Notes under the pieces: generated by a model
Database searches by the model: none
The model's input: only the letters and a program-made list of their open reading frames with translations
Told to the model about the DNA's origin: nothing
Shown: positions 1 through 64,000 of the stretch, one piece after another
How positions within the stretch are numbered: the stretch's first letter is position 1
Layout: each line of letters begins with the position of its first letter
Assembly (NCBI GenBank): GCA_003169845.1
Contig: PNAG01000011.1
Location: 29,042 to 93,041, forward strand
Source: Candidatus Dormiibacterota bacterium
Lineage (GTDB): Bacteria; Chloroflexota; Dormibacteria; Dormibacterales; Dormibacteraceae
Length of the DNA stretch: 64,000 bases
Direction of reading: 5' to 3'
Made by a program: the position numbers and the translations under genes

Positions 1-111
1 GCAACCGTGCGCTGGCGCTTCGACTGGGGCGATGGCCACATTCGCGGGATCGACCTTTTCAAGGTGCGAGACGGCAAGGTTGCCGAAAAGCTCTCGTACG
101 TCAAAGGCTGA
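1..111 (+). CDS. C-terminal fragment of SnoaL/NTF2-like protein (truncated by window start)
   Basis: Frame 1 reads ATVRWRFDWGDGHIRGIDLFKVRDGKVAEKLSYVKG*; 'DLFKVRDGKVAEKLSYVKG' is typical of SnoaL-like C-termini. Confidence 0.6.
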   Translation, partial: ATVRWRFDWGDGHIRGIDLFKVRDGKVAEKLSYVKG

Positions 112-149
112 GCCGTTACCTTCTGATCCGCTGAAGCGTCATCTCTGAT

Positions 150-1385
150 ATGCCCGGGCGGTGGCGGCATCTGACTGTTTCGACCGCGATGGTCCCGCTA
201 TTCCTGGCGGCGTGTGGCGAGGCTCCGCCAGACCCGGTAGTGCAACACGTGTCGATGAACCTGACCGACGCGTCGGCCGGGTTCGGCCTCGAACTGGTGG
301 ATCGACTGCTGGCCGCGCCCGACGCCGGCAACGTGTTCATCTCGCCGCTGAGCGCAACGCTCGCGCTGAGCATGGCGGCTTCCGCTGCCCGCGATGACAC
401 CCAGACCGCCTTCCTCAAGACCCTGGGACTCGACCCGACCGTCGATCCGAGCACCCAGGCCCGCCAGACCATCGACCGTCTGCTGCAAAGCGACGCCAAC
501 GCCCAGCTCGAGCTTGCGCAGGCCGTTTGGGCTAAAAAGGGCCTGCCGCTGACCCCTGAATACGTCGCAAAGCTGCGCAGCGACTACCGCGCCCAGATCG
601 CGAACCTCGACTTCACCTCGCCCGATGCGCCGAATGTGGTCAACCGCTGGGTCGACAACGCGACCCATCACAAGATTCCGCAGCTGGTGGACTCGTTCGA
701 TCCGGCCACCGTCGCCTACCTCGTCAACGCAACTTACTTCCACGCGCTTTGGGCGACCGAGTTCCAGACCTCTTCCGAGCCTGTCGATTTCCACACCTTC
801 TCGGGCGCGACCGTGAGCGTGCCGATGATGAAGCGAGATGAAAGCGTCACCGAGCTGTGGACGCCCGACTACATTGGGGAGGTTCTTCCCTACAAGGGCG
901 GGCGGTTCAGCATGGTGCTGCTGCTGCCCCCGAAAGTGCTGTCGCCAGGTGGCTTCACAAGCCTCCTGACCAAGACCAATTGGGACCAGGCTCTTGGCTA
1001 CCTTCATAACAGCGTGGGGCCCTCCCTGGGCGGGTCTTGCAAGCCGTGGGCAAGCGGGCCCGACGTTCACGTTGACTGCGATGGGTCGCTGGTGATGCCG
1101 AAGTTCAAGCTCGACTACAGTGCCAACCTCCTTCCATCCCTCGTGGCCATGGGCATGCCCGTCGGCGATCTTTCCGACATTTGCTCGGGCTGCTTCATCT
1201 CGAGCGTCGCGCAGAAGACGCATCTCGAGGTGGACGAGAAAGGGACGACGGCCGCCGCGGCCACTGGCGGCTCCGTCGCGACGGCGCTGCGAATCCCCAC
1301 CATCGTCGACCATCCATTCGCCCTCGCCTTGATCGACAACGCGACCGACGCCCCGCTCTTCCTCGGAGCGATCGGGCAGCTCTGA
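150..1385 (+). CDS. Serpin-family serine protease inhibitor, predicted lipoprotein
   Basis: Lipobox-like LFLAAC; 'NVFISPLSATLALSMAASAARDDT'; hinge 'EVDEKGTTAAAATG'; serpin C-terminal signature 'DHPFALALIDNATDAPLFLGAIG'. Confidence 0.93.
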   Translation: MPGRWRHLTVSTAMVPLFLAACGEAPPDPVVQHVSMNLTDASAGFGLELVDRLLAAPDAGNVFISPLSATLALSMAASAARDDTQTAFLKTLGLDPTVDPSTQARQTIDRLLQSDANAQLELAQAVWAKKGLPLTPEYVAKLRSDYRAQIANLDFTSPDAPNVVNRWVDNATHHKIPQLVDSFDPATVAYLVNATYFHALWATEFQTSSEPVDFHTFSGATVSVPMMKRDESVTELWTPDYIGEVLPYKGGRFSMVLLLPPKVLSPGGFTSLLTKTNWDQALGYLHNSVGPSLGGSCKPWASGPDVHVDCDGSLVMPKFKLDYSANLLPSLVAMGMPVGDLSDICSGCFISSVAQKTHLEVDEKGTTAAAATGGSVATALRIPTIVDHPFALALIDNATDAPLFLGAIGQL

Positions 1386-1439
1386 GGTAGATCCCCTAAG
1401 AACAGATGGCAGGAACCCCCGGGCGCCGGTTCTAGACTT

Positions 1440-2408
1440 TTGCGAGTGTCCGCATCCCAGGAACAGGCCCTCGAACCTCAGCGCGCCGCTGAGCTCCTCG
1501 GCCGGATCGAAGAGAACGTCCATCGGGTCATCGTGGGCAAGAAGCGCGTGGTCCGGCTGGCCATCACCGGGCTCATCGCCGGTGGACACGTCCTGCTGCA
1601 GGACCTGCCGGGCACGGGCAAGACGATGCTTGCGCGCGCGCTCGCGACCTCGGTGGGTGGGACCTTCCGGCGCATCCAGTGCACCCCCGACCTGCTTCCC
1701 TCAGACATCACGGGCTCCAGCATCTTCAACCAGAAGGAGCTCAGCTTCGAGTTCATACCCGGGCCGATCTTCGCCAACGTCGTGCTAGCGGACGAGGTCA
1801 ATCGCGCGACTCCGCGCAGCCAGTCCGCTTTGCTCGAGGCCATGGGCGAGAGCCAGGTCACCGTGGAGGGAACGACAAGGACTCTCGAGCGTCCTTTCTT
1901 CGTCATCGCCACGCAGAACCCGACCGAGTTTCACGGCACGTATCCGTTGCCGGAATCGCAGCTCGACCGCTTCATCCTGTCGGCCGAGATGGGGGCGCCC
2001 ACCGATGCCGAGGCGATGGAGGTGCTCGCTCGGCGCGAGCACGGCGACCCGATCGGCGAGCTCGCCGGCGTGGTCGACCTGGGTGAGGTGCGCGAGCTGC
2101 AGGACGCGTGCCTGCGCGTCGTGGCGGCGCCGGCGATCCGGACCTACATCGTCTCGCTGCTCCAGGGCATCCGCGCCCGGCCCGACGTCCTGCTGCCGGC
2201 CAGCATGCGATCGGGCGTTTACCTGCAGCGCGCCGCGCAGGCGTGGGCGCTGTTCGAAGGCCGGGACTTCGTCCTTCCCGACGACGTGAAGCTGCTCGCC
2301 GTGCCGGTGCTGGCCCACCGCCTGAGCATGCGCGGCCGTGCCAGGGCGGACGAGATGATCCAGCAGCTGGTCGCCTCTCTTCCCTTGCCACCCCTGAGGC
2401 AGCACTGA
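1440..2408 (+). CDS. MoxR-family AAA+ ATPase
   Basis: Walker A 'LQDLPGTGKTMLARALA', 'LADEVNRATPRSQSALLEAMGESQVTVEG', 'FFVIATQNPTEFHGTYPLPESQLDRF'; TTG start. Confidence 0.95.
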   Translation: MRVSASQEQALEPQRAAELLGRIEENVHRVIVGKKRVVRLAITGLIAGGHVLLQDLPGTGKTMLARALATSVGGTFRRIQCTPDLLPSDITGSSIFNQKELSFEFIPGPIFANVVLADEVNRATPRSQSALLEAMGESQVTVEGTTRTLERPFFVIATQNPTEFHGTYPLPESQLDRFILSAEMGAPTDAEAMEVLARREHGDPIGELAGVVDLGEVRELQDACLRVVAAPAIRTYIVSLLQGIRARPDVLLPASMRSGVYLQRAAQAWALFEGRDFVLPDDVKLLAVPVLAHRLSMRGRARADEMIQQLVASLPLPPLRQH

Positions 2409-3568
2409 GGCCAACCCCCAGGCTTTTTGGCGCGCTCGCCCTTGCCGCAGTGGTCGAATACTACGGCACGACGTCTGAGGTCCCGTGGCTGTTCCTGCTC
2501 GCGAGCTGGATCGCCGCGCTCTGCCTGGCGTCGTTCGTCTACACCCTGTGGAACCGCGCCGGCCTCCGGCTGCACCTCAGCGTGCACGGCACCAGCGCCG
2601 CACCAGGCTCGCCGGTCGGGGACCTGCCCGAGTACCTGCTCCGCAACTCGCCGCTGCCTGAGCCGATCTTCGAGGGCGACGGCGTCGTGATGGAGGTTGG
2701 ACTCGACACCACCGGAGCCCCTCGAGGTCCGGCCCGCCTGATCGGCTTCATCGGTTCGGAGCAGATCAGCGCCGCCACCGGGCTGGTGCCCAGATCAGGC
2801 TGGAGGCATACGGTCGAGCTGCAGGGGCTGCGGCGCGGACCGGTCGGCGCCCGCGCGTGGATCCTCGAGTCGAGCGACCTCGCCGGCCTGTTCCGCAGCC
2901 GTCGCGCCAACCCCGACGCTGAGGTCGCGCTTGTGCTCCCCCGGTTTGCCTCGCTGGCTCGCCGGCCCCAGGCTCGGGACCTCGAGGCGAGCGTGGCGGC
3001 CCCGCGCGCCGGTTCCGGCACCGAGATGTTCGGGGTACGCGAGTACCGGCCGGGGGACTCTCTGCGCAGGATCCACTGGCGATCAAGCGCCCGGCATGGA
3101 GAGCTCATCGTGCGCGAGTACGAGCCGCCCGGCGTCCAGACGCTCGGCATCTTCTGCGACCCCGAACCGCCCGGCTCAGCAGTGGCGGACCAGGTCGCCC
3201 GCCTGGCTGCATCGGAAGCGTGGGACTGTATCCGCAATGGCGGCCGGGTCATGTTGTGGGGGCCGGGTCTCACGCCCAGCGAGCGCGGTGATGGCCGCTC
3301 GCTGTGGGCGGCTCTCGAGTGGCTGGCGCGCTACCCCACGCGGGCCGCCGCCGGCCAGGACGCGGATCCGCCAAGGGTCACCGAGGCGGTGGCCGTCACC
3401 GGCAGCGCTCAGCCAGAGGTCGTGGAAGCGCTCGAGATGGTCAGGCGTCGGGGAGGCATGGTGCGCGCCTGGGTGGTTGAGCCGGGCGCGCGCAGGGCGC
3501 CCCATTTATTCACGGATTTGGACCTGGATGGACCTGTGCAGCACGTCGGCACGGATTGGCCGTTGTGA
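2405..3568 (+). CDS. DUF58 domain-containing membrane protein
   Basis: Within ORF 2108..3568, whose first ~99 codons are out-of-frame MoxR coding; 'EMFGVREYRPGDSLRRIHWRSSARHGELIVREYE' DUF58 signature; exact start uncertain. Confidence 0.88.
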   Translation: MRPTPRLFGALALAAVVEYYGTTSEVPWLFLLASWIAALCLASFVYTLWNRAGLRLHLSVHGTSAAPGSPVGDLPEYLLRNSPLPEPIFEGDGVVMEVGLDTTGAPRGPARLIGFIGSEQISAATGLVPRSGWRHTVELQGLRRGPVGARAWILESSDLAGLFRSRRANPDAEVALVLPRFASLARRPQARDLEASVAAPRAGSGTEMFGVREYRPGDSLRRIHWRSSARHGELIVREYEPPGVQTLGIFCDPEPPGSAVADQVARLAASEAWDCIRNGGRVMLWGPGLTPSERGDGRSLWAALEWLARYPTRAAAGQDADPPRVTEAVAVTGSAQPEVVEALEMVRRRGGMVRAWVVEPGARRAPHLFTDLDLDGPVQHVGTDWPL

Positions 3569-5553
3569 GGCTCCGGCTGCCGGCCTCGCCGGTCGAGAAC
3601 TCACTCGAAGGCCGGGCGTTCGTCTTCTCGGGCTTTTGCGTCGCGGTGCTCGCGATCGTCCTCTACGGGCAGGACTACGTCGTGCCGGCGGCCGGCGTCG
3701 CGGCGACGGCCGTCGGCCATGTCGTCAGCTACAGGGGAAGATCGCGCAAACGCAGCGTGCTCGGCCAGGCGCTGCTGGCAACCCTGGTTTTTGCCGGCCT
3801 GGCCTACTTCGTCGCCGACTCGGTCCTCGCCCTTTTCGGAGGGGTGCTGCCCCAGGCGAACTTCGCGATCGCGCTCGTGGCGGTGACGAGCTTCGACCTC
3901 AAGACCCGTCGCAACTGCTACTCGAGTCTGTGGATCAGCCTCGCGATCCTCTACCTGGCGGCGGTTTACGCCTGGGACTATCCGTTCGGGATCCTGGTCG
4001 GGCTCTGGGCCGTCTGCCTCGCAGGTTTCTGGATGGCCTCGCACCTGCGCCGCATGCAAGCGCGGCTGAGCGCTCCCCCCGCGGCGCTGGCTGCGGTCGT
4101 GCTCGGCGCGCTCGGGGTCGGCCTCGCCGGGTTTGTGCTGATTCCGCAGCCGGCGTCGTTCGCGCCCACTCCGCTCGTGGTCTCCCTGCCCAACTTCGTG
4201 AGCTTCAAAGGCGAGCTGGAAAACCCGGCGCTGCCGCTGGTGCAGATCAGCGGCGATCCTTCGGGCGCGACGAGCAGCGTCGACCTTCACTTTCGAGGCC
4301 GTCTCGGCGACACCCCCGTGATGTACGTTCGCACCGGCGCGCCGGCCTACTGGCGCGGACTGGTTTTCGACACCTACCAGGGCGGCATCTGGACGGCGTC
4401 CACCCGCGGGTTCCGTGAGATGCAGTCCTTCATCCCGCCGCGCTTGTTTCCACCGGCGCCGCCCAACAACCTCGGCACCTTCGTGCAGGTCTTTCGCGTC
4501 TTGCGCCCGCTCCCGGGGGTGATCAACGCCGCCTATCCGATCGAGAGTCTGTATGCGCCGGTCACGTCGCTGCGCGAAGACTCCTATGGGACCTTCTTCA
4601 CGCCGGACCTGCTGCGGCCGGGTCAGACCTACAGCGTTGTTTCCTACCTGCCCAACCTGACGGCCAAGGAGCTCCAGAACGAGCCTGTCGCGAATGCTGC
4701 GCAGTTCATCAACCCCATCTACCTCGACGCGGGCGAGCTGTCGCAGCAGGCGCGCGGCCTCGCGCTCACGGCAGTGGGTGGACACACCACCACCGAGTTC
4801 GACGAGGTGATGGCGCTGACGAACTACATGCAGGCCAATTTCCGATATTCGCAGCAGCTTGGGCACGTCCCGGCGGGACGCGACCCGGTCGATTGGTTCC
4901 TGTTCGACGTGAAGATCGGCTACTGCGAGCAGTTCGCCACCGCAGAGACGCTGATGCTGCGCAGCCTTGGCATCCCCGCCCGGCTGGCCACCGGCTATTC
5001 CACCGGGACCTACGACCCTGTGCTCGACCAATCGGTCGTGCGCGAGCGCGACGCACACGCGTGGGTCGAGGTGTGGTTTCCCAGCCACGGTTGGGTGCCG
5101 GTAGACCCGTCGCCGGGCTTCTCGGCGCTGGCCGCGACGCAGTTTCCCTCGCACTGGGCCGCGGGCGGGATCGCCCGCCTGATTCCTCACCTCGAGCTCG
5201 GGGCGCCGCTCGGCGCGATCGGCTCGCTGGGCGTCGTGGCAGCGATCCCGCTGGCGGTCGCGATCGTGGTGCTGGTTGTCTTCGCCTGGGCGTGGATGCG
5301 CACGCGTCGATGGAAGCGTGGAGCGAAGGCGCCGCCGGGCGAGTCTGAGCTGCTGCGGCTCTACGAGCGCGTCCAGCGCAAGCTGCGGCGCCGCCGCGCG
5401 CCACCTGAGACCCCGCTGGAGTACCTGAGTGGCGCGAGCCCCGGACCGGTGCTGGGGGTGCTCGACGAGGTTACCCAGGCGGTGAATGAAGGCGCCTACG
5501 CGGGGCGCTGGGCTGACCCGGACGCGGTGCGCGAGCTTTCGAAACGGCTTTGA
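3556..5553 (+). CDS. TgpA-like transmembrane transglutaminase-like protease
   Basis: Multiple N-terminal TM segments; transglutaminase core 'GYCEQFATAETLMLRSLGIPARLATGYSTGTYD...DAHAWVEVWFPSHGWVPVDPSPG'. Confidence 0.93.
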   Translation: MAVVRLRLPASPVENSLEGRAFVFSGFCVAVLAIVLYGQDYVVPAAGVAATAVGHVVSYRGRSRKRSVLGQALLATLVFAGLAYFVADSVLALFGGVLPQANFAIALVAVTSFDLKTRRNCYSSLWISLAILYLAAVYAWDYPFGILVGLWAVCLAGFWMASHLRRMQARLSAPPAALAAVVLGALGVGLAGFVLIPQPASFAPTPLVVSLPNFVSFKGELENPALPLVQISGDPSGATSSVDLHFRGRLGDTPVMYVRTGAPAYWRGLVFDTYQGGIWTASTRGFREMQSFIPPRLFPPAPPNNLGTFVQVFRVLRPLPGVINAAYPIESLYAPVTSLREDSYGTFFTPDLLRPGQTYSVVSYLPNLTAKELQNEPVANAAQFINPIYLDAGELSQQARGLALTAVGGHTTTEFDEVMALTNYMQANFRYSQQLGHVPAGRDPVDWFLFDVKIGYCEQFATAETLMLRSLGIPARLATGYSTGTYDPVLDQSVVRERDAHAWVEVWFPSHGWVPVDPSPGFSALAATQFPSHWAAGGIARLIPHLELGAPLGAIGSLGVVAAIPLAVAIVVLVVFAWAWMRTRRWKRGAKAPPGESELLRLYERVQRKLRRRRAPPETPLEYLSGASPGPVLGVLDEVTQAVNEGAYAGRWADPDAVRELSKRL

Positions 5554-5636
5554 GCGCCGCTATGTGACGGCGGCCGGCAACGGTACCCAGGTACGTGACT
5601 CTCCCAGCAAACGGGGCCCCCCGACCATCCTTGTAT

Positions 5637-5652
5637 TGCAAGGCTCCTTGCA
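5637..5652. promoter_or_regulatory. Candidate PadR operator (inverted repeat TGCAAGG-CT-CCTTGCA)
   Basis: Perfect 7-bp arms with 2-bp spacer, 13 bp upstream of the PadR start codon. Confidence 0.5.
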
Positions 5653-5665
5653 TTACAGTGCCCGC

Positions 5666-6013
5666 ATGCCCATAGAGGGCCTGGCGACGCAACTGAGAAA
5701 AGGGGTCATTGAGTACTGCGTGCTGGCGATGCTGCGCAATACCCCCCGGTACGGCGGCGAGCTGATCCAGCTCATGCGAAGCCAGGACGGCCTGCTGACC
5801 AGCGAAGGCACGATCTACCCCCTGCTGAGCAGGATGCGCGCCGACGGATTGGTAGACACCGAGTGGCGCGAGACCCCCAGAGGGTCTCCGCGACGTTACT
5901 ACCGGCTGACTAAAGCAGGCCAGCAGGCGGTGTCGGACTTCCAGCGCGAGTGGGTACGTTTTCGGGCTACGGTCGATCACGTCTTCGTACACGAGGGCGG
6001 GCCGCAAGGATGA
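5666..6013 (+). CDS. PadR-family transcriptional regulator
   Basis: 'LATQLRKGVIEYCVLAMLRNTPRYGGELIQLMRSQDGLLTSEGTIYPLLSRMRADGLVDTEWRETPRGSPRRYYRLTKAGQQA'. Confidence 0.95.
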   Translation: MPIEGLATQLRKGVIEYCVLAMLRNTPRYGGELIQLMRSQDGLLTSEGTIYPLLSRMRADGLVDTEWRETPRGSPRRYYRLTKAGQQAVSDFQREWVRFRATVDHVFVHEGGPQG

Positions 6014-6636
6014 CGGCTTACCAGGCGGACCAATTGGTTAGCGAGTACCTGGGTCGACTTGACGAGCAGCTCGCTGATGTACCTCGGACTCGGCGCGACG
6101 AGATACTCGATGAGATCTCGCAGCACATCGCAGAGGAACGAGGGCTCCTCCACAACAAGTCAGAAGCCGACCTGCGCAACCTCCTCGACCGGCTTGGCGA
6201 TCCGGCCGAGCTCGCAGCCGCGGCTCGCGATGACGGCGACGAGAGTCATGAAGCTAAGGAAAGCAGGCGCATCGGCGCCATCGAGGTGCTCGCCCTCGTG
6301 CTGACGCCATTGGTCTGGCCGGCCGGGGTCATCCTGCTGTGGCTGTCGCCGGCCTGGAACCTGCGCGACAAGCTGATCGGTACTCTCGTGCCACCGGGCG
6401 GCTACCTGTTCATCCTGTTCTCGCCCGCGCTTTTGCTGATGGGCACTGGCGTTACCAACTCGTGCGGCGGAACGGTCGACTCTGGGGGAAATGTCGTCAA
6501 CTCGTGCACCGGCGTTTTGGCACTTCCGGTGTGGCAGCAGGACCTAATCAATGTGGGTCTTGTGGCGATCGTCGTGGTGTTGTTGGTGCTTCCAGTTTTG
6601 ACCGCGATCTATCTGGCACGGCGGCTCCGGAAATAG
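6010..6636 (+). CDS. HAAS-domain (DUF1700-like) membrane protein
   Basis: ATGA overlap with padR; 'YLGRLDEQLADVPRTRRDEILDEISQHIAEERG' HAAS-like N-terminus followed by TM segments. Confidence 0.8.
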   Translation: MTAYQADQLVSEYLGRLDEQLADVPRTRRDEILDEISQHIAEERGLLHNKSEADLRNLLDRLGDPAELAAAARDDGDESHEAKESRRIGAIEVLALVLTPLVWPAGVILLWLSPAWNLRDKLIGTLVPPGGYLFILFSPALLLMGTGVTNSCGGTVDSGGNVVNSCTGVLALPVWQQDLINVGLVAIVVVLLVLPVLTAIYLARRLRK

Positions 6637-6677
6637 AGTTCGCAGCAAGGGGCCTGACGTTGTGTACGGAGCCTGTG

Positions 6678-6708
6678 GCTGTATATCCAGTCGGGCGCAC
6701 GTCAAGAC
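6678..6708. repeat. 31-bp dispersed repeat copy 1
   Basis: gctgtatatccagtcgggcgcacgtcaagac; 30/31 identical to 9043..9073. Confidence 0.8.
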
Positions 6709-7032
6709 ATCGCCTTCCACCTCCAGCGGGTCCGAGTCCGGCTCCCGGCAATTCGTAACTGCCGCCCGAGGTGGTCGAAGGTCACGCCGCCTGATACGCG
6801 GCCACCGGGTTCGACGACCTGTGAACGGAGTGATGCCGAGCTCCCGGTGTCAACTGGGACGGCACCGTGTGTTCCGTCTCCGTAGAGGCGCCAGACATAC
6901 GGAGCGTATCAGCTCATCACCGTTGGAAAGCTCCCGGATGTCACAGCCGTCGTCAGCGTTTTCCTGCCGATCCTCCCAAATGGAGTGTCAGCCTGCCCGT
7001 GACGAATCCAATAACCAAGCCCCCGGCTGAGG

Positions 7033-7054
7033 CCGCGACCACTGTCGGTCGCGG
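7033..7054 (-). terminator. GC-rich stem-loop downstream of the 7062..8222 gene
   Basis: CCGCGACC-ACTGTC-GGTCGCGG perfect 8-bp stem, 6-nt loop; no strong U-tract. Confidence 0.55.
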
Positions 7055-7061
7055 TCTCACA

Positions 7062-8222
7062 CTACTTGCTGATCGTCACGGGAGCGCTCGACGGTGTCGT
7101 CATCGCGTTCCAGTAACCGAGCGCGAAGAAAAGCTTGTACAAGCCTGGGGCTTCATCCTGTGGAACCGTGAGTCGCATTTCGAACGTCAGGCTCGCCTTA
7201 GGCTGGATGGTGCCGGCCGGTGCGCAGTTGAGTTGGAACGCGGGCTTGATCCCGCGAGTCGGGCCGCCGTTAGGGTCAATGAGAACCAACTCTTCACCAT
7301 AGTTGGGACAGTTCGCGATCAGATCCATGGGCTGCAGCGTGCCGTTGGTCAGGGTCACCTGGTAAACGAGCACCCCGCCAGCTCGTACGCTCGATGGGAC
7401 CTTCAGCGCAATCGCGGGTAGCGGCAGAACCGGTGGCTCCTCGACCGGCGGAGGTGGGCCTTCGAAGGTACCGATGCCAAGTCCCGCACACAGATAAGCC
7501 CCTGGGTCATCCGGGAGGGTGGCAGAGAGAGCTGCGCCGCCGCCGTTGAGGGTGATCCTGGCGGTTGCAATCTGGACACTCGCGCTGCCACCACACGCTT
7601 CTGGCTGCGTGACCCAGTCGATGGTCAGGGCAGCCTGACCATTTTTCAAGTTGGCGTAGGGATCTGGCAAAGGTCCGGGCTGCACCAGGATCGGCCCGGT
7701 CGAGAGCGACCCTAAGAAAGGGGCTCGCGGCTGGAATGGCAACAGATGTCCGGAGCGATCGAAAAGCGCCACCGCGGGAGTGCCCTGCAGAAAGCAGTCG
7801 GTCGTGCCGCGGCCCGAGAAACCGAAGCTTCTGAACACGTGGCCGCCAGCGCCATTGCTTCCCAGGACATCGATTTGAAGCTGGGCCGACGTGCAGGGCT
7901 TGGTCCCGGCTGGGAGCGGACTCGGGGTAGATGATGGAACAACAGGCGCCTGGAGCTGAGCCGGCAGCGGCAGCCATGGGATCACACCAGTCGGCTTGTT
8001 GCCCGGTACGGTCCGCTGGTTCTCGCGCGCGACGAGCAGGGTCGCCACGATGGCAGCCGCCAGGAGGACCGCGACTAAACCTGCCGCGGCCTGCCAGCGT
8101 CTGGCTGGTCTCCGCGCCACCTGGCTGACGCTGGCGAGGACACGCTGCCGTGCCCCTGGCGGCGGGGCGCCAATCTCGCGTTCGAAAAGCTGTCGCAGGT
8201 CGTCACCTAGTGGTCGATTCAT
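7062..8222 (-). CDS. Membrane-anchored sigma-factor partner (putative anti-sigma) with DUF4232-like extracytoplasmic region
   Basis: 4-nt overlap with the upstream ECF sigma gene; single TM 'AAAGLVAVLLAAAIVATLLVA'; DUF4232-like 'SGRGTTDCFLQGTPAVALFDRSG'. Confidence 0.7.
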   Translation of the reverse strand: MNRPLGDDLRQLFEREIGAPPPGARQRVLASVSQVARRPARRWQAAAGLVAVLLAAAIVATLLVARENQRTVPGNKPTGVIPWLPLPAQLQAPVVPSSTPSPLPAGTKPCTSAQLQIDVLGSNGAGGHVFRSFGFSGRGTTDCFLQGTPAVALFDRSGHLLPFQPRAPFLGSLSTGPILVQPGPLPDPYANLKNGQAALTIDWVTQPEACGGSASVQIATARITLNGGGAALSATLPDDPGAYLCAGLGIGTFEGPPPPVEEPPVLPLPAIALKVPSSVRAGGVLVYQVTLTNGTLQPMDLIANCPNYGEELVLIDPNGGPTRGIKPAFQLNCAPAGTIQPKASLTFEMRLTVPQDEAPGLYKLFFALGYWNAMTTPSSAPVTISK

Positions 8223-8749
8223 AAGGCGGTCTCCAACTCCAATTCCGGGCGCAGTGCCCTCAGGGTTCGGTACAGCCGAGTCTTCGCCGCCGCGCCTGAC
8301 AGGCCAAGGACACGGCCGGCCTCCTCATGCGACAGGTCTAGGTAGAAATGGAGGAACAGCAGCAGCCGAGCTGATCTGTCGAGAGCTGCTACCGCCCGCT
8401 CGAGGTCGGCCCGTCCAGCGGCCACGTCGGCCACGTCCGCCTGCGTCGCGATTCTTGGTTCGGCCACACGGAGCGTCCTGAACCACCGACCACGGCGTCG
8501 CGAACGGCACTCGTTAGCGACGACCGTAAGGAACCATGGGCGGAACCGAGACGTTCCCTCGCGCAGCTTCTTCGTTGCCCGCCATGATTTGAGCGCGGCT
8601 TCCTGAACAGCGTCCTCCGCCTCCTGCCAATCGCCCAACATCACAAAGGCCAGCTTGCAGGCCGGTTCGACGTAGGGGCCCAACAAGCTCTGGAAGGCTC
8701 CGTTGTCGCCCTCCCGCGCCAGCGAGATCAGCCGCTGTTCGTCATCCAA
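8219..8749 (-). CDS. ECF RNA polymerase sigma factor
   Basis: Sigma2 'EDAVQEAALKSWRATKKLREGTSRFRPWFLTVVANECRSRRR' and sigma4 'HEEAGRVLGLSGAAAKTRLYRTLRALR'. Confidence 0.93.
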   Translation of the reverse strand: MDDEQRLISLAREGDNGAFQSLLGPYVEPACKLAFVMLGDWQEAEDAVQEAALKSWRATKKLREGTSRFRPWFLTVVANECRSRRRGRWFRTLRVAEPRIATQADVADVAAGRADLERAVAALDRSARLLLFLHFYLDLSHEEAGRVLGLSGAAAKTRLYRTLRALRPELELETAL

Positions 8750-9034
8750 CGCTTGTACAACGCCATGAACCAGCGATTGGTGCCATCACCTTGACCCATG
8801 GAAAACGGGTGAGAGTTCTTTGCCGTCGATTGAGGGCTCCGAATCGCTCCCCAGACAGAACTGGGGCCGCCTGTAGCGGAATAATGCGAACCGTGGAGCA
8901 AGGGGTGCCGGTTTCACGACGTTGGGTTGATTGGGTGTGCCTCTGGCAGACCTCCGAGTTCAAGTTGATGCACTTATAGCCAATACGGGGCTCTTAGCCC
9001 GCCGCACCGGTCTGGGCGGTGAGGCCGTCCGAGT

Positions 9035-9400
9035 TCAATCGTGCTGTATATCCAGTCGGGGGCACGTCAAGACGTACCCGGACACTGTCTGCCGATCGTC
9101 ACCTCTGTTTGGACCCCAGGTCCGGATGGGATCGCCGCCTACCGCCGCCTGGGTTCCGTCCGGAGACAGGGCATTCAGATCGTCCGGGTTGGGTATGGCT
9201 GCAGGGGCGTCAAATTCACTGCCGTCCCAGTGTTGAAACACGGGGCCCAAGGGACTCTCGTAGCAAAACACTCCGGCGGGCTCAATCGGCCCCTCTGGTC
9301 TGAGGCTGTTGGCGCAAAGCGTGGCGAGCCGCGTGCCCGTCGCGGGATCGACCACGTGATACTCGTCACTAAAAGCAGCGCAAGCAGGCAGCGTCGTCAG
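9035..9400 (-). pseudogene. Candidate truncated fragment of a secreted/propeller-like protein
   Basis: Minus-strand reading LTTLPACAAFSDEYHVVDPATGTRLATLCANSLRPEGPIEPAGVFCYESPLGPVFQHWDGSEFDAPAAIPNPDDLNALSPDG looks protein-like but has an in-frame stop just upstream and no start context. Confidence 0.4.
9043..9073. repeat. 31-bp dispersed repeat copy 2
   Basis: gctgtatatccagtcgggggcacgtcaagac; 1 mismatch to 6678..6708. Confidence 0.8.
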
Positions 9401-9466
9401 TTAAGTGAACGGTATGCGCCTTTTGCCGTTACGGCACCCGTTATCCTGACCCGCCGTGGCCAAGCC

Positions 9467-11242
9467 TTGAAGCAAACGGGTGCCGAGTCAGTGCGGTGGG
9501 ATCTCAGTGACCTGTACGCATCGCCGACCGACCCCGCGCTGGAGACCACTCTGTCCCAGGCGCTGGAGAAAGCGAAGGCTTTCGAGGCCGCCTACAAGGG
9601 CAAGGTCGCGACCGCCGAGCCGCACGAGTTCGCGGAGATGATGCGAGAGCTCGAGGAAGACGAGGAAGAGGCGGCGAAGCCGGAGGTGTACGCGTACCTG
9701 CTGCATAGCCAGGACACGCAGGACGCGGCCGCGGGCAGAGTGCTGGCAAGGGTGCGCGAGGCCGCCGCGGAGCGCGGGAGTCACGGTGTTTTCTTCTCGC
9801 TCGAGCTGGCCCAGGTCACCGACGAGCAGGCGGCAAAGCTCTACGCGCACCCGGACTCGTCGCGGTACCAACACACGATCGAGGAGGCGCGCAAGTTCCG
9901 CCCGCACCAGCTGTCGGAGCCCGAGGAGCGCGTCCTGACGGACTTCAGCCCGGTCGGAAACTCCGCCTGGACCCGCCTGTTCGAGGAGCTGTGCTCGGGA
10001 ATACGAGTCGACCTGGACGGGCGGGAGCTTGCCCTCGAGGAGGCGCTGACCATGCTCCGCGAGCCCGATCGCGAGGTTCGGCGCAGCGCGAGTCACGCCA
10101 TCACGGGCGCGCTCGGCCACGACATCCGGACTCGCGGCTACATCTTCAACGTCATCCTGCAGGAGAAGGCGATCGACGACCGCTTGCGCCATTTTCCGAG
10201 CTGGATCTCGTCGCGGAACCTCGCGAACGAGACCTCGGACGAGGCGGTCCAGGCGCTCGTCGAAGCTGTCACGGGCCGCTACGACGTCTGCGTTCGCTAC
10301 TACCGGGTGAAGAAGCAGCTGCTCGGCGTCGGGGACCTTCACGAGTGGGATCGCTACGCGCCGATCGGCCAGGTGACTCGCGACCTGTCCTGGGAGGACG
10401 CCAAGGAGCTGGTGCTGGGCTCGTTCCAGCGTTTCTCGAAGCGCGCGGGCGCCATGGTGGAGGATTTCTTCACCCATGGCTGGATCGACGCTCCGGTCAT
10501 CCCGGGCAAGGCCGGTGGGGCGTACTGCATGCCCGTCACGCCTCGCCACCACCCGTACGTGATGCTCAATTTCACCGGCAAGCTGCGCGACGCGCTCACC
10601 CTGGCGCACGAGCTAGGTCACGGCCTGCACGACCGGCTGGCCTCGAAGCAGCACATCTTCGACTTCCATCCGCCTTTGACGCTGGCCGAGACGGCCTCCG
10701 TTTTCGGTGAGGCGCTGACCTTCGACCGCATCATGGCCGAGGAGAAGGACCCCAAGATCCGGCTGGCGATGCTCTGCAGCCAGGTCGAGGACTCCTTCTC
10801 GACGGTCTTCCGCCAGGTGGCCTTCAACCGTTACGAGGATGCGTGCCACACGGCCCGCCGGAGCGAGGGCGAGCTGGCCGTCGAGCAGCTCGGCGAGATC
10901 TACCAGGCCAAGCTGCAGCCGATGTTCGGCGACGCGCTCACCCTCACCGACGAGCACAAGGTCTGGTGGAGCTACATCGAGCACTTCCTGCACACGCCGG
11001 GCTACGTGTATGCCTACGCATTCGGGAACCTCCTCGCCCTGTCGGTCTACCACCGGTACCTGGAGAGCGGCCCGAAGTTCGTGGACGAGTACCTGGAATT
11101 CCTAGCCGCCGGCGGTTCGACGCGGCCGGACGAGCTGGTCCGGCGCCTCGGGATGGACATCACCGACCCGGGGTTCTGGGACTCTGGGCTGAAGATCCTC
11201 GACGGAATGGTGGCCGAGATCGAGCGCCTGGCCGGGACCTAA
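9467..11242 (+). CDS. M3-family oligoendopeptidase (PepF-like)
   Basis: Zinc motif 'LAHELGHGLHD'; 'RWDLSDLYASPTDPALE'; 'VYAYAFGNLLALSVYHRYLE'. ORF opens at 9041, but the homologous region begins near TTG 9467. Confidence 0.9.
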   Translation: MKQTGAESVRWDLSDLYASPTDPALETTLSQALEKAKAFEAAYKGKVATAEPHEFAEMMRELEEDEEEAAKPEVYAYLLHSQDTQDAAAGRVLARVREAAAERGSHGVFFSLELAQVTDEQAAKLYAHPDSSRYQHTIEEARKFRPHQLSEPEERVLTDFSPVGNSAWTRLFEELCSGIRVDLDGRELALEEALTMLREPDREVRRSASHAITGALGHDIRTRGYIFNVILQEKAIDDRLRHFPSWISSRNLANETSDEAVQALVEAVTGRYDVCVRYYRVKKQLLGVGDLHEWDRYAPIGQVTRDLSWEDAKELVLGSFQRFSKRAGAMVEDFFTHGWIDAPVIPGKAGGAYCMPVTPRHHPYVMLNFTGKLRDALTLAHELGHGLHDRLASKQHIFDFHPPLTLAETASVFGEALTFDRIMAEEKDPKIRLAMLCSQVEDSFSTVFRQVAFNRYEDACHTARRSEGELAVEQLGEIYQAKLQPMFGDALTLTDEHKVWWSYIEHFLHTPGYVYAYAFGNLLALSVYHRYLESGPKFVDEYLEFLAAGGSTRPDELVRRLGMDITDPGFWDSGLKILDGMVAEIERLAGT

Positions 11243-11244
11243 TT

Positions 11245-11282
11245 TCGGCTCCGCCTTCAGGGGGAGGGAGAGACCGAGCCGA
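11245..11282. repeat. REP-like palindromic intergenic element
   Basis: TCGGCTC...ttcagggggaggg...GAGCCGA; shares the 'cagggggaggg' core with other copies. Confidence 0.5.
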
Positions 11283-11352
11283 TAGACTTAGATCCACATA
11301 GCTGGGCCCGCCGGCGCGGGAGAGAAGCCACTCGTCAGTGGTAGGGAGTGAG

Positions 11353-13230
11353 ATGACGGTCACCACCGAGACTCTGGCCACTACCGATCTCGAGTTTGCC
11401 CGCCAGCTGGGGCAGCAGCTTCGAGTCGACTCGATCCGTTGCAGCACGGCCGCCGGCTCTGGGCACCCGACCTCGTCGATGTCCGCCGCCGACCTGATCG
11501 GGGTCCTGATCGCCCGCTACCTGCAGTACGACTGGTCGAAGCCGAAAGACCCGAACAACGACCACCTGATCTACTCCAAGGGACACGCGTCGCCGCTGTG
11601 CTATGCGATGTTCAAGGCGGTCGGCGCGATCACCGACGCGGAGATGATGACCTTCCGCAAGTTCGGCTCCCGGCTGCAGGGCCACCCGACGCCGGTGATC
11701 CCCTGGGTGGACGTCGCGACCGGCTCGCTCGGCCAGGGGCTGCCGATCTCGGTCGGGGTCGCCCTGGCCGGCAAGGACCTGGACAAGCTCCCCTTCCACG
11801 TGTGGACGCTCTGTGGCGACTCCGAGCTCGCCGAGGGATCGATCTGGGAGGCCTTCGACAAGGCGGGCCATTACCAGCTCGCCAACCTCACCGCGATCCT
11901 CGACATCAACCGGCTCGGGCAGCGCGGGGAGACCGAGTACGGCTGGACACTTGACGTATACAGGCGGCGCGTGGAGGCTTTCGGCTGCTTCCCCATCGTG
12001 ATCGACGGACATGACGTGACGGCGATCGATCGCGCCTACGGCCAGGCGCTCTCGTCGACCGGCAAGCCGACGGTGATCATCGCCAAGACGATCAAGGGCA
12101 AGGGGTTCTCGGAGATCGAGAACAAGGAGGGCTGGCACGGCAAGGTGCTGCCGCCTGATATGGCGGAGCGGGCGATCAAGGAGCTGGGGGGGATCCGCCA
12201 CCTCAAGGTCAAGACGGCCAAGCCCGAAGCAACACCCCGCACGCCGAAGCGGCTCGAGCCCGCGCCGGCGGTGACCCTGCCGGTCTATACGAAAGACGAC
12301 AAGGTAGCCACTCGCAAGGCCTACGGCGACGCCCTGCTGGCGCTCGGAGCGATCCCGAACGTTGTGGCGATGGACGGGGAGGTGTCGAACTCGACGCACG
12401 CGGACGAGTTCGCCAAGGCCTACCCCGACCGGTTCTTCGAGATGTGGATCGCCGAGCAGCAGCTGGTGGCGACGGCGGTGGGGATGAGCGTGCGCGGGTA
12501 CAGGCCATTCGCCTCGACCTTCGCCGCCTTCTTCAGCCGCGCCTACGACTTCATCCGCATGGCGGGAATCTCGGAGGCCAACCTACGGCTCGTCGGCTCG
12601 CACGCCGGTGTGGAGATCGGCCAGGACGGCCCTTCGCAGATGGCGCTCGAGGACCTCGCCTCCCTGCGGGCGATCAACAGCTCGATCGTGCTCTACCCGT
12701 GCGACCCCAACCAGACGGCGAAGCTGACCCTCGTGATGGCCGACACGCTGGGCATCGTCTACATGCGCACCACCCGCGGCGCGTACCCCACGATCTACGG
12801 TCCCAACGAGAGCTTCAAGGTGGGCGGTTCGAAGGTGGTGCGCCAGACGCCGAAGGACAGGGTCACGCTGATCGGCGCGGGTGTGACGCTGCACAACTGC
12901 ATCGCCGCTGCGGATGCGCTGGCGGCCAAGAAGATTCCCGCGCGGGTCGTCGACCTCTACTCGGTTAAGCCTGTCGACGTGAAGACGCTGCGCGAGGCGG
13001 TGCGGGTCACAAAGGGGAAGCTGGTCATCGTGGAGGATCACTACCCCGAAGGCGGCCTTGGGGCGGCGGTCATGGAGGCGCTCGCCGGTGACGGCGTCCC
13101 AGTCAAGATCGCGCATCTGGCAGTGAAAGGACTCCCGACCTCGGGCAAACCCGAGGAGCTGATGAACGCCGCCGGAATCTCGGCCAAGCACATCGTGGCT
13201 GCTGCCACCAAGCTCCTACAGTCGAAGTGA
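11353..13230 (+). CDS. tkt: Transketolase
   Basis: 'LRVDSIRCSTAAGSGHPTSSMSAADLIGVL', 'GSLGQGLPISVGVALAGK', 'AEQQLVATAVGMSVRGYRPFASTFAAFFSRAYDFIRMAGIS'. Confidence 0.96.
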   Translation: MTVTTETLATTDLEFARQLGQQLRVDSIRCSTAAGSGHPTSSMSAADLIGVLIARYLQYDWSKPKDPNNDHLIYSKGHASPLCYAMFKAVGAITDAEMMTFRKFGSRLQGHPTPVIPWVDVATGSLGQGLPISVGVALAGKDLDKLPFHVWTLCGDSELAEGSIWEAFDKAGHYQLANLTAILDINRLGQRGETEYGWTLDVYRRRVEAFGCFPIVIDGHDVTAIDRAYGQALSSTGKPTVIIAKTIKGKGFSEIENKEGWHGKVLPPDMAERAIKELGGIRHLKVKTAKPEATPRTPKRLEPAPAVTLPVYTKDDKVATRKAYGDALLALGAIPNVVAMDGEVSNSTHADEFAKAYPDRFFEMWIAEQQLVATAVGMSVRGYRPFASTFAAFFSRAYDFIRMAGISEANLRLVGSHAGVEIGQDGPSQMALEDLASLRAINSSIVLYPCDPNQTAKLTLVMADTLGIVYMRTTRGAYPTIYGPNESFKVGGSKVVRQTPKDRVTLIGAGVTLHNCIAAADALAAKKIPARVVDLYSVKPVDVKTLREAVRVTKGKLVIVEDHYPEGGLGAAVMEALAGDGVPVKIAHLAVKGLPTSGKPEELMNAAGISAKHIVAAATKLLQSK

Positions 13231-16025
13231 TGGCTACTGAAACCAAACACAACGCGATCAAGGAGCTCAAGCAGGTCGGCCAGTCGCTGTGGCTCGACAA
13301 CATCCGCCGCCAGCTCATCACCTCTGGCGAGCTCGCCCGCCTGCGCGACGAGGGCGTGACCGGGGTCACATCCAACCCGACCATCTTCGAGAAGGCCGTC
13401 AGCGGGTCGACCGACTACGACGAGGCGATGGTCCAGCTGGTCCGGGAAAAGGCGACGCCGTCGGAGATGTTGTGGGGCCTGATGGTCGAGGACATCCAGG
13501 CCGCAGCCGATGTTTTCCGGCCCGTCTACGACAAGACGAAGGGCAAGGATGGTTACGTGAGCATCGAGGTGTCGCCCACCGTCGCGGCGAGCACACGCGC
13601 CACGATCAACTTCGCTGAGGATCTGCACGAACGCTGCCGCCGGCCCAACGTCATGGTCAAGATCCCCGCGACCAGGGAAGGGATCCCTGCGATTCACGAC
13701 CAGATCGCCAAAGGCCACAACATCAACATCACGCTGATCTTCGCCGTCGATCGATACGACGAAGTGGTCGAGGCGTACCTCTCGGGACTCGAGAAGCTGC
13801 AGAAGAAGGGAGGCGACTTGAGCAAGGTCGCCAGCGTGGCGAGCTTCTTCGTGAGCCGCGTGGACACGAAGGTCGACAAGATGCTGGCGGAGAAGATTCA
13901 GGGCACGCCCAGTCCCGCCGAGCAGCGCGAGTTGGAGAAGCTCTACGGCAAGGCGGCGATCGCAAACTCAAAGGTGGCGTACGAGCACTTCAAGCAGCTC
14001 TTCAGCGGTGCACGATGGGACAGGCTGCGCAAGGACGGCGCCCGCACGCAGCGCCCCCTGTGGGCCAGCACGTCGACCAAAGACCCCCGCTACCCAGACA
14101 CGTATTACGTCGAGGAGCTCATCGGCCCGGACACGGTGGACACCGTGCCGCCTGCGACCCTGGCGGCCTTCCGCGAGCACGGCGAGGTCCGCCGCAGCCT
14201 GGACGAGAACCTCGAGACCGCGGAGCGCCAGCTGAAGCAGCTCGCCGAGGCCGGGATCGACCTGGACCAGGTCACGCAAGAGCTGGAGGTCGAGGGCGTG
14301 GCGGCCTTCACGAAGTCGTTCGAAAGCCTGCTCGAGGCGCTGACCAAGACCTCGAAGGACATCAAGGCCGGGAAGGGGCCGCGCCAGTGGCACAGCCTCG
14401 GTCAGCTGCAGCCGGCGGTCGACCAGCAGCTCGCGAAGCTGCAAAAGGAGGATGCGCCTCGGCGCGTGTGGGCGAAGGACTCGACCTTGTGGAGCCCGGA
14501 TCCCAAAAAGCGCGAGGAGATTCGCGACCGCCTCGGGTGGCTGAACGTCGCGGAGAAGATGCTCGAGCACGCGCCGCAGCTGCGCGAGGTGGCCAAGGCC
14601 GGTCGGGCTTACTCAGACGTGGTGCTACTCGGCATGGGTGGATCGAGCCTGTGCCCGGACGTGCTGCGCAACACCTTCGGGCCGCTCCCGGGTCATCCGC
14701 GGCTGCACGTGCTGGACACCACGGACCCGGCCACGATCCTCGCGACCCGCAGGAAGATCCAGCTCAGCAAGACGCTCTTTGTCGTCGCATCGAAATCCGG
14801 AGAGACGACGGAGACGCTTTCGCACTTCGCGTACTTCTGGGACCAGGTGCAGAACAGCGGCGCCGGCGCCAAGGCCGGCCGCCAGTTTGCCGCGATCACA
14901 GACCCCGGCACCTCCCTCGAAAAGCTCGCCAAGGACCACGGCTTCCGCTGGATCTTTCCGAATCCACCCGACATCGGCGGCCGCTACTCGGCGCTCAGCT
15001 ACTTCGGTCTTGTGCCGGGCGCGCTCATGGGCGTCGACGTGGAGGAGCTGCTGGAGCGGGCGATGGAGATGGCGAGCTCGTGCGCGGATTCGGTACCGCC
15101 TGAGACCAATCCCGGCGTGTGGCTGGGCGCGGTGATGGGGCAGCTGGCGTTGAAGCGACGCAACAAGCTCACGCTCATCACCTCTCCGAAGGTCGCGACG
15201 TTCGGCTTCTGGGTTGAGCAGCTGATCGCCGAGAGTACTGGCAAGCAGGGCAAGGGGATCGTTCCCGTGGAAGGCGAGCCGGTCGGCAGGCCTCCGGTCT
15301 ATGGAAACGACCGCCTGTTCGTCTACATCAGGATGGACTCCGACGCGCCCAACCGCGCGGTGGCCGCGCTCGAGAAGGCCGGCCAGCCGGTGGTGACGCT
15401 GACGCTGCGTGACAAGCTCGACCTCGGCGGCGAGTTCCTGCGCTGGGAGATCGCCACGGCCATTGCGGGCTCGATACTCGGCATCGATGCCTTCGATCAG
15501 CCCAACGTGCAGGAGTCGAAGGACAACACGAAGCGGGTCCTGGCGATCTATAAGAGCAAGGGCAAGTTGCCGCCGGCGGAGTCCACCCCGGCCGCCAAGG
15601 CGCGAGCCGGCCTCAAGGCGCTCCTCGCGCGGGCAAAGCCCGGCGCGTACTTCGCGATCATGGCCTACACGGCGCGGACGGCGACATCGGAGGCCGCGAT
15701 CTCGGCCGTTCGAACTGCGGTGCGTGACAGCACGCGCATCGCGACCACGGCGGGATACGGTCCGCGTTTTCTCCACTCGACCGGCCAGCTGCACAAGGGC
15801 GGCCCCAAGACGGGCCTGTTCCTCCAGGTGGTTCAGCAGGACACGAGCGACGTGCCGATCCCCGGGCAGCCGTTCAGCTTCTCCATCCTCAAGCAGTCGC
15901 AGTCCCTGGGCGATCTCCAGTCGCTCAGCTCGCGCCGCCTGCCGGTGGTACGCGTGACACTGGGCAAAAATCCAGCCGCAGGCTGGAAGGCGTTGGTGTC
16001 GGCAGTCAGATCGGCGGTGAAGTAG
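13230..16025 (+). CDS. tal-pgi: Bifunctional transaldolase / glucose-6-phosphate isomerase
   Basis: Transaldolase half 'GVTGVTSNPTIFEKAVSGSTDYDEAM...VMVKIPATREGIPAI...INITLIFAVDRYDEVVEAY' fused to Pgi-like half 'LLGMGGSSLCPDV...FVVASKSGETTETLSHFAYF'; overlaps tkt stop. Confidence 0.95.
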   Translation: MATETKHNAIKELKQVGQSLWLDNIRRQLITSGELARLRDEGVTGVTSNPTIFEKAVSGSTDYDEAMVQLVREKATPSEMLWGLMVEDIQAAADVFRPVYDKTKGKDGYVSIEVSPTVAASTRATINFAEDLHERCRRPNVMVKIPATREGIPAIHDQIAKGHNINITLIFAVDRYDEVVEAYLSGLEKLQKKGGDLSKVASVASFFVSRVDTKVDKMLAEKIQGTPSPAEQRELEKLYGKAAIANSKVAYEHFKQLFSGARWDRLRKDGARTQRPLWASTSTKDPRYPDTYYVEELIGPDTVDTVPPATLAAFREHGEVRRSLDENLETAERQLKQLAEAGIDLDQVTQELEVEGVAAFTKSFESLLEALTKTSKDIKAGKGPRQWHSLGQLQPAVDQQLAKLQKEDAPRRVWAKDSTLWSPDPKKREEIRDRLGWLNVAEKMLEHAPQLREVAKAGRAYSDVVLLGMGGSSLCPDVLRNTFGPLPGHPRLHVLDTTDPATILATRRKIQLSKTLFVVASKSGETTETLSHFAYFWDQVQNSGAGAKAGRQFAAITDPGTSLEKLAKDHGFRWIFPNPPDIGGRYSALSYFGLVPGALMGVDVEELLERAMEMASSCADSVPPETNPGVWLGAVMGQLALKRRNKLTLITSPKVATFGFWVEQLIAESTGKQGKGIVPVEGEPVGRPPVYGNDRLFVYIRMDSDAPNRAVAALEKAGQPVVTLTLRDKLDLGGEFLRWEIATAIAGSILGIDAFDQPNVQESKDNTKRVLAIYKSKGKLPPAESTPAAKARAGLKALLARAKPGAYFAIMAYTARTATSEAAISAVRTAVRDSTRIATTAGYGPRFLHSTGQLHKGGPKTGLFLQVVQQDTSDVPIPGQPFSFSILKQSQSLGDLQSLSSRRLPVVRVTLGKNPAAGWKALVSAVRSAVK

Positions 16026-16027
16026 CA

Positions 16028-16960
16028 ATGGAAATGGGCATGGTCGGCCTCGGCCGCATGGGCGGCAACATGGTTCTGCGATTGCTCAAGCGCGGCCACC
16101 GGATGGTCGCGTTCGACCTCTCACCAGACGCGGTCAAGCGTCAAGAGGACGCGGGCGCGGTGGGCGCCGGCTCGTGGGAGGAATTTGTCGCCAAGCTCAC
16201 CTCCAAGCCGCGAGTGATGTGGGTGATGGTCCCGGCCGGCGACCCCACGACGCAGGCCATCGACAAGCTGGTCGAGCTGGGCGATCCCGGCGACATCATC
16301 ATCGACGGTGGCAACACCAACTGGAAGCTCGCGATGCAGGACTGCGAGCGGATCAAGGCAAAGGGTATGCACTACATGGACGCCGGGACCTCCGGCGGGA
16401 TTTGGGGACTCGAGTACGGCTACTGCCTGATGGTGGGCGCGGAGCAGGAGATCTACGATCACTGCCTGCCCCTGCTCAAGGACCTTGCGCCGGACGATGG
16501 CGGCCTGGTGCGCACCGGTCCTGAGGGCTCGGGGCATTTCGTGAAGATGGTGCACAACGGCGTCGAGTACGGGCTCATGCAGGCGTACGCCGAAGGCTTC
16601 CAGGTGATGAAGCTCTCCAAGAGCTTCCCGGGAATGAACATGCCGGCGATCGCGGAAGCCTGGCGGACGGGTAGCGTCGTCCGCTCGTGGCTGCTTGATC
16701 TGATCGCACGCGGCCTGGAGCAGGATCCCGAGCTTTCGGCGATCAAGGGATGGGTCGAGGACACCGGCGAGGGACGCTGGACGGTCGAAGCGGCGATCGA
16801 GGAGTCGGTGCCCGTGCCGATCATCGCCGAGTCGCTGTTCGCGCGCTTCCGCAGCCGCATGGAGAACACGTTCGGCGACCGCATGCTGGCGATGATGCGC
16901 AACCAGTTCGGCGGACACGCCGTCATCACCGACGCGACGGGAGAAGCGGCGCGCAAGTGA
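16028..16960 (+). CDS. gnd: Decarboxylating 6-phosphogluconate dehydrogenase (short form)
   Basis: 'MGMVGLGRMGGNMVLRLLKRGH', 'IIIDGGNTNWKLAMQDCERIKAKGMHYMDAGTSGGIWGLEYGYCLMVGAE'. Confidence 0.95.
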   Translation: MEMGMVGLGRMGGNMVLRLLKRGHRMVAFDLSPDAVKRQEDAGAVGAGSWEEFVAKLTSKPRVMWVMVPAGDPTTQAIDKLVELGDPGDIIIDGGNTNWKLAMQDCERIKAKGMHYMDAGTSGGIWGLEYGYCLMVGAEQEIYDHCLPLLKDLAPDDGGLVRTGPEGSGHFVKMVHNGVEYGLMQAYAEGFQVMKLSKSFPGMNMPAIAEAWRTGSVVRSWLLDLIARGLEQDPELSAIKGWVEDTGEGRWTVEAAIEESVPVPIIAESLFARFRSRMENTFGDRMLAMMRNQFGGHAVITDATGEAARK

Positions 16961-16969
16961 AAGCTGATT

Positions 16970-17006
16970 CCCTTCCCCCGTCAGGGGGAGGGTCGGGGTG
17001 GGGGGC
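16970..17006. repeat. REP-like element (gnd-zwf junction)
   Basis: cccttcccccgtcagggggagggtcggggtggggggc. Confidence 0.7.
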
Positions 17007-17015
17007 CGAGCCCAG

Positions 17016-18560
17016 GTGACAGCCGTGGCCTCAACCCCGGTGGCCACCAACCCATTAGCCGAGGGGCTTCACGACTACCGCGTCGGCGAACCGTGCCTGA
17101 TGGTCATCTTCGGCGCGACCGGCGACCTCAGTGGCCGCAAGCTTCTGCCCGCGCTCTACAACCTCGCCAAGCAGCGCCTGCTGCCGGCGGGCTTTGCCGT
17201 GGTGGGCGCCGCGATCGACGACATGACCGACGATTCGTTCCGCAAGCACGCGTCGGAAAAAATCGCGGAGTTCTCTCGCACACAGCCGATCGACCAGCGC
17301 GTCCTCGACGCCTTTCTGAGCGCCTGCTTCTACGTGAAGGTCGACTTCGGAAAGCTCGACGACTTCAAGGGCCTGCAGCGCCGCCTGTCCGAGCTGGACA
17401 CGACCCGCCATGTTTCGGGCAACCGGATGTTCTATTGTGCAACGCCACCTCCGACCTACGAGACGATCGTCGAGCAGCTGAAGGCGGCGGGCATGGCGAC
17501 CGGCGCGGGCTTTCATCGCATCGTGGTCGAGAAGCCGTTCGGCTCAGACCTCAAGTCCGCGCGCGAGCTCACGGCAATTCTCCAGCGCGTCTTCCACGAA
17601 GACTCCGTATACCGGATTGACCACTACCTCGGGAAAGAGACGGTCCAGAACATCATGGCGTTTCGTTTCGCCAACTCGATCTTCGAGCCCGTGTGGAACA
17701 CCAATCTCATCGATTCCGTGCAGATCACGGTCGCGGAGGAGATCGGCGTCGAAGGCCGGGGCACTTACTACGACAAGGCCGGAGCCCTGCGCGACATCGT
17801 CCAGAACCATGCGCTGCAGCTGGTCGCGCTCGTCGCCATGGAGCCGCCGCTTGCCTTCGAGGCCAACTCCGTGCGAGATGAGAAGGTCAAGGTCCTTCGC
17901 GCGATCAAGCCGATCACCGACGAAGAGGTGGCTCGCGCGACGGTGCGCGGGCAGTACACGAAGGGCTGGGTGCAGGGGGAGCAGGTGCCGGGCTATCGCG
18001 ATGAGAAGAATGTCGCGCCCGGGTCGCTGACCGAGACGTTCGCGGCACTCAGGCTGAACATCGACAACTGGCGCTGGGCCAACGTGCCGTTCTACATTCG
18101 AGCGGGCAAGCGTATGCCAAAGCGCATAACCGAGATCCGGATCCAGTTCAAGCGCCCGCCGCACATGACGTTCGGACCCGACGCCACGCGAGAGCTCGAC
18201 CCCAACGCGATCACCCTGCGCATCCAGCCCGAGGAGGGCATCTCGCTGCGCTTTGGTGCGAAGGTGCCCAGCGCCGGCCTGCGCATCCGCAGCGTGACGA
18301 TGGATTTTCAATATATGACCGCGTTTCTCGTCGAAACGCCCGAGGCTTACGAACGCCTGCTGCTCGACTGCATGATCGGCGACCCGACGCTGTTCACGCG
18401 CGCCGACGAGGTCGAGGCCGCATGGAGGCTGATCGACCCGATCGAGGCGGCGTGGCGCGACGACCGGCCGCCCCTGGCGATGTACGCGGCCGGCACGTGG
18501 GGACCGCCCGCCGCGGACAAGCTGGTCCAGCAGGACCGTAGGGAGTGGCACCGGCCGTGA
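17016..18560 (+). CDS. zwf: Glucose-6-phosphate 1-dehydrogenase
   Basis: 'MVIFGATGDLSGRKLLPALYNLAK', 'RIDHYLGKETVQNIMAFRFANSIFEPVWN'; GTG start proposed just after the REP. Confidence 0.96.
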   Translation: MTAVASTPVATNPLAEGLHDYRVGEPCLMVIFGATGDLSGRKLLPALYNLAKQRLLPAGFAVVGAAIDDMTDDSFRKHASEKIAEFSRTQPIDQRVLDAFLSACFYVKVDFGKLDDFKGLQRRLSELDTTRHVSGNRMFYCATPPPTYETIVEQLKAAGMATGAGFHRIVVEKPFGSDLKSARELTAILQRVFHEDSVYRIDHYLGKETVQNIMAFRFANSIFEPVWNTNLIDSVQITVAEEIGVEGRGTYYDKAGALRDIVQNHALQLVALVAMEPPLAFEANSVRDEKVKVLRAIKPITDEEVARATVRGQYTKGWVQGEQVPGYRDEKNVAPGSLTETFAALRLNIDNWRWANVPFYIRAGKRMPKRITEIRIQFKRPPHMTFGPDATRELDPNAITLRIQPEEGISLRFGAKVPSAGLRIRSVTMDFQYMTAFLVETPEAYERLLLDCMIGDPTLFTRADEVEAAWRLIDPIEAAWRDDRPPLAMYAAGTWGPPAADKLVQQDRREWHRP

Positions 18561-19945
18561 GCACGACGATCGCACCGGAACCCGATGTCGAGTGGCGTGG
18601 CGAGGGCGTCTCCATGAACGAGGTGCTCGGGGCGCTGAGCAACATCCGCAAGAAGTTCGCCCTGGCGGAAGTGGGCGAGACGGAGCTGCCGCACCCGCGC
18701 AACTGCATCATGACCCTGATCGCCGTCGCGTCCACGGATGCGGAGGAACGCAGGGCACAGCGCGCTGTGAGGGCGATCGGAAATCATCACCCCGCGCAGG
18801 TCATCGTGGTCCGCGACCAGCCGGAGCTGCGGAGCAGACGGATCGACGCCACGATCATGACGGACACGCTGCGACCGCAGCTCGGAGGCGCGATGCAGTG
18901 CGAGCTGATCACATTGCGCGTGCGCGGCGCCGCGGGCGAGCACCTGTCGGGCCTCGTCGACCCGCTGCTGATGAGTGGCGTTCCTAACTATCTCTGGTGG
19001 GTCGGCACTCCGACGTTCGGCAAGCGCGAGCTGGATGACGTGCTGAAGATCTGCGACGCGCTCTTCGTCGACTCCGCGCGCTTCGACGCCCCTTACCGGT
19101 CGTTTCTGGAGCTGACCACGCTGGTTTCGCAGTCCCACCAGAGTCTTGGGGTGGGCGACCTGCAGTGGGCGCGTCTCGAGCCGTGGCGCGAGAGCGTCGC
19201 GCAGTTTTTCGCCCCGGCGGACCGGCTTCCCTTTCTGAAAGGAATCTCGGAGATCGGCGTCGACTATTCCGGCGAAGGCCGTGGCAACCGAGTGGCGGCG
19301 GCCCTGCTCATCGGCTGGATGGCCTCCGCCCTCGGTTGGACGCTGCAGAAGTCGGCCGGAGGCGCGGGCGGGACCGTCGTCGCGCATTTTGCCGCCGAAG
19401 GCTGGCGGCCGGTGCAGGTCGCCATGAGGTCGGTGCCCAGGACGCACCTGGCGCAGGGAGAGATCGGCGCGATCCGGATCGGGGGGGCCGCCGCGGGCAG
19501 GACGTTCAACCTGTCGGTGCTGCGCGACCCGGAGCGCGCGCGCAGCGTGCGACCGGACGTCGGAGCCGGCGGCTACAGGCCTATCCACCCCACTGGCGGG
19601 GAGGACGAGGCGGGGCTCGAGATCGCGCAGCGCAAGGTGGAGTGGCACCGCGACGTGCTGCTGGAGAATTCCGAGCAGCTGCACCACACGGCAACCGGAG
19701 ACCTGCCGGGCGACAACCGGCCGCAGCCGCCCGCCGTGTTCGTGCGCGACCGGCGGCGACAGGACAGCTCGCGCGTTCTGCTCACTCTGATCGAGATCGG
19801 GGAGGCCGGCACGCTGCGGCACGTGCAGCAGGTCGAGCCCGAGGACGAGGCGACCCTTCTGCTGGAGATCCTTTCGCACGGCGCGCAGGACAAGGTCTTC
19901 GTGCGCTCGCTCACAGCCGCAGCCGAGCTGATGAGCGCAATTTAG
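18557..19945 (+). CDS. opcA: Glucose-6-phosphate dehydrogenase assembly protein OpcA
   Basis: 'PHPRNCIMTLIAVASTDAEE', 'GVPNYLWWVGTP', 'DSARFDAPYRSFLELTTL'; overlaps zwf stop. Confidence 0.92.
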   Translation: MSTTIAPEPDVEWRGEGVSMNEVLGALSNIRKKFALAEVGETELPHPRNCIMTLIAVASTDAEERRAQRAVRAIGNHHPAQVIVVRDQPELRSRRIDATIMTDTLRPQLGGAMQCELITLRVRGAAGEHLSGLVDPLLMSGVPNYLWWVGTPTFGKRELDDVLKICDALFVDSARFDAPYRSFLELTTLVSQSHQSLGVGDLQWARLEPWRESVAQFFAPADRLPFLKGISEIGVDYSGEGRGNRVAAALLIGWMASALGWTLQKSAGGAGGTVVAHFAAEGWRPVQVAMRSVPRTHLAQGEIGAIRIGGAAAGRTFNLSVLRDPERARSVRPDVGAGGYRPIHPTGGEDEAGLEIAQRKVEWHRDVLLENSEQLHHTATGDLPGDNRPQPPAVFVRDRRRQDSSRVLLTLIEIGEAGTLRHVQQVEPEDEATLLLEILSHGAQDKVFVRSLTAAAELMSAI

Positions 19946-19951
19946 TGGGGC

Positions 19952-19996
19952 AATCTCCCCTCCTCCGCAAGGGGGAGGGTCACGGTGGGGGGCCGC
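19952..19996. repeat. REP-like element (opcA-pgl junction)
   Basis: aatctcccctcctccgcaagggggagggtcacggtggggggccgc. Confidence 0.75.
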
Positions 19997-20001
19997 GCAA
20001 T

Positions 20002-20673
20002 ATGGACACCTTCACGGTGCTGGACTCGGCCGAGGATGTCGCGGCGGCCGCTGCCGCCGACGTCGCCCAGGCTCTGCGCGAGGGCGCGCGCAGCCTTGTC
20101 CTGGCCGGCGGGTCGACGCCTCGGCGGTGCCACGAGCTCCTGTCTGAGATGGAGGTGGAGTGGGGGCGCGTGAGCATCCTGTTCGGAGACGAACGCTGCG
20201 TGCGCCCCGACCACCCGGACAGCAACTACCTGATGGCGCGTGAGTCGCTTCTGGATCGGGTCGCGCCCGCCACCGTCTACCGGATGCCGGCCGAGCTCGG
20301 ACCTGACGTGGGGGCGGAGCTTTATGCGCGGGTGGTCGCGGCGGTCGCGCCGCTTGACGTGGTCATGCTGGGAGTGGGGGAGGACGGCCACACGGCGTCG
20401 CTGTTTCCCGGCCATCCCGGGCTCAAGGCGACCGGGCTCGCAGTCGGCATCCGCAACTCGCCCAAGCCCCCGCCGGAGCGCGTCACGCTGACGCTAAATG
20501 TCCTGCAGACGGCGCGGCGGGTGATCATCGTCGCCACGGGCGTGGGCAAGGCTGACGCCGTCGCGCGAGCCAAACGGCACGAGGTGCCATCCGGGATGAT
20601 CGGGGGTGCAAGGTGGTTCATCGACCGCGCCGCAGCCGGCAATCTCCCCTCTCCCCGTCGGGGAGAGGGCTAG
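20002..20673 (+). CDS. pgl: 6-phosphogluconolactonase
   Basis: 'LVLAGGSTPRRCHELL', 'ILFGDERCVRPDHPDSNYLMARESLL', 'LGVGEDGHTASLFPGHP'. Confidence 0.95.
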   Translation: MDTFTVLDSAEDVAAAAAADVAQALREGARSLVLAGGSTPRRCHELLSEMEVEWGRVSILFGDERCVRPDHPDSNYLMARESLLDRVAPATVYRMPAELGPDVGAELYARVVAAVAPLDVVMLGVGEDGHTASLFPGHPGLKATGLAVGIRNSPKPPPERVTLTLNVLQTARRVIIVATGVGKADAVARAKRHEVPSGMIGGARWFIDRAAAGNLPSPRRGEG

Positions 20674-20684
20674 GGTGAGGGGCT
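20641..20684. repeat. REP-like element overlapping pgl 3' end
   Basis: aatctcccctctccccgtcggggagagggctagggtgaggggct; encodes the NLPSPRRGEG* tail of Pgl. Confidence 0.75.
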
Positions 20685-20694
20685 TAAGCTGGCA

Positions 20695-21375
20695 ATGTCG
20701 CACGTAGAAATCGTGCCTTCAATCCTATCGGCGGATGTTGGCCGGCTGGCCGACCAGGTGCGCGAGGCCGAGGCTGCGGGCGCGGACCGCATCCAGGTCG
20801 ACGTGATGGACGGGCATTTCGTTCCCAACCTCACGTTCGGGCCGCTCGTGGTGGAAGCCGTCCGACGGGTGACGAAGCTCCCGATCGAGGCGCATTTGAT
20901 GGTCGAGCGGCCGGAGCTGTTCATCAAGGCGTTCGCGAGAGCGGGCGCGACTTTGATCGAGGTGCAGGTGGAGGCGACGACGTCGCTGTACCGGACCGTA
21001 CAGTCGATCAAAGAGCTGGGCTGCAAAGCGGGCGTTGCGATCAACCCCGCGACCTCGCTCGAGGACCTCCGAGAGATCCTGCCCTACATCGACCTGGTCA
21101 ACGTGATGACGGTCGAGCCCGGATTTGGGGGGCAGAAGTTCATCACCCACAGCCCGGAGAAGATCAGCCGGCTGCGCGCGATGGTTCCGGACATGGAGAT
21201 CGAGGTCGACGGCGGCATCGACGCCAGGACGGCGCCGCTGGCGGTGAGCGCGGGCGCGACCGTGCTGGTCGCGGGCAGCTCGGTCTTCGCTTTCAAGCAG
21301 GGCGTTGCGGCGGGAATCAAGGCCATCCGACAAGCCCTTGCACCCTTCCCCCGCCAGGGGGAAGGCCTGGATTGA
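20695..21375 (+). CDS. rpe: Ribulose-phosphate 3-epimerase
   Basis: 'VPSILSADVGRLADQV', 'IQVDVMDGHFVPNLTFGPLVV', 'VMTVEPGFGGQKFI', 'EVDGGIDARTAPLAVSAGATVLVAGSSVF'. Confidence 0.96.
   Translation: MSHVEIVPSILSADVGRLADQVREAEAAGADRIQVDVMDGHFVPNLTFGPLVVEAVRRVTKLPIEAHLMVERPELFIKAFARAGATLIEVQVEATTSLYRTVQSIKELGCKAGVAINPATSLEDLREILPYIDLVNVMTVEPGFGGQKFITHSPEKISRLRAMVPDMEIEVDGGIDARTAPLAVSAGATVLVAGSSVFAFKQGVAAGIKAIRQALAPFPRQGEGLD
21342..21368. repeat. REP-like element overlapping rpe 3' end
   Basis: acccttcccccgccagggggaaggcctgg core; encodes the PFPRQGEGL tail of Rpe. Confidence 0.6.
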
Positions 21376-22088
21376 CTGAAGAGCTCAAGAAAGCCGCAGC
21401 CCAGAAGGCGCTGGAGCTCGTCCAGGACGGCATGCTGCTCGGGCTGGGCAGCGGCTCGACCGCGAAGTACTTCACCGAGGGTGTCGGCCGGCTGGTAGCC
21501 GAGGGCATGAAGCTGCGCGCGGTGCCGACCTCGCGCGCGACTGCTGAGCTGGCGGCCGAGCTCGGGATCCCCATCGTGCAGGAGCCGGTCGGTCCGATCG
21601 ACCTCGCGGTGGATGGGGCGGACGAGGTGGACGGATCGCTCGATTTGATCAAGGGCCGTGGTGGCGCACTCTTCCGCGAGAAGCTGGTCGCCGCCGCTGC
21701 GAAGCGCTTCATCGTCGTGGTGGATGAATCGAAGCTGGTCAGGGAGCTGGGGGTGGGCGTGCTCCCGGTTGAGGTGCTGCCGTTCCTGTGGCGAACCACC
21801 GCAGAGCGATTGACCGCGCTTGGCGCGAGCCTCACGGTGCGAGGTGGGGAGGAAGCCCCCTACATCACGGACAACGGCAACCTGATCCTCGACCTGCTGG
21901 TCGAGGGCGGCATCAAAGACGCGGCGTCATTCGGTGATGCCCTGAAGAGGACGGCGGGCGTTGTGGAGCACGGACTGTTCGTTCGGATGACCGACACCCT
22001 GATCGTCGCCGGTCCAGAGGGTCCGAGGGTCGTAGGTAGACTTTCCGGCGGAGCGGTCGCACGGCCGAACAGCGCGCAGGACAAATGA
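21372..22088 (+). CDS. rpiA: Ribose-5-phosphate isomerase A
   Basis: 'VQDGMLLGLGSGSTAKYFTEGVG', 'DLAVDGADEVDGSLDLIKGRGGALFREKLVAAAAKRFIVVVDESKLV'. Confidence 0.96.
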   Translation: MTEELKKAAAQKALELVQDGMLLGLGSGSTAKYFTEGVGRLVAEGMKLRAVPTSRATAELAAELGIPIVQEPVGPIDLAVDGADEVDGSLDLIKGRGGALFREKLVAAAAKRFIVVVDESKLVRELGVGVLPVEVLPFLWRTTAERLTALGASLTVRGGEEAPYITDNGNLILDLLVEGGIKDAASFGDALKRTAGVVEHGLFVRMTDTLIVAGPEGPRVVGRLSGGAVARPNSAQDK

Positions 22089-22154
22089 AATGCTGGTGTC
22101 GCGCGCTTACTCGACCGAACTAGGCGAATAACCGTGATTGCTACAGTTGCTCGC

Positions 22155-22246
22155 GGAGCGGTCGCCTAGTCCGGTCGAGGGCGCGGCACTGGAAATGCCG
22201 TAGGCGCGCAAGTGCCTCGAGAGTTCAAATCTCTCCCGCTCCGCCA
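22155..22246 (+). tRNA. tRNA-Ser(GGA), CCA encoded
   Basis: Acceptor GGAGCGG/CCGCTCC, discriminator G, CCA; anticodon arm gcact-GGA-aatgc; long variable arm aggcgcgcaagtgcct; T-arm GAGAG-TTCAAAT-CTCTC. Confidence 0.93.
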
Positions 22247-22258
22247 CAATCACTACAG

Positions 22259-23791
22259 ATGATCGATGCGCGAACTCTTGCCCTCGTCGGCGCGGTCGCT
22301 GCGGTGACCATATGGGGCTCAGGCGGCCAGTCGCAGAGCATGCACCCGATCGTGCGCAGCTGGTCCGCCTTATGCCTGAACGTGCCAGTAAGCCGCCTGA
22401 TCATCCATCCGACGAGCTGCCGAGCGATCGGGCCGACCTCACTCATCGTGGACGGGACGGATACCAGGACCGGCAATAACCGAGAGATCATCACCGTCGC
22501 AGGTGACCGAGCGGCAAGCGCGACTGCAGGCGCGCCGTCACCCTCGACGTCCTTCTATGTTTTCGGCTCGTACATCGACGTCTGCGGTTTGAGCGCGACG
22601 AGCGAATGTCCGCTCTACAACGACGGGGCGATCGAAGGGGCCGCTTCCACAGGCGGGATCACGATCCTCGACTTCGGCGCTCCTTGTTTTGAGCCGACAA
22701 CGCTCGCCTGGGGCACGCAGCTCTTCAACAGCCAAAGCTGCACCCCGGACAGCGCGCTCGTGTTCCTTGCCCAGGCATGGCTTCGTGGCTACCAGACGAA
22801 CCCGAAAGGGTCCGCCTCACCTGGCTACATCCTCGCGGCGGGCACCAGCAACAGCCTGACGGCTGCGATTCCCGGCAACGCCATGACCCCGGCGCAGATG
22901 TCGTCGCACGGCCAGGCATGGTTCGGCTCCGTCGTCAATCCAATCGCCGGCGTGGCGCGCGCCCTTCCCGCACCGGTTGCGATCTGGGCCGGCAATGACA
23001 TCGAGCAGTCGAGCGACGGCAACTGGTATGACGGCCCCACCACCGGAGCCTGGGTTGACGGCTACGCGGCCGCATCCAAAGCGTCCAAGCCGTGCATTGC
23101 GAGCCGGACTGGATTGATGGTCGACTATGGCGACTACGTGCCGAACGAGCCAGGGTGGTCGCTAGGCGCCGTCTACCACGTGGCGTGGCAAGCGGCGCCC
23201 GCCTGCCCCTTACCGGAGATCTACAACACCGTGAACGCGAGCGAGTGGCAGAGTGTCAACAGCTACGCCCAGAGCATCGGTTTGGAGCGCATGCAGTTCA
23301 CCGGGGTGTTGTCCGAGGATGGCGCGTCCGGGACCTTGTCCGGCGCGGAGAGCTGGAGCGCATTGAGAAGCGCCACCGGCCAGTCCGCGCCCTACTTGAG
23401 TGTCATCGGAGAGACATCATTGATGCCAGCGGAAGTGCCCGACCCAGCAGTGGCGGTCACGGCGGTTCCCGGGCCGGCGCTGGCGACCGTGAGCTGGTCG
23501 GCTCCGGCCTGGGATGGAGGCGCTGCGGTAACGGCCTACACGGTCACCGCGTACGCGGCGGGGAAGCTTCCGCTGGTGCGGACTGTCACTGGGTTGCCAG
23601 TCCCGGAGACAGTCATCGTCGACGGATTGGCCAATGGCACCACATACACCTTCGACGTGATTGCGACGAATCGCGTGGGAGCCGGACCGCAGTCACTACC
23701 GTCGGCTGGCCTCACCCCAAGCGCGCTCTTCAATACTGACAAGGAGCCTCGCCTCAGGGGATCAGTAGGTAGGGTGAAGTCGGAACGTTGA
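22259..23791 (+). CDS. Secreted protein with C-terminal fibronectin type III domain
   Basis: N-terminal hydrophobic segment; fn3 'PGPALATVSWSAPAWDGGAAVTAYTVTAYAAG...VIVDGLANGTTYTFDVIATNRVGAGPQS'. Confidence 0.7.
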   Translation: MIDARTLALVGAVAAVTIWGSGGQSQSMHPIVRSWSALCLNVPVSRLIIHPTSCRAIGPTSLIVDGTDTRTGNNREIITVAGDRAASATAGAPSPSTSFYVFGSYIDVCGLSATSECPLYNDGAIEGAASTGGITILDFGAPCFEPTTLAWGTQLFNSQSCTPDSALVFLAQAWLRGYQTNPKGSASPGYILAAGTSNSLTAAIPGNAMTPAQMSSHGQAWFGSVVNPIAGVARALPAPVAIWAGNDIEQSSDGNWYDGPTTGAWVDGYAAASKASKPCIASRTGLMVDYGDYVPNEPGWSLGAVYHVAWQAAPACPLPEIYNTVNASEWQSVNSYAQSIGLERMQFTGVLSEDGASGTLSGAESWSALRSATGQSAPYLSVIGETSLMPAEVPDPAVAVTAVPGPALATVSWSAPAWDGGAAVTAYTVTAYAAGKLPLVRTVTGLPVPETVIVDGLANGTTYTFDVIATNRVGAGPQSLPSAGLTPSALFNTDKEPRLRGSVGRVKSER

Positions 23792-24002
23792 GAGGAGACA
23801 AATCTCTCCCCAATACCGCAACCTGCGTAAAGCAACCTGCGGTATCGCTCGCGGATTGGGAAGGCAACCCAGGGCCTGAGGTCAGGCGGCGGAAGCACGT
23901 TCAGAAAGTTCAGGTGGGTGATGAGCTGATCATTGCCGCTGCGACAGTTCGAAAGGCATCAACGATGCCCCGCTCGACGTGCCTTGCTGGCACATCGCTA
24001 GG

Positions 24003-24026
24003 GTTCACTTCCCTCCCGCTCCGCCA
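24003..24026 (+). repeat. Partial duplicate of tRNA-Ser 3' end (T-arm/acceptor/CCA)
   Basis: gttcacttccctcccgctccgcca vs tRNA gttcaaatctctcccgctccgcca (21/24; last 14 bp identical). Confidence 0.75.
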
Positions 24027-24039
24027 ACCGTTCTGCTCG

Positions 24040-24657
24040 TTACGCGGGCCGTGCAGGACCCGATCGTGGACACGAGTCTGGCGATTTGAACCACAGCGGT
24101 CCCACCGCGGCACTCTGATCGTGTGGGAAGCCCAAGACGCTGTAGTGAACTTTGATCGAGTCGATGATCACGAATTGTCCGCCGCTGTTGTACTCGCAGT
24201 TGGTCATCTGAAGGTGAACGGCGACTGCTCCCGCCTGCCCAGGATTCAGATTGATCGGGCGAAAATCCCTGGCCGACCACGTCTCGTCAACATTGAGAGT
24301 GCAGCAGCCGCCCGGATCGGCAAATACAGCCGGCCGCGCTTCCATGACGTTGACCAGTGCGTGTGAGTCGGACGAGCTGGTTTCAATCCCGGTGACGGTG
24401 ATTCCAACGACTGCGTGGTTGTCGAGCCCGAGGACCAGGGTGACCAAACCCCCGTCGACGTAGTTGAACGTGACAAGGGGGTAGTTGCTGACGGGCGGCT
24501 GGCCCGGTACCCATTGAAGTGATGATTCACCCGAAGCAAGTGGCTGCGTATACACGGCGGCGAAGCCGTAGGCAGCGACAACGCTCAGGGCGCCCAGCAA
24601 GGCCGCCCAGCCGCGGATCCCAAGTTGGCGGCCTCGCAACCTGACCATCGGTGGCAC
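24040..24657 (-). CDS. Hypothetical membrane-anchored secreted protein
   Basis: N-terminal TM 'GWAALLGALSVVAAYGFAAVY' and an extracytoplasmic domain with plausible composition. Confidence 0.6.
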   Translation of the reverse strand: MPPMVRLRGRQLGIRGWAALLGALSVVAAYGFAAVYTQPLASGESSLQWVPGQPPVSNYPLVTFNYVDGGLVTLVLGLDNHAVVGITVTGIETSSSDSHALVNVMEARPAVFADPGGCCTLNVDETWSARDFRPINLNPGQAGAVAVHLQMTNCEYNSGGQFVIIDSIKVHYSVLGFPHDQSAAVGPLWFKSPDSCPRSGPARPA

Positions 24658-24785
24658 CGATTCTATCCCTGAAAAGCCGTCGTCGCCTTCGAGTTGGCTA
24701 TAGGCGAACGATGGCTACGGCGCCGAAGGCGCTGACGTCTTTGTCGCGGGTCCAAACCTCGCCGCCATGTGTGAGCGCTGTCATC

Positions 24786-27089
24786 TCAACGCAGCTGCGT
24801 CACCGTCAGCACATCTGAGAAGTCATCCGTCCAGACCGGCTGCTGTGGGTTGGCGTGCAGGGCACGCCAGGTGGGGTTGATCGGGATGCCGGCCAGGTTT
24901 GCGTCAGCCGTCGCCATCACCAGCCACGCCGAGGGAAACTTGCCGGCCGCCGCCTGTTCCGCCGTCACGTCCGTGTCGGTGCGCTGGTAGCCCACAAGCG
25001 CGAGGTTCGCCGCCTCCCCAGCCAGCACTGAGGCCAGGTCCACGTACTTGTTCGAGATGTTGAACAGCAGCACTCCTCCCGGTCGCAGCTTGGACAGGTA
25101 GAGCTGGATCGCCTCGCGCGTGATCAGGTGGACGGGCACCGAGTCCGAGCCGAAGGCGTCGAGCACGATCAGGTCGTAGCTGTGGTCAGGAGCTCGCGCG
25201 ATGGTGAGGCGTCCGTCTCCGAGGACTATGTTCGCCTGCGGCGTGCAGTCGCGCATGAAAGTGAACAGCGATGGATCGCGCGCGATCTGAGCCACCACCG
25301 GATCGATCTCGTAGAAGGTCCAGCTCTGCTGCGGCCGGGCATAGCACGCCATCGCCCCCGCGCCCAACCCGATAACCGCGACACTCCAGTTCCCGTCGGC
25401 CGGTTGCTCCGCGGAGAACAAATCACCAACCGGTCCGCTGCCTGAGTAGTACGAGGCCGGAATGTCGCGCATGCGCGGGTCCCACAGCTCCAAACCGTGG
25501 ATGGTGCCGCCGTCGATGAGCGCGTGGCGCGTGCCCGCAGGATCGCTCACGACTTTGTGCACCCCGTAGAAATCGCGTTGTTGAAAGATGACGGGCTGCG
25601 ACCCGAGCGGTACCAGCGCGAGCAGCAGCATGGCCGCGGTCGCCAATCCAAAACGAATGGGACGCCACGAGAAAGCCGCGGACACAGCGGCCGGAATCGC
25701 GAAAACGATCAGGATGCGAAGCAGGTCCGATCCGGTTGTCGCGTTGGGCAGGACCAGCTGATTCAGCTTGCCCAGGACGCCGGTCACGGACATGAGGCCG
25801 GTCACCAGCAGCAGCGCGGCCAACAATGTCGCAGGCAGCCAGTAGTCGGCAACGCGAGCTCGACGGCTCGCGCCGCGAGCCAGCGCCGGCCGCAGCAGCG
25901 CCGCGCCGATGATCGCGAGCGGATATTCGAAGAAGTCGTTGAAGACGAGCGGCGCCACCAGCGCGGTGAGCAGTCCGCCTGTCGCACCTCCGACCGCGAG
26001 CCACCAGTAGAACTCCGTCAGGTGGCCTGCGGCCGGCCGGTCGGCCGCGAGCTCGCCGTGGCACAGGAGGGCGCCCAGAAAGAACGCGCCGAAGTGAAGG
26101 ATCGCCAGCAGCCACAAGGGACCTCCGCCGCCCAGAAGGACCATTCCGAGCAGCGGAAGCGCATAGAACGGGAATAGGCGGTTGAGCCAGTAACGCGAGA
26201 TCAGCGGGCGGCGGGCAAAGACGACGGCGAAGGAGAAGAGGTACAGGGCCAGCGGGATCACCCAGAGAAGGGGTATGGGGCGGATGACGGTGGTGAAGTA
26301 GGACGTCACGGCGAGCATCCAGGTGGAGGGAACGGCCGCCAGCAAGACCCATCGGACCCTTCGCTTCCAGGTGATTGCTTCGCCATCGCCCCCCACCCCG
26401 GCGGAGGAGGGGGCTGCATCGGCGGATGGCGAAGCTCCTCGCGACCTCGACCATGCCACCGCCCCCAGGCACAGCACCGACAGCACGAGGAAAGCCACGT
26501 AGCCCGCGCGCCACAGGTCTGCCTGCGCATGCAGCCCCAGGTGCGGCTCGATCAACGCCGGATATGAGAGCAGGCCGAGCGCGCTGCCCAGGTTGCTCGC
26601 CCGGTACAGGAAGTACGGATCCTGCGCATGCGCGTGACCCGTCCGCGAGAACCAGTGCTGGATCAGCGGGGACGTGGTGGACAGGACGAGGAACGGCAGC
26701 CCGACCGTGACCGAAAGCAGCAGTACCAGCCACAGGGCCGGGCTCCCCGTCGTGGGCGGGTTCCAGCCCGGGATCAGGTGGATGGGGAGGACCAGCAGCG
26801 GCACGAGAAGAAGGAGCCCGTGCAGCAGGGCCTGCCACCGCCACTGCAACCGCATCGCAAGCCAGTGCGAGTAGCCATAACCGATCAGAAGCACGGTCTG
26901 GAAGAACAGGACGGATGTCGCCCACACGGCGGACGTTCCGCCGACCAGGGGAAGCACCATCTTGGCGACCATCGGCTCGACCAGGAAGAGCAGGAAGGCG
27001 CTCGCGAAGAGGCAGATCGTGAACACGCCAAGCACCGCGACGGAGAACGTCGCCTGCCTCTGGTCAAGTCGCGCCGCCGCGCTGATCAA
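24786..27089 (-). CDS. Fused MFS/spermidine synthase-like membrane protein
   Basis: 'FASAFLLFLVEPMVAKMVLPLVGGTSAVWATSVLFFQTVLLIGYGYSH' and 'VAVIGLGAGAMACYARPQQSWTFYEIDPVVAQIARDPSLFTF...YDLIVLDAFGSDSVPVHLITREA'; start uncertain (ORF opens at 27179). Confidence 0.9.
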   Translation of the reverse strand: MISAAARLDQRQATFSVAVLGVFTICLFASAFLLFLVEPMVAKMVLPLVGGTSAVWATSVLFFQTVLLIGYGYSHWLAMRLQWRWQALLHGLLLLVPLLVLPIHLIPGWNPPTTGSPALWLVLLLSVTVGLPFLVLSTTSPLIQHWFSRTGHAHAQDPYFLYRASNLGSALGLLSYPALIEPHLGLHAQADLWRAGYVAFLVLSVLCLGAVAWSRSRGASPSADAAPSSAGVGGDGEAITWKRRVRWVLLAAVPSTWMLAVTSYFTTVIRPIPLLWVIPLALYLFSFAVVFARRPLISRYWLNRLFPFYALPLLGMVLLGGGGPLWLLAILHFGAFFLGALLCHGELAADRPAAGHLTEFYWWLAVGGATGGLLTALVAPLVFNDFFEYPLAIIGAALLRPALARGASRRARVADYWLPATLLAALLLVTGLMSVTGVLGKLNQLVLPNATTGSDLLRILIVFAIPAAVSAAFSWRPIRFGLATAAMLLLALVPLGSQPVIFQQRDFYGVHKVVSDPAGTRHALIDGGTIHGLELWDPRMRDIPASYYSGSGPVGDLFSAEQPADGNWSVAVIGLGAGAMACYARPQQSWTFYEIDPVVAQIARDPSLFTFMRDCTPQANIVLGDGRLTIARAPDHSYDLIVLDAFGSDSVPVHLITREAIQLYLSKLRPGGVLLFNISNKYVDLASVLAGEAANLALVGYQRTDTDVTAEQAAAGKFPSAWLVMATADANLAGIPINPTWRALHANPQQPVWTDDFSDVLTVTQLR

Positions 27090-27166
27090 GCCGGCATACC
27101 CTACGTTATCGGGCGTCCACCTGCGCCCCCTGCAAGATCGCCGGGTCTTGATTCGTTGTACTCGGC

Positions 27167-28933
27167 GTGATAGCCACAACTCCCAAGCACGCCTTTTGCG
27201 CGCTCGCCGCTGCTGTCTTCAGATCGCAGGCATCACGCGGCCTCGCGTTCTCGATGGTGAGCGCTCTGGCTCTCGCCGTCATACCGGCGCTGCCGGGCGC
27301 AGCCACGTCTCACGTCCACCTGGCAACGACACCCGCCGCGAGCAGCAGCTGGCTGGACCGCTTCAACGCGTGGCGCGCGAACGCCGGTCAGTCCGCTCTC
27401 AGCGAAAACACCAGCTACAGCGCCGGCGACGTGCTTCACGCCGCCTATATGGTCCAGACCGGACAGATAACCCATGGCGAAAGCACCGCCTACTCCCAGT
27501 ACACGACCGCCGGTGACATCGCCGGGCAGAACAGCAACATCTTCGTCAGCGGGAGCACCGGCACATCCGATTCACAGGCGATTGACTGGTGGATGGGGGC
27601 GCCCTTCCACGCGATGGCGATGATGGACCCGCGACTTGCGACGACGGGTTTTGGTTCTTATCGGAACTCCGCGTACACCTGGCAGATGGCAGCCGCCGTG
27701 AACGTCAGCCAGGGCATGACCGCCCCTGGCGCGTACCCGGTCTATTTCCCGGGAAACAACTCCACCGAGCCGCTAACCGGGTACAGCGGGAACGAATCTC
27801 CAAATCCGCAGCTGGCGTGTCCTGGCTACACCGGACTGCCGCTCTTCGTTGAAGTTGGCGCCAACGTGAACACGGCGGCAGGCCCGGTCCACACTTTGGT
27901 CGCAAACGCAACCTCGCTGCCCAACTGCGTCATCGACTCGAGCAACGCCACCTTCGCGAGCTATCTGAAGTGGCGAGGCGGCGTGATCGTGTTCCCTCAG
28001 CAGCCCCTGCAGAACGGCACCTCCTACACAGTCGCAGTCACGGTCAACTCAGTTCCGTACACGTGGTCGTTCACGGTGGGGAGCACCCTCTCGGGGGGTC
28101 CACCTCCGGTCATGCCTTTCAAGGGTCTTTACACGCTGGATGGTTGGGGTGGGGTGCACGCTGACAACAGCCCTCCTGTAACCACCAGTGCGTACTGGTA
28201 TGGCTGGTCGATCGCACGCACGGCCAAACCGTTGCCGGGCGCGAATTCGCCTCAGTCGGGCGCGGTGCTCGACGGGTGGGGTGGCCTGCATCCTTACGGG
28301 ACGCCGATCACGATTTCGACCAGCGCGTACTGGTACGGCTGGGACATCGCGCGCGATTTCGCCTTCCTGCCGGACGGCTCGGGCGGCTTCGTGCTCGACG
28401 GCTGGGGCGGCCTGCACCCCTTCCGGGTCAATGGCAGCACCGCGCCGCTGGCGGCCCAGGGCTTCACCTACTGGTACGGCTGGGACATCGCCCGCAAGGT
28501 GGTGATCTTCCCGGACGGGACCGGGGGCTATGTGATGGACGCCTGGGGAGGACTCCACTCATTCGGCATCAACCGGCCTTCGCCGGTCTCGGCGGTAGCC
28601 ACTTCCGCCTACTGGCCGGGCTGGAGTATCGCCCGTGACATCCAGCTGGTGCCGGGTGACGGCAATCACTCGGGCTATGTGATGGACGGCTGGGGAGGCA
28701 TGCACCCCTTCCACCCGACGACCGACGGGAGCACGATGCCGCCTTCGATCGCGACCGCCTACTGGTACGGCTGGGACATCGCCCGCAGCCTGTGGTTCCT
28801 GCCCGGTTCGGCGACCGCCGGGTACACGCTGGACGGCTACGGCGGGATCCATCCGTTCGGGGGCGCGCCGCAGATCACCGGCTTTACCTACTGGCTCGGT
28901 TGGGACATCGCCAGGACCCTTTTCGGGGCCTGA
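27167..28933 (+). CDS. Secreted CAP (SCP/PR1)-domain protein with six C-terminal 'LDGWGGLHPFG...YWYGWDIAR' repeats
   Basis: 'WLDRFNAWRANAGQSALSENTSYSAGDVLHAAYM' CAP-like; six tandem ~45-50 aa repeats from about 28110 to 28930. Confidence 0.8.
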   Translation: MIATTPKHAFCALAAAVFRSQASRGLAFSMVSALALAVIPALPGAATSHVHLATTPAASSSWLDRFNAWRANAGQSALSENTSYSAGDVLHAAYMVQTGQITHGESTAYSQYTTAGDIAGQNSNIFVSGSTGTSDSQAIDWWMGAPFHAMAMMDPRLATTGFGSYRNSAYTWQMAAAVNVSQGMTAPGAYPVYFPGNNSTEPLTGYSGNESPNPQLACPGYTGLPLFVEVGANVNTAAGPVHTLVANATSLPNCVIDSSNATFASYLKWRGGVIVFPQQPLQNGTSYTVAVTVNSVPYTWSFTVGSTLSGGPPPVMPFKGLYTLDGWGGVHADNSPPVTTSAYWYGWSIARTAKPLPGANSPQSGAVLDGWGGLHPYGTPITISTSAYWYGWDIARDFAFLPDGSGGFVLDGWGGLHPFRVNGSTAPLAAQGFTYWYGWDIARKVVIFPDGTGGYVMDAWGGLHSFGINRPSPVSAVATSAYWPGWSIARDIQLVPGDGNHSGYVMDGWGGMHPFHPTTDGSTMPPSIATAYWYGWDIARSLWFLPGSATAGYTLDGYGGIHPFGGAPQITGFTYWLGWDIARTLFGA

Positions 28934-28953
28934 CGCACCGAGCTCTGCGTAGG

Positions 28954-28987
28954 CGGCGACCGTCACCCGTAAGGGCGGCGGTCGCCG
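28954..28987 (+). terminator. Predicted intrinsic terminator-like hairpin
   Basis: CGGCGACCG (28954-28962) / CGGTCGCCG (28979-28987) followed by TTTGT. Confidence 0.65.
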
Positions 28988-29000
28988 TTTGTATGTGTAG

Positions 29001-29648
29001 CTAGGCCCGAGCAGCCGTCTGCGTCACTGCCGCGCTCAACTCGACGACGGCGGTCTCGAAGATCTCCACCTGCACGTCGTTCGGGCTCGCGCCCGCGATC
29101 CTGGCCACCTCGGCCCGAGACCCAGCGATCTTGCCCTCGCTGGCGTTGAGGTCCACCCTGGTTTCCCAAACGGTCGACACGTTGAGCCGGCCGCTCTGAC
29201 GGTCGACGCTGGCGATCGCCGCCCGGTAGCCCGGCTGGGCCTTGAGAATGGGGAGCACCTGGTTGCGAAGCTGCACGATCGCGGCGTCCAGCTTCTCTGG
29301 ATCGCCGTTGACCGTGGTCAGGCGTACAAACGTCCCCTGCTTGGGGGCGCCCTCGCGGTCCATGATCATGAGCTCCGCCCGCTCTACGTTCACGATCTGG
29401 GTGCCGGCCACGTTCTTGCTCGCCTGCGTACGGCTCTGGGCTCCGGTCTGCTCGCTGGCCGCCAGCGCTCTCGCCGACTCCCAGTAGGTGATGCCCAGCG
29501 CTGAGCCGCTGTGGCGGTCTACGAGCAGCACCACGCCCTGGTTGCCTGGAGCCGAGCGAAGGTTCTTGACGATGTTCGCCTCGAAGTTGTCGATCGCCGT
29601 CCCGACTTTGTCGGGCGGCGACTGTATACGGGTTGCGCGAAGAAACAT
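29001..29648 (-). CDS. Protein with two antibiotic-biosynthesis-monooxygenase-like (dimeric alpha/beta barrel) repeats
   Basis: 'MFLRATRIQSPPDKVGTAIDNFEANIVKNLRSAPGNQGVVLLVDRHSGSALGITYWES' and 'QVLPILKAQPGYRAAIASVDRQSGRLNVSTVWE'. Confidence 0.65.
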   Translation of the reverse strand: MFLRATRIQSPPDKVGTAIDNFEANIVKNLRSAPGNQGVVLLVDRHSGSALGITYWESARALAASEQTGAQSRTQASKNVAGTQIVNVERAELMIMDREGAPKQGTFVRLTTVNGDPEKLDAAIVQLRNQVLPILKAQPGYRAAIASVDRQSGRLNVSTVWETRVDLNASEGKIAGSRAEVARIAGASPNDVQVEIFETAVVELSAAVTQTAARA

Positions 29649-29852
29649 AGTGATCCCACCCCATTCACGATCGGCCAGCAACACGATCGGCCAAACCTAC
29701 GGGCCAGGACCTCCCTGCCCGTAGCTTGAGCCTACGACGGGACGGCCCAACGTGCCTCTCGACCTTTGGGGGCCCCATCCACCGCAAACAGGGGCAACGT
29801 GCCGGCTCGCTTGCAACCAAAGGGGCGTTCCCGGCATCCAACAGACAGGAAC

Positions 29853-30389
29853 ATGCTGGCTGTAATGACGGAGCAGAGACCCCAGCTCATGGTGAGCGCC
29901 GCGGCGGGAGATGCTGGATCGTTTGCCGCTCTGATCGAACCTCTGCTGGATCCCGCCTACCGGCTTGCCGCCGTGATGCTTGCCGACCGATCGTCAGCGG
30001 AGGACGCCGTCCAGGAGGCCTCGATCAAGGCGTGGCGGAAGCTGCGGCAGCTGCGTGGAGATGGGAGCTCGCTCCGTCCCTGGTTTCTCTCGACCGTCGC
30101 CAACGAGTGCCGTATGGCAAGGCGTCAGCGCTGGTGGTCGGTGGTGAAGGTGGCCGATGTTCCATCGTCGAAGACGGGTCGGGAGCCGAGCGAGACTTCC
30201 GATCTCCGCGGCGCCCTGTTAAAGCTGAGCCGCGAGGAAAGGCTTCCGCTGGTGCTGCACTTCTACCTCGATCTGCCGCTGGACGAGGTGGCGCGGGCCC
30301 TGCACGTCTCACCGGCAGCCGCCAAGTCACGCATCTACCGCGCGGCCAAACGGCTGCGCTCTGATCTCACCCTCGAGGAGGTTTTCTGA
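29853..30389 (+). CDS. ECF RNA polymerase sigma factor (paralog of 8219..8749)
   Basis: 'AEDAVQEASIKAWRKLRQLRGDGSSLRPWFLSTVANECRMARR...LDEVARALHVSPAAAKSRIYRAAKRLR'. Confidence 0.93.
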   Translation: MLAVMTEQRPQLMVSAAAGDAGSFAALIEPLLDPAYRLAAVMLADRSSAEDAVQEASIKAWRKLRQLRGDGSSLRPWFLSTVANECRMARRQRWWSVVKVADVPSSKTGREPSETSDLRGALLKLSREERLPLVLHFYLDLPLDEVARALHVSPAAAKSRIYRAAKRLRSDLTLEEVF

Positions 30390-30390
30390 G

Positions 30391-31137
30391 GTGCCGAACG
30401 ATAACTTCCGCCGAGAGCTGGGTCATGTGTTCGACGAGATGGCCGGGTCGCCCAGCGCCGGGCTGCCGGATCGTGTGCGGTCGTCGCTCACCGTTCCCCC
30501 GGAGCGAAGAGGACCCTTCTGGATCGCCGGAATTGCCGCGGCGTTGATCGCCACCATCGTGGTCGGCCTGCTGGTGGTGGCGAACCTCAACCGCCACCCC
30601 ACCAGCGTGGTGCCGGTGAGCCAGCCAAGCCCGAGTGCGAGCCCGAGTGCAAGCGGGACCCCAAGCCCGAGCACCTCGCCCACCCCGGCTTCGAACCTGC
30701 CCCCGTTCACCTGCTCGTCGTCCGCCCAACACTTCGACTTTGCGCAGGTCCCGCCCCTTGCTCTCGTCGCTACGGTCCGGCCCGGCACCCATACCGGATA
30801 CGACCGGCTGACGATCGAGTTCAAGACGGGCCACCCGACGGACATCGGGCTCACTGAACAGGGCAGCGCGACCTTTACTCAATCACCCAAAGGCTCGCCA
30901 GTCACGCTGGCCGGCAGTGCAGGCATCCTGTTGACCATCCAGGGCGCCGACGAGCACACCGCCTACGTCGGATTCTTCGACTTCCAGACCGGCTACCCGG
31001 TACTCCTCGAGGCAAGTCAGGTGCAGGACTTCGAGGGCACGGTGCAGTGGGGCCTTGGCCTTTCGAAGTCGGCTTGCTACCGCGCCTTCTTCCTCACCAA
31101 TCCAACGCGCCTGGTCATCGACATCCAGACGCACTAG
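30391..31137 (+). CDS. Membrane-anchored sigma partner with AMIN-like extracytoplasmic domain
   Basis: Adjacent to ECF sigma; TM 'IAGIAAALIATIVVGLLVVANL'; PSPSASPSAS linker; 'HTGYDRLTIEFKTG...RAFFLTNPTRLVIDIQTH' AMIN-like. Confidence 0.75.
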   Translation: MPNDNFRRELGHVFDEMAGSPSAGLPDRVRSSLTVPPERRGPFWIAGIAAALIATIVVGLLVVANLNRHPTSVVPVSQPSPSASPSASGTPSPSTSPTPASNLPPFTCSSSAQHFDFAQVPPLALVATVRPGTHTGYDRLTIEFKTGHPTDIGLTEQGSATFTQSPKGSPVTLAGSAGILLTIQGADEHTAYVGFFDFQTGYPVLLEASQVQDFEGTVQWGLGLSKSACYRAFFLTNPTRLVIDIQTH

Positions 31138-32600
31138 TGCTTGTGCAGCAGAGATAGACCGTAGCCGGTGGCGACCTGGTCATATCCCGCAGCCTCGACG
31201 GAGGCCACCTGTGCGTCGAAAACGCCAAGGCTGTAGTTCGTGCCCTCGTAGTCGAGGACGACCCACTCCGCGTCCTGAACGCCTTCGAACCCGTAGTCGT
31301 AGATGAAGCGACGCTCCGAAAGGTGGCTTGGGAATCCATTCTCGGCCGACACCCGCGCGCCGGGGGCGATCTGCGCCAGCTTCGGAACGAAGGCGGCATA
31401 ACGCGGTTGCGTGGTGTAAAGAGCGGGGTCGAACTTGCGCGAGAACGGCATGTCGCCGAAAGCCCAGCTGAAGAAGAGCGAGCTCACGATCACCGCCGCC
31501 ATCACGGGCCGTTGGGCTGGCCGGTGCAGTCGCGCCAGGGCGAGGATTGCGGTGCCGAAGATCAGCGGGATGAGGGGAGCTGAGTACTGCGAGGTGAACG
31601 AGTACTGCGGCTCGTAGTTGGAGAGCAGCAGGTAGCCCAGGGTTGGCAGCAGCACGAGGGACGCCCACCCGGCCAGTGCGCTGAGGCCCAACACCGGCCC
31701 GAAGATGGCGAGCAGGAAATAAATCTTTTTGGGCTGGAGCAAAGCCTTCGCGATGCGGACCGGGTTGGTCACCAGCGTCTTGAGGATTCCGCTGGGGCTG
31801 CCCCCGACGTCCGCGTAGCGGATCCCGATGTACGGATACGAGCGGCCGCTCGCAAAGAACGGGATCGCCACCTGGATGATCGCCGCGAAGGCAAGCAGGC
31901 TTCCGAGCAGGACACCAATGCCGAGCTTCCAGTCGCGCTTGCCCAGCAGCACGAAGAGACCGAAGCCGGCGCCGATCAGCGCCATCTCCTCTTTGACGAG
32001 GAATGTGAGCAGCAGGCTGATCAGAAACCAACCTCGCCGGCCCCGCTCCAGGAAATAGAGGGCGAACCCAAGCGGCGCCACCGAAAGGACGACCTCGTGA
32101 AAGTCATAGAGATTGATGAAGGCGAGCGGCACGAACAGGAAGTAAGCGAGCACCCACGAGGCCGCGTACCCGTCGGGCAGCTTCAACTTTGCGAGCAGAT
32201 AGACCGGCCAGGCGCCCAGCGCAAGCACCAGGGTCTGGATCACGAGCAGCGTTTCGGGGTGGGGATAGGCGAAGTAGAACGGCATGAGGAGCAGGAAGAT
32301 GGGCGAAAAGTGATCTCCAAGCAGGGAGTGGGGGAGGGGGAGCGCCTGGCTCATGGTCGATTCGAAAGGACGTCCCTGGGTGGTGTTCCAGAAGACCTGG
32401 TTGAACAGGCCGAGGTCGAACCCAAAGGAGTGGTAGGACTCGTGGCGGAGCACGGACAGGGTGATGTAGATGAGCGCGTAGGCTGCCCCGAGGCCGAGCG
32501 CGATCAGACCCTGGTAGCGCAACCAAACCGCGGCCAGCCGCTTCACCGTGGGTAGATTTTGATCGGGTCGGAAGCGGCGGTCCAACCTGCGTGACAACAT
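31134..32600 (-). CDS. DUF2079 polytopic membrane protein
   Basis: 'HESYHSFGFDLGLFNQVFWNTTQGRPFEST...LLGDHFSPIFLLLMPFYFAYPHPETLLVIQTLVLALGAWPVYLLAKLKL'. Confidence 0.9.
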   Translation of the reverse strand: MLSRRLDRRFRPDQNLPTVKRLAAVWLRYQGLIALGLGAAYALIYITLSVLRHESYHSFGFDLGLFNQVFWNTTQGRPFESTMSQALPLPHSLLGDHFSPIFLLLMPFYFAYPHPETLLVIQTLVLALGAWPVYLLAKLKLPDGYAASWVLAYFLFVPLAFINLYDFHEVVLSVAPLGFALYFLERGRRGWFLISLLLTFLVKEEMALIGAGFGLFVLLGKRDWKLGIGVLLGSLLAFAAIIQVAIPFFASGRSYPYIGIRYADVGGSPSGILKTLVTNPVRIAKALLQPKKIYFLLAIFGPVLGLSALAGWASLVLLPTLGYLLLSNYEPQYSFTSQYSAPLIPLIFGTAILALARLHRPAQRPVMAAVIVSSLFFSWAFGDMPFSRKFDPALYTTQPRYAAFVPKLAQIAPGARVSAENGFPSHLSERRFIYDYGFEGVQDAEWVVLDYEGTNYSLGVFDAQVASVEAAGYDQVATGYGLSLLHKH

Positions 32601-32752
32601 CGTTGTGACGCGGTAGGCTACCGCCTGCGGCCCAGGTGCGCGTGTGCGCGTGTCTAGCCGTGGAAGGGGGGACCTCGTCGCGACGTCGTGGCTGGGCGTC
32701 CCAATGGTTCGATGTCGGGTTTGCCCGTCAGACCGGGAGAACGAGGGGATTG

Positions 32753-35700
32753 ATGACTGTGGTGCAAGTGATCAGCAACGCCGGCCTGCGCCGGCTGTCA
32801 AAAGCGCTCGGATTCGGCGTGTTCGCAGCCGCGTGCGTCATCGTGCTCGGCCAGCATCAGGCTTTGCCGGTTGGCGCCGCCGGGCCCACCCCTGAATGTG
32901 GAACCCTGGCGAGCTCCGCCACCTGGAATGCCGCCGGAAGCCCGTATCAGATTTGCTCCTCCACCGGCGTGACGGTCCCATCTGGAATCACGGTCACCCT
33001 CGATGGGTCGGGCGGTCCGGTCCAGGTGCAGGCAGTGGGTTATCAAGGTCTGCAGGTCACAGGCGGCACCATCACGACGGCTGGCACTTCAGCGGCCAAC
33101 AACGTTATCTTCAGCGGCCCCAACACGAACCCAGGCTCGTGGGCAGGCCTGAACTTCCAGTCAGGTAGCACTGCGAATCTGAACAACGTTCGCGTCAGCT
33201 CTGGAAGCTACGGCATCAATGCCAGCAGTGCAGCAGGCGTCACCCTCGCCAACGTCACGATCGATCACAGCCTTAACGACGGGGTTTACTCCAGCACCGG
33301 GCCGTTGACCGTCTCCATCAGCACGATTACCAACTCCGGTGGCAATGCGATCTGGCAGAACAGCGGCTCCCTGACCGTGACCGGAACCAACATCAATACG
33401 GCGGCGACGGCTGGCATCTACTTCAGCGGGAACAGTGCGAACACCGTCAGCGTGACCAACAACACGATCGTCGGCGTCGGCGGCTACGGCATCTACGTTT
33501 CAAATCCGGCGGCCAACCCGTCGGTGAGCAGCAACACCATCATCGACAGCGGGCTGACTGGCAACGCGGCGCCGGCCATCGACCTGCCCAACTACACGGG
33601 CGACCTGATGGGCGCGGTGGGCGGCAACCACGGCTTCGGCAACGGGATGGACGCCATCGCCTTCTCGGGCACGGTGACCACCAACCTGGTCTGGGTCTCG
33701 CCGGCCAACAGCACAGTTGACCATCCACTCGGTTATCTCGCCACCGGCACGATCAACCTGAAGTCGGGCACGACCATGACCGTGCCCCAGGGCTCGGTGG
33801 TCAAGTTCTTGAGCGGCACCCTCAACGCGGTCGGGGCCAGCATCGACGCGACCGACAGCAGCGGCGCCAACGCGCCCAAGATCTTCACCACCTTCCGCGA
33901 CCCGGCCGGCCTCACCACCTGTCCGAGCGTGTTCGTGTCTTCCAGCTGCGGCACGATCAGCTATGACTGGGGTGGCATCAGCATCACCACTGACAACGTG
34001 ACCTCGGTGCAAGGGAACGCCGCCTTCACCAACGCCAGCATCCGCAACAGCTACAGCGACGCCATCTACATCAGCAGCGGCGCCACCACCAACCCGGCCC
34101 TCGTCGCCGGCTTTGGGCTGGTGCTGAACAACACCACGCTCGACCACAACAACAGCGACGCGATCTCCGCCTCGTCCACGCCGGTCTCGGTGACCGGAGG
34201 CACCATCAGCAACACCGGGGGCAACGGCATCACCGCGAGCCAGGGCAGCCTGACTGTGAGCGGCGCCGCCATCACCAACGCGACCGGTGACGGCATCTAC
34301 TTCTATGACAGCAGCACGACCAAAACGGCGATCCTGACCAACAACACTGTCAGCGGCGCCGGCAGCTACGGCATCTATGCGTACGGCGGGAAGGTCAATC
34401 CCATCGTGAGCGGCAACACGATCACCAATAGCGGGCTGACGGGCAACGCGGCGCCGGCCATCGACCTCTCCAACTACACGGGAGACGTGGCCGGCTCGCT
34501 GGTTGGCAACCAGGGTTCTGGCAACGGGATGGACGCGCTTGTCTTCTCCGGCACGGTGACCAACAGCTTTACCTGGCTCTCGCCGACCAACAGTGGCGCC
34601 AACCACCCTCTCGGCTACCTCGCGGGCGGCAGCATCAACCTCGTCACGGGCAAGACCATGACCGTGCCCCAGGGCTCGGTGGTCAAGTTCTCGAGCGGCT
34701 CTTTGAACTTGAACGGGGCCATCCTCGACGCGACCGACACCAGCGGCGTCAACGCACCCAAGATCTTCACGAGCTTCCGCGACCCGGCCGGCCTCATCAC
34801 CTGTCCGAGCGTCTTCGTGTCTAGTACCTGCGGCGTGCCGACCAACGACTGGGGCGGCATCAGCATCACCCAGGACAACGTGACCTCGGCGCGAGGCAGC
34901 GCCGCCCTCACCAACGCCAGCATCCACTACACCTACAGCACCGCCATCTCGATCAGCAGCGGCGCCACCACCAACCCGGCCGGTATCGCCGGCTTTGGGC
35001 TGGTGCTGAATACCACGACCTTGAGCCATCTCGGCGGTGACGGCCTCGACGGAAGCAGTACGTCGGTCTCCGTCAGCAGCTCCACGTTCGATACGATCGT
35101 CGGCAACGCCGCCTACCTCTCCGGGGGCACGAACAGCTTCGTGGGCGACATCGTCCAGAACGTCACCCAGAGCGGATTCGTCTTTCAAGGCGGCACCTCG
35201 AGCTCGGTGATAACCAGCCGGTTCACCAACGTCGGAGGCACCACGACCAGCAACTTCGCTGTGACCGCCGGCAGCCCGGTATCGCTGACTCTCGACTGCC
35301 TCAGCATTCATGCCAACGCGGGTGGCTTCAGCTCCGGATCGACCGGCAACCAGATCTCCAACAGCGACCTCTTCGGCAACACGGGGACCGGCCGTTTCGA
35401 CCTCTACGCCACGTATCCGACTCTCGCGCGCTCCAACTGGTGGGGCCAGGTCGGCGGGCCGGTGGGCGGGCAGACCGGCGGGCCGGGCGCCATCGACTCG
35501 ACGAACCCCCTGACCTCGATTACTCCGACGGTCTCCCTTTCGGAAACCAGCCTCAACACGAACGCGAACGGGTCGCTCGGTTCCGGAACCATGACGGTGA
35601 CCCTGACCTTCAACCGCAAGATGAACACGACGGTGACGCCGGTCGTGACCTACTCTCCCGGCGCCCACCCTGTGACGGCCATCCGGTCAGGGACCGGTTG

Positions 35701-37465
35701 GCAGTCCGACGGTATGACGTGGGTCGGGACGGCAACCATTGACAACAACACCACGACGGGCGCGAATACCATCAATGTCAGCGCTGGGCAAAGCTGCGTA
35801 CCCGAGCCGTCGACGAACTTGATGGCGCCGGCAACCGCCGGCTTCGGCGCCGACCCGACCGGCGTCGCGGCGGCGACCACGTCACCCGCGACCGGTGTCT
35901 TCGATACGGGCGCAACCTTGAACGGAACGGTCAATCCAAACGGCTGGACCACGAACGGTTACTTCCGGCTCGGCACCACGAGCGGAACGTACACGACCAC
36001 GACTTCTATCCAGGCCATGGGCAGCGGCACGACAGCGGCGCCGATCACAGTTGCGGCGACGGGTCTGACCCCGTTCACGACCTACTACTTCACGACGGTG
36101 GCGGTTACCAGCAACGGCTTGAGCTACGGCACGGAGCAGACCTTCGTCACGCCCTCGATCCTGCACTTCCCCGCGCTCATGAACAATGCATACGGCGGCT
36201 ACACGACGACCGTCTACCTTCAGAACAAGAGCGGCGCGGCGCTGGCGCCAGGCGCGATCACCATCACGTATTACGACACGGCGGGAGCGCAGCTGGGCAC
36301 GGGCGATTCGAGCCCGGCGCTCGCCAACGGCGCTGTCTGGAGCGTGCGACAGGACAACGGGCATAGCTTTGTCCCGGGCGGGGCCGGCTCCGGGCGTGTG
36401 AACACGTCGGTTCCCGTGGTCGCCTTCGTCAACCAGGAGATCGCCGGCCAGGACGGCAGCAGCTACAGCGCCTTGCCGGATCCGGCCACTGGCGCCACCG
36501 TGTTTGCACCTGCGGTGATGTACCAGGCGTACGGCGGGTACACAACCGGCTTCGGGATCACCAACACCGGCTCCGCGACCACGACAGTCACTGTGACGTA
36601 TCGCAATCCGGACGGTTCCGCGGTCGCGACCACGCGGACCCAGAGCCTGGCGCCCAACGCGTATTGGGGTCTCTACCAGGGTGAAACAGGCACGCCGCTG
36701 TCCGTGGGTTTCCACGGCACGGCCACCATCACCTCATCTCCTGCGCAGAACCTGGCCGTGATCGTCAACGAGGTGGGCCCCGGTGGCTTCCTCACGTACA
36801 GCGCGACGAACACCGGCGCGACCACCCTTTACGCCCCAGTCGTTTTCAACAACGCGTATGGCGGTTACTTCACAGGAATGGGGATCCAGAACGTCAGCAG
36901 CTCGACCGCCAACGTGACCATCAACTATGCAGGCGGAGCGGCGACATACAGCGAGACATTCACGGTGGCGCCCCACGGGTTCGCGGGAATCTATAACGGA
37001 CCAGGCAACGGGGCCGGGCTGCCGGACGGTTTCGCCGGCAGTGCCGTGATCACCAGCGACCAGCCCCTGGTGGCCATCGTCAACGAAGTGATCAGAAGCC
37101 AGGGCACGAGTTACAACATGATCGCGGCCGGCATCCCCACGGTGCATATGCCCCTGGTCGAAAACTCCGTCAACGGGTTCAGCACCGGGTTCGGCGTTGA
37201 GAACGTCGGCACCGGGTCAGCCACCGTGTCGATCGTGTACTACGACTCCGTGACCGGCGTGCAGGTCGGAACCGGTCCCACGCTCACCCTTGCTCCAGGC
37301 GCGTTCGCCGGCGTCTACCAGGGGCCCGGCGGCGACGGCGGCATCGCGGCCGGAAATACCGCGACGGCCACCATGACCGTCACCAATGCCAGCAACGGCG
37401 GCAAGCTGGCGGTCATCGTCAACCAGCAGAGCGGCACGAGCTTCATGAGCTACAGCGGGCAATAA
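32753..37465 (+). CDS. Secreted right-handed beta-helix protein with C-terminal four-unit YGGY module
   Basis: Signal peptide; 'NTIxxSG..GxGIY' parallel beta-helix repeats; module from about 36161; ends VIVNQQSGTSFMSYSGQ*. Confidence 0.85.
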   Translation: MTVVQVISNAGLRRLSKALGFGVFAAACVIVLGQHQALPVGAAGPTPECGTLASSATWNAAGSPYQICSSTGVTVPSGITVTLDGSGGPVQVQAVGYQGLQVTGGTITTAGTSAANNVIFSGPNTNPGSWAGLNFQSGSTANLNNVRVSSGSYGINASSAAGVTLANVTIDHSLNDGVYSSTGPLTVSISTITNSGGNAIWQNSGSLTVTGTNINTAATAGIYFSGNSANTVSVTNNTIVGVGGYGIYVSNPAANPSVSSNTIIDSGLTGNAAPAIDLPNYTGDLMGAVGGNHGFGNGMDAIAFSGTVTTNLVWVSPANSTVDHPLGYLATGTINLKSGTTMTVPQGSVVKFLSGTLNAVGASIDATDSSGANAPKIFTTFRDPAGLTTCPSVFVSSSCGTISYDWGGISITTDNVTSVQGNAAFTNASIRNSYSDAIYISSGATTNPALVAGFGLVLNNTTLDHNNSDAISASSTPVSVTGGTISNTGGNGITASQGSLTVSGAAITNATGDGIYFYDSSTTKTAILTNNTVSGAGSYGIYAYGGKVNPIVSGNTITNSGLTGNAAPAIDLSNYTGDVAGSLVGNQGSGNGMDALVFSGTVTNSFTWLSPTNSGANHPLGYLAGGSINLVTGKTMTVPQGSVVKFSSGSLNLNGAILDATDTSGVNAPKIFTSFRDPAGLITCPSVFVSSTCGVPTNDWGGISITQDNVTSARGSAALTNASIHYTYSTAISISSGATTNPAGIAGFGLVLNTTTLSHLGGDGLDGSSTSVSVSSSTFDTIVGNAAYLSGGTNSFVGDIVQNVTQSGFVFQGGTSSSVITSRFTNVGGTTTSNFAVTAGSPVSLTLDCLSIHANAGGFSSGSTGNQISNSDLFGNTGTGRFDLYATYPTLARSNWWGQVGGPVGGQTGGPGAIDSTNPLTSITPTVSLSETSLNTNANGSLGSGTMTVTLTFNRKMNTTVTPVVTYSPGAHPVTAIRSGTGWQSDGMTWVGTATIDNNTTTGANTINVSAGQSCVPEPSTNLMAPATAGFGADPTGVAAATTSPATGVFDTGATLNGTVNPNGWTTNGYFRLGTTSGTYTTTTSIQAMGSGTTAAPITVAATGLTPFTTYYFTTVAVTSNGLSYGTEQTFVTPSILHFPALMNNAYGGYTTTVYLQNKSGAALAPGAITITYYDTAGAQLGTGDSSPALANGAVWSVRQDNGHSFVPGGAGSGRVNTSVPVVAFVNQEIAGQDGSSYSALPDPATGATVFAPAVMYQAYGGYTTGFGITNTGSATTTVTVTYRNPDGSAVATTRTQSLAPNAYWGLYQGETGTPLSVGFHGTATITSSPAQNLAVIVNEVGPGGFLTYSATNTGATTLYAPVVFNNAYGGYFTGMGIQNVSSSTANVTINYAGGAATYSETFTVAPHGFAGIYNGPGNGAGLPDGFAGSAVITSDQPLVAIVNEVIRSQGTSYNMIAAGIPTVHMPLVENSVNGFSTGFGVENVGTGSATVSIVYYDSVTGVQVGTGPTLTLAPGAFAGVYQGPGGDGGIAAGNTATATMTVTNASNGGKLAVIVNQQSGTSFMSYSGQ
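33551..35040 (+). repeat. Internal tandem duplication in the beta-helix region (second unit incomplete), period 882 bp (294 aa)
   Basis: GLTGNAAPAID.. at 33551 and 34433; both followed by MTVPQGSVVKF...APKIFT.FRDPAGL.TCPSVFVSS. Confidence 0.85.
36161..37465 (+). repeat. YGGY module, copy 1 (most divergent)
   Basis: ALMNNAYGGYTTTVYLQN / YQAYGGYTTGFGITN / FNNAYGGYFTGMGIQN / NSVNGFSTGFGVEN units; ends FMSYSGQ. Confidence 0.85.
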
Positions 37466-37472
37466 AAGGAAC

Positions 37473-40289
37473 ATGAGCCGGCGATCGCGATTGTCGTCGA
37501 AGATCGTCCGGGTGGTTGTCGGGGCCGTGCTCCTGGTCGGAGTGGCGGTCCCGGCAACCCAGGCCAGGCTGGTCCAACCGGTGCTCGCCAACGTAAGCAC
37601 GGGCTGGACGATGTACCACTACGACAACGCCCACACGGGAAACGACGTAGGCGAGCCTGCGATGACAACCCTGCAGGGGTCGCCGATCCTGTCATCCGCG
37701 CTCGATGAGAATGTCCAGGCAGAGCCGCTCATCTATTCCGGCCTCGTCTTCGCGGCGACCGAAAACAACACCATTTACGCCTTCAACGAGTCGAGCGCCA
37801 CGCTGGCGCTGGTCTGGAAGCGCAACCTGGCGCCGCAGGTTCGCTACAACCCGTACCCGGCCCCGTTCTTTTGCGAAGGGAGCCACCTCGGCCTCACTGG
37901 TGTCGGCATCACGGGCACGCCTGTGATCGACCCGGTCGCCAAGGTCCTCTACGCAGTGGGCCTCACTCCTGACCTCGCGCAGCCGAGCGGAATGAAGTAC
38001 CAGCTGTACCGGGTGCGCATCCTCGACGGGAGCCTTCTCGGACCACCTGTCGATCTCGTTTTCCCTGATATCGATCCAAGGTCGGCCGGCCAGCGCAGCG
38101 CACTCAGCTTCGCGAACGGCAACGTGTACGTCTCGTTCGGGGGTCGGGCTGGAGACTGCAATCCGTATCACCCCATCGTCATCAGCGTGCCCGCCGCTGG
38201 CGGTTCGCCGACCGAGTGGGACGGCCAGAACCCAGCGTTTGGGCCTCCGTGCAGTACCAGCAGCTGCCAGGAGGCCGGAATCTGGGCCTCCGGTGGCATG
38301 GCCGTCGACGGCTCGGGCAACATCTTCCTGGCCACGGGCAACGGTCCGACGAACTGGAACTGCGCCCTCGGCTGGGACCAAGGCGACGCGGTGATCAAGC
38401 TTTCGCCCACGCTGCAGGAGCTCGACCATTTCGCACCGAGCACGTGGTGCACGATGCACCAGACGGACCAGGACATGGGGTCCATCGGTCCGATTCTGCT
38501 TTCCAACAACACGCTGTTCCAGTCGGCCAAGACGGGCCAGGGATGGATCCTCAGCACGACCAACCTCGGCAACACGATCAACGGATCCGTTGGAACTCAC
38601 ATCGCCGGCTGCCCGACTGCCGATGCCGCGTTCGGAAGCTCGGCATGGGATGGAACGAAGATCTACGTCCCGTGCGACGGGTATGGAGTTGTCGGCCTCA
38701 ACGCAGACACCGTCAACAAGACGTTCACGGAAGCATGGGTCACGCCGGGCGGCTACTCCCCTGGACCGCCGATCGTGGCGGGTGGATACGTTTGGGCGAC
38801 TGACCAGGGCGGAGGCACCCTGCACCGCATCAACCCGGCTGATGGAACTGAGACCACGTTCGCGATGGGAAGCGCGGCGCGCTTCAACACGCCGGCCGCC
38901 GACAGCGGCCGCATCTTCGTGGCGCAGAACAGCCCATCCGCGATTCGAGAGCTCAACTTCGGCACTGTCACCCCGCCTTCGCCTCCACTTCCGGTGCTGC
39001 GTGCGGCGCTTCCCGCGATGGCGAACCAGGCTTACGGCGGCTACACCACCTCGGCACTCATCCAGAACGCCGGTAGCGCGCCGGCACGAGTCGTCGTTCT
39101 CTATTTCGACCAGGCCGGCTTCGCGGTGGGCACCGGCGACGTCAACGCATCGTTGCCGGTAAACGCCACCTGGACGGTGAGGCAGGACAGCGGCAGCTCG
39201 TTCAGCGCCGGCGGTGCCGGCTCTGCGCTCATTTACAGCGACCAGCCGCTGGCTGCTTTTGTCAACGAGTCGGCCCCCGGTGGAGCCGATCAGAGCGGCT
39301 ACTCGGCGGTTCAGCTGCCCGGCGGTGCGGGGACGTCTCTCTTCGCGCCGGCTATCGCGAATGGTGCTTACGGCGGATACACCACCGGCATCGGATTGAT
39401 CAACCTGAGCTCCAGCGCGACGAACCTCACGGTGACCTATCGCGACAGCTCAGGCGCCCTCATCAAAACTCAGACGGTACCCAACCTGGCCGGCAACGCC
39501 TACGCCAGCCTGTACAGCGGCGACGCGGTGCTCGCTTTGCCGGCCGGATTCGCCGGCACGGCCACGATTGCGAGCTCGGCTGGCACGGTCGCCGCGATCG
39601 TCAACGAGACCGGGCCCGGCGGACAGTTCAGCTCCTACGACGCAGTCTCCGCGGGCGGCGCGAACCTCTACTCGCCTGTCGCGCTGAACAATTCAAACGG
39701 CGGCTACTACACCGGCATGGGAATCCAGAACACTACGGGCACCGCGGGCACGGTGACGATCAACTACTACGACACCACCGGTGCTGCAACGACGACGACC
39801 CATCCGATACCGGCCAACGGTTACCTCGGGGTGTACCAGGGGACTGACATCGCGATAGCAGGCGCGTACACGGCCAAGCTCACGAGCACCGTTGCGGTCG
39901 CGGCGATCGTGAACGAGGTAGCGCCATCGGCCACCAGCGCTAAACAGTCGAGCGCGTTCAACACGTTTGCGTCGGGCAGCGCGGCCCTTCACCTGCCGCT
40001 GGTCGAGAACGCGGGGTCTGATGGATGGAGCACCGGCGAAGGGATCATGAACGCGGGCACGGCGGCGGCCACTGTGACGGTGACCTACTACGACACCGCC
40101 ACGGGCGCCCAGGTCGGCTCGCCGCAGAGCAATCTGCTCCAACCGAACGCCTTTTGGGGCTTGTTCCAGCCGGCCGGAGGCCTGGCGGCGGGTATCCGCG
40201 CGACCGCCGTGGTCACGACCTCAGGCCAGGTCGCGGTGATCTGCAACGAAAGCAATGCCTCCACGTTCATGAGCTACTTGGGTGAGTAA
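37473..40289 (+). CDS. Secreted PQQ-like beta-propeller protein with YGGY module
   Basis: 'GWTMYHYDNAHTGNDVGEPAMTTLQGSPILSSALDENVQAEPLIYSGLVFAATENNTIYAFNESSATLALVWKRN' PQQ-like; module from about 38994; 7 nt after the previous stop. Confidence 0.87.
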   Translation: MSRRSRLSSKIVRVVVGAVLLVGVAVPATQARLVQPVLANVSTGWTMYHYDNAHTGNDVGEPAMTTLQGSPILSSALDENVQAEPLIYSGLVFAATENNTIYAFNESSATLALVWKRNLAPQVRYNPYPAPFFCEGSHLGLTGVGITGTPVIDPVAKVLYAVGLTPDLAQPSGMKYQLYRVRILDGSLLGPPVDLVFPDIDPRSAGQRSALSFANGNVYVSFGGRAGDCNPYHPIVISVPAAGGSPTEWDGQNPAFGPPCSTSSCQEAGIWASGGMAVDGSGNIFLATGNGPTNWNCALGWDQGDAVIKLSPTLQELDHFAPSTWCTMHQTDQDMGSIGPILLSNNTLFQSAKTGQGWILSTTNLGNTINGSVGTHIAGCPTADAAFGSSAWDGTKIYVPCDGYGVVGLNADTVNKTFTEAWVTPGGYSPGPPIVAGGYVWATDQGGGTLHRINPADGTETTFAMGSAARFNTPAADSGRIFVAQNSPSAIRELNFGTVTPPSPPLPVLRAALPAMANQAYGGYTTSALIQNAGSAPARVVVLYFDQAGFAVGTGDVNASLPVNATWTVRQDSGSSFSAGGAGSALIYSDQPLAAFVNESAPGGADQSGYSAVQLPGGAGTSLFAPAIANGAYGGYTTGIGLINLSSSATNLTVTYRDSSGALIKTQTVPNLAGNAYASLYSGDAVLALPAGFAGTATIASSAGTVAAIVNETGPGGQFSSYDAVSAGGANLYSPVALNNSNGGYYTGMGIQNTTGTAGTVTINYYDTTGAATTTTHPIPANGYLGVYQGTDIAIAGAYTAKLTSTVAVAAIVNEVAPSATSAKQSSAFNTFASGSAALHLPLVENAGSDGWSTGEGIMNAGTAAATVTVTYYDTATGAQVGSPQSNLLQPNAFWGLFQPAGGLAAGIRATAVVTTSGQVAVICNESNASTFMSYLGE
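38994..40289 (+). repeat. YGGY module, copy 2
   Basis: AALPAMANQAYGGYTTSALIQN ... ENAGSDGWSTGEGIMN ... FMSYLGE. Confidence 0.88.
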
Positions 40290-40314
40290 CTGATCTAAGT
40301 CCATGGCGCTCGCC

Positions 40315-40797
40315 TCAGGCGGCCTGGAACACGAGCTGGAAGTCAGCCTCCACGAGCTCGCGACGCTCGACCCTCACCGTTTGTGGGGCCCCTAACAAAG
40401 CCAGGCTCTGCGGCTGAACAACTCGCACCGTGTAGGTGCCAGCCGTGACGCGGGCCGAATAGTGGCCGCTGGCGTCGGTGATCACGCTCGTCACGCTTCG
40501 GCTGCCGGCGTCCAGCTCAACCTGCGCGCCGGCAACGGGCCGGAAAATGCACGGTCGGGGAGGGCCCAGCGGCGGGGGGCCGCCACACGCGAGGAGCTGC
40601 ACGGTGCCCACCACAGTGCCGGTCTTGCCTATCGCCTTTGCGTGCTCCGAACCGTGTTGACCCTGGTACGTGAGGTCGTTGACGAAACTCGCCATCGCAA
40701 CGCTGGGAAGGGCAACCATCGAGCCCACCACGATGGAACCCGCCGCAGCCAACGGCAAAGCGTGGCGGCGGAGATTGAGTGGCAAGCTACTGGCCAA
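40315..40797 (-). CDS. Secreted carboxypeptidase-regulatory/Cna-B-like single-domain protein
   Basis: Signal-like N-terminus; 'PVAGAQVELDAGSRSVTSVITDASGHYSARVTAGTYTVRVV'; TTG start inside the end of the upstream ORF. Confidence 0.7.
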   Translation of the reverse strand: MASSLPLNLRRHALPLAAAGSIVVGSMVALPSVAMASFVNDLTYQGQHGSEHAKAIGKTGTVVGTVQLLACGGPPPLGPPRPCIFRPVAGAQVELDAGSRSVTSVITDASGHYSARVTAGTYTVRVVQPQSLALLGAPQTVRVERRELVEADFQLVFQAA

Positions 40798-42083
40798 CGT
40801 AGCTCATGAATGACGTGCCGTTGGACTCGTTGCAGATCACTGCTACCTGTCCGCCGCTCGTGGTCACGACCGCGCTCGCACGAACTCCGGTCGGCAGCCC
40901 GCCCGCCGGTTGATAAAGGCCCCAGAACGCGTTTGGCTGCAGGGACAGGCTCTGTGGCGTACCGACGGCCGCTCCGCTCACGGTGTCGTAATAGGTGACG
41001 GTGACAATCGTTGCCGTCGAGCCGGTGTTCATGATCCCTTCGCCGGTGCTCCAGCCGTCGCTGCCGGCGCTTTCAACCAGCGGCAGGTGCAGGGTCGCGC
41101 TGCCCGAGGCAAACGTGTTGTAGGCGGTGGACTGCTGGGCGCTGGTGGTCGAGGGCGCCACCTCGTTGACGATCGCCGCGATGGCGACCGAGGCCGTGAT
41201 CCTGGCTGTGTAAGCCCCGTCGGCGGCGATGTCGGTGCCCTGGTAGACGCCGAGGTAGCCGTTGGCCGCGATCGACGCGGTGCTCGTGGTCGCGGCGCCG
41301 TTCGAGTCGTAGTAGTTGATCGTCACGGTGCCGGCGGTGCCGGTCGTGTTCTGGATGCCCATGCCGGTGTTGTATCCGCCGTACGCGTTTCGCAGGGCGG
41401 CGGGGGCAAACAGGCTCGTGCTGCCCGACGGCACCGCGTCGTACGAGCTGAACTGGCCGCCCGGCCCTGTCTCGTTGACGACCGCGGCAAGAGCGCCCGC
41501 AGAGCTCGTTATGGTCGCCGTGCCGGCGAATCCGCTGGGCAGAGCAAGCGCGGCGTCTCCGCTGAACAAGCCCAGATACGCGCCAGCAGCGACTCCCGGT
41601 GTCGTCTGGGATTTGACGATGGATCCCGAGCCGTCGCGGTACGTAACCGTGACGTTGGCGGCCGCGGCGCTGACGTTGACCAGCCCGATCCCGGTGGTGT
41701 AGCCGCCATACGCGTTGTTCACGATCGTTGGCGCAAAGAGCGTGGTCCCGCCGCCGCTCGGAAGGCTGATGGACGTGTAGCTGGTGGCGTCGCCGCCGCC
41801 GGGCGCGAACTCATTGACGAAAGCCGCGACCGGCTGGTTCGAAAAGACCACGGCCGACCCGGCCTGGCCGGAAGAAAAACCGTGGCCGTTATCCTGGCGG
41901 ACCGTCCAGGTTGCGTTGGCGGGCAGGGACGCGATCGCGTCACCGCTTCCTACCGAGCTTCCACTGCTGCCGGAGTAGGCGATGGAAACCGCTGCTGATC
42001 CACTGCCGGCATTCTGGATCTCAGTGACGGTCGTGTAGCCGCCGTACGCCGCATCCGCCATCGCGGGCAAGACCGCGACGGCG
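40787..42083 (-). repeat. YGGY module, copy 3
   Basis: VLPAMADAAYGGYTTVTEIQN ... FMSYVGQ*. Confidence 0.88.
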
Positions 42084-43057
42084 GAGAGGATGATGATGGA
42101 ATTGCTCGGCCCGGACGGTGCACTTGAGCCCGCCGAGTTGGTGGTCACGACCGAAAACGTGTAGGTGCCGGACGGCAGTCCGGTCAGAGTGGCCGAGGTC
42201 GTGCCGGGACCCGTAGTCACCGAATAGTTGCCCGGACTGGATGTAACCGTGTAGCTGGTGATCGGGGCTCCGCCGGTGCAGACGGGCGCGCTCCAGCTGA
42301 CACGAGCAGATGAGCCTCCCGCGGTTGCCGTGACGCTTGACGGTGGATCGGGCGCTGTGAAGAGCGCCGTCGGAGCGGGCAGGGCGAACGGGCTCGCCGC
42401 ATCACCAGACTGCGTCGCAAGCGAGGCAGTTCTGAAAGGAGGCGCGTCGGACGATCGGATCAGCTCGAAGCTCGCGCTCGCCGGGCTCGGACCAAGATCC
42501 CCGTTTTGAGTATTGACGAATGTGAAGTCGGTATCGACCACGGTTCCCGAGCAGTTGCGAAAGGTGAAGACGACCTCGACGAAAGTGTCCGTGGTCGTGT
42601 TGTTGTTGGTGACGGTCCCCACGACGTGTTGGAAACCCCCGCTATCCGTGAACACGTTGGTCACCTGGGTGTTGAAGTTGTGATTCACGGGGTCCAGCGC
42701 CGGCGACACCTGAACACCTGTGATGGCGTAATGGTCGTAGCCGGCCGGGGGCGTGAAGATATCGGTAAAGCCTGAGCGCTCGCCTGGCGCAAGAACATTC
42801 AGCTCCGTAAATGTGAAATCGGTGCTCAGCAACGTGTTGCTGGAGTTGTAGAAGTTGAAGTCGATCTCGACGAACTCGGCGTTCTCGGTGCCCGAATTCT
42901 GCACCTCGCCCACGATGTGCTCAAAACCACCCGCATCGGGACCCCAGCTGCTGTTCGTTAGAACTATCACGCTGACCGATGCGCTCACTGGCGCGGGGAT
43001 CGCCAGGATCGGCGTCAACATTGCGACGATCACCAGGGCCTGTGTGCGTCTCCTCAA
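40787..43057 (-). CDS. Secreted fn3-containing protein with YGGY module
   Basis: TTG start at 43057 after AAAGGAG (ORF opens at 43102); fn3 'PDPPSSVTATAGGSSARVSWSAPVCTGGAPITSYTVTSSPG'; two FxLYD-like segments; module 40787..~42083. Confidence 0.85.
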   Translation of the reverse strand: MRRRTQALVIVAMLTPILAIPAPVSASVSVIVLTNSSWGPDAGGFEHIVGEVQNSGTENAEFVEIDFNFYNSSNTLLSTDFTFTELNVLAPGERSGFTDIFTPPAGYDHYAITGVQVSPALDPVNHNFNTQVTNVFTDSGGFQHVVGTVTNNNTTTDTFVEVVFTFRNCSGTVVDTDFTFVNTQNGDLGPSPASASFELIRSSDAPPFRTASLATQSGDAASPFALPAPTALFTAPDPPSSVTATAGGSSARVSWSAPVCTGGAPITSYTVTSSPGNYSVTTGPGTTSATLTGLPSGTYTFSVVTTNSAGSSAPSGPSNSIIILSAVAVLPAMADAAYGGYTTVTEIQNAGSGSAAVSIAYSGSSGSSVGSGDAIASLPANATWTVRQDNGHGFSSGQAGSAVVFSNQPVAAFVNEFAPGGGDATSYTSISLPSGGGTTLFAPTIVNNAYGGYTTGIGLVNVSAAAANVTVTYRDGSGSIVKSQTTPGVAAGAYLGLFSGDAALALPSGFAGTATITSSAGALAAVVNETGPGGQFSSYDAVPSGSTSLFAPAALRNAYGGYNTGMGIQNTTGTAGTVTINYYDSNGAATTSTASIAANGYLGVYQGTDIAADGAYTARITASVAIAAIVNEVAPSTTSAQQSTAYNTFASGSATLHLPLVESAGSDGWSTGEGIMNTGSTATIVTVTYYDTVSGAAVGTPQSLSLQPNAFWGLYQPAGGLPTGVRASAVVTTSGGQVAVICNESNGTSFMSYVGQ

Positions 43058-43088
43058 CTTTCTCTCACTCCTTTCCGCGCCTCCGAAT

Positions 43089-44380
43089 TCATTGGCCGCC
43101 ATAGCTCATGAAGCTTGTCGCGTTGGACTCGTTGCAGATCACCGCGACCTGCCCACCGCTCGTGGTCACGACGGCGCTGGCACGAACTCCGTTCGGCAGC
43201 CCGCCCGCCGGCTGATACAGACCCCAGAAGGCGTTTGACTGTAGGGACTGGCTCTGTGGCGTACCGACTGCCGCTCCACTTGCGGTGTCGTAATAGGTGA
43301 CGGTCACCGTGGTCGCCGTCGAGCCCGTGTTCATGATCCCTTCGCCGGTGCTCCAGCCATCGCTGCCTGCGCTCTCGACAAGCGGCAGGTGCAGGGTCGC
43401 GCTGCCCGAGGCAAACGTGTTGTAGGCGGTGGACTGCTGGGCGCTCGTGGTCGAGAGCGCCACCTCGTTCACGATCGCGGCGATGGCGATCGAGGCCGTG
43501 ATCTTGGCTGTGTAAGCCCCGTCGGCGGCGATGTCGGTGCCCTGGTAGACGCCGAGGTAGCCGTTGGCCGCGATCGGCCAAGTTGTCATGGTTGCGGTCC
43601 CGGTGGAGTCGTAGTAGTTGATCGTCACCGTGCCGGCTGTCCCGGTCGTGTTCTGGATGCCCATCCCGGTGTTGTATCCGCCGAAGGCGTTTCGCAGTGC
43701 GGCGGGCGCAAACAGGGCCGAGCTGCCCGCGGGCACGGCATCGTAGGAGCTGAACTGGCCGCCGGGACCTGTCTCATTCACCACCGCGGCTAAAGCGCCG
43801 GCGGAGCTGGTGATGGTCGCCGTGCCGGCGAATCCGTTGGGGAGTGATGCGGCGCCGCTGTACAAACCTTGATACGCGCCCGCGGCGACTCCGCTCAATG
43901 TCTGGGCTTGAACGATGGAGCCGCTGCCGTCGCGATACGTGACGGTGATGTCGGCAGATGCGGCGCTGACGTTGACGAGTCCGATCCCGGTGGTGTAGCC
44001 GCCGTACGCGTTGTTGGCGATGGCGGGCGCATACAGTGCCGTGCCGGATCCAACGGAAGGAATGATCCCTGTGTAGCTGGTCGCATCTCCGCCACCTGGA
44101 GCAAACTCGTTAGCGAACGATGCGAGCGGCTGATTCGAGTAGACCACGGCCGACCCGGCCTGTCCAGCCGCAAGACCGTGCCCATTGTCCTGACGCACCG
44201 TCCACGTGCCGTTGACGGGAAGGTTTGCGGTCCCGTCGCCGCTGCCGACGGCAGCGCCGCCAGAGTCGAAATACCGAACCAGGACCCCAGCCGGCCCGCT
44301 GCCAACGTTCTGGATCTCGGTCACCGTCGTGTAGCCGCCGTAGGCCGCGTTCGCCATGGCCGGCAGCGCCACCGCCACCG
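43089..44380 (-). repeat. YGGY module, copy 4
   Basis: ALPAMANAAYGGYTTVTEIQN ... FMSYGGQ*. Confidence 0.88.
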
Positions 44381-45371
44381 ACGGGAGTGGGAGCTGAAGC
44401 CGGCCGATGTTGTTGGCGCTGGACTCCGTGAACCAGACGTTGCCGTCAGGCCCCGTGGCGATCCCGTTGGGATTGCTGCCCGCCGTGGCGATCGAGTATT
44501 CCGTGACGGCGCCGGCCTGCGTCATGCTGCCGATCCTATTGCCGGCGGATTCGGTGAACCAGACGTTGCCGTCAGCCCCGCTTGAAATGCCAAGGGGGCT
44601 GACGCCCGTCGGAGTCGGATACTCCGTAATCGCACCGGCGGGCGTGATCTTTCCGATTTTGTTGCCGTTGAACTCCGCGAACCACAGGTTGCCGTCTGGA
44701 CCGCTGGTGATCTCCTGCGTAAAGCTGGAGGCGGTCGGGATGGTGTATTCGGTGATTGCGCCTGCCGGCGTGACCACGCCGATCTTGTTGCTGTCGCCCT
44801 CAACGAACCAGAGGTTGCCGTCGGGGCCGGCAGTGATGCCGCTGAGGCCGCTGCCGGAAGTCGGAACGGAGTACTCCGTCAGCGCACCCGCGGTTGTCAT
44901 CACGCCGATCTTGTCGGTGTTGTTCTCGGTGAACCAGAGATTTCCGTCGGGGCCTGACGTGATACCGGTGGGGACGCTGTTGGGAACGGAGAACGCGGTG
45001 AAGACGCCCGCGGGAGTGAGGCGGCCGATGTTGTCGTCAATACCGGTGGTGGTGACTTCGGTAAACCAGAGATTGCCGTCGGACCCGGTCGTGATGGCGG
45101 AGGGATTACCGCCGGCCGTTGGTATCGCGAACTCCGTGATCACGCCGCTGGGCGTCAACCTTCCGATCTGATTGGACCTCTGCTCTGTGAACCACAGGTT
45201 GCCGTCCGGTCCGTCAGTGATCGCGTTGGGACCGCTCATAGCGGTTGGGACCGCGAACTCAGTGATGTCGCCGGAGGACGCCTGGATCGCGGTGGGGTTG
45301 GCGGCGAACACCGCCGCCGCAACCACCACCGCAAGTGCGAGGGCAAGGTATCCGCGTTTCAACGACGTCAC
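43089..45371 (-). CDS. Secreted Vgb-like (virginiamycin B lyase-like) seven-bladed propeller with YGGY module
   Basis: Seven 'ITEFxIPTAxxxPxxITxGPDGNLWFTExxxNxIGRLTPAG' units; GTG start overlaps upstream MT stop by 4 nt; module 43089..~44380. Confidence 0.9.
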   Translation of the reverse strand: MTSLKRGYLALALAVVVAAAVFAANPTAIQASSGDITEFAVPTAMSGPNAITDGPDGNLWFTEQRSNQIGRLTPSGVITEFAIPTAGGNPSAITTGSDGNLWFTEVTTTGIDDNIGRLTPAGVFTAFSVPNSVPTGITSGPDGNLWFTENNTDKIGVMTTAGALTEYSVPTSGSGLSGITAGPDGNLWFVEGDSNKIGVVTPAGAITEYTIPTASSFTQEITSGPDGNLWFAEFNGNKIGKITPAGAITEYPTPTGVSPLGISSGADGNVWFTESAGNRIGSMTQAGAVTEYSIATAGSNPNGIATGPDGNVWFTESSANNIGRLQLPLPSVAVALPAMANAAYGGYTTVTEIQNVGSGPAGVLVRYFDSGGAAVGSGDGTANLPVNGTWTVRQDNGHGLAAGQAGSAVVYSNQPLASFANEFAPGGGDATSYTGIIPSVGSGTALYAPAIANNAYGGYTTGIGLVNVSAASADITVTYRDGSGSIVQAQTLSGVAAGAYQGLYSGAASLPNGFAGTATITSSAGALAAVVNETGPGGQFSSYDAVPAGSSALFAPAALRNAFGGYNTGMGIQNTTGTAGTVTINYYDSTGTATMTTWPIAANGYLGVYQGTDIAADGAYTAKITASIAIAAIVNEVALSTTSAQQSTAYNTFASGSATLHLPLVESAGSDGWSTGEGIMNTGSTATTVTVTYYDTASGAAVGTPQSQSLQSNAFWGLYQPAGGLPNGVRASAVVTTSGGQVAVICNESNATSFMSYGGQ

Positions 45372-46138
45372 GGTGACGTCCGGGCCAAAAAGAGGATCGA
45401 AACTCCGAAAGGCAGAGTGGTCCGGGAGGCGAGAGGGGCCTCGCTTTCAAACAGGGCGCGAAGCATGAAATTGACCGAGTCGGGAGGGAGATCGATCTCA
45501 TGGTTCTCACGCGGGAAGCCTGTCAGCCGGCCGGCCGCGACGGCTGGAAACAGCCAGGTATTGAAATAGGACGCGTGAAGCCGGGTCAGGCCTGCTGCCT
45601 TCATGACCCGCTCCAACCCGCGAAGCCGGTAGCGGCGGCGGTGGCCGGCGACGTTGTCCATCTGGCCCCAGAGCATCCGGTAGGCGGGCACCGTCACCAT
45701 CACGACTCCTCCCGGTCGCAGAGCTGTCGCCAGGCGTCTCAGCTCGCCCACGTCATCGTCGATGTGCTCGATGACATCGAAGGCGCACACGGCGTCGAAG
45801 CCTGTCGGGAGCGGATCGGAGCTCTGCATGAGATGCACGGTGAGGCCCCGCCGGCGAGCTACCTCGAGCGCGGGCGCAGAGAAATCCACGCCGACCACGT
45901 CATAGACGCGCGCGAGCTCGACGGTCAAGCCGCCGGCGCCACAACCGAAGTCGAGGAGACGGCTTCCTGGCGGGACAAACCGGCGCAGGTTGGCAAGAAT
46001 GACGGCTCGGCGGCCCGCGAACCACCAGTGAGAACGTTCGATCTCATCGAGCTGAGAACCATACTGTTCGACCGCGCGCGTCCACAGGTGGTCCTCGAAA
46101 GCGGGATCGTCGGGCATGGGGGCCAAGCTTACGGTCAT
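45368..46138 (-). CDS. SAM-dependent methyltransferase (class I)
   Basis: 'RLLDFGCGAGGLTVELARVYDVVGVDFSAPALEVARRRG...FDAVCAFDVIEHIDDDVGELRRLATALRPGGVVMVTVPAY'. Confidence 0.9.
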   Translation of the reverse strand: MTVSLAPMPDDPAFEDHLWTRAVEQYGSQLDEIERSHWWFAGRRAVILANLRRFVPPGSRLLDFGCGAGGLTVELARVYDVVGVDFSAPALEVARRRGLTVHLMQSSDPLPTGFDAVCAFDVIEHIDDDVGELRRLATALRPGGVVMVTVPAYRMLWGQMDNVAGHRRRYRLRGLERVMKAAGLTRLHASYFNTWLFPAVAAGRLTGFPRENHEIDLPPDSVNFMLRALFESEAPLASRTTLPFGVSILFLARTSP

Positions 46139-46970
46139 GTATGCTCAGCCCGACTTGGAAGATCGCCAGGTCAGTCCGAAGCTCTACACGCGGGAGTACT
46201 ACAGCCATGTGCAGGGCTTCCAGGACTGGGACGCCACACACGGCCGCAGACTTCCGCCCCGCCTGGCGCGAGCCGTCCGCCTGGCGCGAATCCGCCCAGG
46301 CCAGCGGTGTCTCGACATCGGAACGGGGCGGGGCGAGGTCGTCTTTCACGCCGCGATGGCCGGCGCCGAAGCGGTGGGAATCGACTACTCGGACAGTTCC
46401 CTCGACATCGCTCGCGAGGCGCTTGGCTCATATCCAGATGAAGTACGAAAGCGCTGCACCTTCGCTGCCATGGATTCGCGCAAGCTTGCGTACGAAGATG
46501 CGCATTTCGACCGCATCTTCATGCTCGATCTCGTCGAGCACCTGTATCCAGAGGGTTTGGCGCAGACACTCGTCGAGGCGCACCGGGTACTCAAGCCAGG
46601 CGGACTGTTGATCGTGCACACGGAGCCGAATCGAAACTACGCGGCGCTCGCCGTACGAGCTTTCGAATCTCCGCGTTTGGGCCGTCTGGTCCGGCCCCTT
46701 ACACGGGCTTTGACGGGTTCGCCCGTACCCTTCAGCCCCTACCGCCAGGCGATGCACGTCAACGAGCAGAGCCCCGACTCGCTGGCAGCAGTCCTGAAGC
46801 AATCAGGCTTCCGAGCCCGAGTCTGGAGCAGCGGGATCTACGGCTTCGAAGAGCTGCGCGAGTGGCGGTCGGTGCTGAAACGGGTCGCATTGAGTGGCTG
46901 GCCCCTGACGTCGATCGGTCCGCTGGCGAAAACTTTCGGCATCAATGTCTGGGCGGTTGCCGAGCGATGA
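46137..46970 (+). CDS. SAM-dependent methyltransferase (class I)
   Basis: 'RCLDIGTGRGEVVFHAAMAGAEAVGIDYSDSSLDIAREAL...FDRIFMLDLVEHLYPEGLAQTLVEAHRVLKPGGLLIVHTEPN'; start 46137 or 46116. Confidence 0.9.
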   Translation: MYAQPDLEDRQVSPKLYTREYYSHVQGFQDWDATHGRRLPPRLARAVRLARIRPGQRCLDIGTGRGEVVFHAAMAGAEAVGIDYSDSSLDIAREALGSYPDEVRKRCTFAAMDSRKLAYEDAHFDRIFMLDLVEHLYPEGLAQTLVEAHRVLKPGGLLIVHTEPNRNYAALAVRAFESPRLGRLVRPLTRALTGSPVPFSPYRQAMHVNEQSPDSLAAVLKQSGFRARVWSSGIYGFEELREWRSVLKRVALSGWPLTSIGPLAKTFGINVWAVAER

Positions 46971-48256
46971 CCCCAGGAACCCGAGTGCTGGTGCTCAACC
47001 TTCGCGACATCGCAAATCCTTCCGCAGGTGGGGCCGAGCAGCATCTCCACGCACTGTTCCGCCGCCTGGCCGCTCGCGGACATCGGATCACGCTCTACTG
47101 CGGTGGCTATCACGGGGCCCGCCGGCACGAGACGATTGACGGGATCGAAATTCACCGCAGAGGGAATCGCTTCACGACGGCGGTGTGGTCGACGATCAAT
47201 TACCTCCGCCATCGCGACGACTTCGACGTCATCGTGGACTACACGGGCCAACTTCACTTCCTGACGCCGCTCTATGTTCGCCAGCCGAGAATCGCCGTGG
47301 CAATGCACGTGGTTGGTGACGTCTACCGCAACGATCTTCCGTTTCCGACAGGCCAGCTGCTGGCGTGGTGGGAAACGTTCAGCCTCGCTCACTTTTACGA
47401 CAAAGAGCGTTTCATCGCCATCTCCCAGAGCACGGCCGACGAGCTGGCGGCGCACGGCATCCAGTCAGGTCAGATTCAACTCATCCACTGCGGACGCCAC
47501 GAACCGATACCGCAACCATCGGTGGCGAAGACTTCGTACCCGTCGCTCCTCTATTACGGTCGGTTGAAGCGATACAAGCGTGTGGACATGTTGCTGAAGG
47601 CGCTGTCGGAGATTCGCCGCGAAATCCCCGAGGCGCGCCTGCACGTCGTCGGCGCGGGCAGCGAGCTGGAGAGTCTGCGGCGCCTGGCCAAGGATCTCGG
47701 CTGTGGTGACGCGATCACGTTTCACGGCTACCTGCCCGACGCCGAGCGCTGGGATGTGGTGGCGTCCTGCTGGGTCAACGTCCAGCCCTCGTTGAAAGAA
47801 GGTTGGGGACTCACTGTCCTCGAGGCCGCCCAGTGTGGAGTGCCGACGGTCGCCTCGCGGGTGGCAGGCCTCCGCGACGCGATCCTCGAAGGGGAGACCG
47901 GCGAGCTGTTCGATCGCGCCGACACCGGGGAGCTGGTCCGCAAGGTCACCGGCCTCCTGCGCAACAGTGCGCAGCGCGAAGCGCTCGGAGCCAGGGCGCG
48001 CGAGTGGTCGAACAGCTTCTCCTGGGATACCGCCAGCCAGGAGCTCGAACAGTTGATTGACACGGCCACGTCGGCGAACCCCCTCGCCGCGCCGGGCGAG
48101 GCAGGAGAGCTAGGGCACTCGGAAATAGCTCGGAGGGCACCCGGCGCAGTTGGTGGACGTGTAGATCTGATAGTCGATCACGAGCCACAGGATGACCACC
48201 GCGCCCAGCACGAGCACCACCCAGCGCCGGTCGAAGCGGGCAGCGAGCCCGCCTAG
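46967..48256 (+). CDS. Glycosyltransferase family 4 (GT-B)
   Basis: 'NPSAGGAEQHLHALFRRLAARGHRITLYCGGYHG...LLYYGRLKRYKRVDMLLKAL...PSLKEGWGLTVLEAAQCGVPTVASRVAGLRDAI'; overlaps MT by 4 nt. Confidence 0.93.
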   Translation: MTPGTRVLVLNLRDIANPSAGGAEQHLHALFRRLAARGHRITLYCGGYHGARRHETIDGIEIHRRGNRFTTAVWSTINYLRHRDDFDVIVDYTGQLHFLTPLYVRQPRIAVAMHVVGDVYRNDLPFPTGQLLAWWETFSLAHFYDKERFIAISQSTADELAAHGIQSGQIQLIHCGRHEPIPQPSVAKTSYPSLLYYGRLKRYKRVDMLLKALSEIRREIPEARLHVVGAGSELESLRRLAKDLGCGDAITFHGYLPDAERWDVVASCWVNVQPSLKEGWGLTVLEAAQCGVPTVASRVAGLRDAILEGETGELFDRADTGELVRKVTGLLRNSAQREALGARAREWSNSFSWDTASQELEQLIDTATSANPLAAPGEAGELGHSEIARRAPGAVGGRVDLIVDHEPQDDHRAQHEHHPAPVEAGSEPA

Positions 48257-49489
48257 CAACAACACCATCGGCGCGGCGAACACGTAGACCTCGCGGAGGT
48301 CGGTCGACCAGAACCGATTGAGAGACACGTCGAGGCCGATGATCCCAGTGACCACTCCGGCGATGGCGAGCAGCGCGAGCAACGCCGGGCGCCATATGTC
48401 CGTGCCGCGCCGCCGGAGTGCATACAAAGCCCAGCCCAGGGCAGCCACGGTCACCGCGCCCGCCACCACGAGGCCGACTTTCATGATCTCGGTGCGCGGA
48501 GAGATCGCGTAGCACTGCGGCGTGCAGGCTCCGCTCGAGCCCACCCACTCGAACGGCAAGACGAAGTTGACCCACAACGCGCGGACGAACGCGTTCCAGA
48601 CTGCTGCCGAGTTGGGAGGAGCGCAGTTGCAGATAGCCACGTTGAGGTGGGTGGTCACCCAGGGGAGGGGGGAGTGATAGACGGCCAGCGACCACACCAG
48701 CCACGGCAGCATCGTGATCGTAAAACCGGCCGCGCCAGGAAGGAGCCGTGGCCGTATGCCGCCTGCGCGCGTCGCCCAGGCGGCGAGAACGCTCGGGCCG
48801 GCGCCCAGGACCGTGATCTTGGTCATCACGGCGATGCCCAGCAGAGCGCCTTCCGCCAGTGCCTGCCGCCCAGGGCTGGTCTTTCCTTTCTGGAGCAGGA
48901 GCGCAAACAGCGCGGCGAGGAGCAACGCGGCAAGGACCTGGTTGGTGACCTGGCTGTGCCGCATGCTGACGCCGGGCATCAGCAGAAACGTCAGTGGGGC
49001 GAGAGCCGCGACCTCCGGGCGGGCTGAAAACAACCAACGCAGCATCAGCATGAGGACCAGCAAGAGCCCAGCCGAATACAGGACGTTCTGCAACCGCAAC
49101 GCATAGATCGCGACCCGTGCGTCTCGGTGAAAGATCACGTACACCGGCGCGGCGGCGATGTAATAGACCGGGAATTGCACCGCTTCGTAGTCGAAATAGA
49201 CGACGGCGGGCAGATTGAAGTGGGTCGTGTCGAATGGACCCGGATACTCGTGCAGGTAGACGGCCAGCAGCGTGGGATCGATGCGCGCGGAGCCGTAGAC
49301 CGGCAGGTGACCCGTTTCGGCGATCGTGCGCACATAGTCGGTGTGCTCCAGCTCGTCGACCGGCGAGAAGATCGGCTCGCGAAACACGAGGTAGGTCTGA
49401 ATTGCCACCAGGGCGAGGACTGGCAGCAGCCACCATGCCGCGGATCGGAGTCGTGACGAGCGACTGGCCTCAGCCACTGCCGGAACCAC
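48110..49489 (-). CDS. Polytopic membrane glycosyltransferase-like protein (GT-C/DUF2142-like)
   Basis: Many TM segments; first loop 'FSPVDELEHTDYVRTIAETGHLPVYG' typical of GT-C acidic first loop. Confidence 0.7.
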   Translation of the reverse strand: MVPAVAEASRSSRLRSAAWWLLPVLALVAIQTYLVFREPIFSPVDELEHTDYVRTIAETGHLPVYGSARIDPTLLAVYLHEYPGPFDTTHFNLPAVVYFDYEAVQFPVYYIAAAPVYVIFHRDARVAIYALRLQNVLYSAGLLLVLMLMLRWLFSARPEVAALAPLTFLLMPGVSMRHSQVTNQVLAALLLAALFALLLQKGKTSPGRQALAEGALLGIAVMTKITVLGAGPSVLAAWATRAGGIRPRLLPGAAGFTITMLPWLVWSLAVYHSPLPWVTTHLNVAICNCAPPNSAAVWNAFVRALWVNFVLPFEWVGSSGACTPQCYAISPRTEIMKVGLVVAGAVTVAALGWALYALRRRGTDIWRPALLALLAIAGVVTGIIGLDVSLNRFWSTDLREVYVFAAPMVLLLGGLAARFDRRWVVLVLGAVVILWLVIDYQIYTSTNCAGCPPSYFRVP

Positions 49490-49536
49490 CTTCAGCGAAA
49501 CCTTCCCGCGCTCAGAAGGCGATCTGGGGTCGCTGG

Positions 49537-50866
49537 CTAAGAGCTCCCGTTGTAGCTCATGAAGGTGTTGGCGTTCGACTCATTCACGATCACCGAGACC
49601 ACACCTCCCGATGAGTTCGTGATCACAGCCGTGGCGCGAGTACCGCCGGGCAGCCCCCCGACGGGTTGATAGAGACCCCAGAAAGCATTGACGGCGAGGG
49701 TGTTCGTCTGCGGCGTCCCGACCACGGTGCCGGCGGTCGTGTCGTAGTAGGTGACGGTCACGGTCGTGGGGGTGCTGCCGGTGTTCATGATTCCCTCGCC
49801 GGTACTCCATCCGTCCGGCCCGGTGCTCTCCACCAGGGGAAGCTCGATGGTGGCGGCCCCACCGAGCGAGGTGTTGTAGGCCGTCGATTGAAAGGCTGGG
49901 CCGGCCCCGGGGGCGACCTCGTTGACGATCGCCGCCAGCGCCGCGCCGGTCGACGGGGCTGTGATCACCGCGGTGTAAGCCCCGTCAGCCGGGATATCCG
50001 TGCCCTGATAAACGCCCAGGTAGCCGTTGGCCGCGATGTTGAAAGTCTTGATGGTCGCCGTTCCCGTCGAGTCGTAGTAGGTGATCGTCACGGGGCTGGC
50101 GAGGGCGGTGGTGTTCTGGATGCCCATGCCGGTGTTGAAGCCGCCGTAGGCGTTGCGCAGAGCCACCGGCGCGTAAAGGGTCGTGCGGGCGGCGGAGATG
50201 GCGTCGTACGAGCTGAACTGAGCACCCGGCCCAGTCTCGTTGACCACAGCCGCCAGTGGCTGTGAGGCGTCGCTCGAGATGGTCGCGGTGCCGGCGAACC
50301 CGGCGGGAAGGTTGGCGTCAGTCCCCGATCCCGAGTTTCCGCTGTAGACCCCTCGATAGGCACCGGGCGCCACGCCTGTCAATGACTGGGGAGTGCCCTG
50401 GACCGCCCCGGTGGCATCCCTGTACGTGATGGTGATGTTGGCGGCGGTCGTCCCCAGGTTGATCAGGCCGATGCCCGTCGTGTAGCCGCCGTAAGCCGCG
50501 CTGGCGATCGCCGGCGCGTAGATCGTGGGGGCCACCGCGGATGGGAAGGCGATACCCGTATAACTTGTCGCGTCACCGGTGCCGCCGGGCGGAAACTCAT
50601 TGACGAATCCGGTCAACGGCTGATCGCTGTACACGAGGGCCGACCCGGCCTGGCCGCTGGCGAATGAGTGGCCGTTGTCCTGGCGGATGATGGCTGCACC
50701 CTTGGGTGCGATGGTCGCGCTGTCGCCGGCGCCGACCGGGTTGCCAGACTGGTCGAAGTAGCCCACGACGACGTTGGCCGTGCCGGAGCCGACGTTCTGC
50801 AGGTACGTGGCTGTGGTGTAGCCGCCATATGCGCCGTTGGCCATCGCCGGCAGCGCGATGAGCGCC
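49537..50866 (-). repeat. YGGY module, copy 5
   Basis: ALPAMANGAYGGYTTATYLQN ... FMSYNGSS*. Confidence 0.87.
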
Positions 50867-51588
50867 GGTTGCTGGACGTAAAAGCCTCCGTCGAACGAGC
50901 TCAGCAACGCCCCGGTTGTATGCGGAAAGCTGGCGTCGAACTGAGGCGCCGGCGCGGCGTACGTGGTGCTGGCGGGCGGCGCTGCCTGCATCAGGAGGTT
51001 GGCACGGAAGTCACCCATAACGCGAACGACGGCCCCGGCGCCCGAGATCCCAAGACCAGCGGCGTCGGTCAGTGCAATCGGGGCTGTGCCGGCGCTGTTG
51101 GTGACCGTGAGCGTGAAGTGGGTGCTCCAGGTGCCGCCGTTGAACGGCGCGGTTCCGGTCCAGTAGGCCTTGCCGATCGCGAGGTCAGGTTGGCTCGTGT
51201 TGTAGCTGAGGGCCTCTCCGTCGATCGCGTCGACGGTGCCGTCGAAGGCAAGGTCGATCGGGCCGGGGTCACCGACCGTGGACGGACTTGGTCCCCAGTA
51301 CATGGCCTGCTCGAGCTTGAGGTTCATGCCGGTGAAGGTCCAGGTCTCGCCGCCGGCGGTGACCATGTTGGTTCCGGTGGGGGTCAGCGTGACGCCACCG
51401 GGAGGCGTTGTGACCGCCGGATTGATGGTGGCGGTCAGCGGTGCCGACAGGGTGACGGGCCGTGATACCGCTTTCGCCGCCGTACGTGGTGCGGCCTGGC
51501 CCGAGGCGAACGTCGAGTCGGTGGCGAGCAGCAGGAGCAGAACAACCGCTGCTCCCGCGGCGACACCGATTCGATTCAGCGCGGGCAC
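49537..51588 (-). CDS. Secreted protein with novel N-terminal domain and YGGY module
   Basis: Signal peptide; uncharacterised N-domain 'GGVTLTPTGTNMVTAGGETWTFTGMNLKLEQAMYWGPSPS...'; module 49537..~50866. Confidence 0.82.
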   Translation of the reverse strand: MPALNRIGVAAGAAVVLLLLLATDSTFASGQAAPRTAAKAVSRPVTLSAPLTATINPAVTTPPGGVTLTPTGTNMVTAGGETWTFTGMNLKLEQAMYWGPSPSTVGDPGPIDLAFDGTVDAIDGEALSYNTSQPDLAIGKAYWTGTAPFNGGTWSTHFTLTVTNSAGTAPIALTDAAGLGISGAGAVVRVMGDFRANLLMQAAPPASTTYAAPAPQFDASFPHTTGALLSSFDGGFYVQQPALIALPAMANGAYGGYTTATYLQNVGSGTANVVVGYFDQSGNPVGAGDSATIAPKGAAIIRQDNGHSFASGQAGSALVYSDQPLTGFVNEFPPGGTGDATSYTGIAFPSAVAPTIYAPAIASAAYGGYTTGIGLINLGTTAANITITYRDATGAVQGTPQSLTGVAPGAYRGVYSGNSGSGTDANLPAGFAGTATISSDASQPLAAVVNETGPGAQFSSYDAISAARTTLYAPVALRNAYGGFNTGMGIQNTTALASPVTITYYDSTGTATIKTFNIAANGYLGVYQGTDIPADGAYTAVITAPSTGAALAAIVNEVAPGAGPAFQSTAYNTSLGGAATIELPLVESTGPDGWSTGEGIMNTGSTPTTVTVTYYDTTAGTVVGTPQTNTLAVNAFWGLYQPVGGLPGGTRATAVITNSSGGVVSVIVNESNANTFMSYNGSS

Positions 51589-51619
51589 GTGCGAAGTATA
51601 GATGTGACCAGAGTCACCA

Positions 51620-52390
51620 TCACGTCGCGCTCGATCGAGTCAGCGGCGAACCGTCGGGCAGGAGGAAGAACGAGAGGAAGGCAACCTGCCCCGAGTCGGA
51701 GTTCAAGACCTGGACCGCCGAGCCTTCGAGAAGGTAGGCCACTTTCCCCCGGCTCAGCTGCTGTGACCCTTTCAACGCGTCGGCCCGGACCTCGGTAGTC
51801 CCATCGACGCCGAGAAACAACTCAACGCCATTCGGTCGGTATGCCTCTGACCTGCCTCCGCCCTGCAACGCCGTTCGCTGCAGCGCCTCCGCCTGATTGA
51901 TTTGAGGCAAAGGCGGCAGGTCATCGGTCGCGAAAATGCGCGTCGCTCCCGCCAGGGGTGCCGGACCTCCACGGTCGGCCGCGGTTTGCACGGTGATGAA
52001 GTACCACTCGGCGCCGGTCGTCCCGGGGTTGGCCAGCTGTGCCGGTCCGGGCAGGAGGAACGCGGCCTCGCCGGCTTTCAGTTCTTTCGGCGCGGCTCCC
52101 GAAATGCCGGCGGCGCCAGTGACCACATAAAGAATGCCGGCGGTTGAAGGGCTCTGGACGGCGGTGCCGGCCGGGGCTGTCAGGTCGGAAACGCTGATGA
52201 ACACGGTTCCGGCAGGCAGCGCCGCCACGACGCCGCGAGCCACCAACGTAGTGGTGGCCCGATACGAGGTCGGAGGTGGTGGGTGGCTTGATTGAGCGCC
52301 TGCGCTGGTTGGGTGCGAGCCGCCGCCACTGGACCCGCAAGCCATCGCGAGGCTGGCGGCGACGGCGACCAAACGGTGAGATCCTCGCAT
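51620..52390 (-). CDS. Cupin-like lipoprotein
   Basis: Lipobox-like SLAMAC; 'GILYVVTGAAGISGAAPKELKAGEAAFLLPG' and 'GVELFLGVDGTTEVRADALKGSQQLSRGKVAYLLEG' cupin-like halves. Confidence 0.7.
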   Translation of the reverse strand: MRGSHRLVAVAASLAMACGSSGGGSHPTSAGAQSSHPPPPTSYRATTTLVARGVVAALPAGTVFISVSDLTAPAGTAVQSPSTAGILYVVTGAAGISGAAPKELKAGEAAFLLPGPAQLANPGTTGAEWYFITVQTAADRGGPAPLAGATRIFATDDLPPLPQINQAEALQRTALQGGGRSEAYRPNGVELFLGVDGTTEVRADALKGSQQLSRGKVAYLLEGSAVQVLNSDSGQVAFLSFFLLPDGSPLTRSSAT

Positions 52391-52493
52391 GACGTCGCCG
52401 AAGGCTACAACGTTCTCGGACCTCCGTGGCTCGCGAGGGCGCCCGCCAGGTGATCCCGGCTGGCGCTCGTATTAAATGACGCGCGATGTTCGG

Positions 52494-53795
52494 CTACTGG
52501 CCGTTGTAGCTCATCAATGAGCTCGCGCTCTGCTCGTTGCAGATCGCTGCCAGAGCTGCCGGGCCCGTGAGCCAGGCGGTGGCGCGCTTGCCCGCCGGAA
52601 GGTCTGAAGGGGTATAGCGGCCGAGGTAGGCGTGCGCAGCCAGGGTGAGCGACGTCGACGAGATGAGGACGCCCGTCTGGGCGTCGAAGTAGACGAGCGT
52701 GAACGTCACTGCGGCGTTCGTGACGTTCACGATGCCGAGTCCTGTGCTCCAGCCGTCCGATCCGGCGTTTTCGACGAGCGCCAAGCTCAGCCAGCCCGAG
52801 GCGGTGGGCTCGCCGTTATACGAGGTTGACTGCATTCCGCCCGGGGCGGTCTCGTTCACGATGGCGGCAATGCCCACCGTGCCCGTGATGGCCGCTGTGT
52901 ATCCGGTGGCGCTGGCGGGCGGGCCATCCGTTCCGCCTTGATAGATGGCTAGGTAGCCGTTGGCCGCGATGGGTTTGGTGACTGAAGCGGCGCTAACGCC
53001 TGAACCGTCGTAGTAGGTGACCGTGACCATGCCGGCCGTGCCGGTCGTGTTCTGGATGCCCATGCCGGTCGTGTATCCGCCGTAGGCGTTGTTGAGGGCG
53101 GCCGCGGCGTAGAGCGTCGAAGCGCCGGCTGAAACTGCGTCGTAGGAGCTGAACTGTCCGCCAGGTCCGACCTCGTTGACGATCCCCGCCAGCACACCAC
53201 CGTCGCTTGCGATGGTGGCTGTGCCGGCGAAGCCACTGGGCAAGGCGAGAGTGCTGTCGCCGCTGAACAGGCCGGCGTAACCGTGAGCGGGCAGAGTAAC
53301 GGATTGCATTTTCACCGCCGTACCCGACTGGTCTCTGTAGGTCACGGTCGCCGTGGTCATGGTGGCGCTCGTGTTGTTCAGCCCAACGCCCGTGGTGTAG
53401 CCGCCATAAGCGTTGTTGACGATCGCGGGGGCAAACAGCGTCGTGCCGCCGCCCACCGGCATCTGGATGGACGTGTAGCTGCTGCCATCCATGCCTCCAG
53501 GCGCGAACTCATTCACAAAAATGGCGACTTCCGTGTTGCTTGTCACCTGGCCCCAGCCCGCGACCCCAGGCATGAAGGAGTTGCCGTTGTCTTGCCTCAC
53601 CGTCCACTCGCCCCAGAACGGGATGCCCGCGCTGGGCGTCACATCGCCGGCACCCGTCAGAGTGCCATTCGAGTCGAAGTACTGGATCGACACGTGGGCC
53701 GCCAGAGCTGAGTGGCTCACATCTTCGATATAGATCGCGGTTGTATAGCCGCCGTAGGCGGAGTTCATGAGAGCCGGCAGCACGGCGGACAGCCC
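52494..53795 (-). repeat. YGGY module, copy 6
   Basis: VLPALMNSAYGGYTTAIYIED ... SDGWSTGLGIVN ... LMSYNGQ*. Confidence 0.87.
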
Positions 53796-53903
53796 GTTCA
53801 CCCCGGTGAGGTGGGGTCTGCCCTGGGCCGCGACCGGTGAAGCGATCAGGGTCAACGCAGTCGCCAACATCAACGAAGCAGAGCGCAAGCGCATCAGTGC
53901 CAC
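52494..53903 (-). CDS. Secreted protein consisting of a signal peptide plus a bare YGGY module
   Basis: Signal peptide 'LMLATALTLIASPVAAQG' followed within ~15 aa by ALMNSAYGGYTTAIYIED; four units; ends LMSYNGQ*. Confidence 0.87.
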   Translation of the reverse strand: MALMRLRSASLMLATALTLIASPVAAQGRPHLTGVNGLSAVLPALMNSAYGGYTTAIYIEDVSHSALAAHVSIQYFDSNGTLTGAGDVTPSAGIPFWGEWTVRQDNGNSFMPGVAGWGQVTSNTEVAIFVNEFAPGGMDGSSYTSIQMPVGGGTTLFAPAIVNNAYGGYTTGVGLNNTSATMTTATVTYRDQSGTAVKMQSVTLPAHGYAGLFSGDSTLALPSGFAGTATIASDGGVLAGIVNEVGPGGQFSSYDAVSAGASTLYAAAALNNAYGGYTTGMGIQNTTGTAGMVTVTYYDGSGVSAASVTKPIAANGYLAIYQGGTDGPPASATGYTAAITGTVGIAAIVNETAPGGMQSTSYNGEPTASGWLSLALVENAGSDGWSTGLGIVNVTNAAVTFTLVYFDAQTGVLISSTSLTLAAHAYLGRYTPSDLPAGKRATAWLTGPAALAAICNEQSASSLMSYNGQ

Positions 53904-53995
53904 CTCCTCAGGTGAAGGTCAGGGTCACTGTGAGTACGGCGGGCGGTTACAGTCGAAGAACGAGCTCACGCGCCTGCACCTAGAATCGCGTCTCG

Positions 53996-55009
53996 ATGAG
54001 GCGCCACCTGCTCTCGGCTCTCATCTGCCCGCGCTGTGGGGCCCACCCGATGCGTGCCGCCGGCGCCGAGGACGTGATCGACGAGGGTTGGGTGGAGTGT
54101 CCGGAGGGCCACCGGCTGGAGGTGCGCCGGGGCGTGCTTCACACGCTGGACGAGCTGACGCCTCAGATCGCGGGCCAGCTGGACGAGAACGCCCGCGAAA
54201 GGCGAGGCGAGCTCACTGACGCTGAGAAGGACGCCTACCGGCGAAACATCAGCCGGATTGGAATCGCAACCTACAACCGACTGATCCGAGACAACGCCCG
54301 CGCTGCGCTCGACGCGATCAGCATCCAGGGAGGCCGGAGCCTGGACCTAGGCGGCGGCAGCGGCTGGCTGGCGGCCGAGCTGGGCCATCGTGGCTTCGAG
54401 GCGGTCTCTCTTGATATCGAGGACCCTCATGAGCGTCTGGCTCAAATCGAGGGCGGCGCCGCCGGCAGGGACTTTGAGCTCGTCACGGATGTGCTGGATG
54501 CACCAGGACGCGAAGCCGTCGACTATGTCGTCGGCGACATGGAGCAGCTGCCTTTTGCCGATAGCGCCTTCGACCTCGTGACCACCTCGGCCGCGCTCCA
54601 CCACTCTTCGGACCCGGTGCGGACGCTTCGGCATGCGGCCAGGGTCCTTCGGCCCGGCGGTGTGCTCCTGGCCCTGAACGAGCCGGCGAAGGGGGTTTTT
54701 CGCGATGAGTCGCCGATCCTCGGCGGCAGGGGAGAGGCCGCCGGTGAGCACCTGTACTGGGCTCGGACGTATGTGGGTTTCTTTCGCGCGGCAGGCCTCG
54801 AGCCGCGGTTGCACTTCCCGGGTTGGATCGACCGCACGCTCCGCGAAAGAAACTGGTCGGGCGTCGTCTACTACCGCAGGCTGCTTCCTCTGGCCGGTTG
54901 GGTGTGGTCGGCGCCCATGGTGCGAACCCTGGCGCGCGGGCCGCTCCTGCGGCCGGCCATCGATCTCTTCGGACTCACGCTGATCTGCGAGGCGCGCAAA
55001 CCGGCCTGA
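53996..55009 (+). CDS. SAM-dependent methyltransferase with N-terminal zinc-ribbon/Trm112-like segment
   Basis: 'LLSALICPRCGAHPM...VECPEGHRLEVRRGVLHTL' and 'SLDLGGGSGWLAAELGHRGFEAVSLDIED...FDLVTTSAALHHSSDPVRTLRHAARVLRPGGVLLALNEP'. Confidence 0.88.
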   Translation: MRRHLLSALICPRCGAHPMRAAGAEDVIDEGWVECPEGHRLEVRRGVLHTLDELTPQIAGQLDENARERRGELTDAEKDAYRRNISRIGIATYNRLIRDNARAALDAISIQGGRSLDLGGGSGWLAAELGHRGFEAVSLDIEDPHERLAQIEGGAAGRDFELVTDVLDAPGREAVDYVVGDMEQLPFADSAFDLVTTSAALHHSSDPVRTLRHAARVLRPGGVLLALNEPAKGVFRDESPILGGRGEAAGEHLYWARTYVGFFRAAGLEPRLHFPGWIDRTLRERNWSGVVYYRRLLPLAGWVWSAPMVRTLARGPLLRPAIDLFGLTLICEARKPA

Positions 55010-55053
55010 CGTTTTGTCGTAATTGGTTCGCGGCCGGCTTGGTGGGAGATAAG

Positions 55054-57198
55054 ATGACGCGCCAGCAGCCAACACGGTCCGAACGCAACGAGTCGGGGCC
55101 CATGTGCCGCTGCCAAGGAGGAGGTCGGGTGTCCAGTCCCAAGTGGCGCGGTTGGCCGGCTTTCCTGTCGCACGGGCTGGCAGCCGTCATCGCCTCAACA
55201 GGAGCCGTGGTTTTCACGGTTGTACCCGTACACGCGAGCCTCCCCCAGGGTGTCGACGTGTCCAATTTCAACGGCACGGTCAACTGGAGCCAGGTGGCGG
55301 GCGGCGGGTACTCGTTCGGATACGCGAAGGCGACCGAGAGCAACAACTTCACCGACTCGACGTTCTCAGCCAACTGGGCCGGGATGAAAGCCAACGGGAT
55401 ATCGCGAGGGGCCTACATGTTCTGGCGCGGCAACGTGGATCCCGCCGTGGAGGCAGATTACTTTCTTCAGCAGTTGGACGGCGCCGGCTTTACGCCCACG
55501 GACCTGGCGCCGATGATCGATGTTGAGGTTACCGACGGTCTGAGCGCCGCGACCATCGCCGCCTACCTCCACACCACGGTCAATGTGATCCACGGGGCCC
55601 TCGGTGTGTGGCCGGTCATCTATACGTCCTATTTGTTCTGGGTCGGCAGCGTGGGCAATGACGCGACGTTCACCGCCGATCCCCTATGGATCGCCCTATG
55701 GGCGACCAATCCGCCGCCGACGACGCAGGTGCCCGCGACCAACTGGGGCGGCAATGGCTTCAGGATCTGGCAGAAGAGCGGCACCGGCGTCGTGCCAGGC
55801 ATCACAACGGTTGCCGATCTCGATCAGACCAGCGGGGCCCCGCTCCCGCTGATTGGGCCAGGGCCGATCCAGGCCGTGCTCCCCGCCGTGTCCAACGGTG
55901 CGTATGGCGGCTATGTGACAGCGGCCACGATCCAGAACACGAGCTCCTCAACCGCCATCGTTCACATCGCTTACTTCGACCAGACCGGGGCTCCGGTCGG
56001 CGCCGGCGACGCCAACCTCAGCCTGCCGGTGAACGCCAGCTGGACGGTGCGCCAGGACAACGGCAACTCTTTCCCCAGCACTGGAGGGGACGCAGTGCAG
56101 GCCGGCTCCGCAGTCGTCTACAGCTTCCAGCCGGTCGTGGCGTTCGTCAACGAGTTCGCGCCCGGCAACGTGGGTGACGCGACGAGCTACAGCGGGGTGC
56201 AGGTGCCCAGTGGTGTCGGCACCCCGCTCTACGCGCCGACCATCGTCAACAATGCCTACGGCGGCTACACAACCGGCATCGGCCTGCTGAATGAGGGCAC
56301 GGGCGCGACCGACGTGACCATCACCTACCGCGACGGCAGCGGCGCCGTCGTCAAGACCCAAACCGTGACTGCGTTGGCTGCTCACGCCTACCACGCGCTC
56401 TACAGCGGCGACGCAATCCTGGCACTGCCGAACGGCTTTGCGGGGACGGCGACGATGACCAGCTCGGCGGCGCAGCCGCTGGGCGCAATCGTCAACGAGA
56501 CTGGACCGGGTGGACAGTTCAGCTCCTACGACGCGATGCCCGCCAGGAGCAGCCTGCTCAGCGTGCCGGTGGCGCTCAACAACGCATTCGGTGGCTACTA
56601 CACCGGGATGGGGATCCAGAACACCTCGGCAAGCGCGGGCACGGTGTCCGTCACCTATTACGACGCCTCGGGGGCGGCCACCGCCAAGAGCTTCAGCATC
56701 CCCGCCAACGGCTCCCTCGGTGTCTACCAGGGCAGCGCCACCGACGGGCCAGCGGTCGGCGCCTACACGGCGGTGATCCAGAGCTCGACCGTGGGCCTGG
56801 CGGCGATCGTCAACGAGGTCGCGCCGGCCGGTGCGGGGTCGGCAAGTCAGTCGACCTCCTACAACACCTTCAGCGACCTCAGCGGAAGCCTCCACCTGCC
56901 TCTGGTTGAGAACGGCGGCTCCGACCCCTGGAACACCGGCGAGGGGATCATGAATACCGGCTTCAGCAGCACCATGGTCACCGTCAACTACTACGACAGC
57001 GTCACTGGCGCAGCCATCGGCACTGCACCGACGCAAACGCTTGCGCCAAATGCCTTTTGGGGTCTGTACCAGCCCACCGGCGGACTGCCCAGCGGCAAGC
57101 GAGCAACGGCAGTGATCACCACCTCCTCCGGGGGCTCGGTGGCTGTCATCTGCAACGAGAGCAGCACCACGACTTTCATGAGCTACGACGGGCAGTAA
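55054..57198 (+). CDS. Secreted GH25-family lysozyme with YGGY module
   Basis: 'QGVDVSNFNGTVNWSQVAGGGYSFGYAKATESNNFTDSTFSANWAGMKANGISRGAYMFW...LAPMIDVEV' GH25; module from about 55868; ORF opens at 54823. Confidence 0.9.
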   Translation: MTRQQPTRSERNESGPMCRCQGGGRVSSPKWRGWPAFLSHGLAAVIASTGAVVFTVVPVHASLPQGVDVSNFNGTVNWSQVAGGGYSFGYAKATESNNFTDSTFSANWAGMKANGISRGAYMFWRGNVDPAVEADYFLQQLDGAGFTPTDLAPMIDVEVTDGLSAATIAAYLHTTVNVIHGALGVWPVIYTSYLFWVGSVGNDATFTADPLWIALWATNPPPTTQVPATNWGGNGFRIWQKSGTGVVPGITTVADLDQTSGAPLPLIGPGPIQAVLPAVSNGAYGGYVTAATIQNTSSSTAIVHIAYFDQTGAPVGAGDANLSLPVNASWTVRQDNGNSFPSTGGDAVQAGSAVVYSFQPVVAFVNEFAPGNVGDATSYSGVQVPSGVGTPLYAPTIVNNAYGGYTTGIGLLNEGTGATDVTITYRDGSGAVVKTQTVTALAAHAYHALYSGDAILALPNGFAGTATMTSSAAQPLGAIVNETGPGGQFSSYDAMPARSSLLSVPVALNNAFGGYYTGMGIQNTSASAGTVSVTYYDASGAATAKSFSIPANGSLGVYQGSATDGPAVGAYTAVIQSSTVGLAAIVNEVAPAGAGSASQSTSYNTFSDLSGSLHLPLVENGGSDPWNTGEGIMNTGFSSTMVTVNYYDSVTGAAIGTAPTQTLAPNAFWGLYQPTGGLPSGKRATAVITTSSGGSVAVICNESSTTTFMSYDGQ
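55868..57198 (+). repeat. YGGY module, copy 7
   Basis: AVLPAVSNGAYGGYVTAATIQN ... FMSYDGQ*. Confidence 0.88.
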
Positions 57199-57241
57199 AG
57201 GTCCGGCAAGGGCTGCGAGGATCCGCCTGGGAGGATTTAGT

Positions 57242-59929
57242 GTGTTAGCGCCGGGCCTGATCAGGTTTCGTTCAGCTGTCGTGCTCGTCGCCGTGCTCGG
57301 CGCGATCGTGGTTCCAGCGCGCATCGCTACCGCCGCCACGATCTCTGTGAATTGTTCCACGCAGAACCTGCAGACCGCGATCAGCAGCGCCGCGTCAGGA
57401 GACACGATTCTCATCTCCGGCACGTGCGTGGGATCGAGCTCCGGCTCAGCATTCACGATCAGCGGGAAGAGCCTGACTCTTGCGGGTGCGCCGCACGCAA
57501 CGTTGCGGGGCAGCGTCTCCGCTCGAGTGCTGGTGATCAACGGTCCGGCCAATGTCACCCTCAGCGATCTGACCATCAGCGGCGGAACTGCGTCCGCAGA
57601 TGGGGGAGGCATCGACAACCTTTCAACACTCACTGTTTTGCGCACCACGGTCAGCGGTAACGCTGCCCCAGCCGGTTACGGTGGGGGAATCGCGAATGCG
57701 CTCGCCAGCTCGCTGACGCTCACGCACTCCACGGTGAGCGGAAACAGCGCAGCTCTCGGCAGCGGTGCCGTCGACAACCAGGGCACGTTGGTTGTCATCG
57801 ATTCCACGCTGTACGGCAACACGGCGGGGGACGTCACGAATCCTGGTTACGGCGGAGCCATGTGGAACGCGGCTGGCACCGCCACGTTCACGAATTCCAC
57901 AGTCGTCAACAACTCATCCAACACCGACGGCGGAGGCATCTACAACATTGCCACCATGAATCTTGCGGGCACTATCGTGGCCGGAAATACGTCGTCCGGG
58001 ACCCTCGGCACGCGCGACTGTTCCAATCCGGCGGGCTCGCACGTGTCCTCCGGCGGATACAACTTCATCGGCCCGTGCGCCGGGTTTGTGCCGGTGTCAA
58101 CTGACCTGACCGGCCAGCCGATTGCTCCCATGGCGGCCTTTGGTAACAATGGGGGTCCGACTCAGACCGTGCCACCCGCTGCAGGCACTGTCCTGATTGA
58201 TGCAATCCCGAGCAGCGCCTGCACCACTTTGCTGGGCGTGGCGCCGGACGACCAGCGTGGGGTGCGGCGCCCTCAAGGTGCCGGATGCGATATCGGCGCG
58301 GTGGAGACGGCGCCCCTGCCCAACGCCGTGAACGATTCCTACTCGACCCCCGAGAACATCGCCCTCTCCGTGGGTTCGTCCGGTGGAGTTCTGCAGAATG
58401 ATTTCACTGTCACTGGCGGAAGCCTCAGCGCTTCGATAGTCTCGAGTCCGGCGCACGGCTCCGTCAGCCTCGGATCGGACGGGTCATTCACTTACACCCC
58501 CACATCGGGCTACACCGGCCCCGACTCGTTCACGTATAAAGCGACCGACTCCTTTACGAACGAGTCGGCAAACGCAACAGCAAACGTCTCCGTGACCCTA
58601 CCCGCGCGGGCAGTGTTCCCGGCCATGTCCAACGGGGCTTACGGTGGATACGTGACGGCGGCCACGATCCAGAACATCGGAACGGCAGCCGCCAACGTTG
58701 TCATCGATTACTTCAATCAGAACGGGGCGCCGGTAGGCGCCGGCGATGCCAACACCGGCCTGCCGGTGAACGCCAGCTGGACGGTGCGCCAGGACAACGG
58801 CAACTCCTTTCCGAGCAGCGGTGGGGACGCCGCCCAGGCGGGCTCCGCCGTGGTCTACAGCAGCCAGCCCATCGCCGCCTTCGTGAACGAGTTCGCACCC
58901 GGCAACGTAAGTGACGCAACGAGCTACAGCGGAGTGCAGGTTCCCGGTGGTGTGGGCACCACGCTGTACGCGCCGACCATCGTCAACAATGCTTACGGCG
59001 GATACACGACCGGAATCGGCTTGCTCAACCAGGGCAGCGGCCCGACGGATGTGACCATCACCTATCGCGACGGCACCGGAGCCATCGTCAAGACCCAGAC
59101 CGTGGCCGCGCTCGCTGCTCACGCCTACCATGCGCTCTACAGCGGGGACGCCGTCCTCGCACTGCCCAGCGGCTTTGCCGGGACGGCGACGATCACGAAC
59201 TCGGCGGCGCAGCCGCTGGGTGCGGTCGTCAACGAAACAGGGCCCGGGGGACAGTTCAGCTCTTACGACGCCGTGCCTGCGGGCAGCACGCTGCTCAACG
59301 TGCCGGTGGCGCTGAACAATGCCTTCGGCGGCTACTACACGGGGATGGGGATCCAGAACACATCGGCCAATGTGGGAATCGTGACCGTCACCTATTACGA
59401 CGCCTCCGGGACGGCCACCGGCAAGGTCTTCAGCATCGCCGCCAACGGTTCCCTTGGCGTCTACCAGGGCAGCGCCACCGACGGGCCGGCGGCCGGCGCC
59501 TACACGGCGACGATCACGAGCTCGGTCGCCATCGCCGGTATCGTCAACGAGGTGGCGCCTTCGAGCACCAGCGCCATGCAGTCGACCTCTTACAACGCAT
59601 TCAACGCCGGCAGCGCCAGCCTCAACCTGCCCCTGGTCGAGAACGCAGGCAGCGACCCCTGGAACACGGGTGAAGGGATCATGAACACGGGCACCGCCAG
59701 CACCACGGTTACTGTCACCTATCGCGACATTGTCACCGGCGCATTGGTCGGCACAGTGCAGACGCAAACGCTGGCGCCACATGCCTTCTGGGGCCTGTAC
59801 CAGCCGACCGGCGGCCTGCCGGGCGGAACGCGGGCGACGGCGGTGATCACCACCTCCTCGGGTGGCCAGGTCGCGGTGATCTGCAACGAGAGCAGCACGA
59901 CCACCTTCATGAGCTACGACGGCCAGTAG
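57242..59929 (+). CDS. Secreted POMP/right-handed beta-helix plus cadherin-like (Big_9-like) protein with YGGY module
   Basis: 'LTVLRTTVSGNAAPAGYGGGIANALASSLTLTHSTVSGNSAALGSGAVDN', 'VNDSYSTPENIALSVGSSGGVLQNDF...GSDGSFTYTPTSGYTGPDSFTYKATDS'; module from about 58604. Confidence 0.87.
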   Translation: MLAPGLIRFRSAVVLVAVLGAIVVPARIATAATISVNCSTQNLQTAISSAASGDTILISGTCVGSSSGSAFTISGKSLTLAGAPHATLRGSVSARVLVINGPANVTLSDLTISGGTASADGGGIDNLSTLTVLRTTVSGNAAPAGYGGGIANALASSLTLTHSTVSGNSAALGSGAVDNQGTLVVIDSTLYGNTAGDVTNPGYGGAMWNAAGTATFTNSTVVNNSSNTDGGGIYNIATMNLAGTIVAGNTSSGTLGTRDCSNPAGSHVSSGGYNFIGPCAGFVPVSTDLTGQPIAPMAAFGNNGGPTQTVPPAAGTVLIDAIPSSACTTLLGVAPDDQRGVRRPQGAGCDIGAVETAPLPNAVNDSYSTPENIALSVGSSGGVLQNDFTVTGGSLSASIVSSPAHGSVSLGSDGSFTYTPTSGYTGPDSFTYKATDSFTNESANATANVSVTLPARAVFPAMSNGAYGGYVTAATIQNIGTAAANVVIDYFNQNGAPVGAGDANTGLPVNASWTVRQDNGNSFPSSGGDAAQAGSAVVYSSQPIAAFVNEFAPGNVSDATSYSGVQVPGGVGTTLYAPTIVNNAYGGYTTGIGLLNQGSGPTDVTITYRDGTGAIVKTQTVAALAAHAYHALYSGDAVLALPSGFAGTATITNSAAQPLGAVVNETGPGGQFSSYDAVPAGSTLLNVPVALNNAFGGYYTGMGIQNTSANVGIVTVTYYDASGTATGKVFSIAANGSLGVYQGSATDGPAAGAYTATITSSVAIAGIVNEVAPSSTSAMQSTSYNAFNAGSASLNLPLVENAGSDPWNTGEGIMNTGTASTTVTVTYRDIVTGALVGTVQTQTLAPHAFWGLYQPTGGLPGGTRATAVITTSSGGQVAVICNESSTTTFMSYDGQ
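58604..59929 (+). repeat. YGGY module, copy 8
   Basis: AVFPAMSNGAYGGYVTAATIQN ... FMSYDGQ*. Confidence 0.88.
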
Positions 59930-59966
59930 GCGGGTTCGCTGATCGCGGCAGGCGCGGAGCTACCCA

Positions 59967-59994
59967 TTGACAGGGAGCCTCGACAACTTACACT
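59967..59994 (+). promoter_or_regulatory. Candidate sigma70-like promoter upstream of 60049
   Basis: TTGACA-N16-TACACT. Confidence 0.45.
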
Positions 59995-60048
59995 TGCGTC
60001 CAGCGCGCCAATCCGGCCATCGACTAAAGCGTGGGGAGGGTCCGGGGC

Positions 60049-63000
60049 ATGAACCTAAGGCGATGGCGTGTCGTGTTGTGCGCCGTGCTGTTGGCCGGAG
60101 GGTCAACATTCGTGGGCCCGCCCGCGCTGGCGGCCGGCTCACCGCTGACCTGGGCCGCTCCGGTGCGCATCGACCACCAACCGCCGTTTACGGGCGCTTT
60201 TTTGAGTGGCCTGTCGTGTCCCACGACCGGCCTCTGCGTCGCCGTGGACACCAACGGCAACGTGATCACCTCAACCAACCCCACCGGGGGTGCGGCGGCC
60301 TGGACGGTGACCCACGTGGATGGCGTCAATCCCATTCTTGCCGTTTCATGTCCCACCACCAGCTTCTGCGTAGCAGTGGACGAAGCCGGTGACGTGATCA
60401 CGTCCACCAACCCGACTGGGGGTGCGGCGGCCTGGACGGTGGCCAACGTTGGCACAGCGATGGGAGCCGTGTCATGTCCCAGCAGCGTCCTATGCGTCGC
60501 ACTGGACTTCAGCGGCGACGTGGTCACTTCGACCAATCCCACCGGAGGTCCTTCGGCCTGGACTGCCTCCAACATCGGCAGCGGCACCTTGAATTTCCTC
60601 GACGGCATTTCGTGTCCAGCCAGCAACCTTTGCGTTGCTGTCGACCAGTACGGCAACGTGATCACCTCCACCGACCCGACCGGAGGTTCTGCCGCCTGGA
60701 CTACGACGAACGTATCGGGACTCAACGGTATGTATTCGGTGTCCTGTCCCACCAGCAGCCTCTGCGTAGCCGGCGACGCGAACGGCGATGTCGTCACGTC
60801 GACCAACCCCACCGGCGGGGCAGGGGCCTGGACGGTGACCACAGTGGACGCCTCCAACGGTCTGTTCTCAGTGTCCTGTTCCAGCAGCGCCCTATGCGCG
60901 GCGGTCGACTATAGGGGCACAGTGGTCACCTCGACCGATCCCACCGGGGGAGCGGCGGCCTGGACGGCGGTCAACGTCGACGGAACCCATCGACTGTTCG
61001 GAGTGTCATGCCCCAGCACCAGTCTCTGTGTTGCGGTCGACGACGTCGGCAACGTGGTCACCTCGACCGATCCCACCGGGGGAGCGGCGGCCTGGACAGT
61101 GACCAGCGTGGACGGCACAGACTCGCTCACAGGCGTGAGTTGCCCCAGCAGCGCTCTGTGCGTCGCCGTCGATGCCACCGGCCACGTCGTCACAACAACC
61201 AACCCGATCGGGGGCGCCGCTGCCTGGTCTGCTGCCCTGGTAGACATGGGCAGCGGACTGAATGGCGTGTCGTGCAGCGGCACCGCACTCTGTGTCGCCG
61301 TGGACGGCGGCGGCAACGTGGTCACTTCGACCAATCCCACCGGTGGTGCGGGGGCGTGGACGCTGACCCACGTGGACAGCGCTGCGTACCCTTTGCTGTC
61401 GGGCGTTTCCTGTCCGACGACCTCGCTCTGCATAGCAGTGGACGAAAGCGGAAATGTGGTCACGTCTACCAACCCGACCGGGGGTGCGGCGGCCTGGACG
61501 GTGACCCCAGCCGGCACGGATGCGGGCAGTATCCTGTACGGCGTTTCTTGTCCCACCACCGGCCTGTGCGTCGCCGTGGACGGAAACCGCAATGTGGTCA
61601 CGTCTACCAACCCCACTGGGGGTGCGGCAGCCTGGACGGTGACCCAGGTGGACAGCCAACCGCAGGGATATCTGGTTGGCGTGTCGTGTCCGACGATCAA
61701 CTTCTGCGCGGCGGTCGCCGCCGTGGGCGACGTGGTCACGTCCACCAATCCCACTGGCGGGACAGCGGCGTGGACGCAGATCAACGTAGAAAGCCCCCCG
61801 TTTACGATCCTTAATGGAATCTCCTGTCCCAGCAGCGGCCTTTGCGTCATCGTCGACCGCGGTGGCAACGTCTTCACTTCCACCGATCCCACCGGCGGGG
61901 CGGCGGCCTGGACGCGGACCAACGTGAACCTTTACAGCCTCAGCGCAGTGTCCTGTCCTGGGAGCGGCCTTTGCGTCGCCGTCGACATTGTGGGTAATGC
62001 AGTCGTCGGAAGCCTGGGGACGACCACTGCGCTGGTGTCCTCGTCGAACCCGTCGACTGTCGGCAGCAACGTTACCTACACGGCGACCGTATCCCCGACT
62101 CCTGATGGAGGCACAGTGGCCTTCACCGACAACGCCGCCAGCATCAGCGGCTGCGGCGCGGTGGCAGTCAACACGACCACCGGGAAGGCAAGCTGCATCA
62201 CGAGCTACAGCGCAACAGGCAGCCGCGCCATTGTCGCGACTTACAGCGGCGACGCGAGCTTCACGACCTCCAGCGGATCCCTGACCCAGACCGTGAATGC
62301 AGCTGTTGTGGCGAAGGCTGTGCTGCCGGCGGTGTCTAACGGTGCGTATGGGGGATACACCACAGCGGCAACCGTTCAGAACACCGGCTCGGCGCCGGCC
62401 AGTGTCCACATCACCTATTACGACCAAAGCGGCGCGCCGGTGGGCGCTGGGGACGCGATCAACAACCTGCCAGTGAACGCGAGCTGGACGGTGCCCCAGG
62501 ACAACGGCAACTCATTCCCATCCAGCGGCGGCGATGCGGCCCAGGCCGGCTCGGCGATCGTGTACTCGGACCAGCCGGTGGCGGTGTTCGTCAACGAGTT
62601 CGCGCCGGGCAATGTCGGTGATGCCAGCAGCTACAGCGGGGTGCAGATAGCGAGTGGGGTGGGGACGACGCTCTATGCCCCCGCCATCGCCAACAATGCC
62701 TACGGTGGATATACCACCGGCATCGGCTTGCTGAATGAGGGCAGCAGCCCGACCGACGTGACCCTCACCTACCGCGATAGCACCGGCGCCATCGTCAAGA
62801 CCAAGACCGTCTCCGCTCTGGCCGCGCACGCCTATCAGGGGCTGTTCAGCGGCGATACAAGCCTCGCCCTACCCAATGGCTTTGCCGGGACGGCGACCAT
62901 CGCGAGCTCGGGCCAGCCGCTGGGCGCCATCGTCAACGAGACCGGACCGGGCGGGCAGTTCAGCTCCTACGACGCTGTGCCGGCAGGCAGCACGACGCTC

Positions 63001-63627
63001 AACGCCCCGGTCGCGCTGCGCAACGCCTTCGGCGGCTTCAACACCGGGATGGGAATCGTGAACACAACCGGCACGGCCGGCTCTGTAACGATCACTTACT
63101 ACAACGCCTCCGGCACGCCGACCATCAAGCCCTTCAACATCCCGGCCAACGGCTACCTCGGCGTCTACCAGGGCACTGACATACCAACTGACGGCGCCTA
63201 CACGGCCAAGATCACGAGCTCGGTTGCCATCGCGGCGATCGTCAACGAGGTGGCGTCATCGAGCGGCAGCGCCCAGCAGTCGACTTCCTACAACACCTAC
63301 AGCGCCGGCAGCGCAACCCTCCACTTGCCGCTGGTCGAGAACGCGGGCACCGACCCGTGGAACACCGGTGAGGGAATCATGAACACCGGCGCCGGCAGCA
63401 TCACGGTCACCGTCAATTACTACAACACCGCCACCGGCGCATCGGTCGGCTCACCACAGACGCAGACGCTGGCGGCGAATGCGTTCTGGGGTCTCTACCA
63501 GCCCACGGGTGGACTGCCGACCGGAACGCGTGCGACGGCCGTGATCACAACCTCCTCCGGGGGGCAGGTGGCAGTGATCTGCAACGAAAGCAGCCTCACG
63601 ACTTTCATGAGCTACGACGGCCAGTAG
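60049..63627 (+). CDS. Secreted protein with ~14 'SCPTTxLCVAVDxxGNVVTSTNPTGGAAAWTV' repeats, Ig-like domain and YGGY module
   Basis: Signal peptide; repeat array 60204..~62010; Big_3-like 'SSNPSTVGSNVTYTATVSPTPDGGTVAFTDNAASISGCGAVAVN'; module from about 62311. Confidence 0.87.
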   Translation: MNLRRWRVVLCAVLLAGGSTFVGPPALAAGSPLTWAAPVRIDHQPPFTGAFLSGLSCPTTGLCVAVDTNGNVITSTNPTGGAAAWTVTHVDGVNPILAVSCPTTSFCVAVDEAGDVITSTNPTGGAAAWTVANVGTAMGAVSCPSSVLCVALDFSGDVVTSTNPTGGPSAWTASNIGSGTLNFLDGISCPASNLCVAVDQYGNVITSTDPTGGSAAWTTTNVSGLNGMYSVSCPTSSLCVAGDANGDVVTSTNPTGGAGAWTVTTVDASNGLFSVSCSSSALCAAVDYRGTVVTSTDPTGGAAAWTAVNVDGTHRLFGVSCPSTSLCVAVDDVGNVVTSTDPTGGAAAWTVTSVDGTDSLTGVSCPSSALCVAVDATGHVVTTTNPIGGAAAWSAALVDMGSGLNGVSCSGTALCVAVDGGGNVVTSTNPTGGAGAWTLTHVDSAAYPLLSGVSCPTTSLCIAVDESGNVVTSTNPTGGAAAWTVTPAGTDAGSILYGVSCPTTGLCVAVDGNRNVVTSTNPTGGAAAWTVTQVDSQPQGYLVGVSCPTINFCAAVAAVGDVVTSTNPTGGTAAWTQINVESPPFTILNGISCPSSGLCVIVDRGGNVFTSTDPTGGAAAWTRTNVNLYSLSAVSCPGSGLCVAVDIVGNAVVGSLGTTTALVSSSNPSTVGSNVTYTATVSPTPDGGTVAFTDNAASISGCGAVAVNTTTGKASCITSYSATGSRAIVATYSGDASFTTSSGSLTQTVNAAVVAKAVLPAVSNGAYGGYTTAATVQNTGSAPASVHITYYDQSGAPVGAGDAINNLPVNASWTVPQDNGNSFPSSGGDAAQAGSAIVYSDQPVAVFVNEFAPGNVGDASSYSGVQIASGVGTTLYAPAIANNAYGGYTTGIGLLNEGSSPTDVTLTYRDSTGAIVKTKTVSALAAHAYQGLFSGDTSLALPNGFAGTATIASSGQPLGAIVNETGPGGQFSSYDAVPAGSTTLNAPVALRNAFGGFNTGMGIVNTTGTAGSVTITYYNASGTPTIKPFNIPANGYLGVYQGTDIPTDGAYTAKITSSVAIAAIVNEVASSSGSAQQSTSYNTYSAGSATLHLPLVENAGTDPWNTGEGIMNTGAGSITVTVNYYNTATGASVGSPQTQTLAANAFWGLYQPTGGLPTGTRATAVITTSSGGQVAVICNESSLTTFMSYDGQ
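60204..62010 (+). repeat. SCP-LC repeat array (13 full plus 1 partial units, 42-46 aa each)
   Basis: Unit consensus SCPTTxLCVAVDxxGNVVTSTNPTGGAAAWTVTxVD. Confidence 0.9.
62311..63627 (+). repeat. YGGY module, copy 9
   Basis: AVLPAVSNGAYGGYTTAATVQN ... FMSYDGQ*. Confidence 0.88.
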
Positions 63628-63630
63628 GAG

Positions 63631-64000
63631 ATGAAACTGAAGCGCTGGCGTGTGGTGCTCTGCGCCGCCCTGCTGGCGGGAGGGTCAACATTCGTGGGCC
63701 AGCCCGCGCTGGCGGCCGGCTCGCCGCTGACGTGGGCCGCACCTGTGCGTATCGTCCATCAGCCGCCGTTTACGAGCACGAACCTCAATGGAATGTCGAC
63801 AATCGCGGGCACGATCACCGAGTTCCCGATACCGAACAGCAACAGTAGCCTGACTGATATCGCCAAGGGCCCGGATGGCAACCTCTGGTTCACCGGACTC
63901 ATAAGTGGAAAGGTCGGGCGGATCACGACCGGCGGTGCGAGCACCGAGTTTCCCATTCCGAGCGCCGGTGGGCCCAATGGCATCGCCGCCGGACCGGATG
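63631..64000 (+). CDS. Secreted Vgb-like propeller protein, truncated by window end (probable tenth family member)
   Basis: MKLKRWRVVLCAALLAGGSTFVGQPALAAGSPLTWAAPVRI near-identical to the 60049 N-terminus, then 'ITEFPIPNSNSSLTDIAKGPDGNLWFTGLISGKVGRITTGG'. Confidence 0.85.
   Translation, partial: MKLKRWRVVLCAALLAGGSTFVGQPALAAGSPLTWAAPVRIVHQPPFTSTNLNGMSTIAGTITEFPIPNSNSSLTDIAKGPDGNLWFTGLISGKVGRITTGGASTEFPIPSAGGPNGIAAGPD

Follow-up and report, generated by a model that had tools for sequence, protein, structure and literature searches.

A C-terminal array of four Ig-like units joined to many unrelated heads in a soil Chloroflexota bacterium: a candidate surface-retention module

The window, a 64,000-nucleotide stretch (C26:29042-93041) from the genome of an uncultured soil Chloroflexota bacterium, contains between positions 32,753 and 64,000 nine complete genes whose products differ in their N-terminal part (the head) and end in a common array of four units (the tail). 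Gene A (32753..37465, plus strand; tail 36155-37465) has a beta-helix head of the NosD type and carries the most divergent tail of the nine, with 45-49% identity to the other eight. It is followed on the same strand by gene B (37473..40289; tail 38997-40289), with a PQQ-type (PQQ_2) propeller head. Genes C (40787..43102; tail 40787-42082) and D (43089..45371; tail 43089-44378) lie on the minus strand and overlap by 14 bp; the head of C comprises FxLYD and fn3 domains (Pfam/NCBIfam), that of D is an unrelated propeller of the Vgb-lyase type, and their tails are 84% identical. Also on the minus strand are gene E (49537..51588; tail 49537-50865), whose head has no Pfam match, and gene F (52494..53903), which consists of a signal peptide and the four-unit tail only, the layout of head-less proteins in other Chloroflexota. 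The last three genes are found on the plus strand. Gene G (55054..57198; tail 55867-57198) has a GH25 head and opens a run of 17 array genes in the same orientation, reaching C26:139559. Gene H (57242..59929; tail 58604-59929) has a choice-of-anchor Q and bacterial Ig head, and its tail is 89% identical in protein and 85% in DNA to that of an RCC1-headed protein on contig C21. Gene I (60049..63627; tail 62311-63627) combines a repeat propeller with a Big_3_5 domain. Only the start of the next array gene (63905..64000, plus strand; C26:92946-95921, Vgb-type head) is included before the window edge. All nine genes of the initial annotation are thus present as ORFs, with the reservation that its starts for A (32753), G (55054) and I (60049) are later choices within ORFs which open at 32636, 54823 and 60031, respectively.

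Glycan-type genes are found among the array genes. Between D and E, these are a SAM methyltransferase (45368..46138, minus strand), a second methyltransferase-like ORF (46116..46970, plus), which resembles a gene of the same kind close to a head-less array gene of genome G187 (39.5% identity, E 3e-47), and a GT4-type glycosyltransferase (46862..48256, plus). A hydrophobic ORF without a Pfam match (48110..49489, minus) is possibly, judging from its sequence, a membrane glycosyltransferase. Gene F is flanked by a probable secreted or lipoprotein ORF without a Pfam match (51620..52390, minus) and by a further methyltransferase (53996..55009, plus).

The region is specific to this lineage. The first 22 kb of the window are collinear with contig C4 of a genome of the same genus (G002), with most proteins 84-98% identical; genes up to position 31137 have neighbours in G002, and the rest of the window (31138..64000, no strand assigned) has none. 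In G002, ~40 bp beyond the homologue of C26:59432-60178 comes that of C26:161.3 kb and then that of C26:184 kb, and collinearity is back at C26:195-238 kb, so that ~135 kb around the array run here correspond to a few kilobases there. Similarly, in G005, a genome of the same family, ~100 bp separate the homologue of C26:60.2-61.6 kb (DUF2079) from that of C26:155-156 kb. The array was not found in two genomes of the same genus and is present in 4 of the 110 genomes of the class. Two of these four are soil MAGs of another family, one of which encodes tailed proteins with RCC1, YCF48, and NHL heads; since both are fragmented at the arrays, their copy numbers are lower bounds. Bordering the lineage-specific region on its left (window 29766-31137), an ECF-type sigma factor gene is followed by an AMIN-like membrane ORF; both are conserved in G002 and could be a regulatory pair. 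Further to the left, the stretch at 22088-29726, beside tRNA-Ser (22155-22246), measures ~7.6 kb here and ~1 kb in G002, and contains a gene for a CAP-domain protein (27167-28933) which has no array. A bacterial serpin is encoded at 150-1385 (PF00079, E 7e-72).

The tail of ~430 residues is the exact C-terminal end in 9/9 window proteins, and the last 429-443 residues of these proteins align end to end with identities of 45-84%, which agrees with the initial description of nine secreted proteins with a common C-terminal array. No significant similarity was detected between the nine head regions. A profile of the nine tails identified 37 intact tailed proteins and one fragment in the genome. 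In all 37 full copies the array is located at the extreme C terminus, with nothing after it, and the chains mostly end in ..FMSYDGQ. Every one of the 37 has four units, a number also kept in most distant fusions. When the 37 copies are compared, units taken from matching positions share 69-74% identity and units from different positions 30-41%; the division into four units recognized earlier is confirmed by this difference, which also shows positions 1-4 to be non-interchangeable and indicates that the array is propagated as one block of four. A hydrophobic core is present in the scanned N-terminal stretch of 35/37 tailed proteins, and it resembles a signal peptide in 31-33 of them; the remaining starts are truncated or uncertain (C14_252534, C14_255496, C21_120263, and C26_92946, the last with an undetermined base).

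The 37 proteins amount to 37,531 residues (3.0% of the genome) and are encoded on 7 of the 29 contigs. As proposed from the window alone, the genes are clustered: 23 of them form a single ~78-kb run (C26:61.7-139.6 kb) extending beyond the window. From C26:83.9 kb onward, 17 array genes share strand direction and several overlap by 4-14 bp, which suggests co-transcription. The heads, typed with Pfam and NCBIfam (the repeat-propeller and RCC1 labels of members that were not individually scanned derive from BLAST to scanned members), comprise RCC1 (11), SCP-LC-type repeat propellers (6), YCF48/BNR (3), Vgb (3), PQQ (2), and 12 others. The latter are single cases of beta-helix, FxLYD with fn3, GH25, CAP, choice-of-anchor Q with Ig, 20 TIG domains, seven Calx-beta domains, and no head at all, together with four heads without assignment. 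Beta-propellers account for about two thirds of the heads. The earlier count of nine different heads is correct within the window but understates the set, in which head types recur. Just after the array gene at C26:102289-104928, the sequence from G000:C26:104931 onward (L041) has a start resembling a repeat-propeller signal peptide; the next called gene is of the RCC1 type, and a gene remnant may be present at 104931.

The tail behaves as a cassette. In the protein pairs compared whose heads are unrelated, the tails share 82-85% DNA identity; this similarity is lost, down to background (~50%), within the 60 bp preceding the tail and straight after the stop codon. The closest tail is often found on a protein of a different head type, so the constant tail with exchangeable heads, which had been proposed from the window, holds for the larger set. 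The mean tail identity is 80% for proteins with the same head vs. 70%, and whole-gene duplication has therefore occurred too. For tails at least 80% identical in protein the median dS is 0.61, and the median dN/dS is 0.17. The tails are of old divergence and under purifying selection, and head exchange is thus an evolutionary process, not a rapid switch. Rapid head switching by phase variation was rejected, as the closest tail pairs still differ at 21% of four-fold sites. In 36/37 tails the nearest neighbour differs between the units, and some units stand out as much more similar than the others (for two C14 copies, unit 4 is 96% identical). This pattern is suggestive of gene conversion, although much of it may be noise, given the many copies of nearly equal similarity. 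The set shows clearly how, in nature, a single cassette can come to be combined with many unrelated domains within one genome.

AlphaFold2 models calculated from the 37-tail alignment (pLDDT 91, pTM 0.90) and from a separately built alignment of 12 arrays from distant Chloroflexota (pLDDT 91, pTM 0.89) are confident, which carries no information on binding. The former is all beta, with about eight strands per unit, and the predicted tail is composed of four Ig-like beta-sandwiches with confident packing. With its tandem beta-sandwich units, in the models and in the Ig-like PDB matches, the array belongs among Ig-like repeats. The best PDB match of a single unit is TM1070 of Thermotoga maritima (1nc7), with a TM-score of 0.71-0.76 by target length and probability 1.00; TM1070, however, is a single domain with 13-16% identity to the unit, and it does not have the four-unit arrangement. 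The top match of the whole array is an adhesin extender repeat (6xi3), with no common global arrangement, and the four-unit arrangement does not occur among the PDB matches listed (global TM <= 0.22). A sequence search of the PDB with the nine-tail profile gave no match.

Matches to the full-array profile at E <= 1e-15 are present in 98 of 400 Chloroflexota genomes, representing 66 of 224 genera; the candidates scored per genome were capped in number, and the copy numbers from this survey are lower bounds. In hhalign, the arrays of this genome and distant Chloroflexota arrays align end to end in the full unit order (100% probability, E 2e-56). Two of the distant arrays exceed the curated cut-off of DUF5719 (PF18986), with 35.2 and 30.8 bits vs. 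26.2, whereas the Pfam scan of the nine window proteins gave no match to this family at E<=0.1; the arrays of this genome are connected to DUF5719 through intermediates of the same four-unit order and not by direct match. The initial statement that the array cannot be placed in a named family needs qualification, since the distant arrays reach DUF5719, itself a domain of unknown function. The literature search returned no paper naming DUF5719. G143, G272, and G174 encode four-unit arrays with subtilase, GH39/GH10-like, and other heads; head-swapped arrays thus recur in other genomes, and the array is not simply an ordinary dispersed domain. In many other Chloroflexota genomes it forms a head-less secreted protein of about 440-520 residues present in few copies, unlike the clustered, head-swapped set described here, and this head-less form is probably the ancestral one. 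Searches of viral contigs returned pattern matches only and no true relative of the array, and plasmid records searched with one head-less protein gave no match. With a commonplace fold class, and a family whose outer members already carry a DUF name, the array is a variation on a known theme and not a new category. Within the literature searched, head exchange on this scale and a link to glycan genes across the phylum seem not to have been described.

This link was examined at 18 head-less loci from 18 genomes, using the six nearest ORFs, with other regions of the same contigs as controls (for one locus, L216, the greedy ORF set lacked the array ORF, and the locus was centred on its coordinates). 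Methyltransferase domains occur in 20 of 106 neighbouring proteins vs. 2 of 105 in the controls (Fisher p 5e-5, with the ORFs of one locus treated as independent, as in all the neighbour counts), GT1-type glycosyltransferases in 12 of 106 vs. at most 1 of 105, and GT2 in 11 of 106 vs. 2 of 105. Searches with the methyltransferases and GT4 from the window found a relative at 14/18 head-less loci and 2/18 controls. The same methyltransferase and glycosyltransferase classes are seen in the window between genes D and E and beside F, and the right part of the ~135-kb region encodes a sugar transferase, a polysaccharide-synthesis dehydratase, a GT4 enzyme, and a protein with a weak match to MurJ (flippase). 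The nearby glycan genes could, however, represent a general surface locus rather than point to a glycan that binds or modifies the array.

Taken together, these features are consistent with a mechanism in which the head-tail proteins would be exported via Sec-type signal peptides, the rigid four-unit tail would hold them at the surface, most likely through a surface glycan, and the head (mostly beta-propellers, but also beta-helices, GH25, CAP, and TIG and Calx-beta stacks) would be displayed. A head-less secreted tail beside methyltransferase and glycosyltransferase genes was probably the start, with the tail copied 37 times in this lineage and joined to new heads. That the tail serves to retain proteins at the surface, in association with a surface glycan which the neighbouring genes produce, and presents the heads, seems to us a reading with about an even chance of being correct. 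The more specific proposal, namely a dedicated and so far undescribed Chloroflexota surface-retention system with the glycan of the neighbouring methyltransferase and glycosyltransferase genes as its partner and a 37-member display set in this genome, is put forward more tentatively. The earlier suggestion that the array itself may be the localisation or assembly signal fits the data and is plausible. LPXTG and SLH motifs had been reported as missing, and indeed LPXTG occurs in 0/37 proteins within the last 60 residues, while SLH (PF00395) is absent from the Pfam scans of the array proteins and from the whole genome (positive controls gave matches in 4 genomes). Five sortases are encoded, so another anchoring route is available in this bacterium.

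Several known systems resemble the array in part. SLH and CWB2 modules are terminal blocks in which the units differ from one another and their number is constant; they occur with many heads and have as ligand a wall polymer made by nearby genes. The array is similar in its fixed-unit terminal block, varied heads, and nearby polymer genes, but it consists of four units with an Ig-like beta fold, where SLH and CWB2 have three with other folds, and SLH is absent from the genome. Type IX CTDs and PEP-CTERM are constant C-terminal sorting regions found on many heads; unlike the array they are short, and they are linked to machinery of the outer membrane or to exosortase machinery; no type IX CTD model was matched in the Pfam or NCBIfam scans. 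Sortase substrates also use a C-terminal element (LPXTG) for surface display, and sortases exist here, but the 37 tailed proteins lack this element and end in the array.

A different reading is that the array builds a self-assembling, S-layer-like coat, in which the head-less form would make the layer, headed forms would co-assemble, and the glycan genes would glycosylate it, so that tail-tail contacts and not a glycan would hold the proteins in place. Head-less secreted proteins of four units alone in many Chloroflexota, the fixed unit positions, and the confidently predicted rigid packing speak for it, as does the lattice-like protein layer imaged on the Chloroflexota species Litorilinea aerophila (PMC13319060); that paper describes DUF11 hooks and a layer whose protein it does not identify, and does not describe the array. 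Against it, 37 diverged tails (mostly <90% identical) would need to fit one common lattice; we consider the coat rather improbable. It is unlikely, too, that the array is a mere Ig-like stalk or linker as in bacterial adhesins, spread by ordinary domain shuffling and having no sorting or retention role. Its units are Ig-like, the best tandem-array match is the adhesin extender repeat 6xi3, and secreted proteins often use Ig-like repeats as spacers; such spacers, however, usually vary in number and sit between head and anchor, whereas here four units are kept in 37/37 copies and most distant fusions, their order is conserved across the phylum, and the tail is always C-terminal in this genome and exists alone as a secreted protein.

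The initial annotation saw in the locus the logic of a polymorphic effector or toxin system, a constant trafficking module with variable effectors, and the constant-plus-variable architecture and the clustering are compatible with it. This comparison did not survive, and we judge it very improbable: no toxin domains were found among the heads searched (Pfam/NCBIfam), most heads are beta-propellers, genes overlapping by 4-14 bp leave no room for immunity genes between those pairs, and the tails show old divergence under purifying selection (dN/dS 0.17, dS 0.61). Polymorphic toxins (PMC3482391) also have one constant and one variable part, but there the constant part is N-terminal, the toxin part is C-terminal and variable, and an immunity gene is adjacent; the array proteins vary N-terminally and lack these features. 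An assembly or binning artefact, with repeated copies or a foreign contig in the metagenome bin, is hardly credible even in a genome of 29 contigs with some array copies near contig ends, since no two tails are identical (which excludes assembly duplication), the copies lie on 7 contigs, and misbinning was rejected by the collinearity with G002 at window 1-22 kb and again at C26:195-238 kb of the same contig.

As a surface-retention module the tail would be usable for display engineering, if retention is true, and a phylum-wide module found alone by glycan genes or fused to dozens of heads is a concrete candidate in cultured species. Three further observations concern the gene neighbourhoods. 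A sortase match (G000:C13:300461-300874, L153) is located ~4 kb from the CAP-headed array gene at C13:304337-306577. Related small ORFs, at least one of them lipoprotein-like, adjoin head-less array genes in four genomes (L211:6505-7086, L212:8612-9145, L215:8929-9417, and L216:8331-8840) and are a possible partner. A family of hydrophobic membrane proteins is also encoded beside head-less array genes (L209:9665-10600, with relatives in 8 loci), and some of its members match the LPG-synthase TM region.
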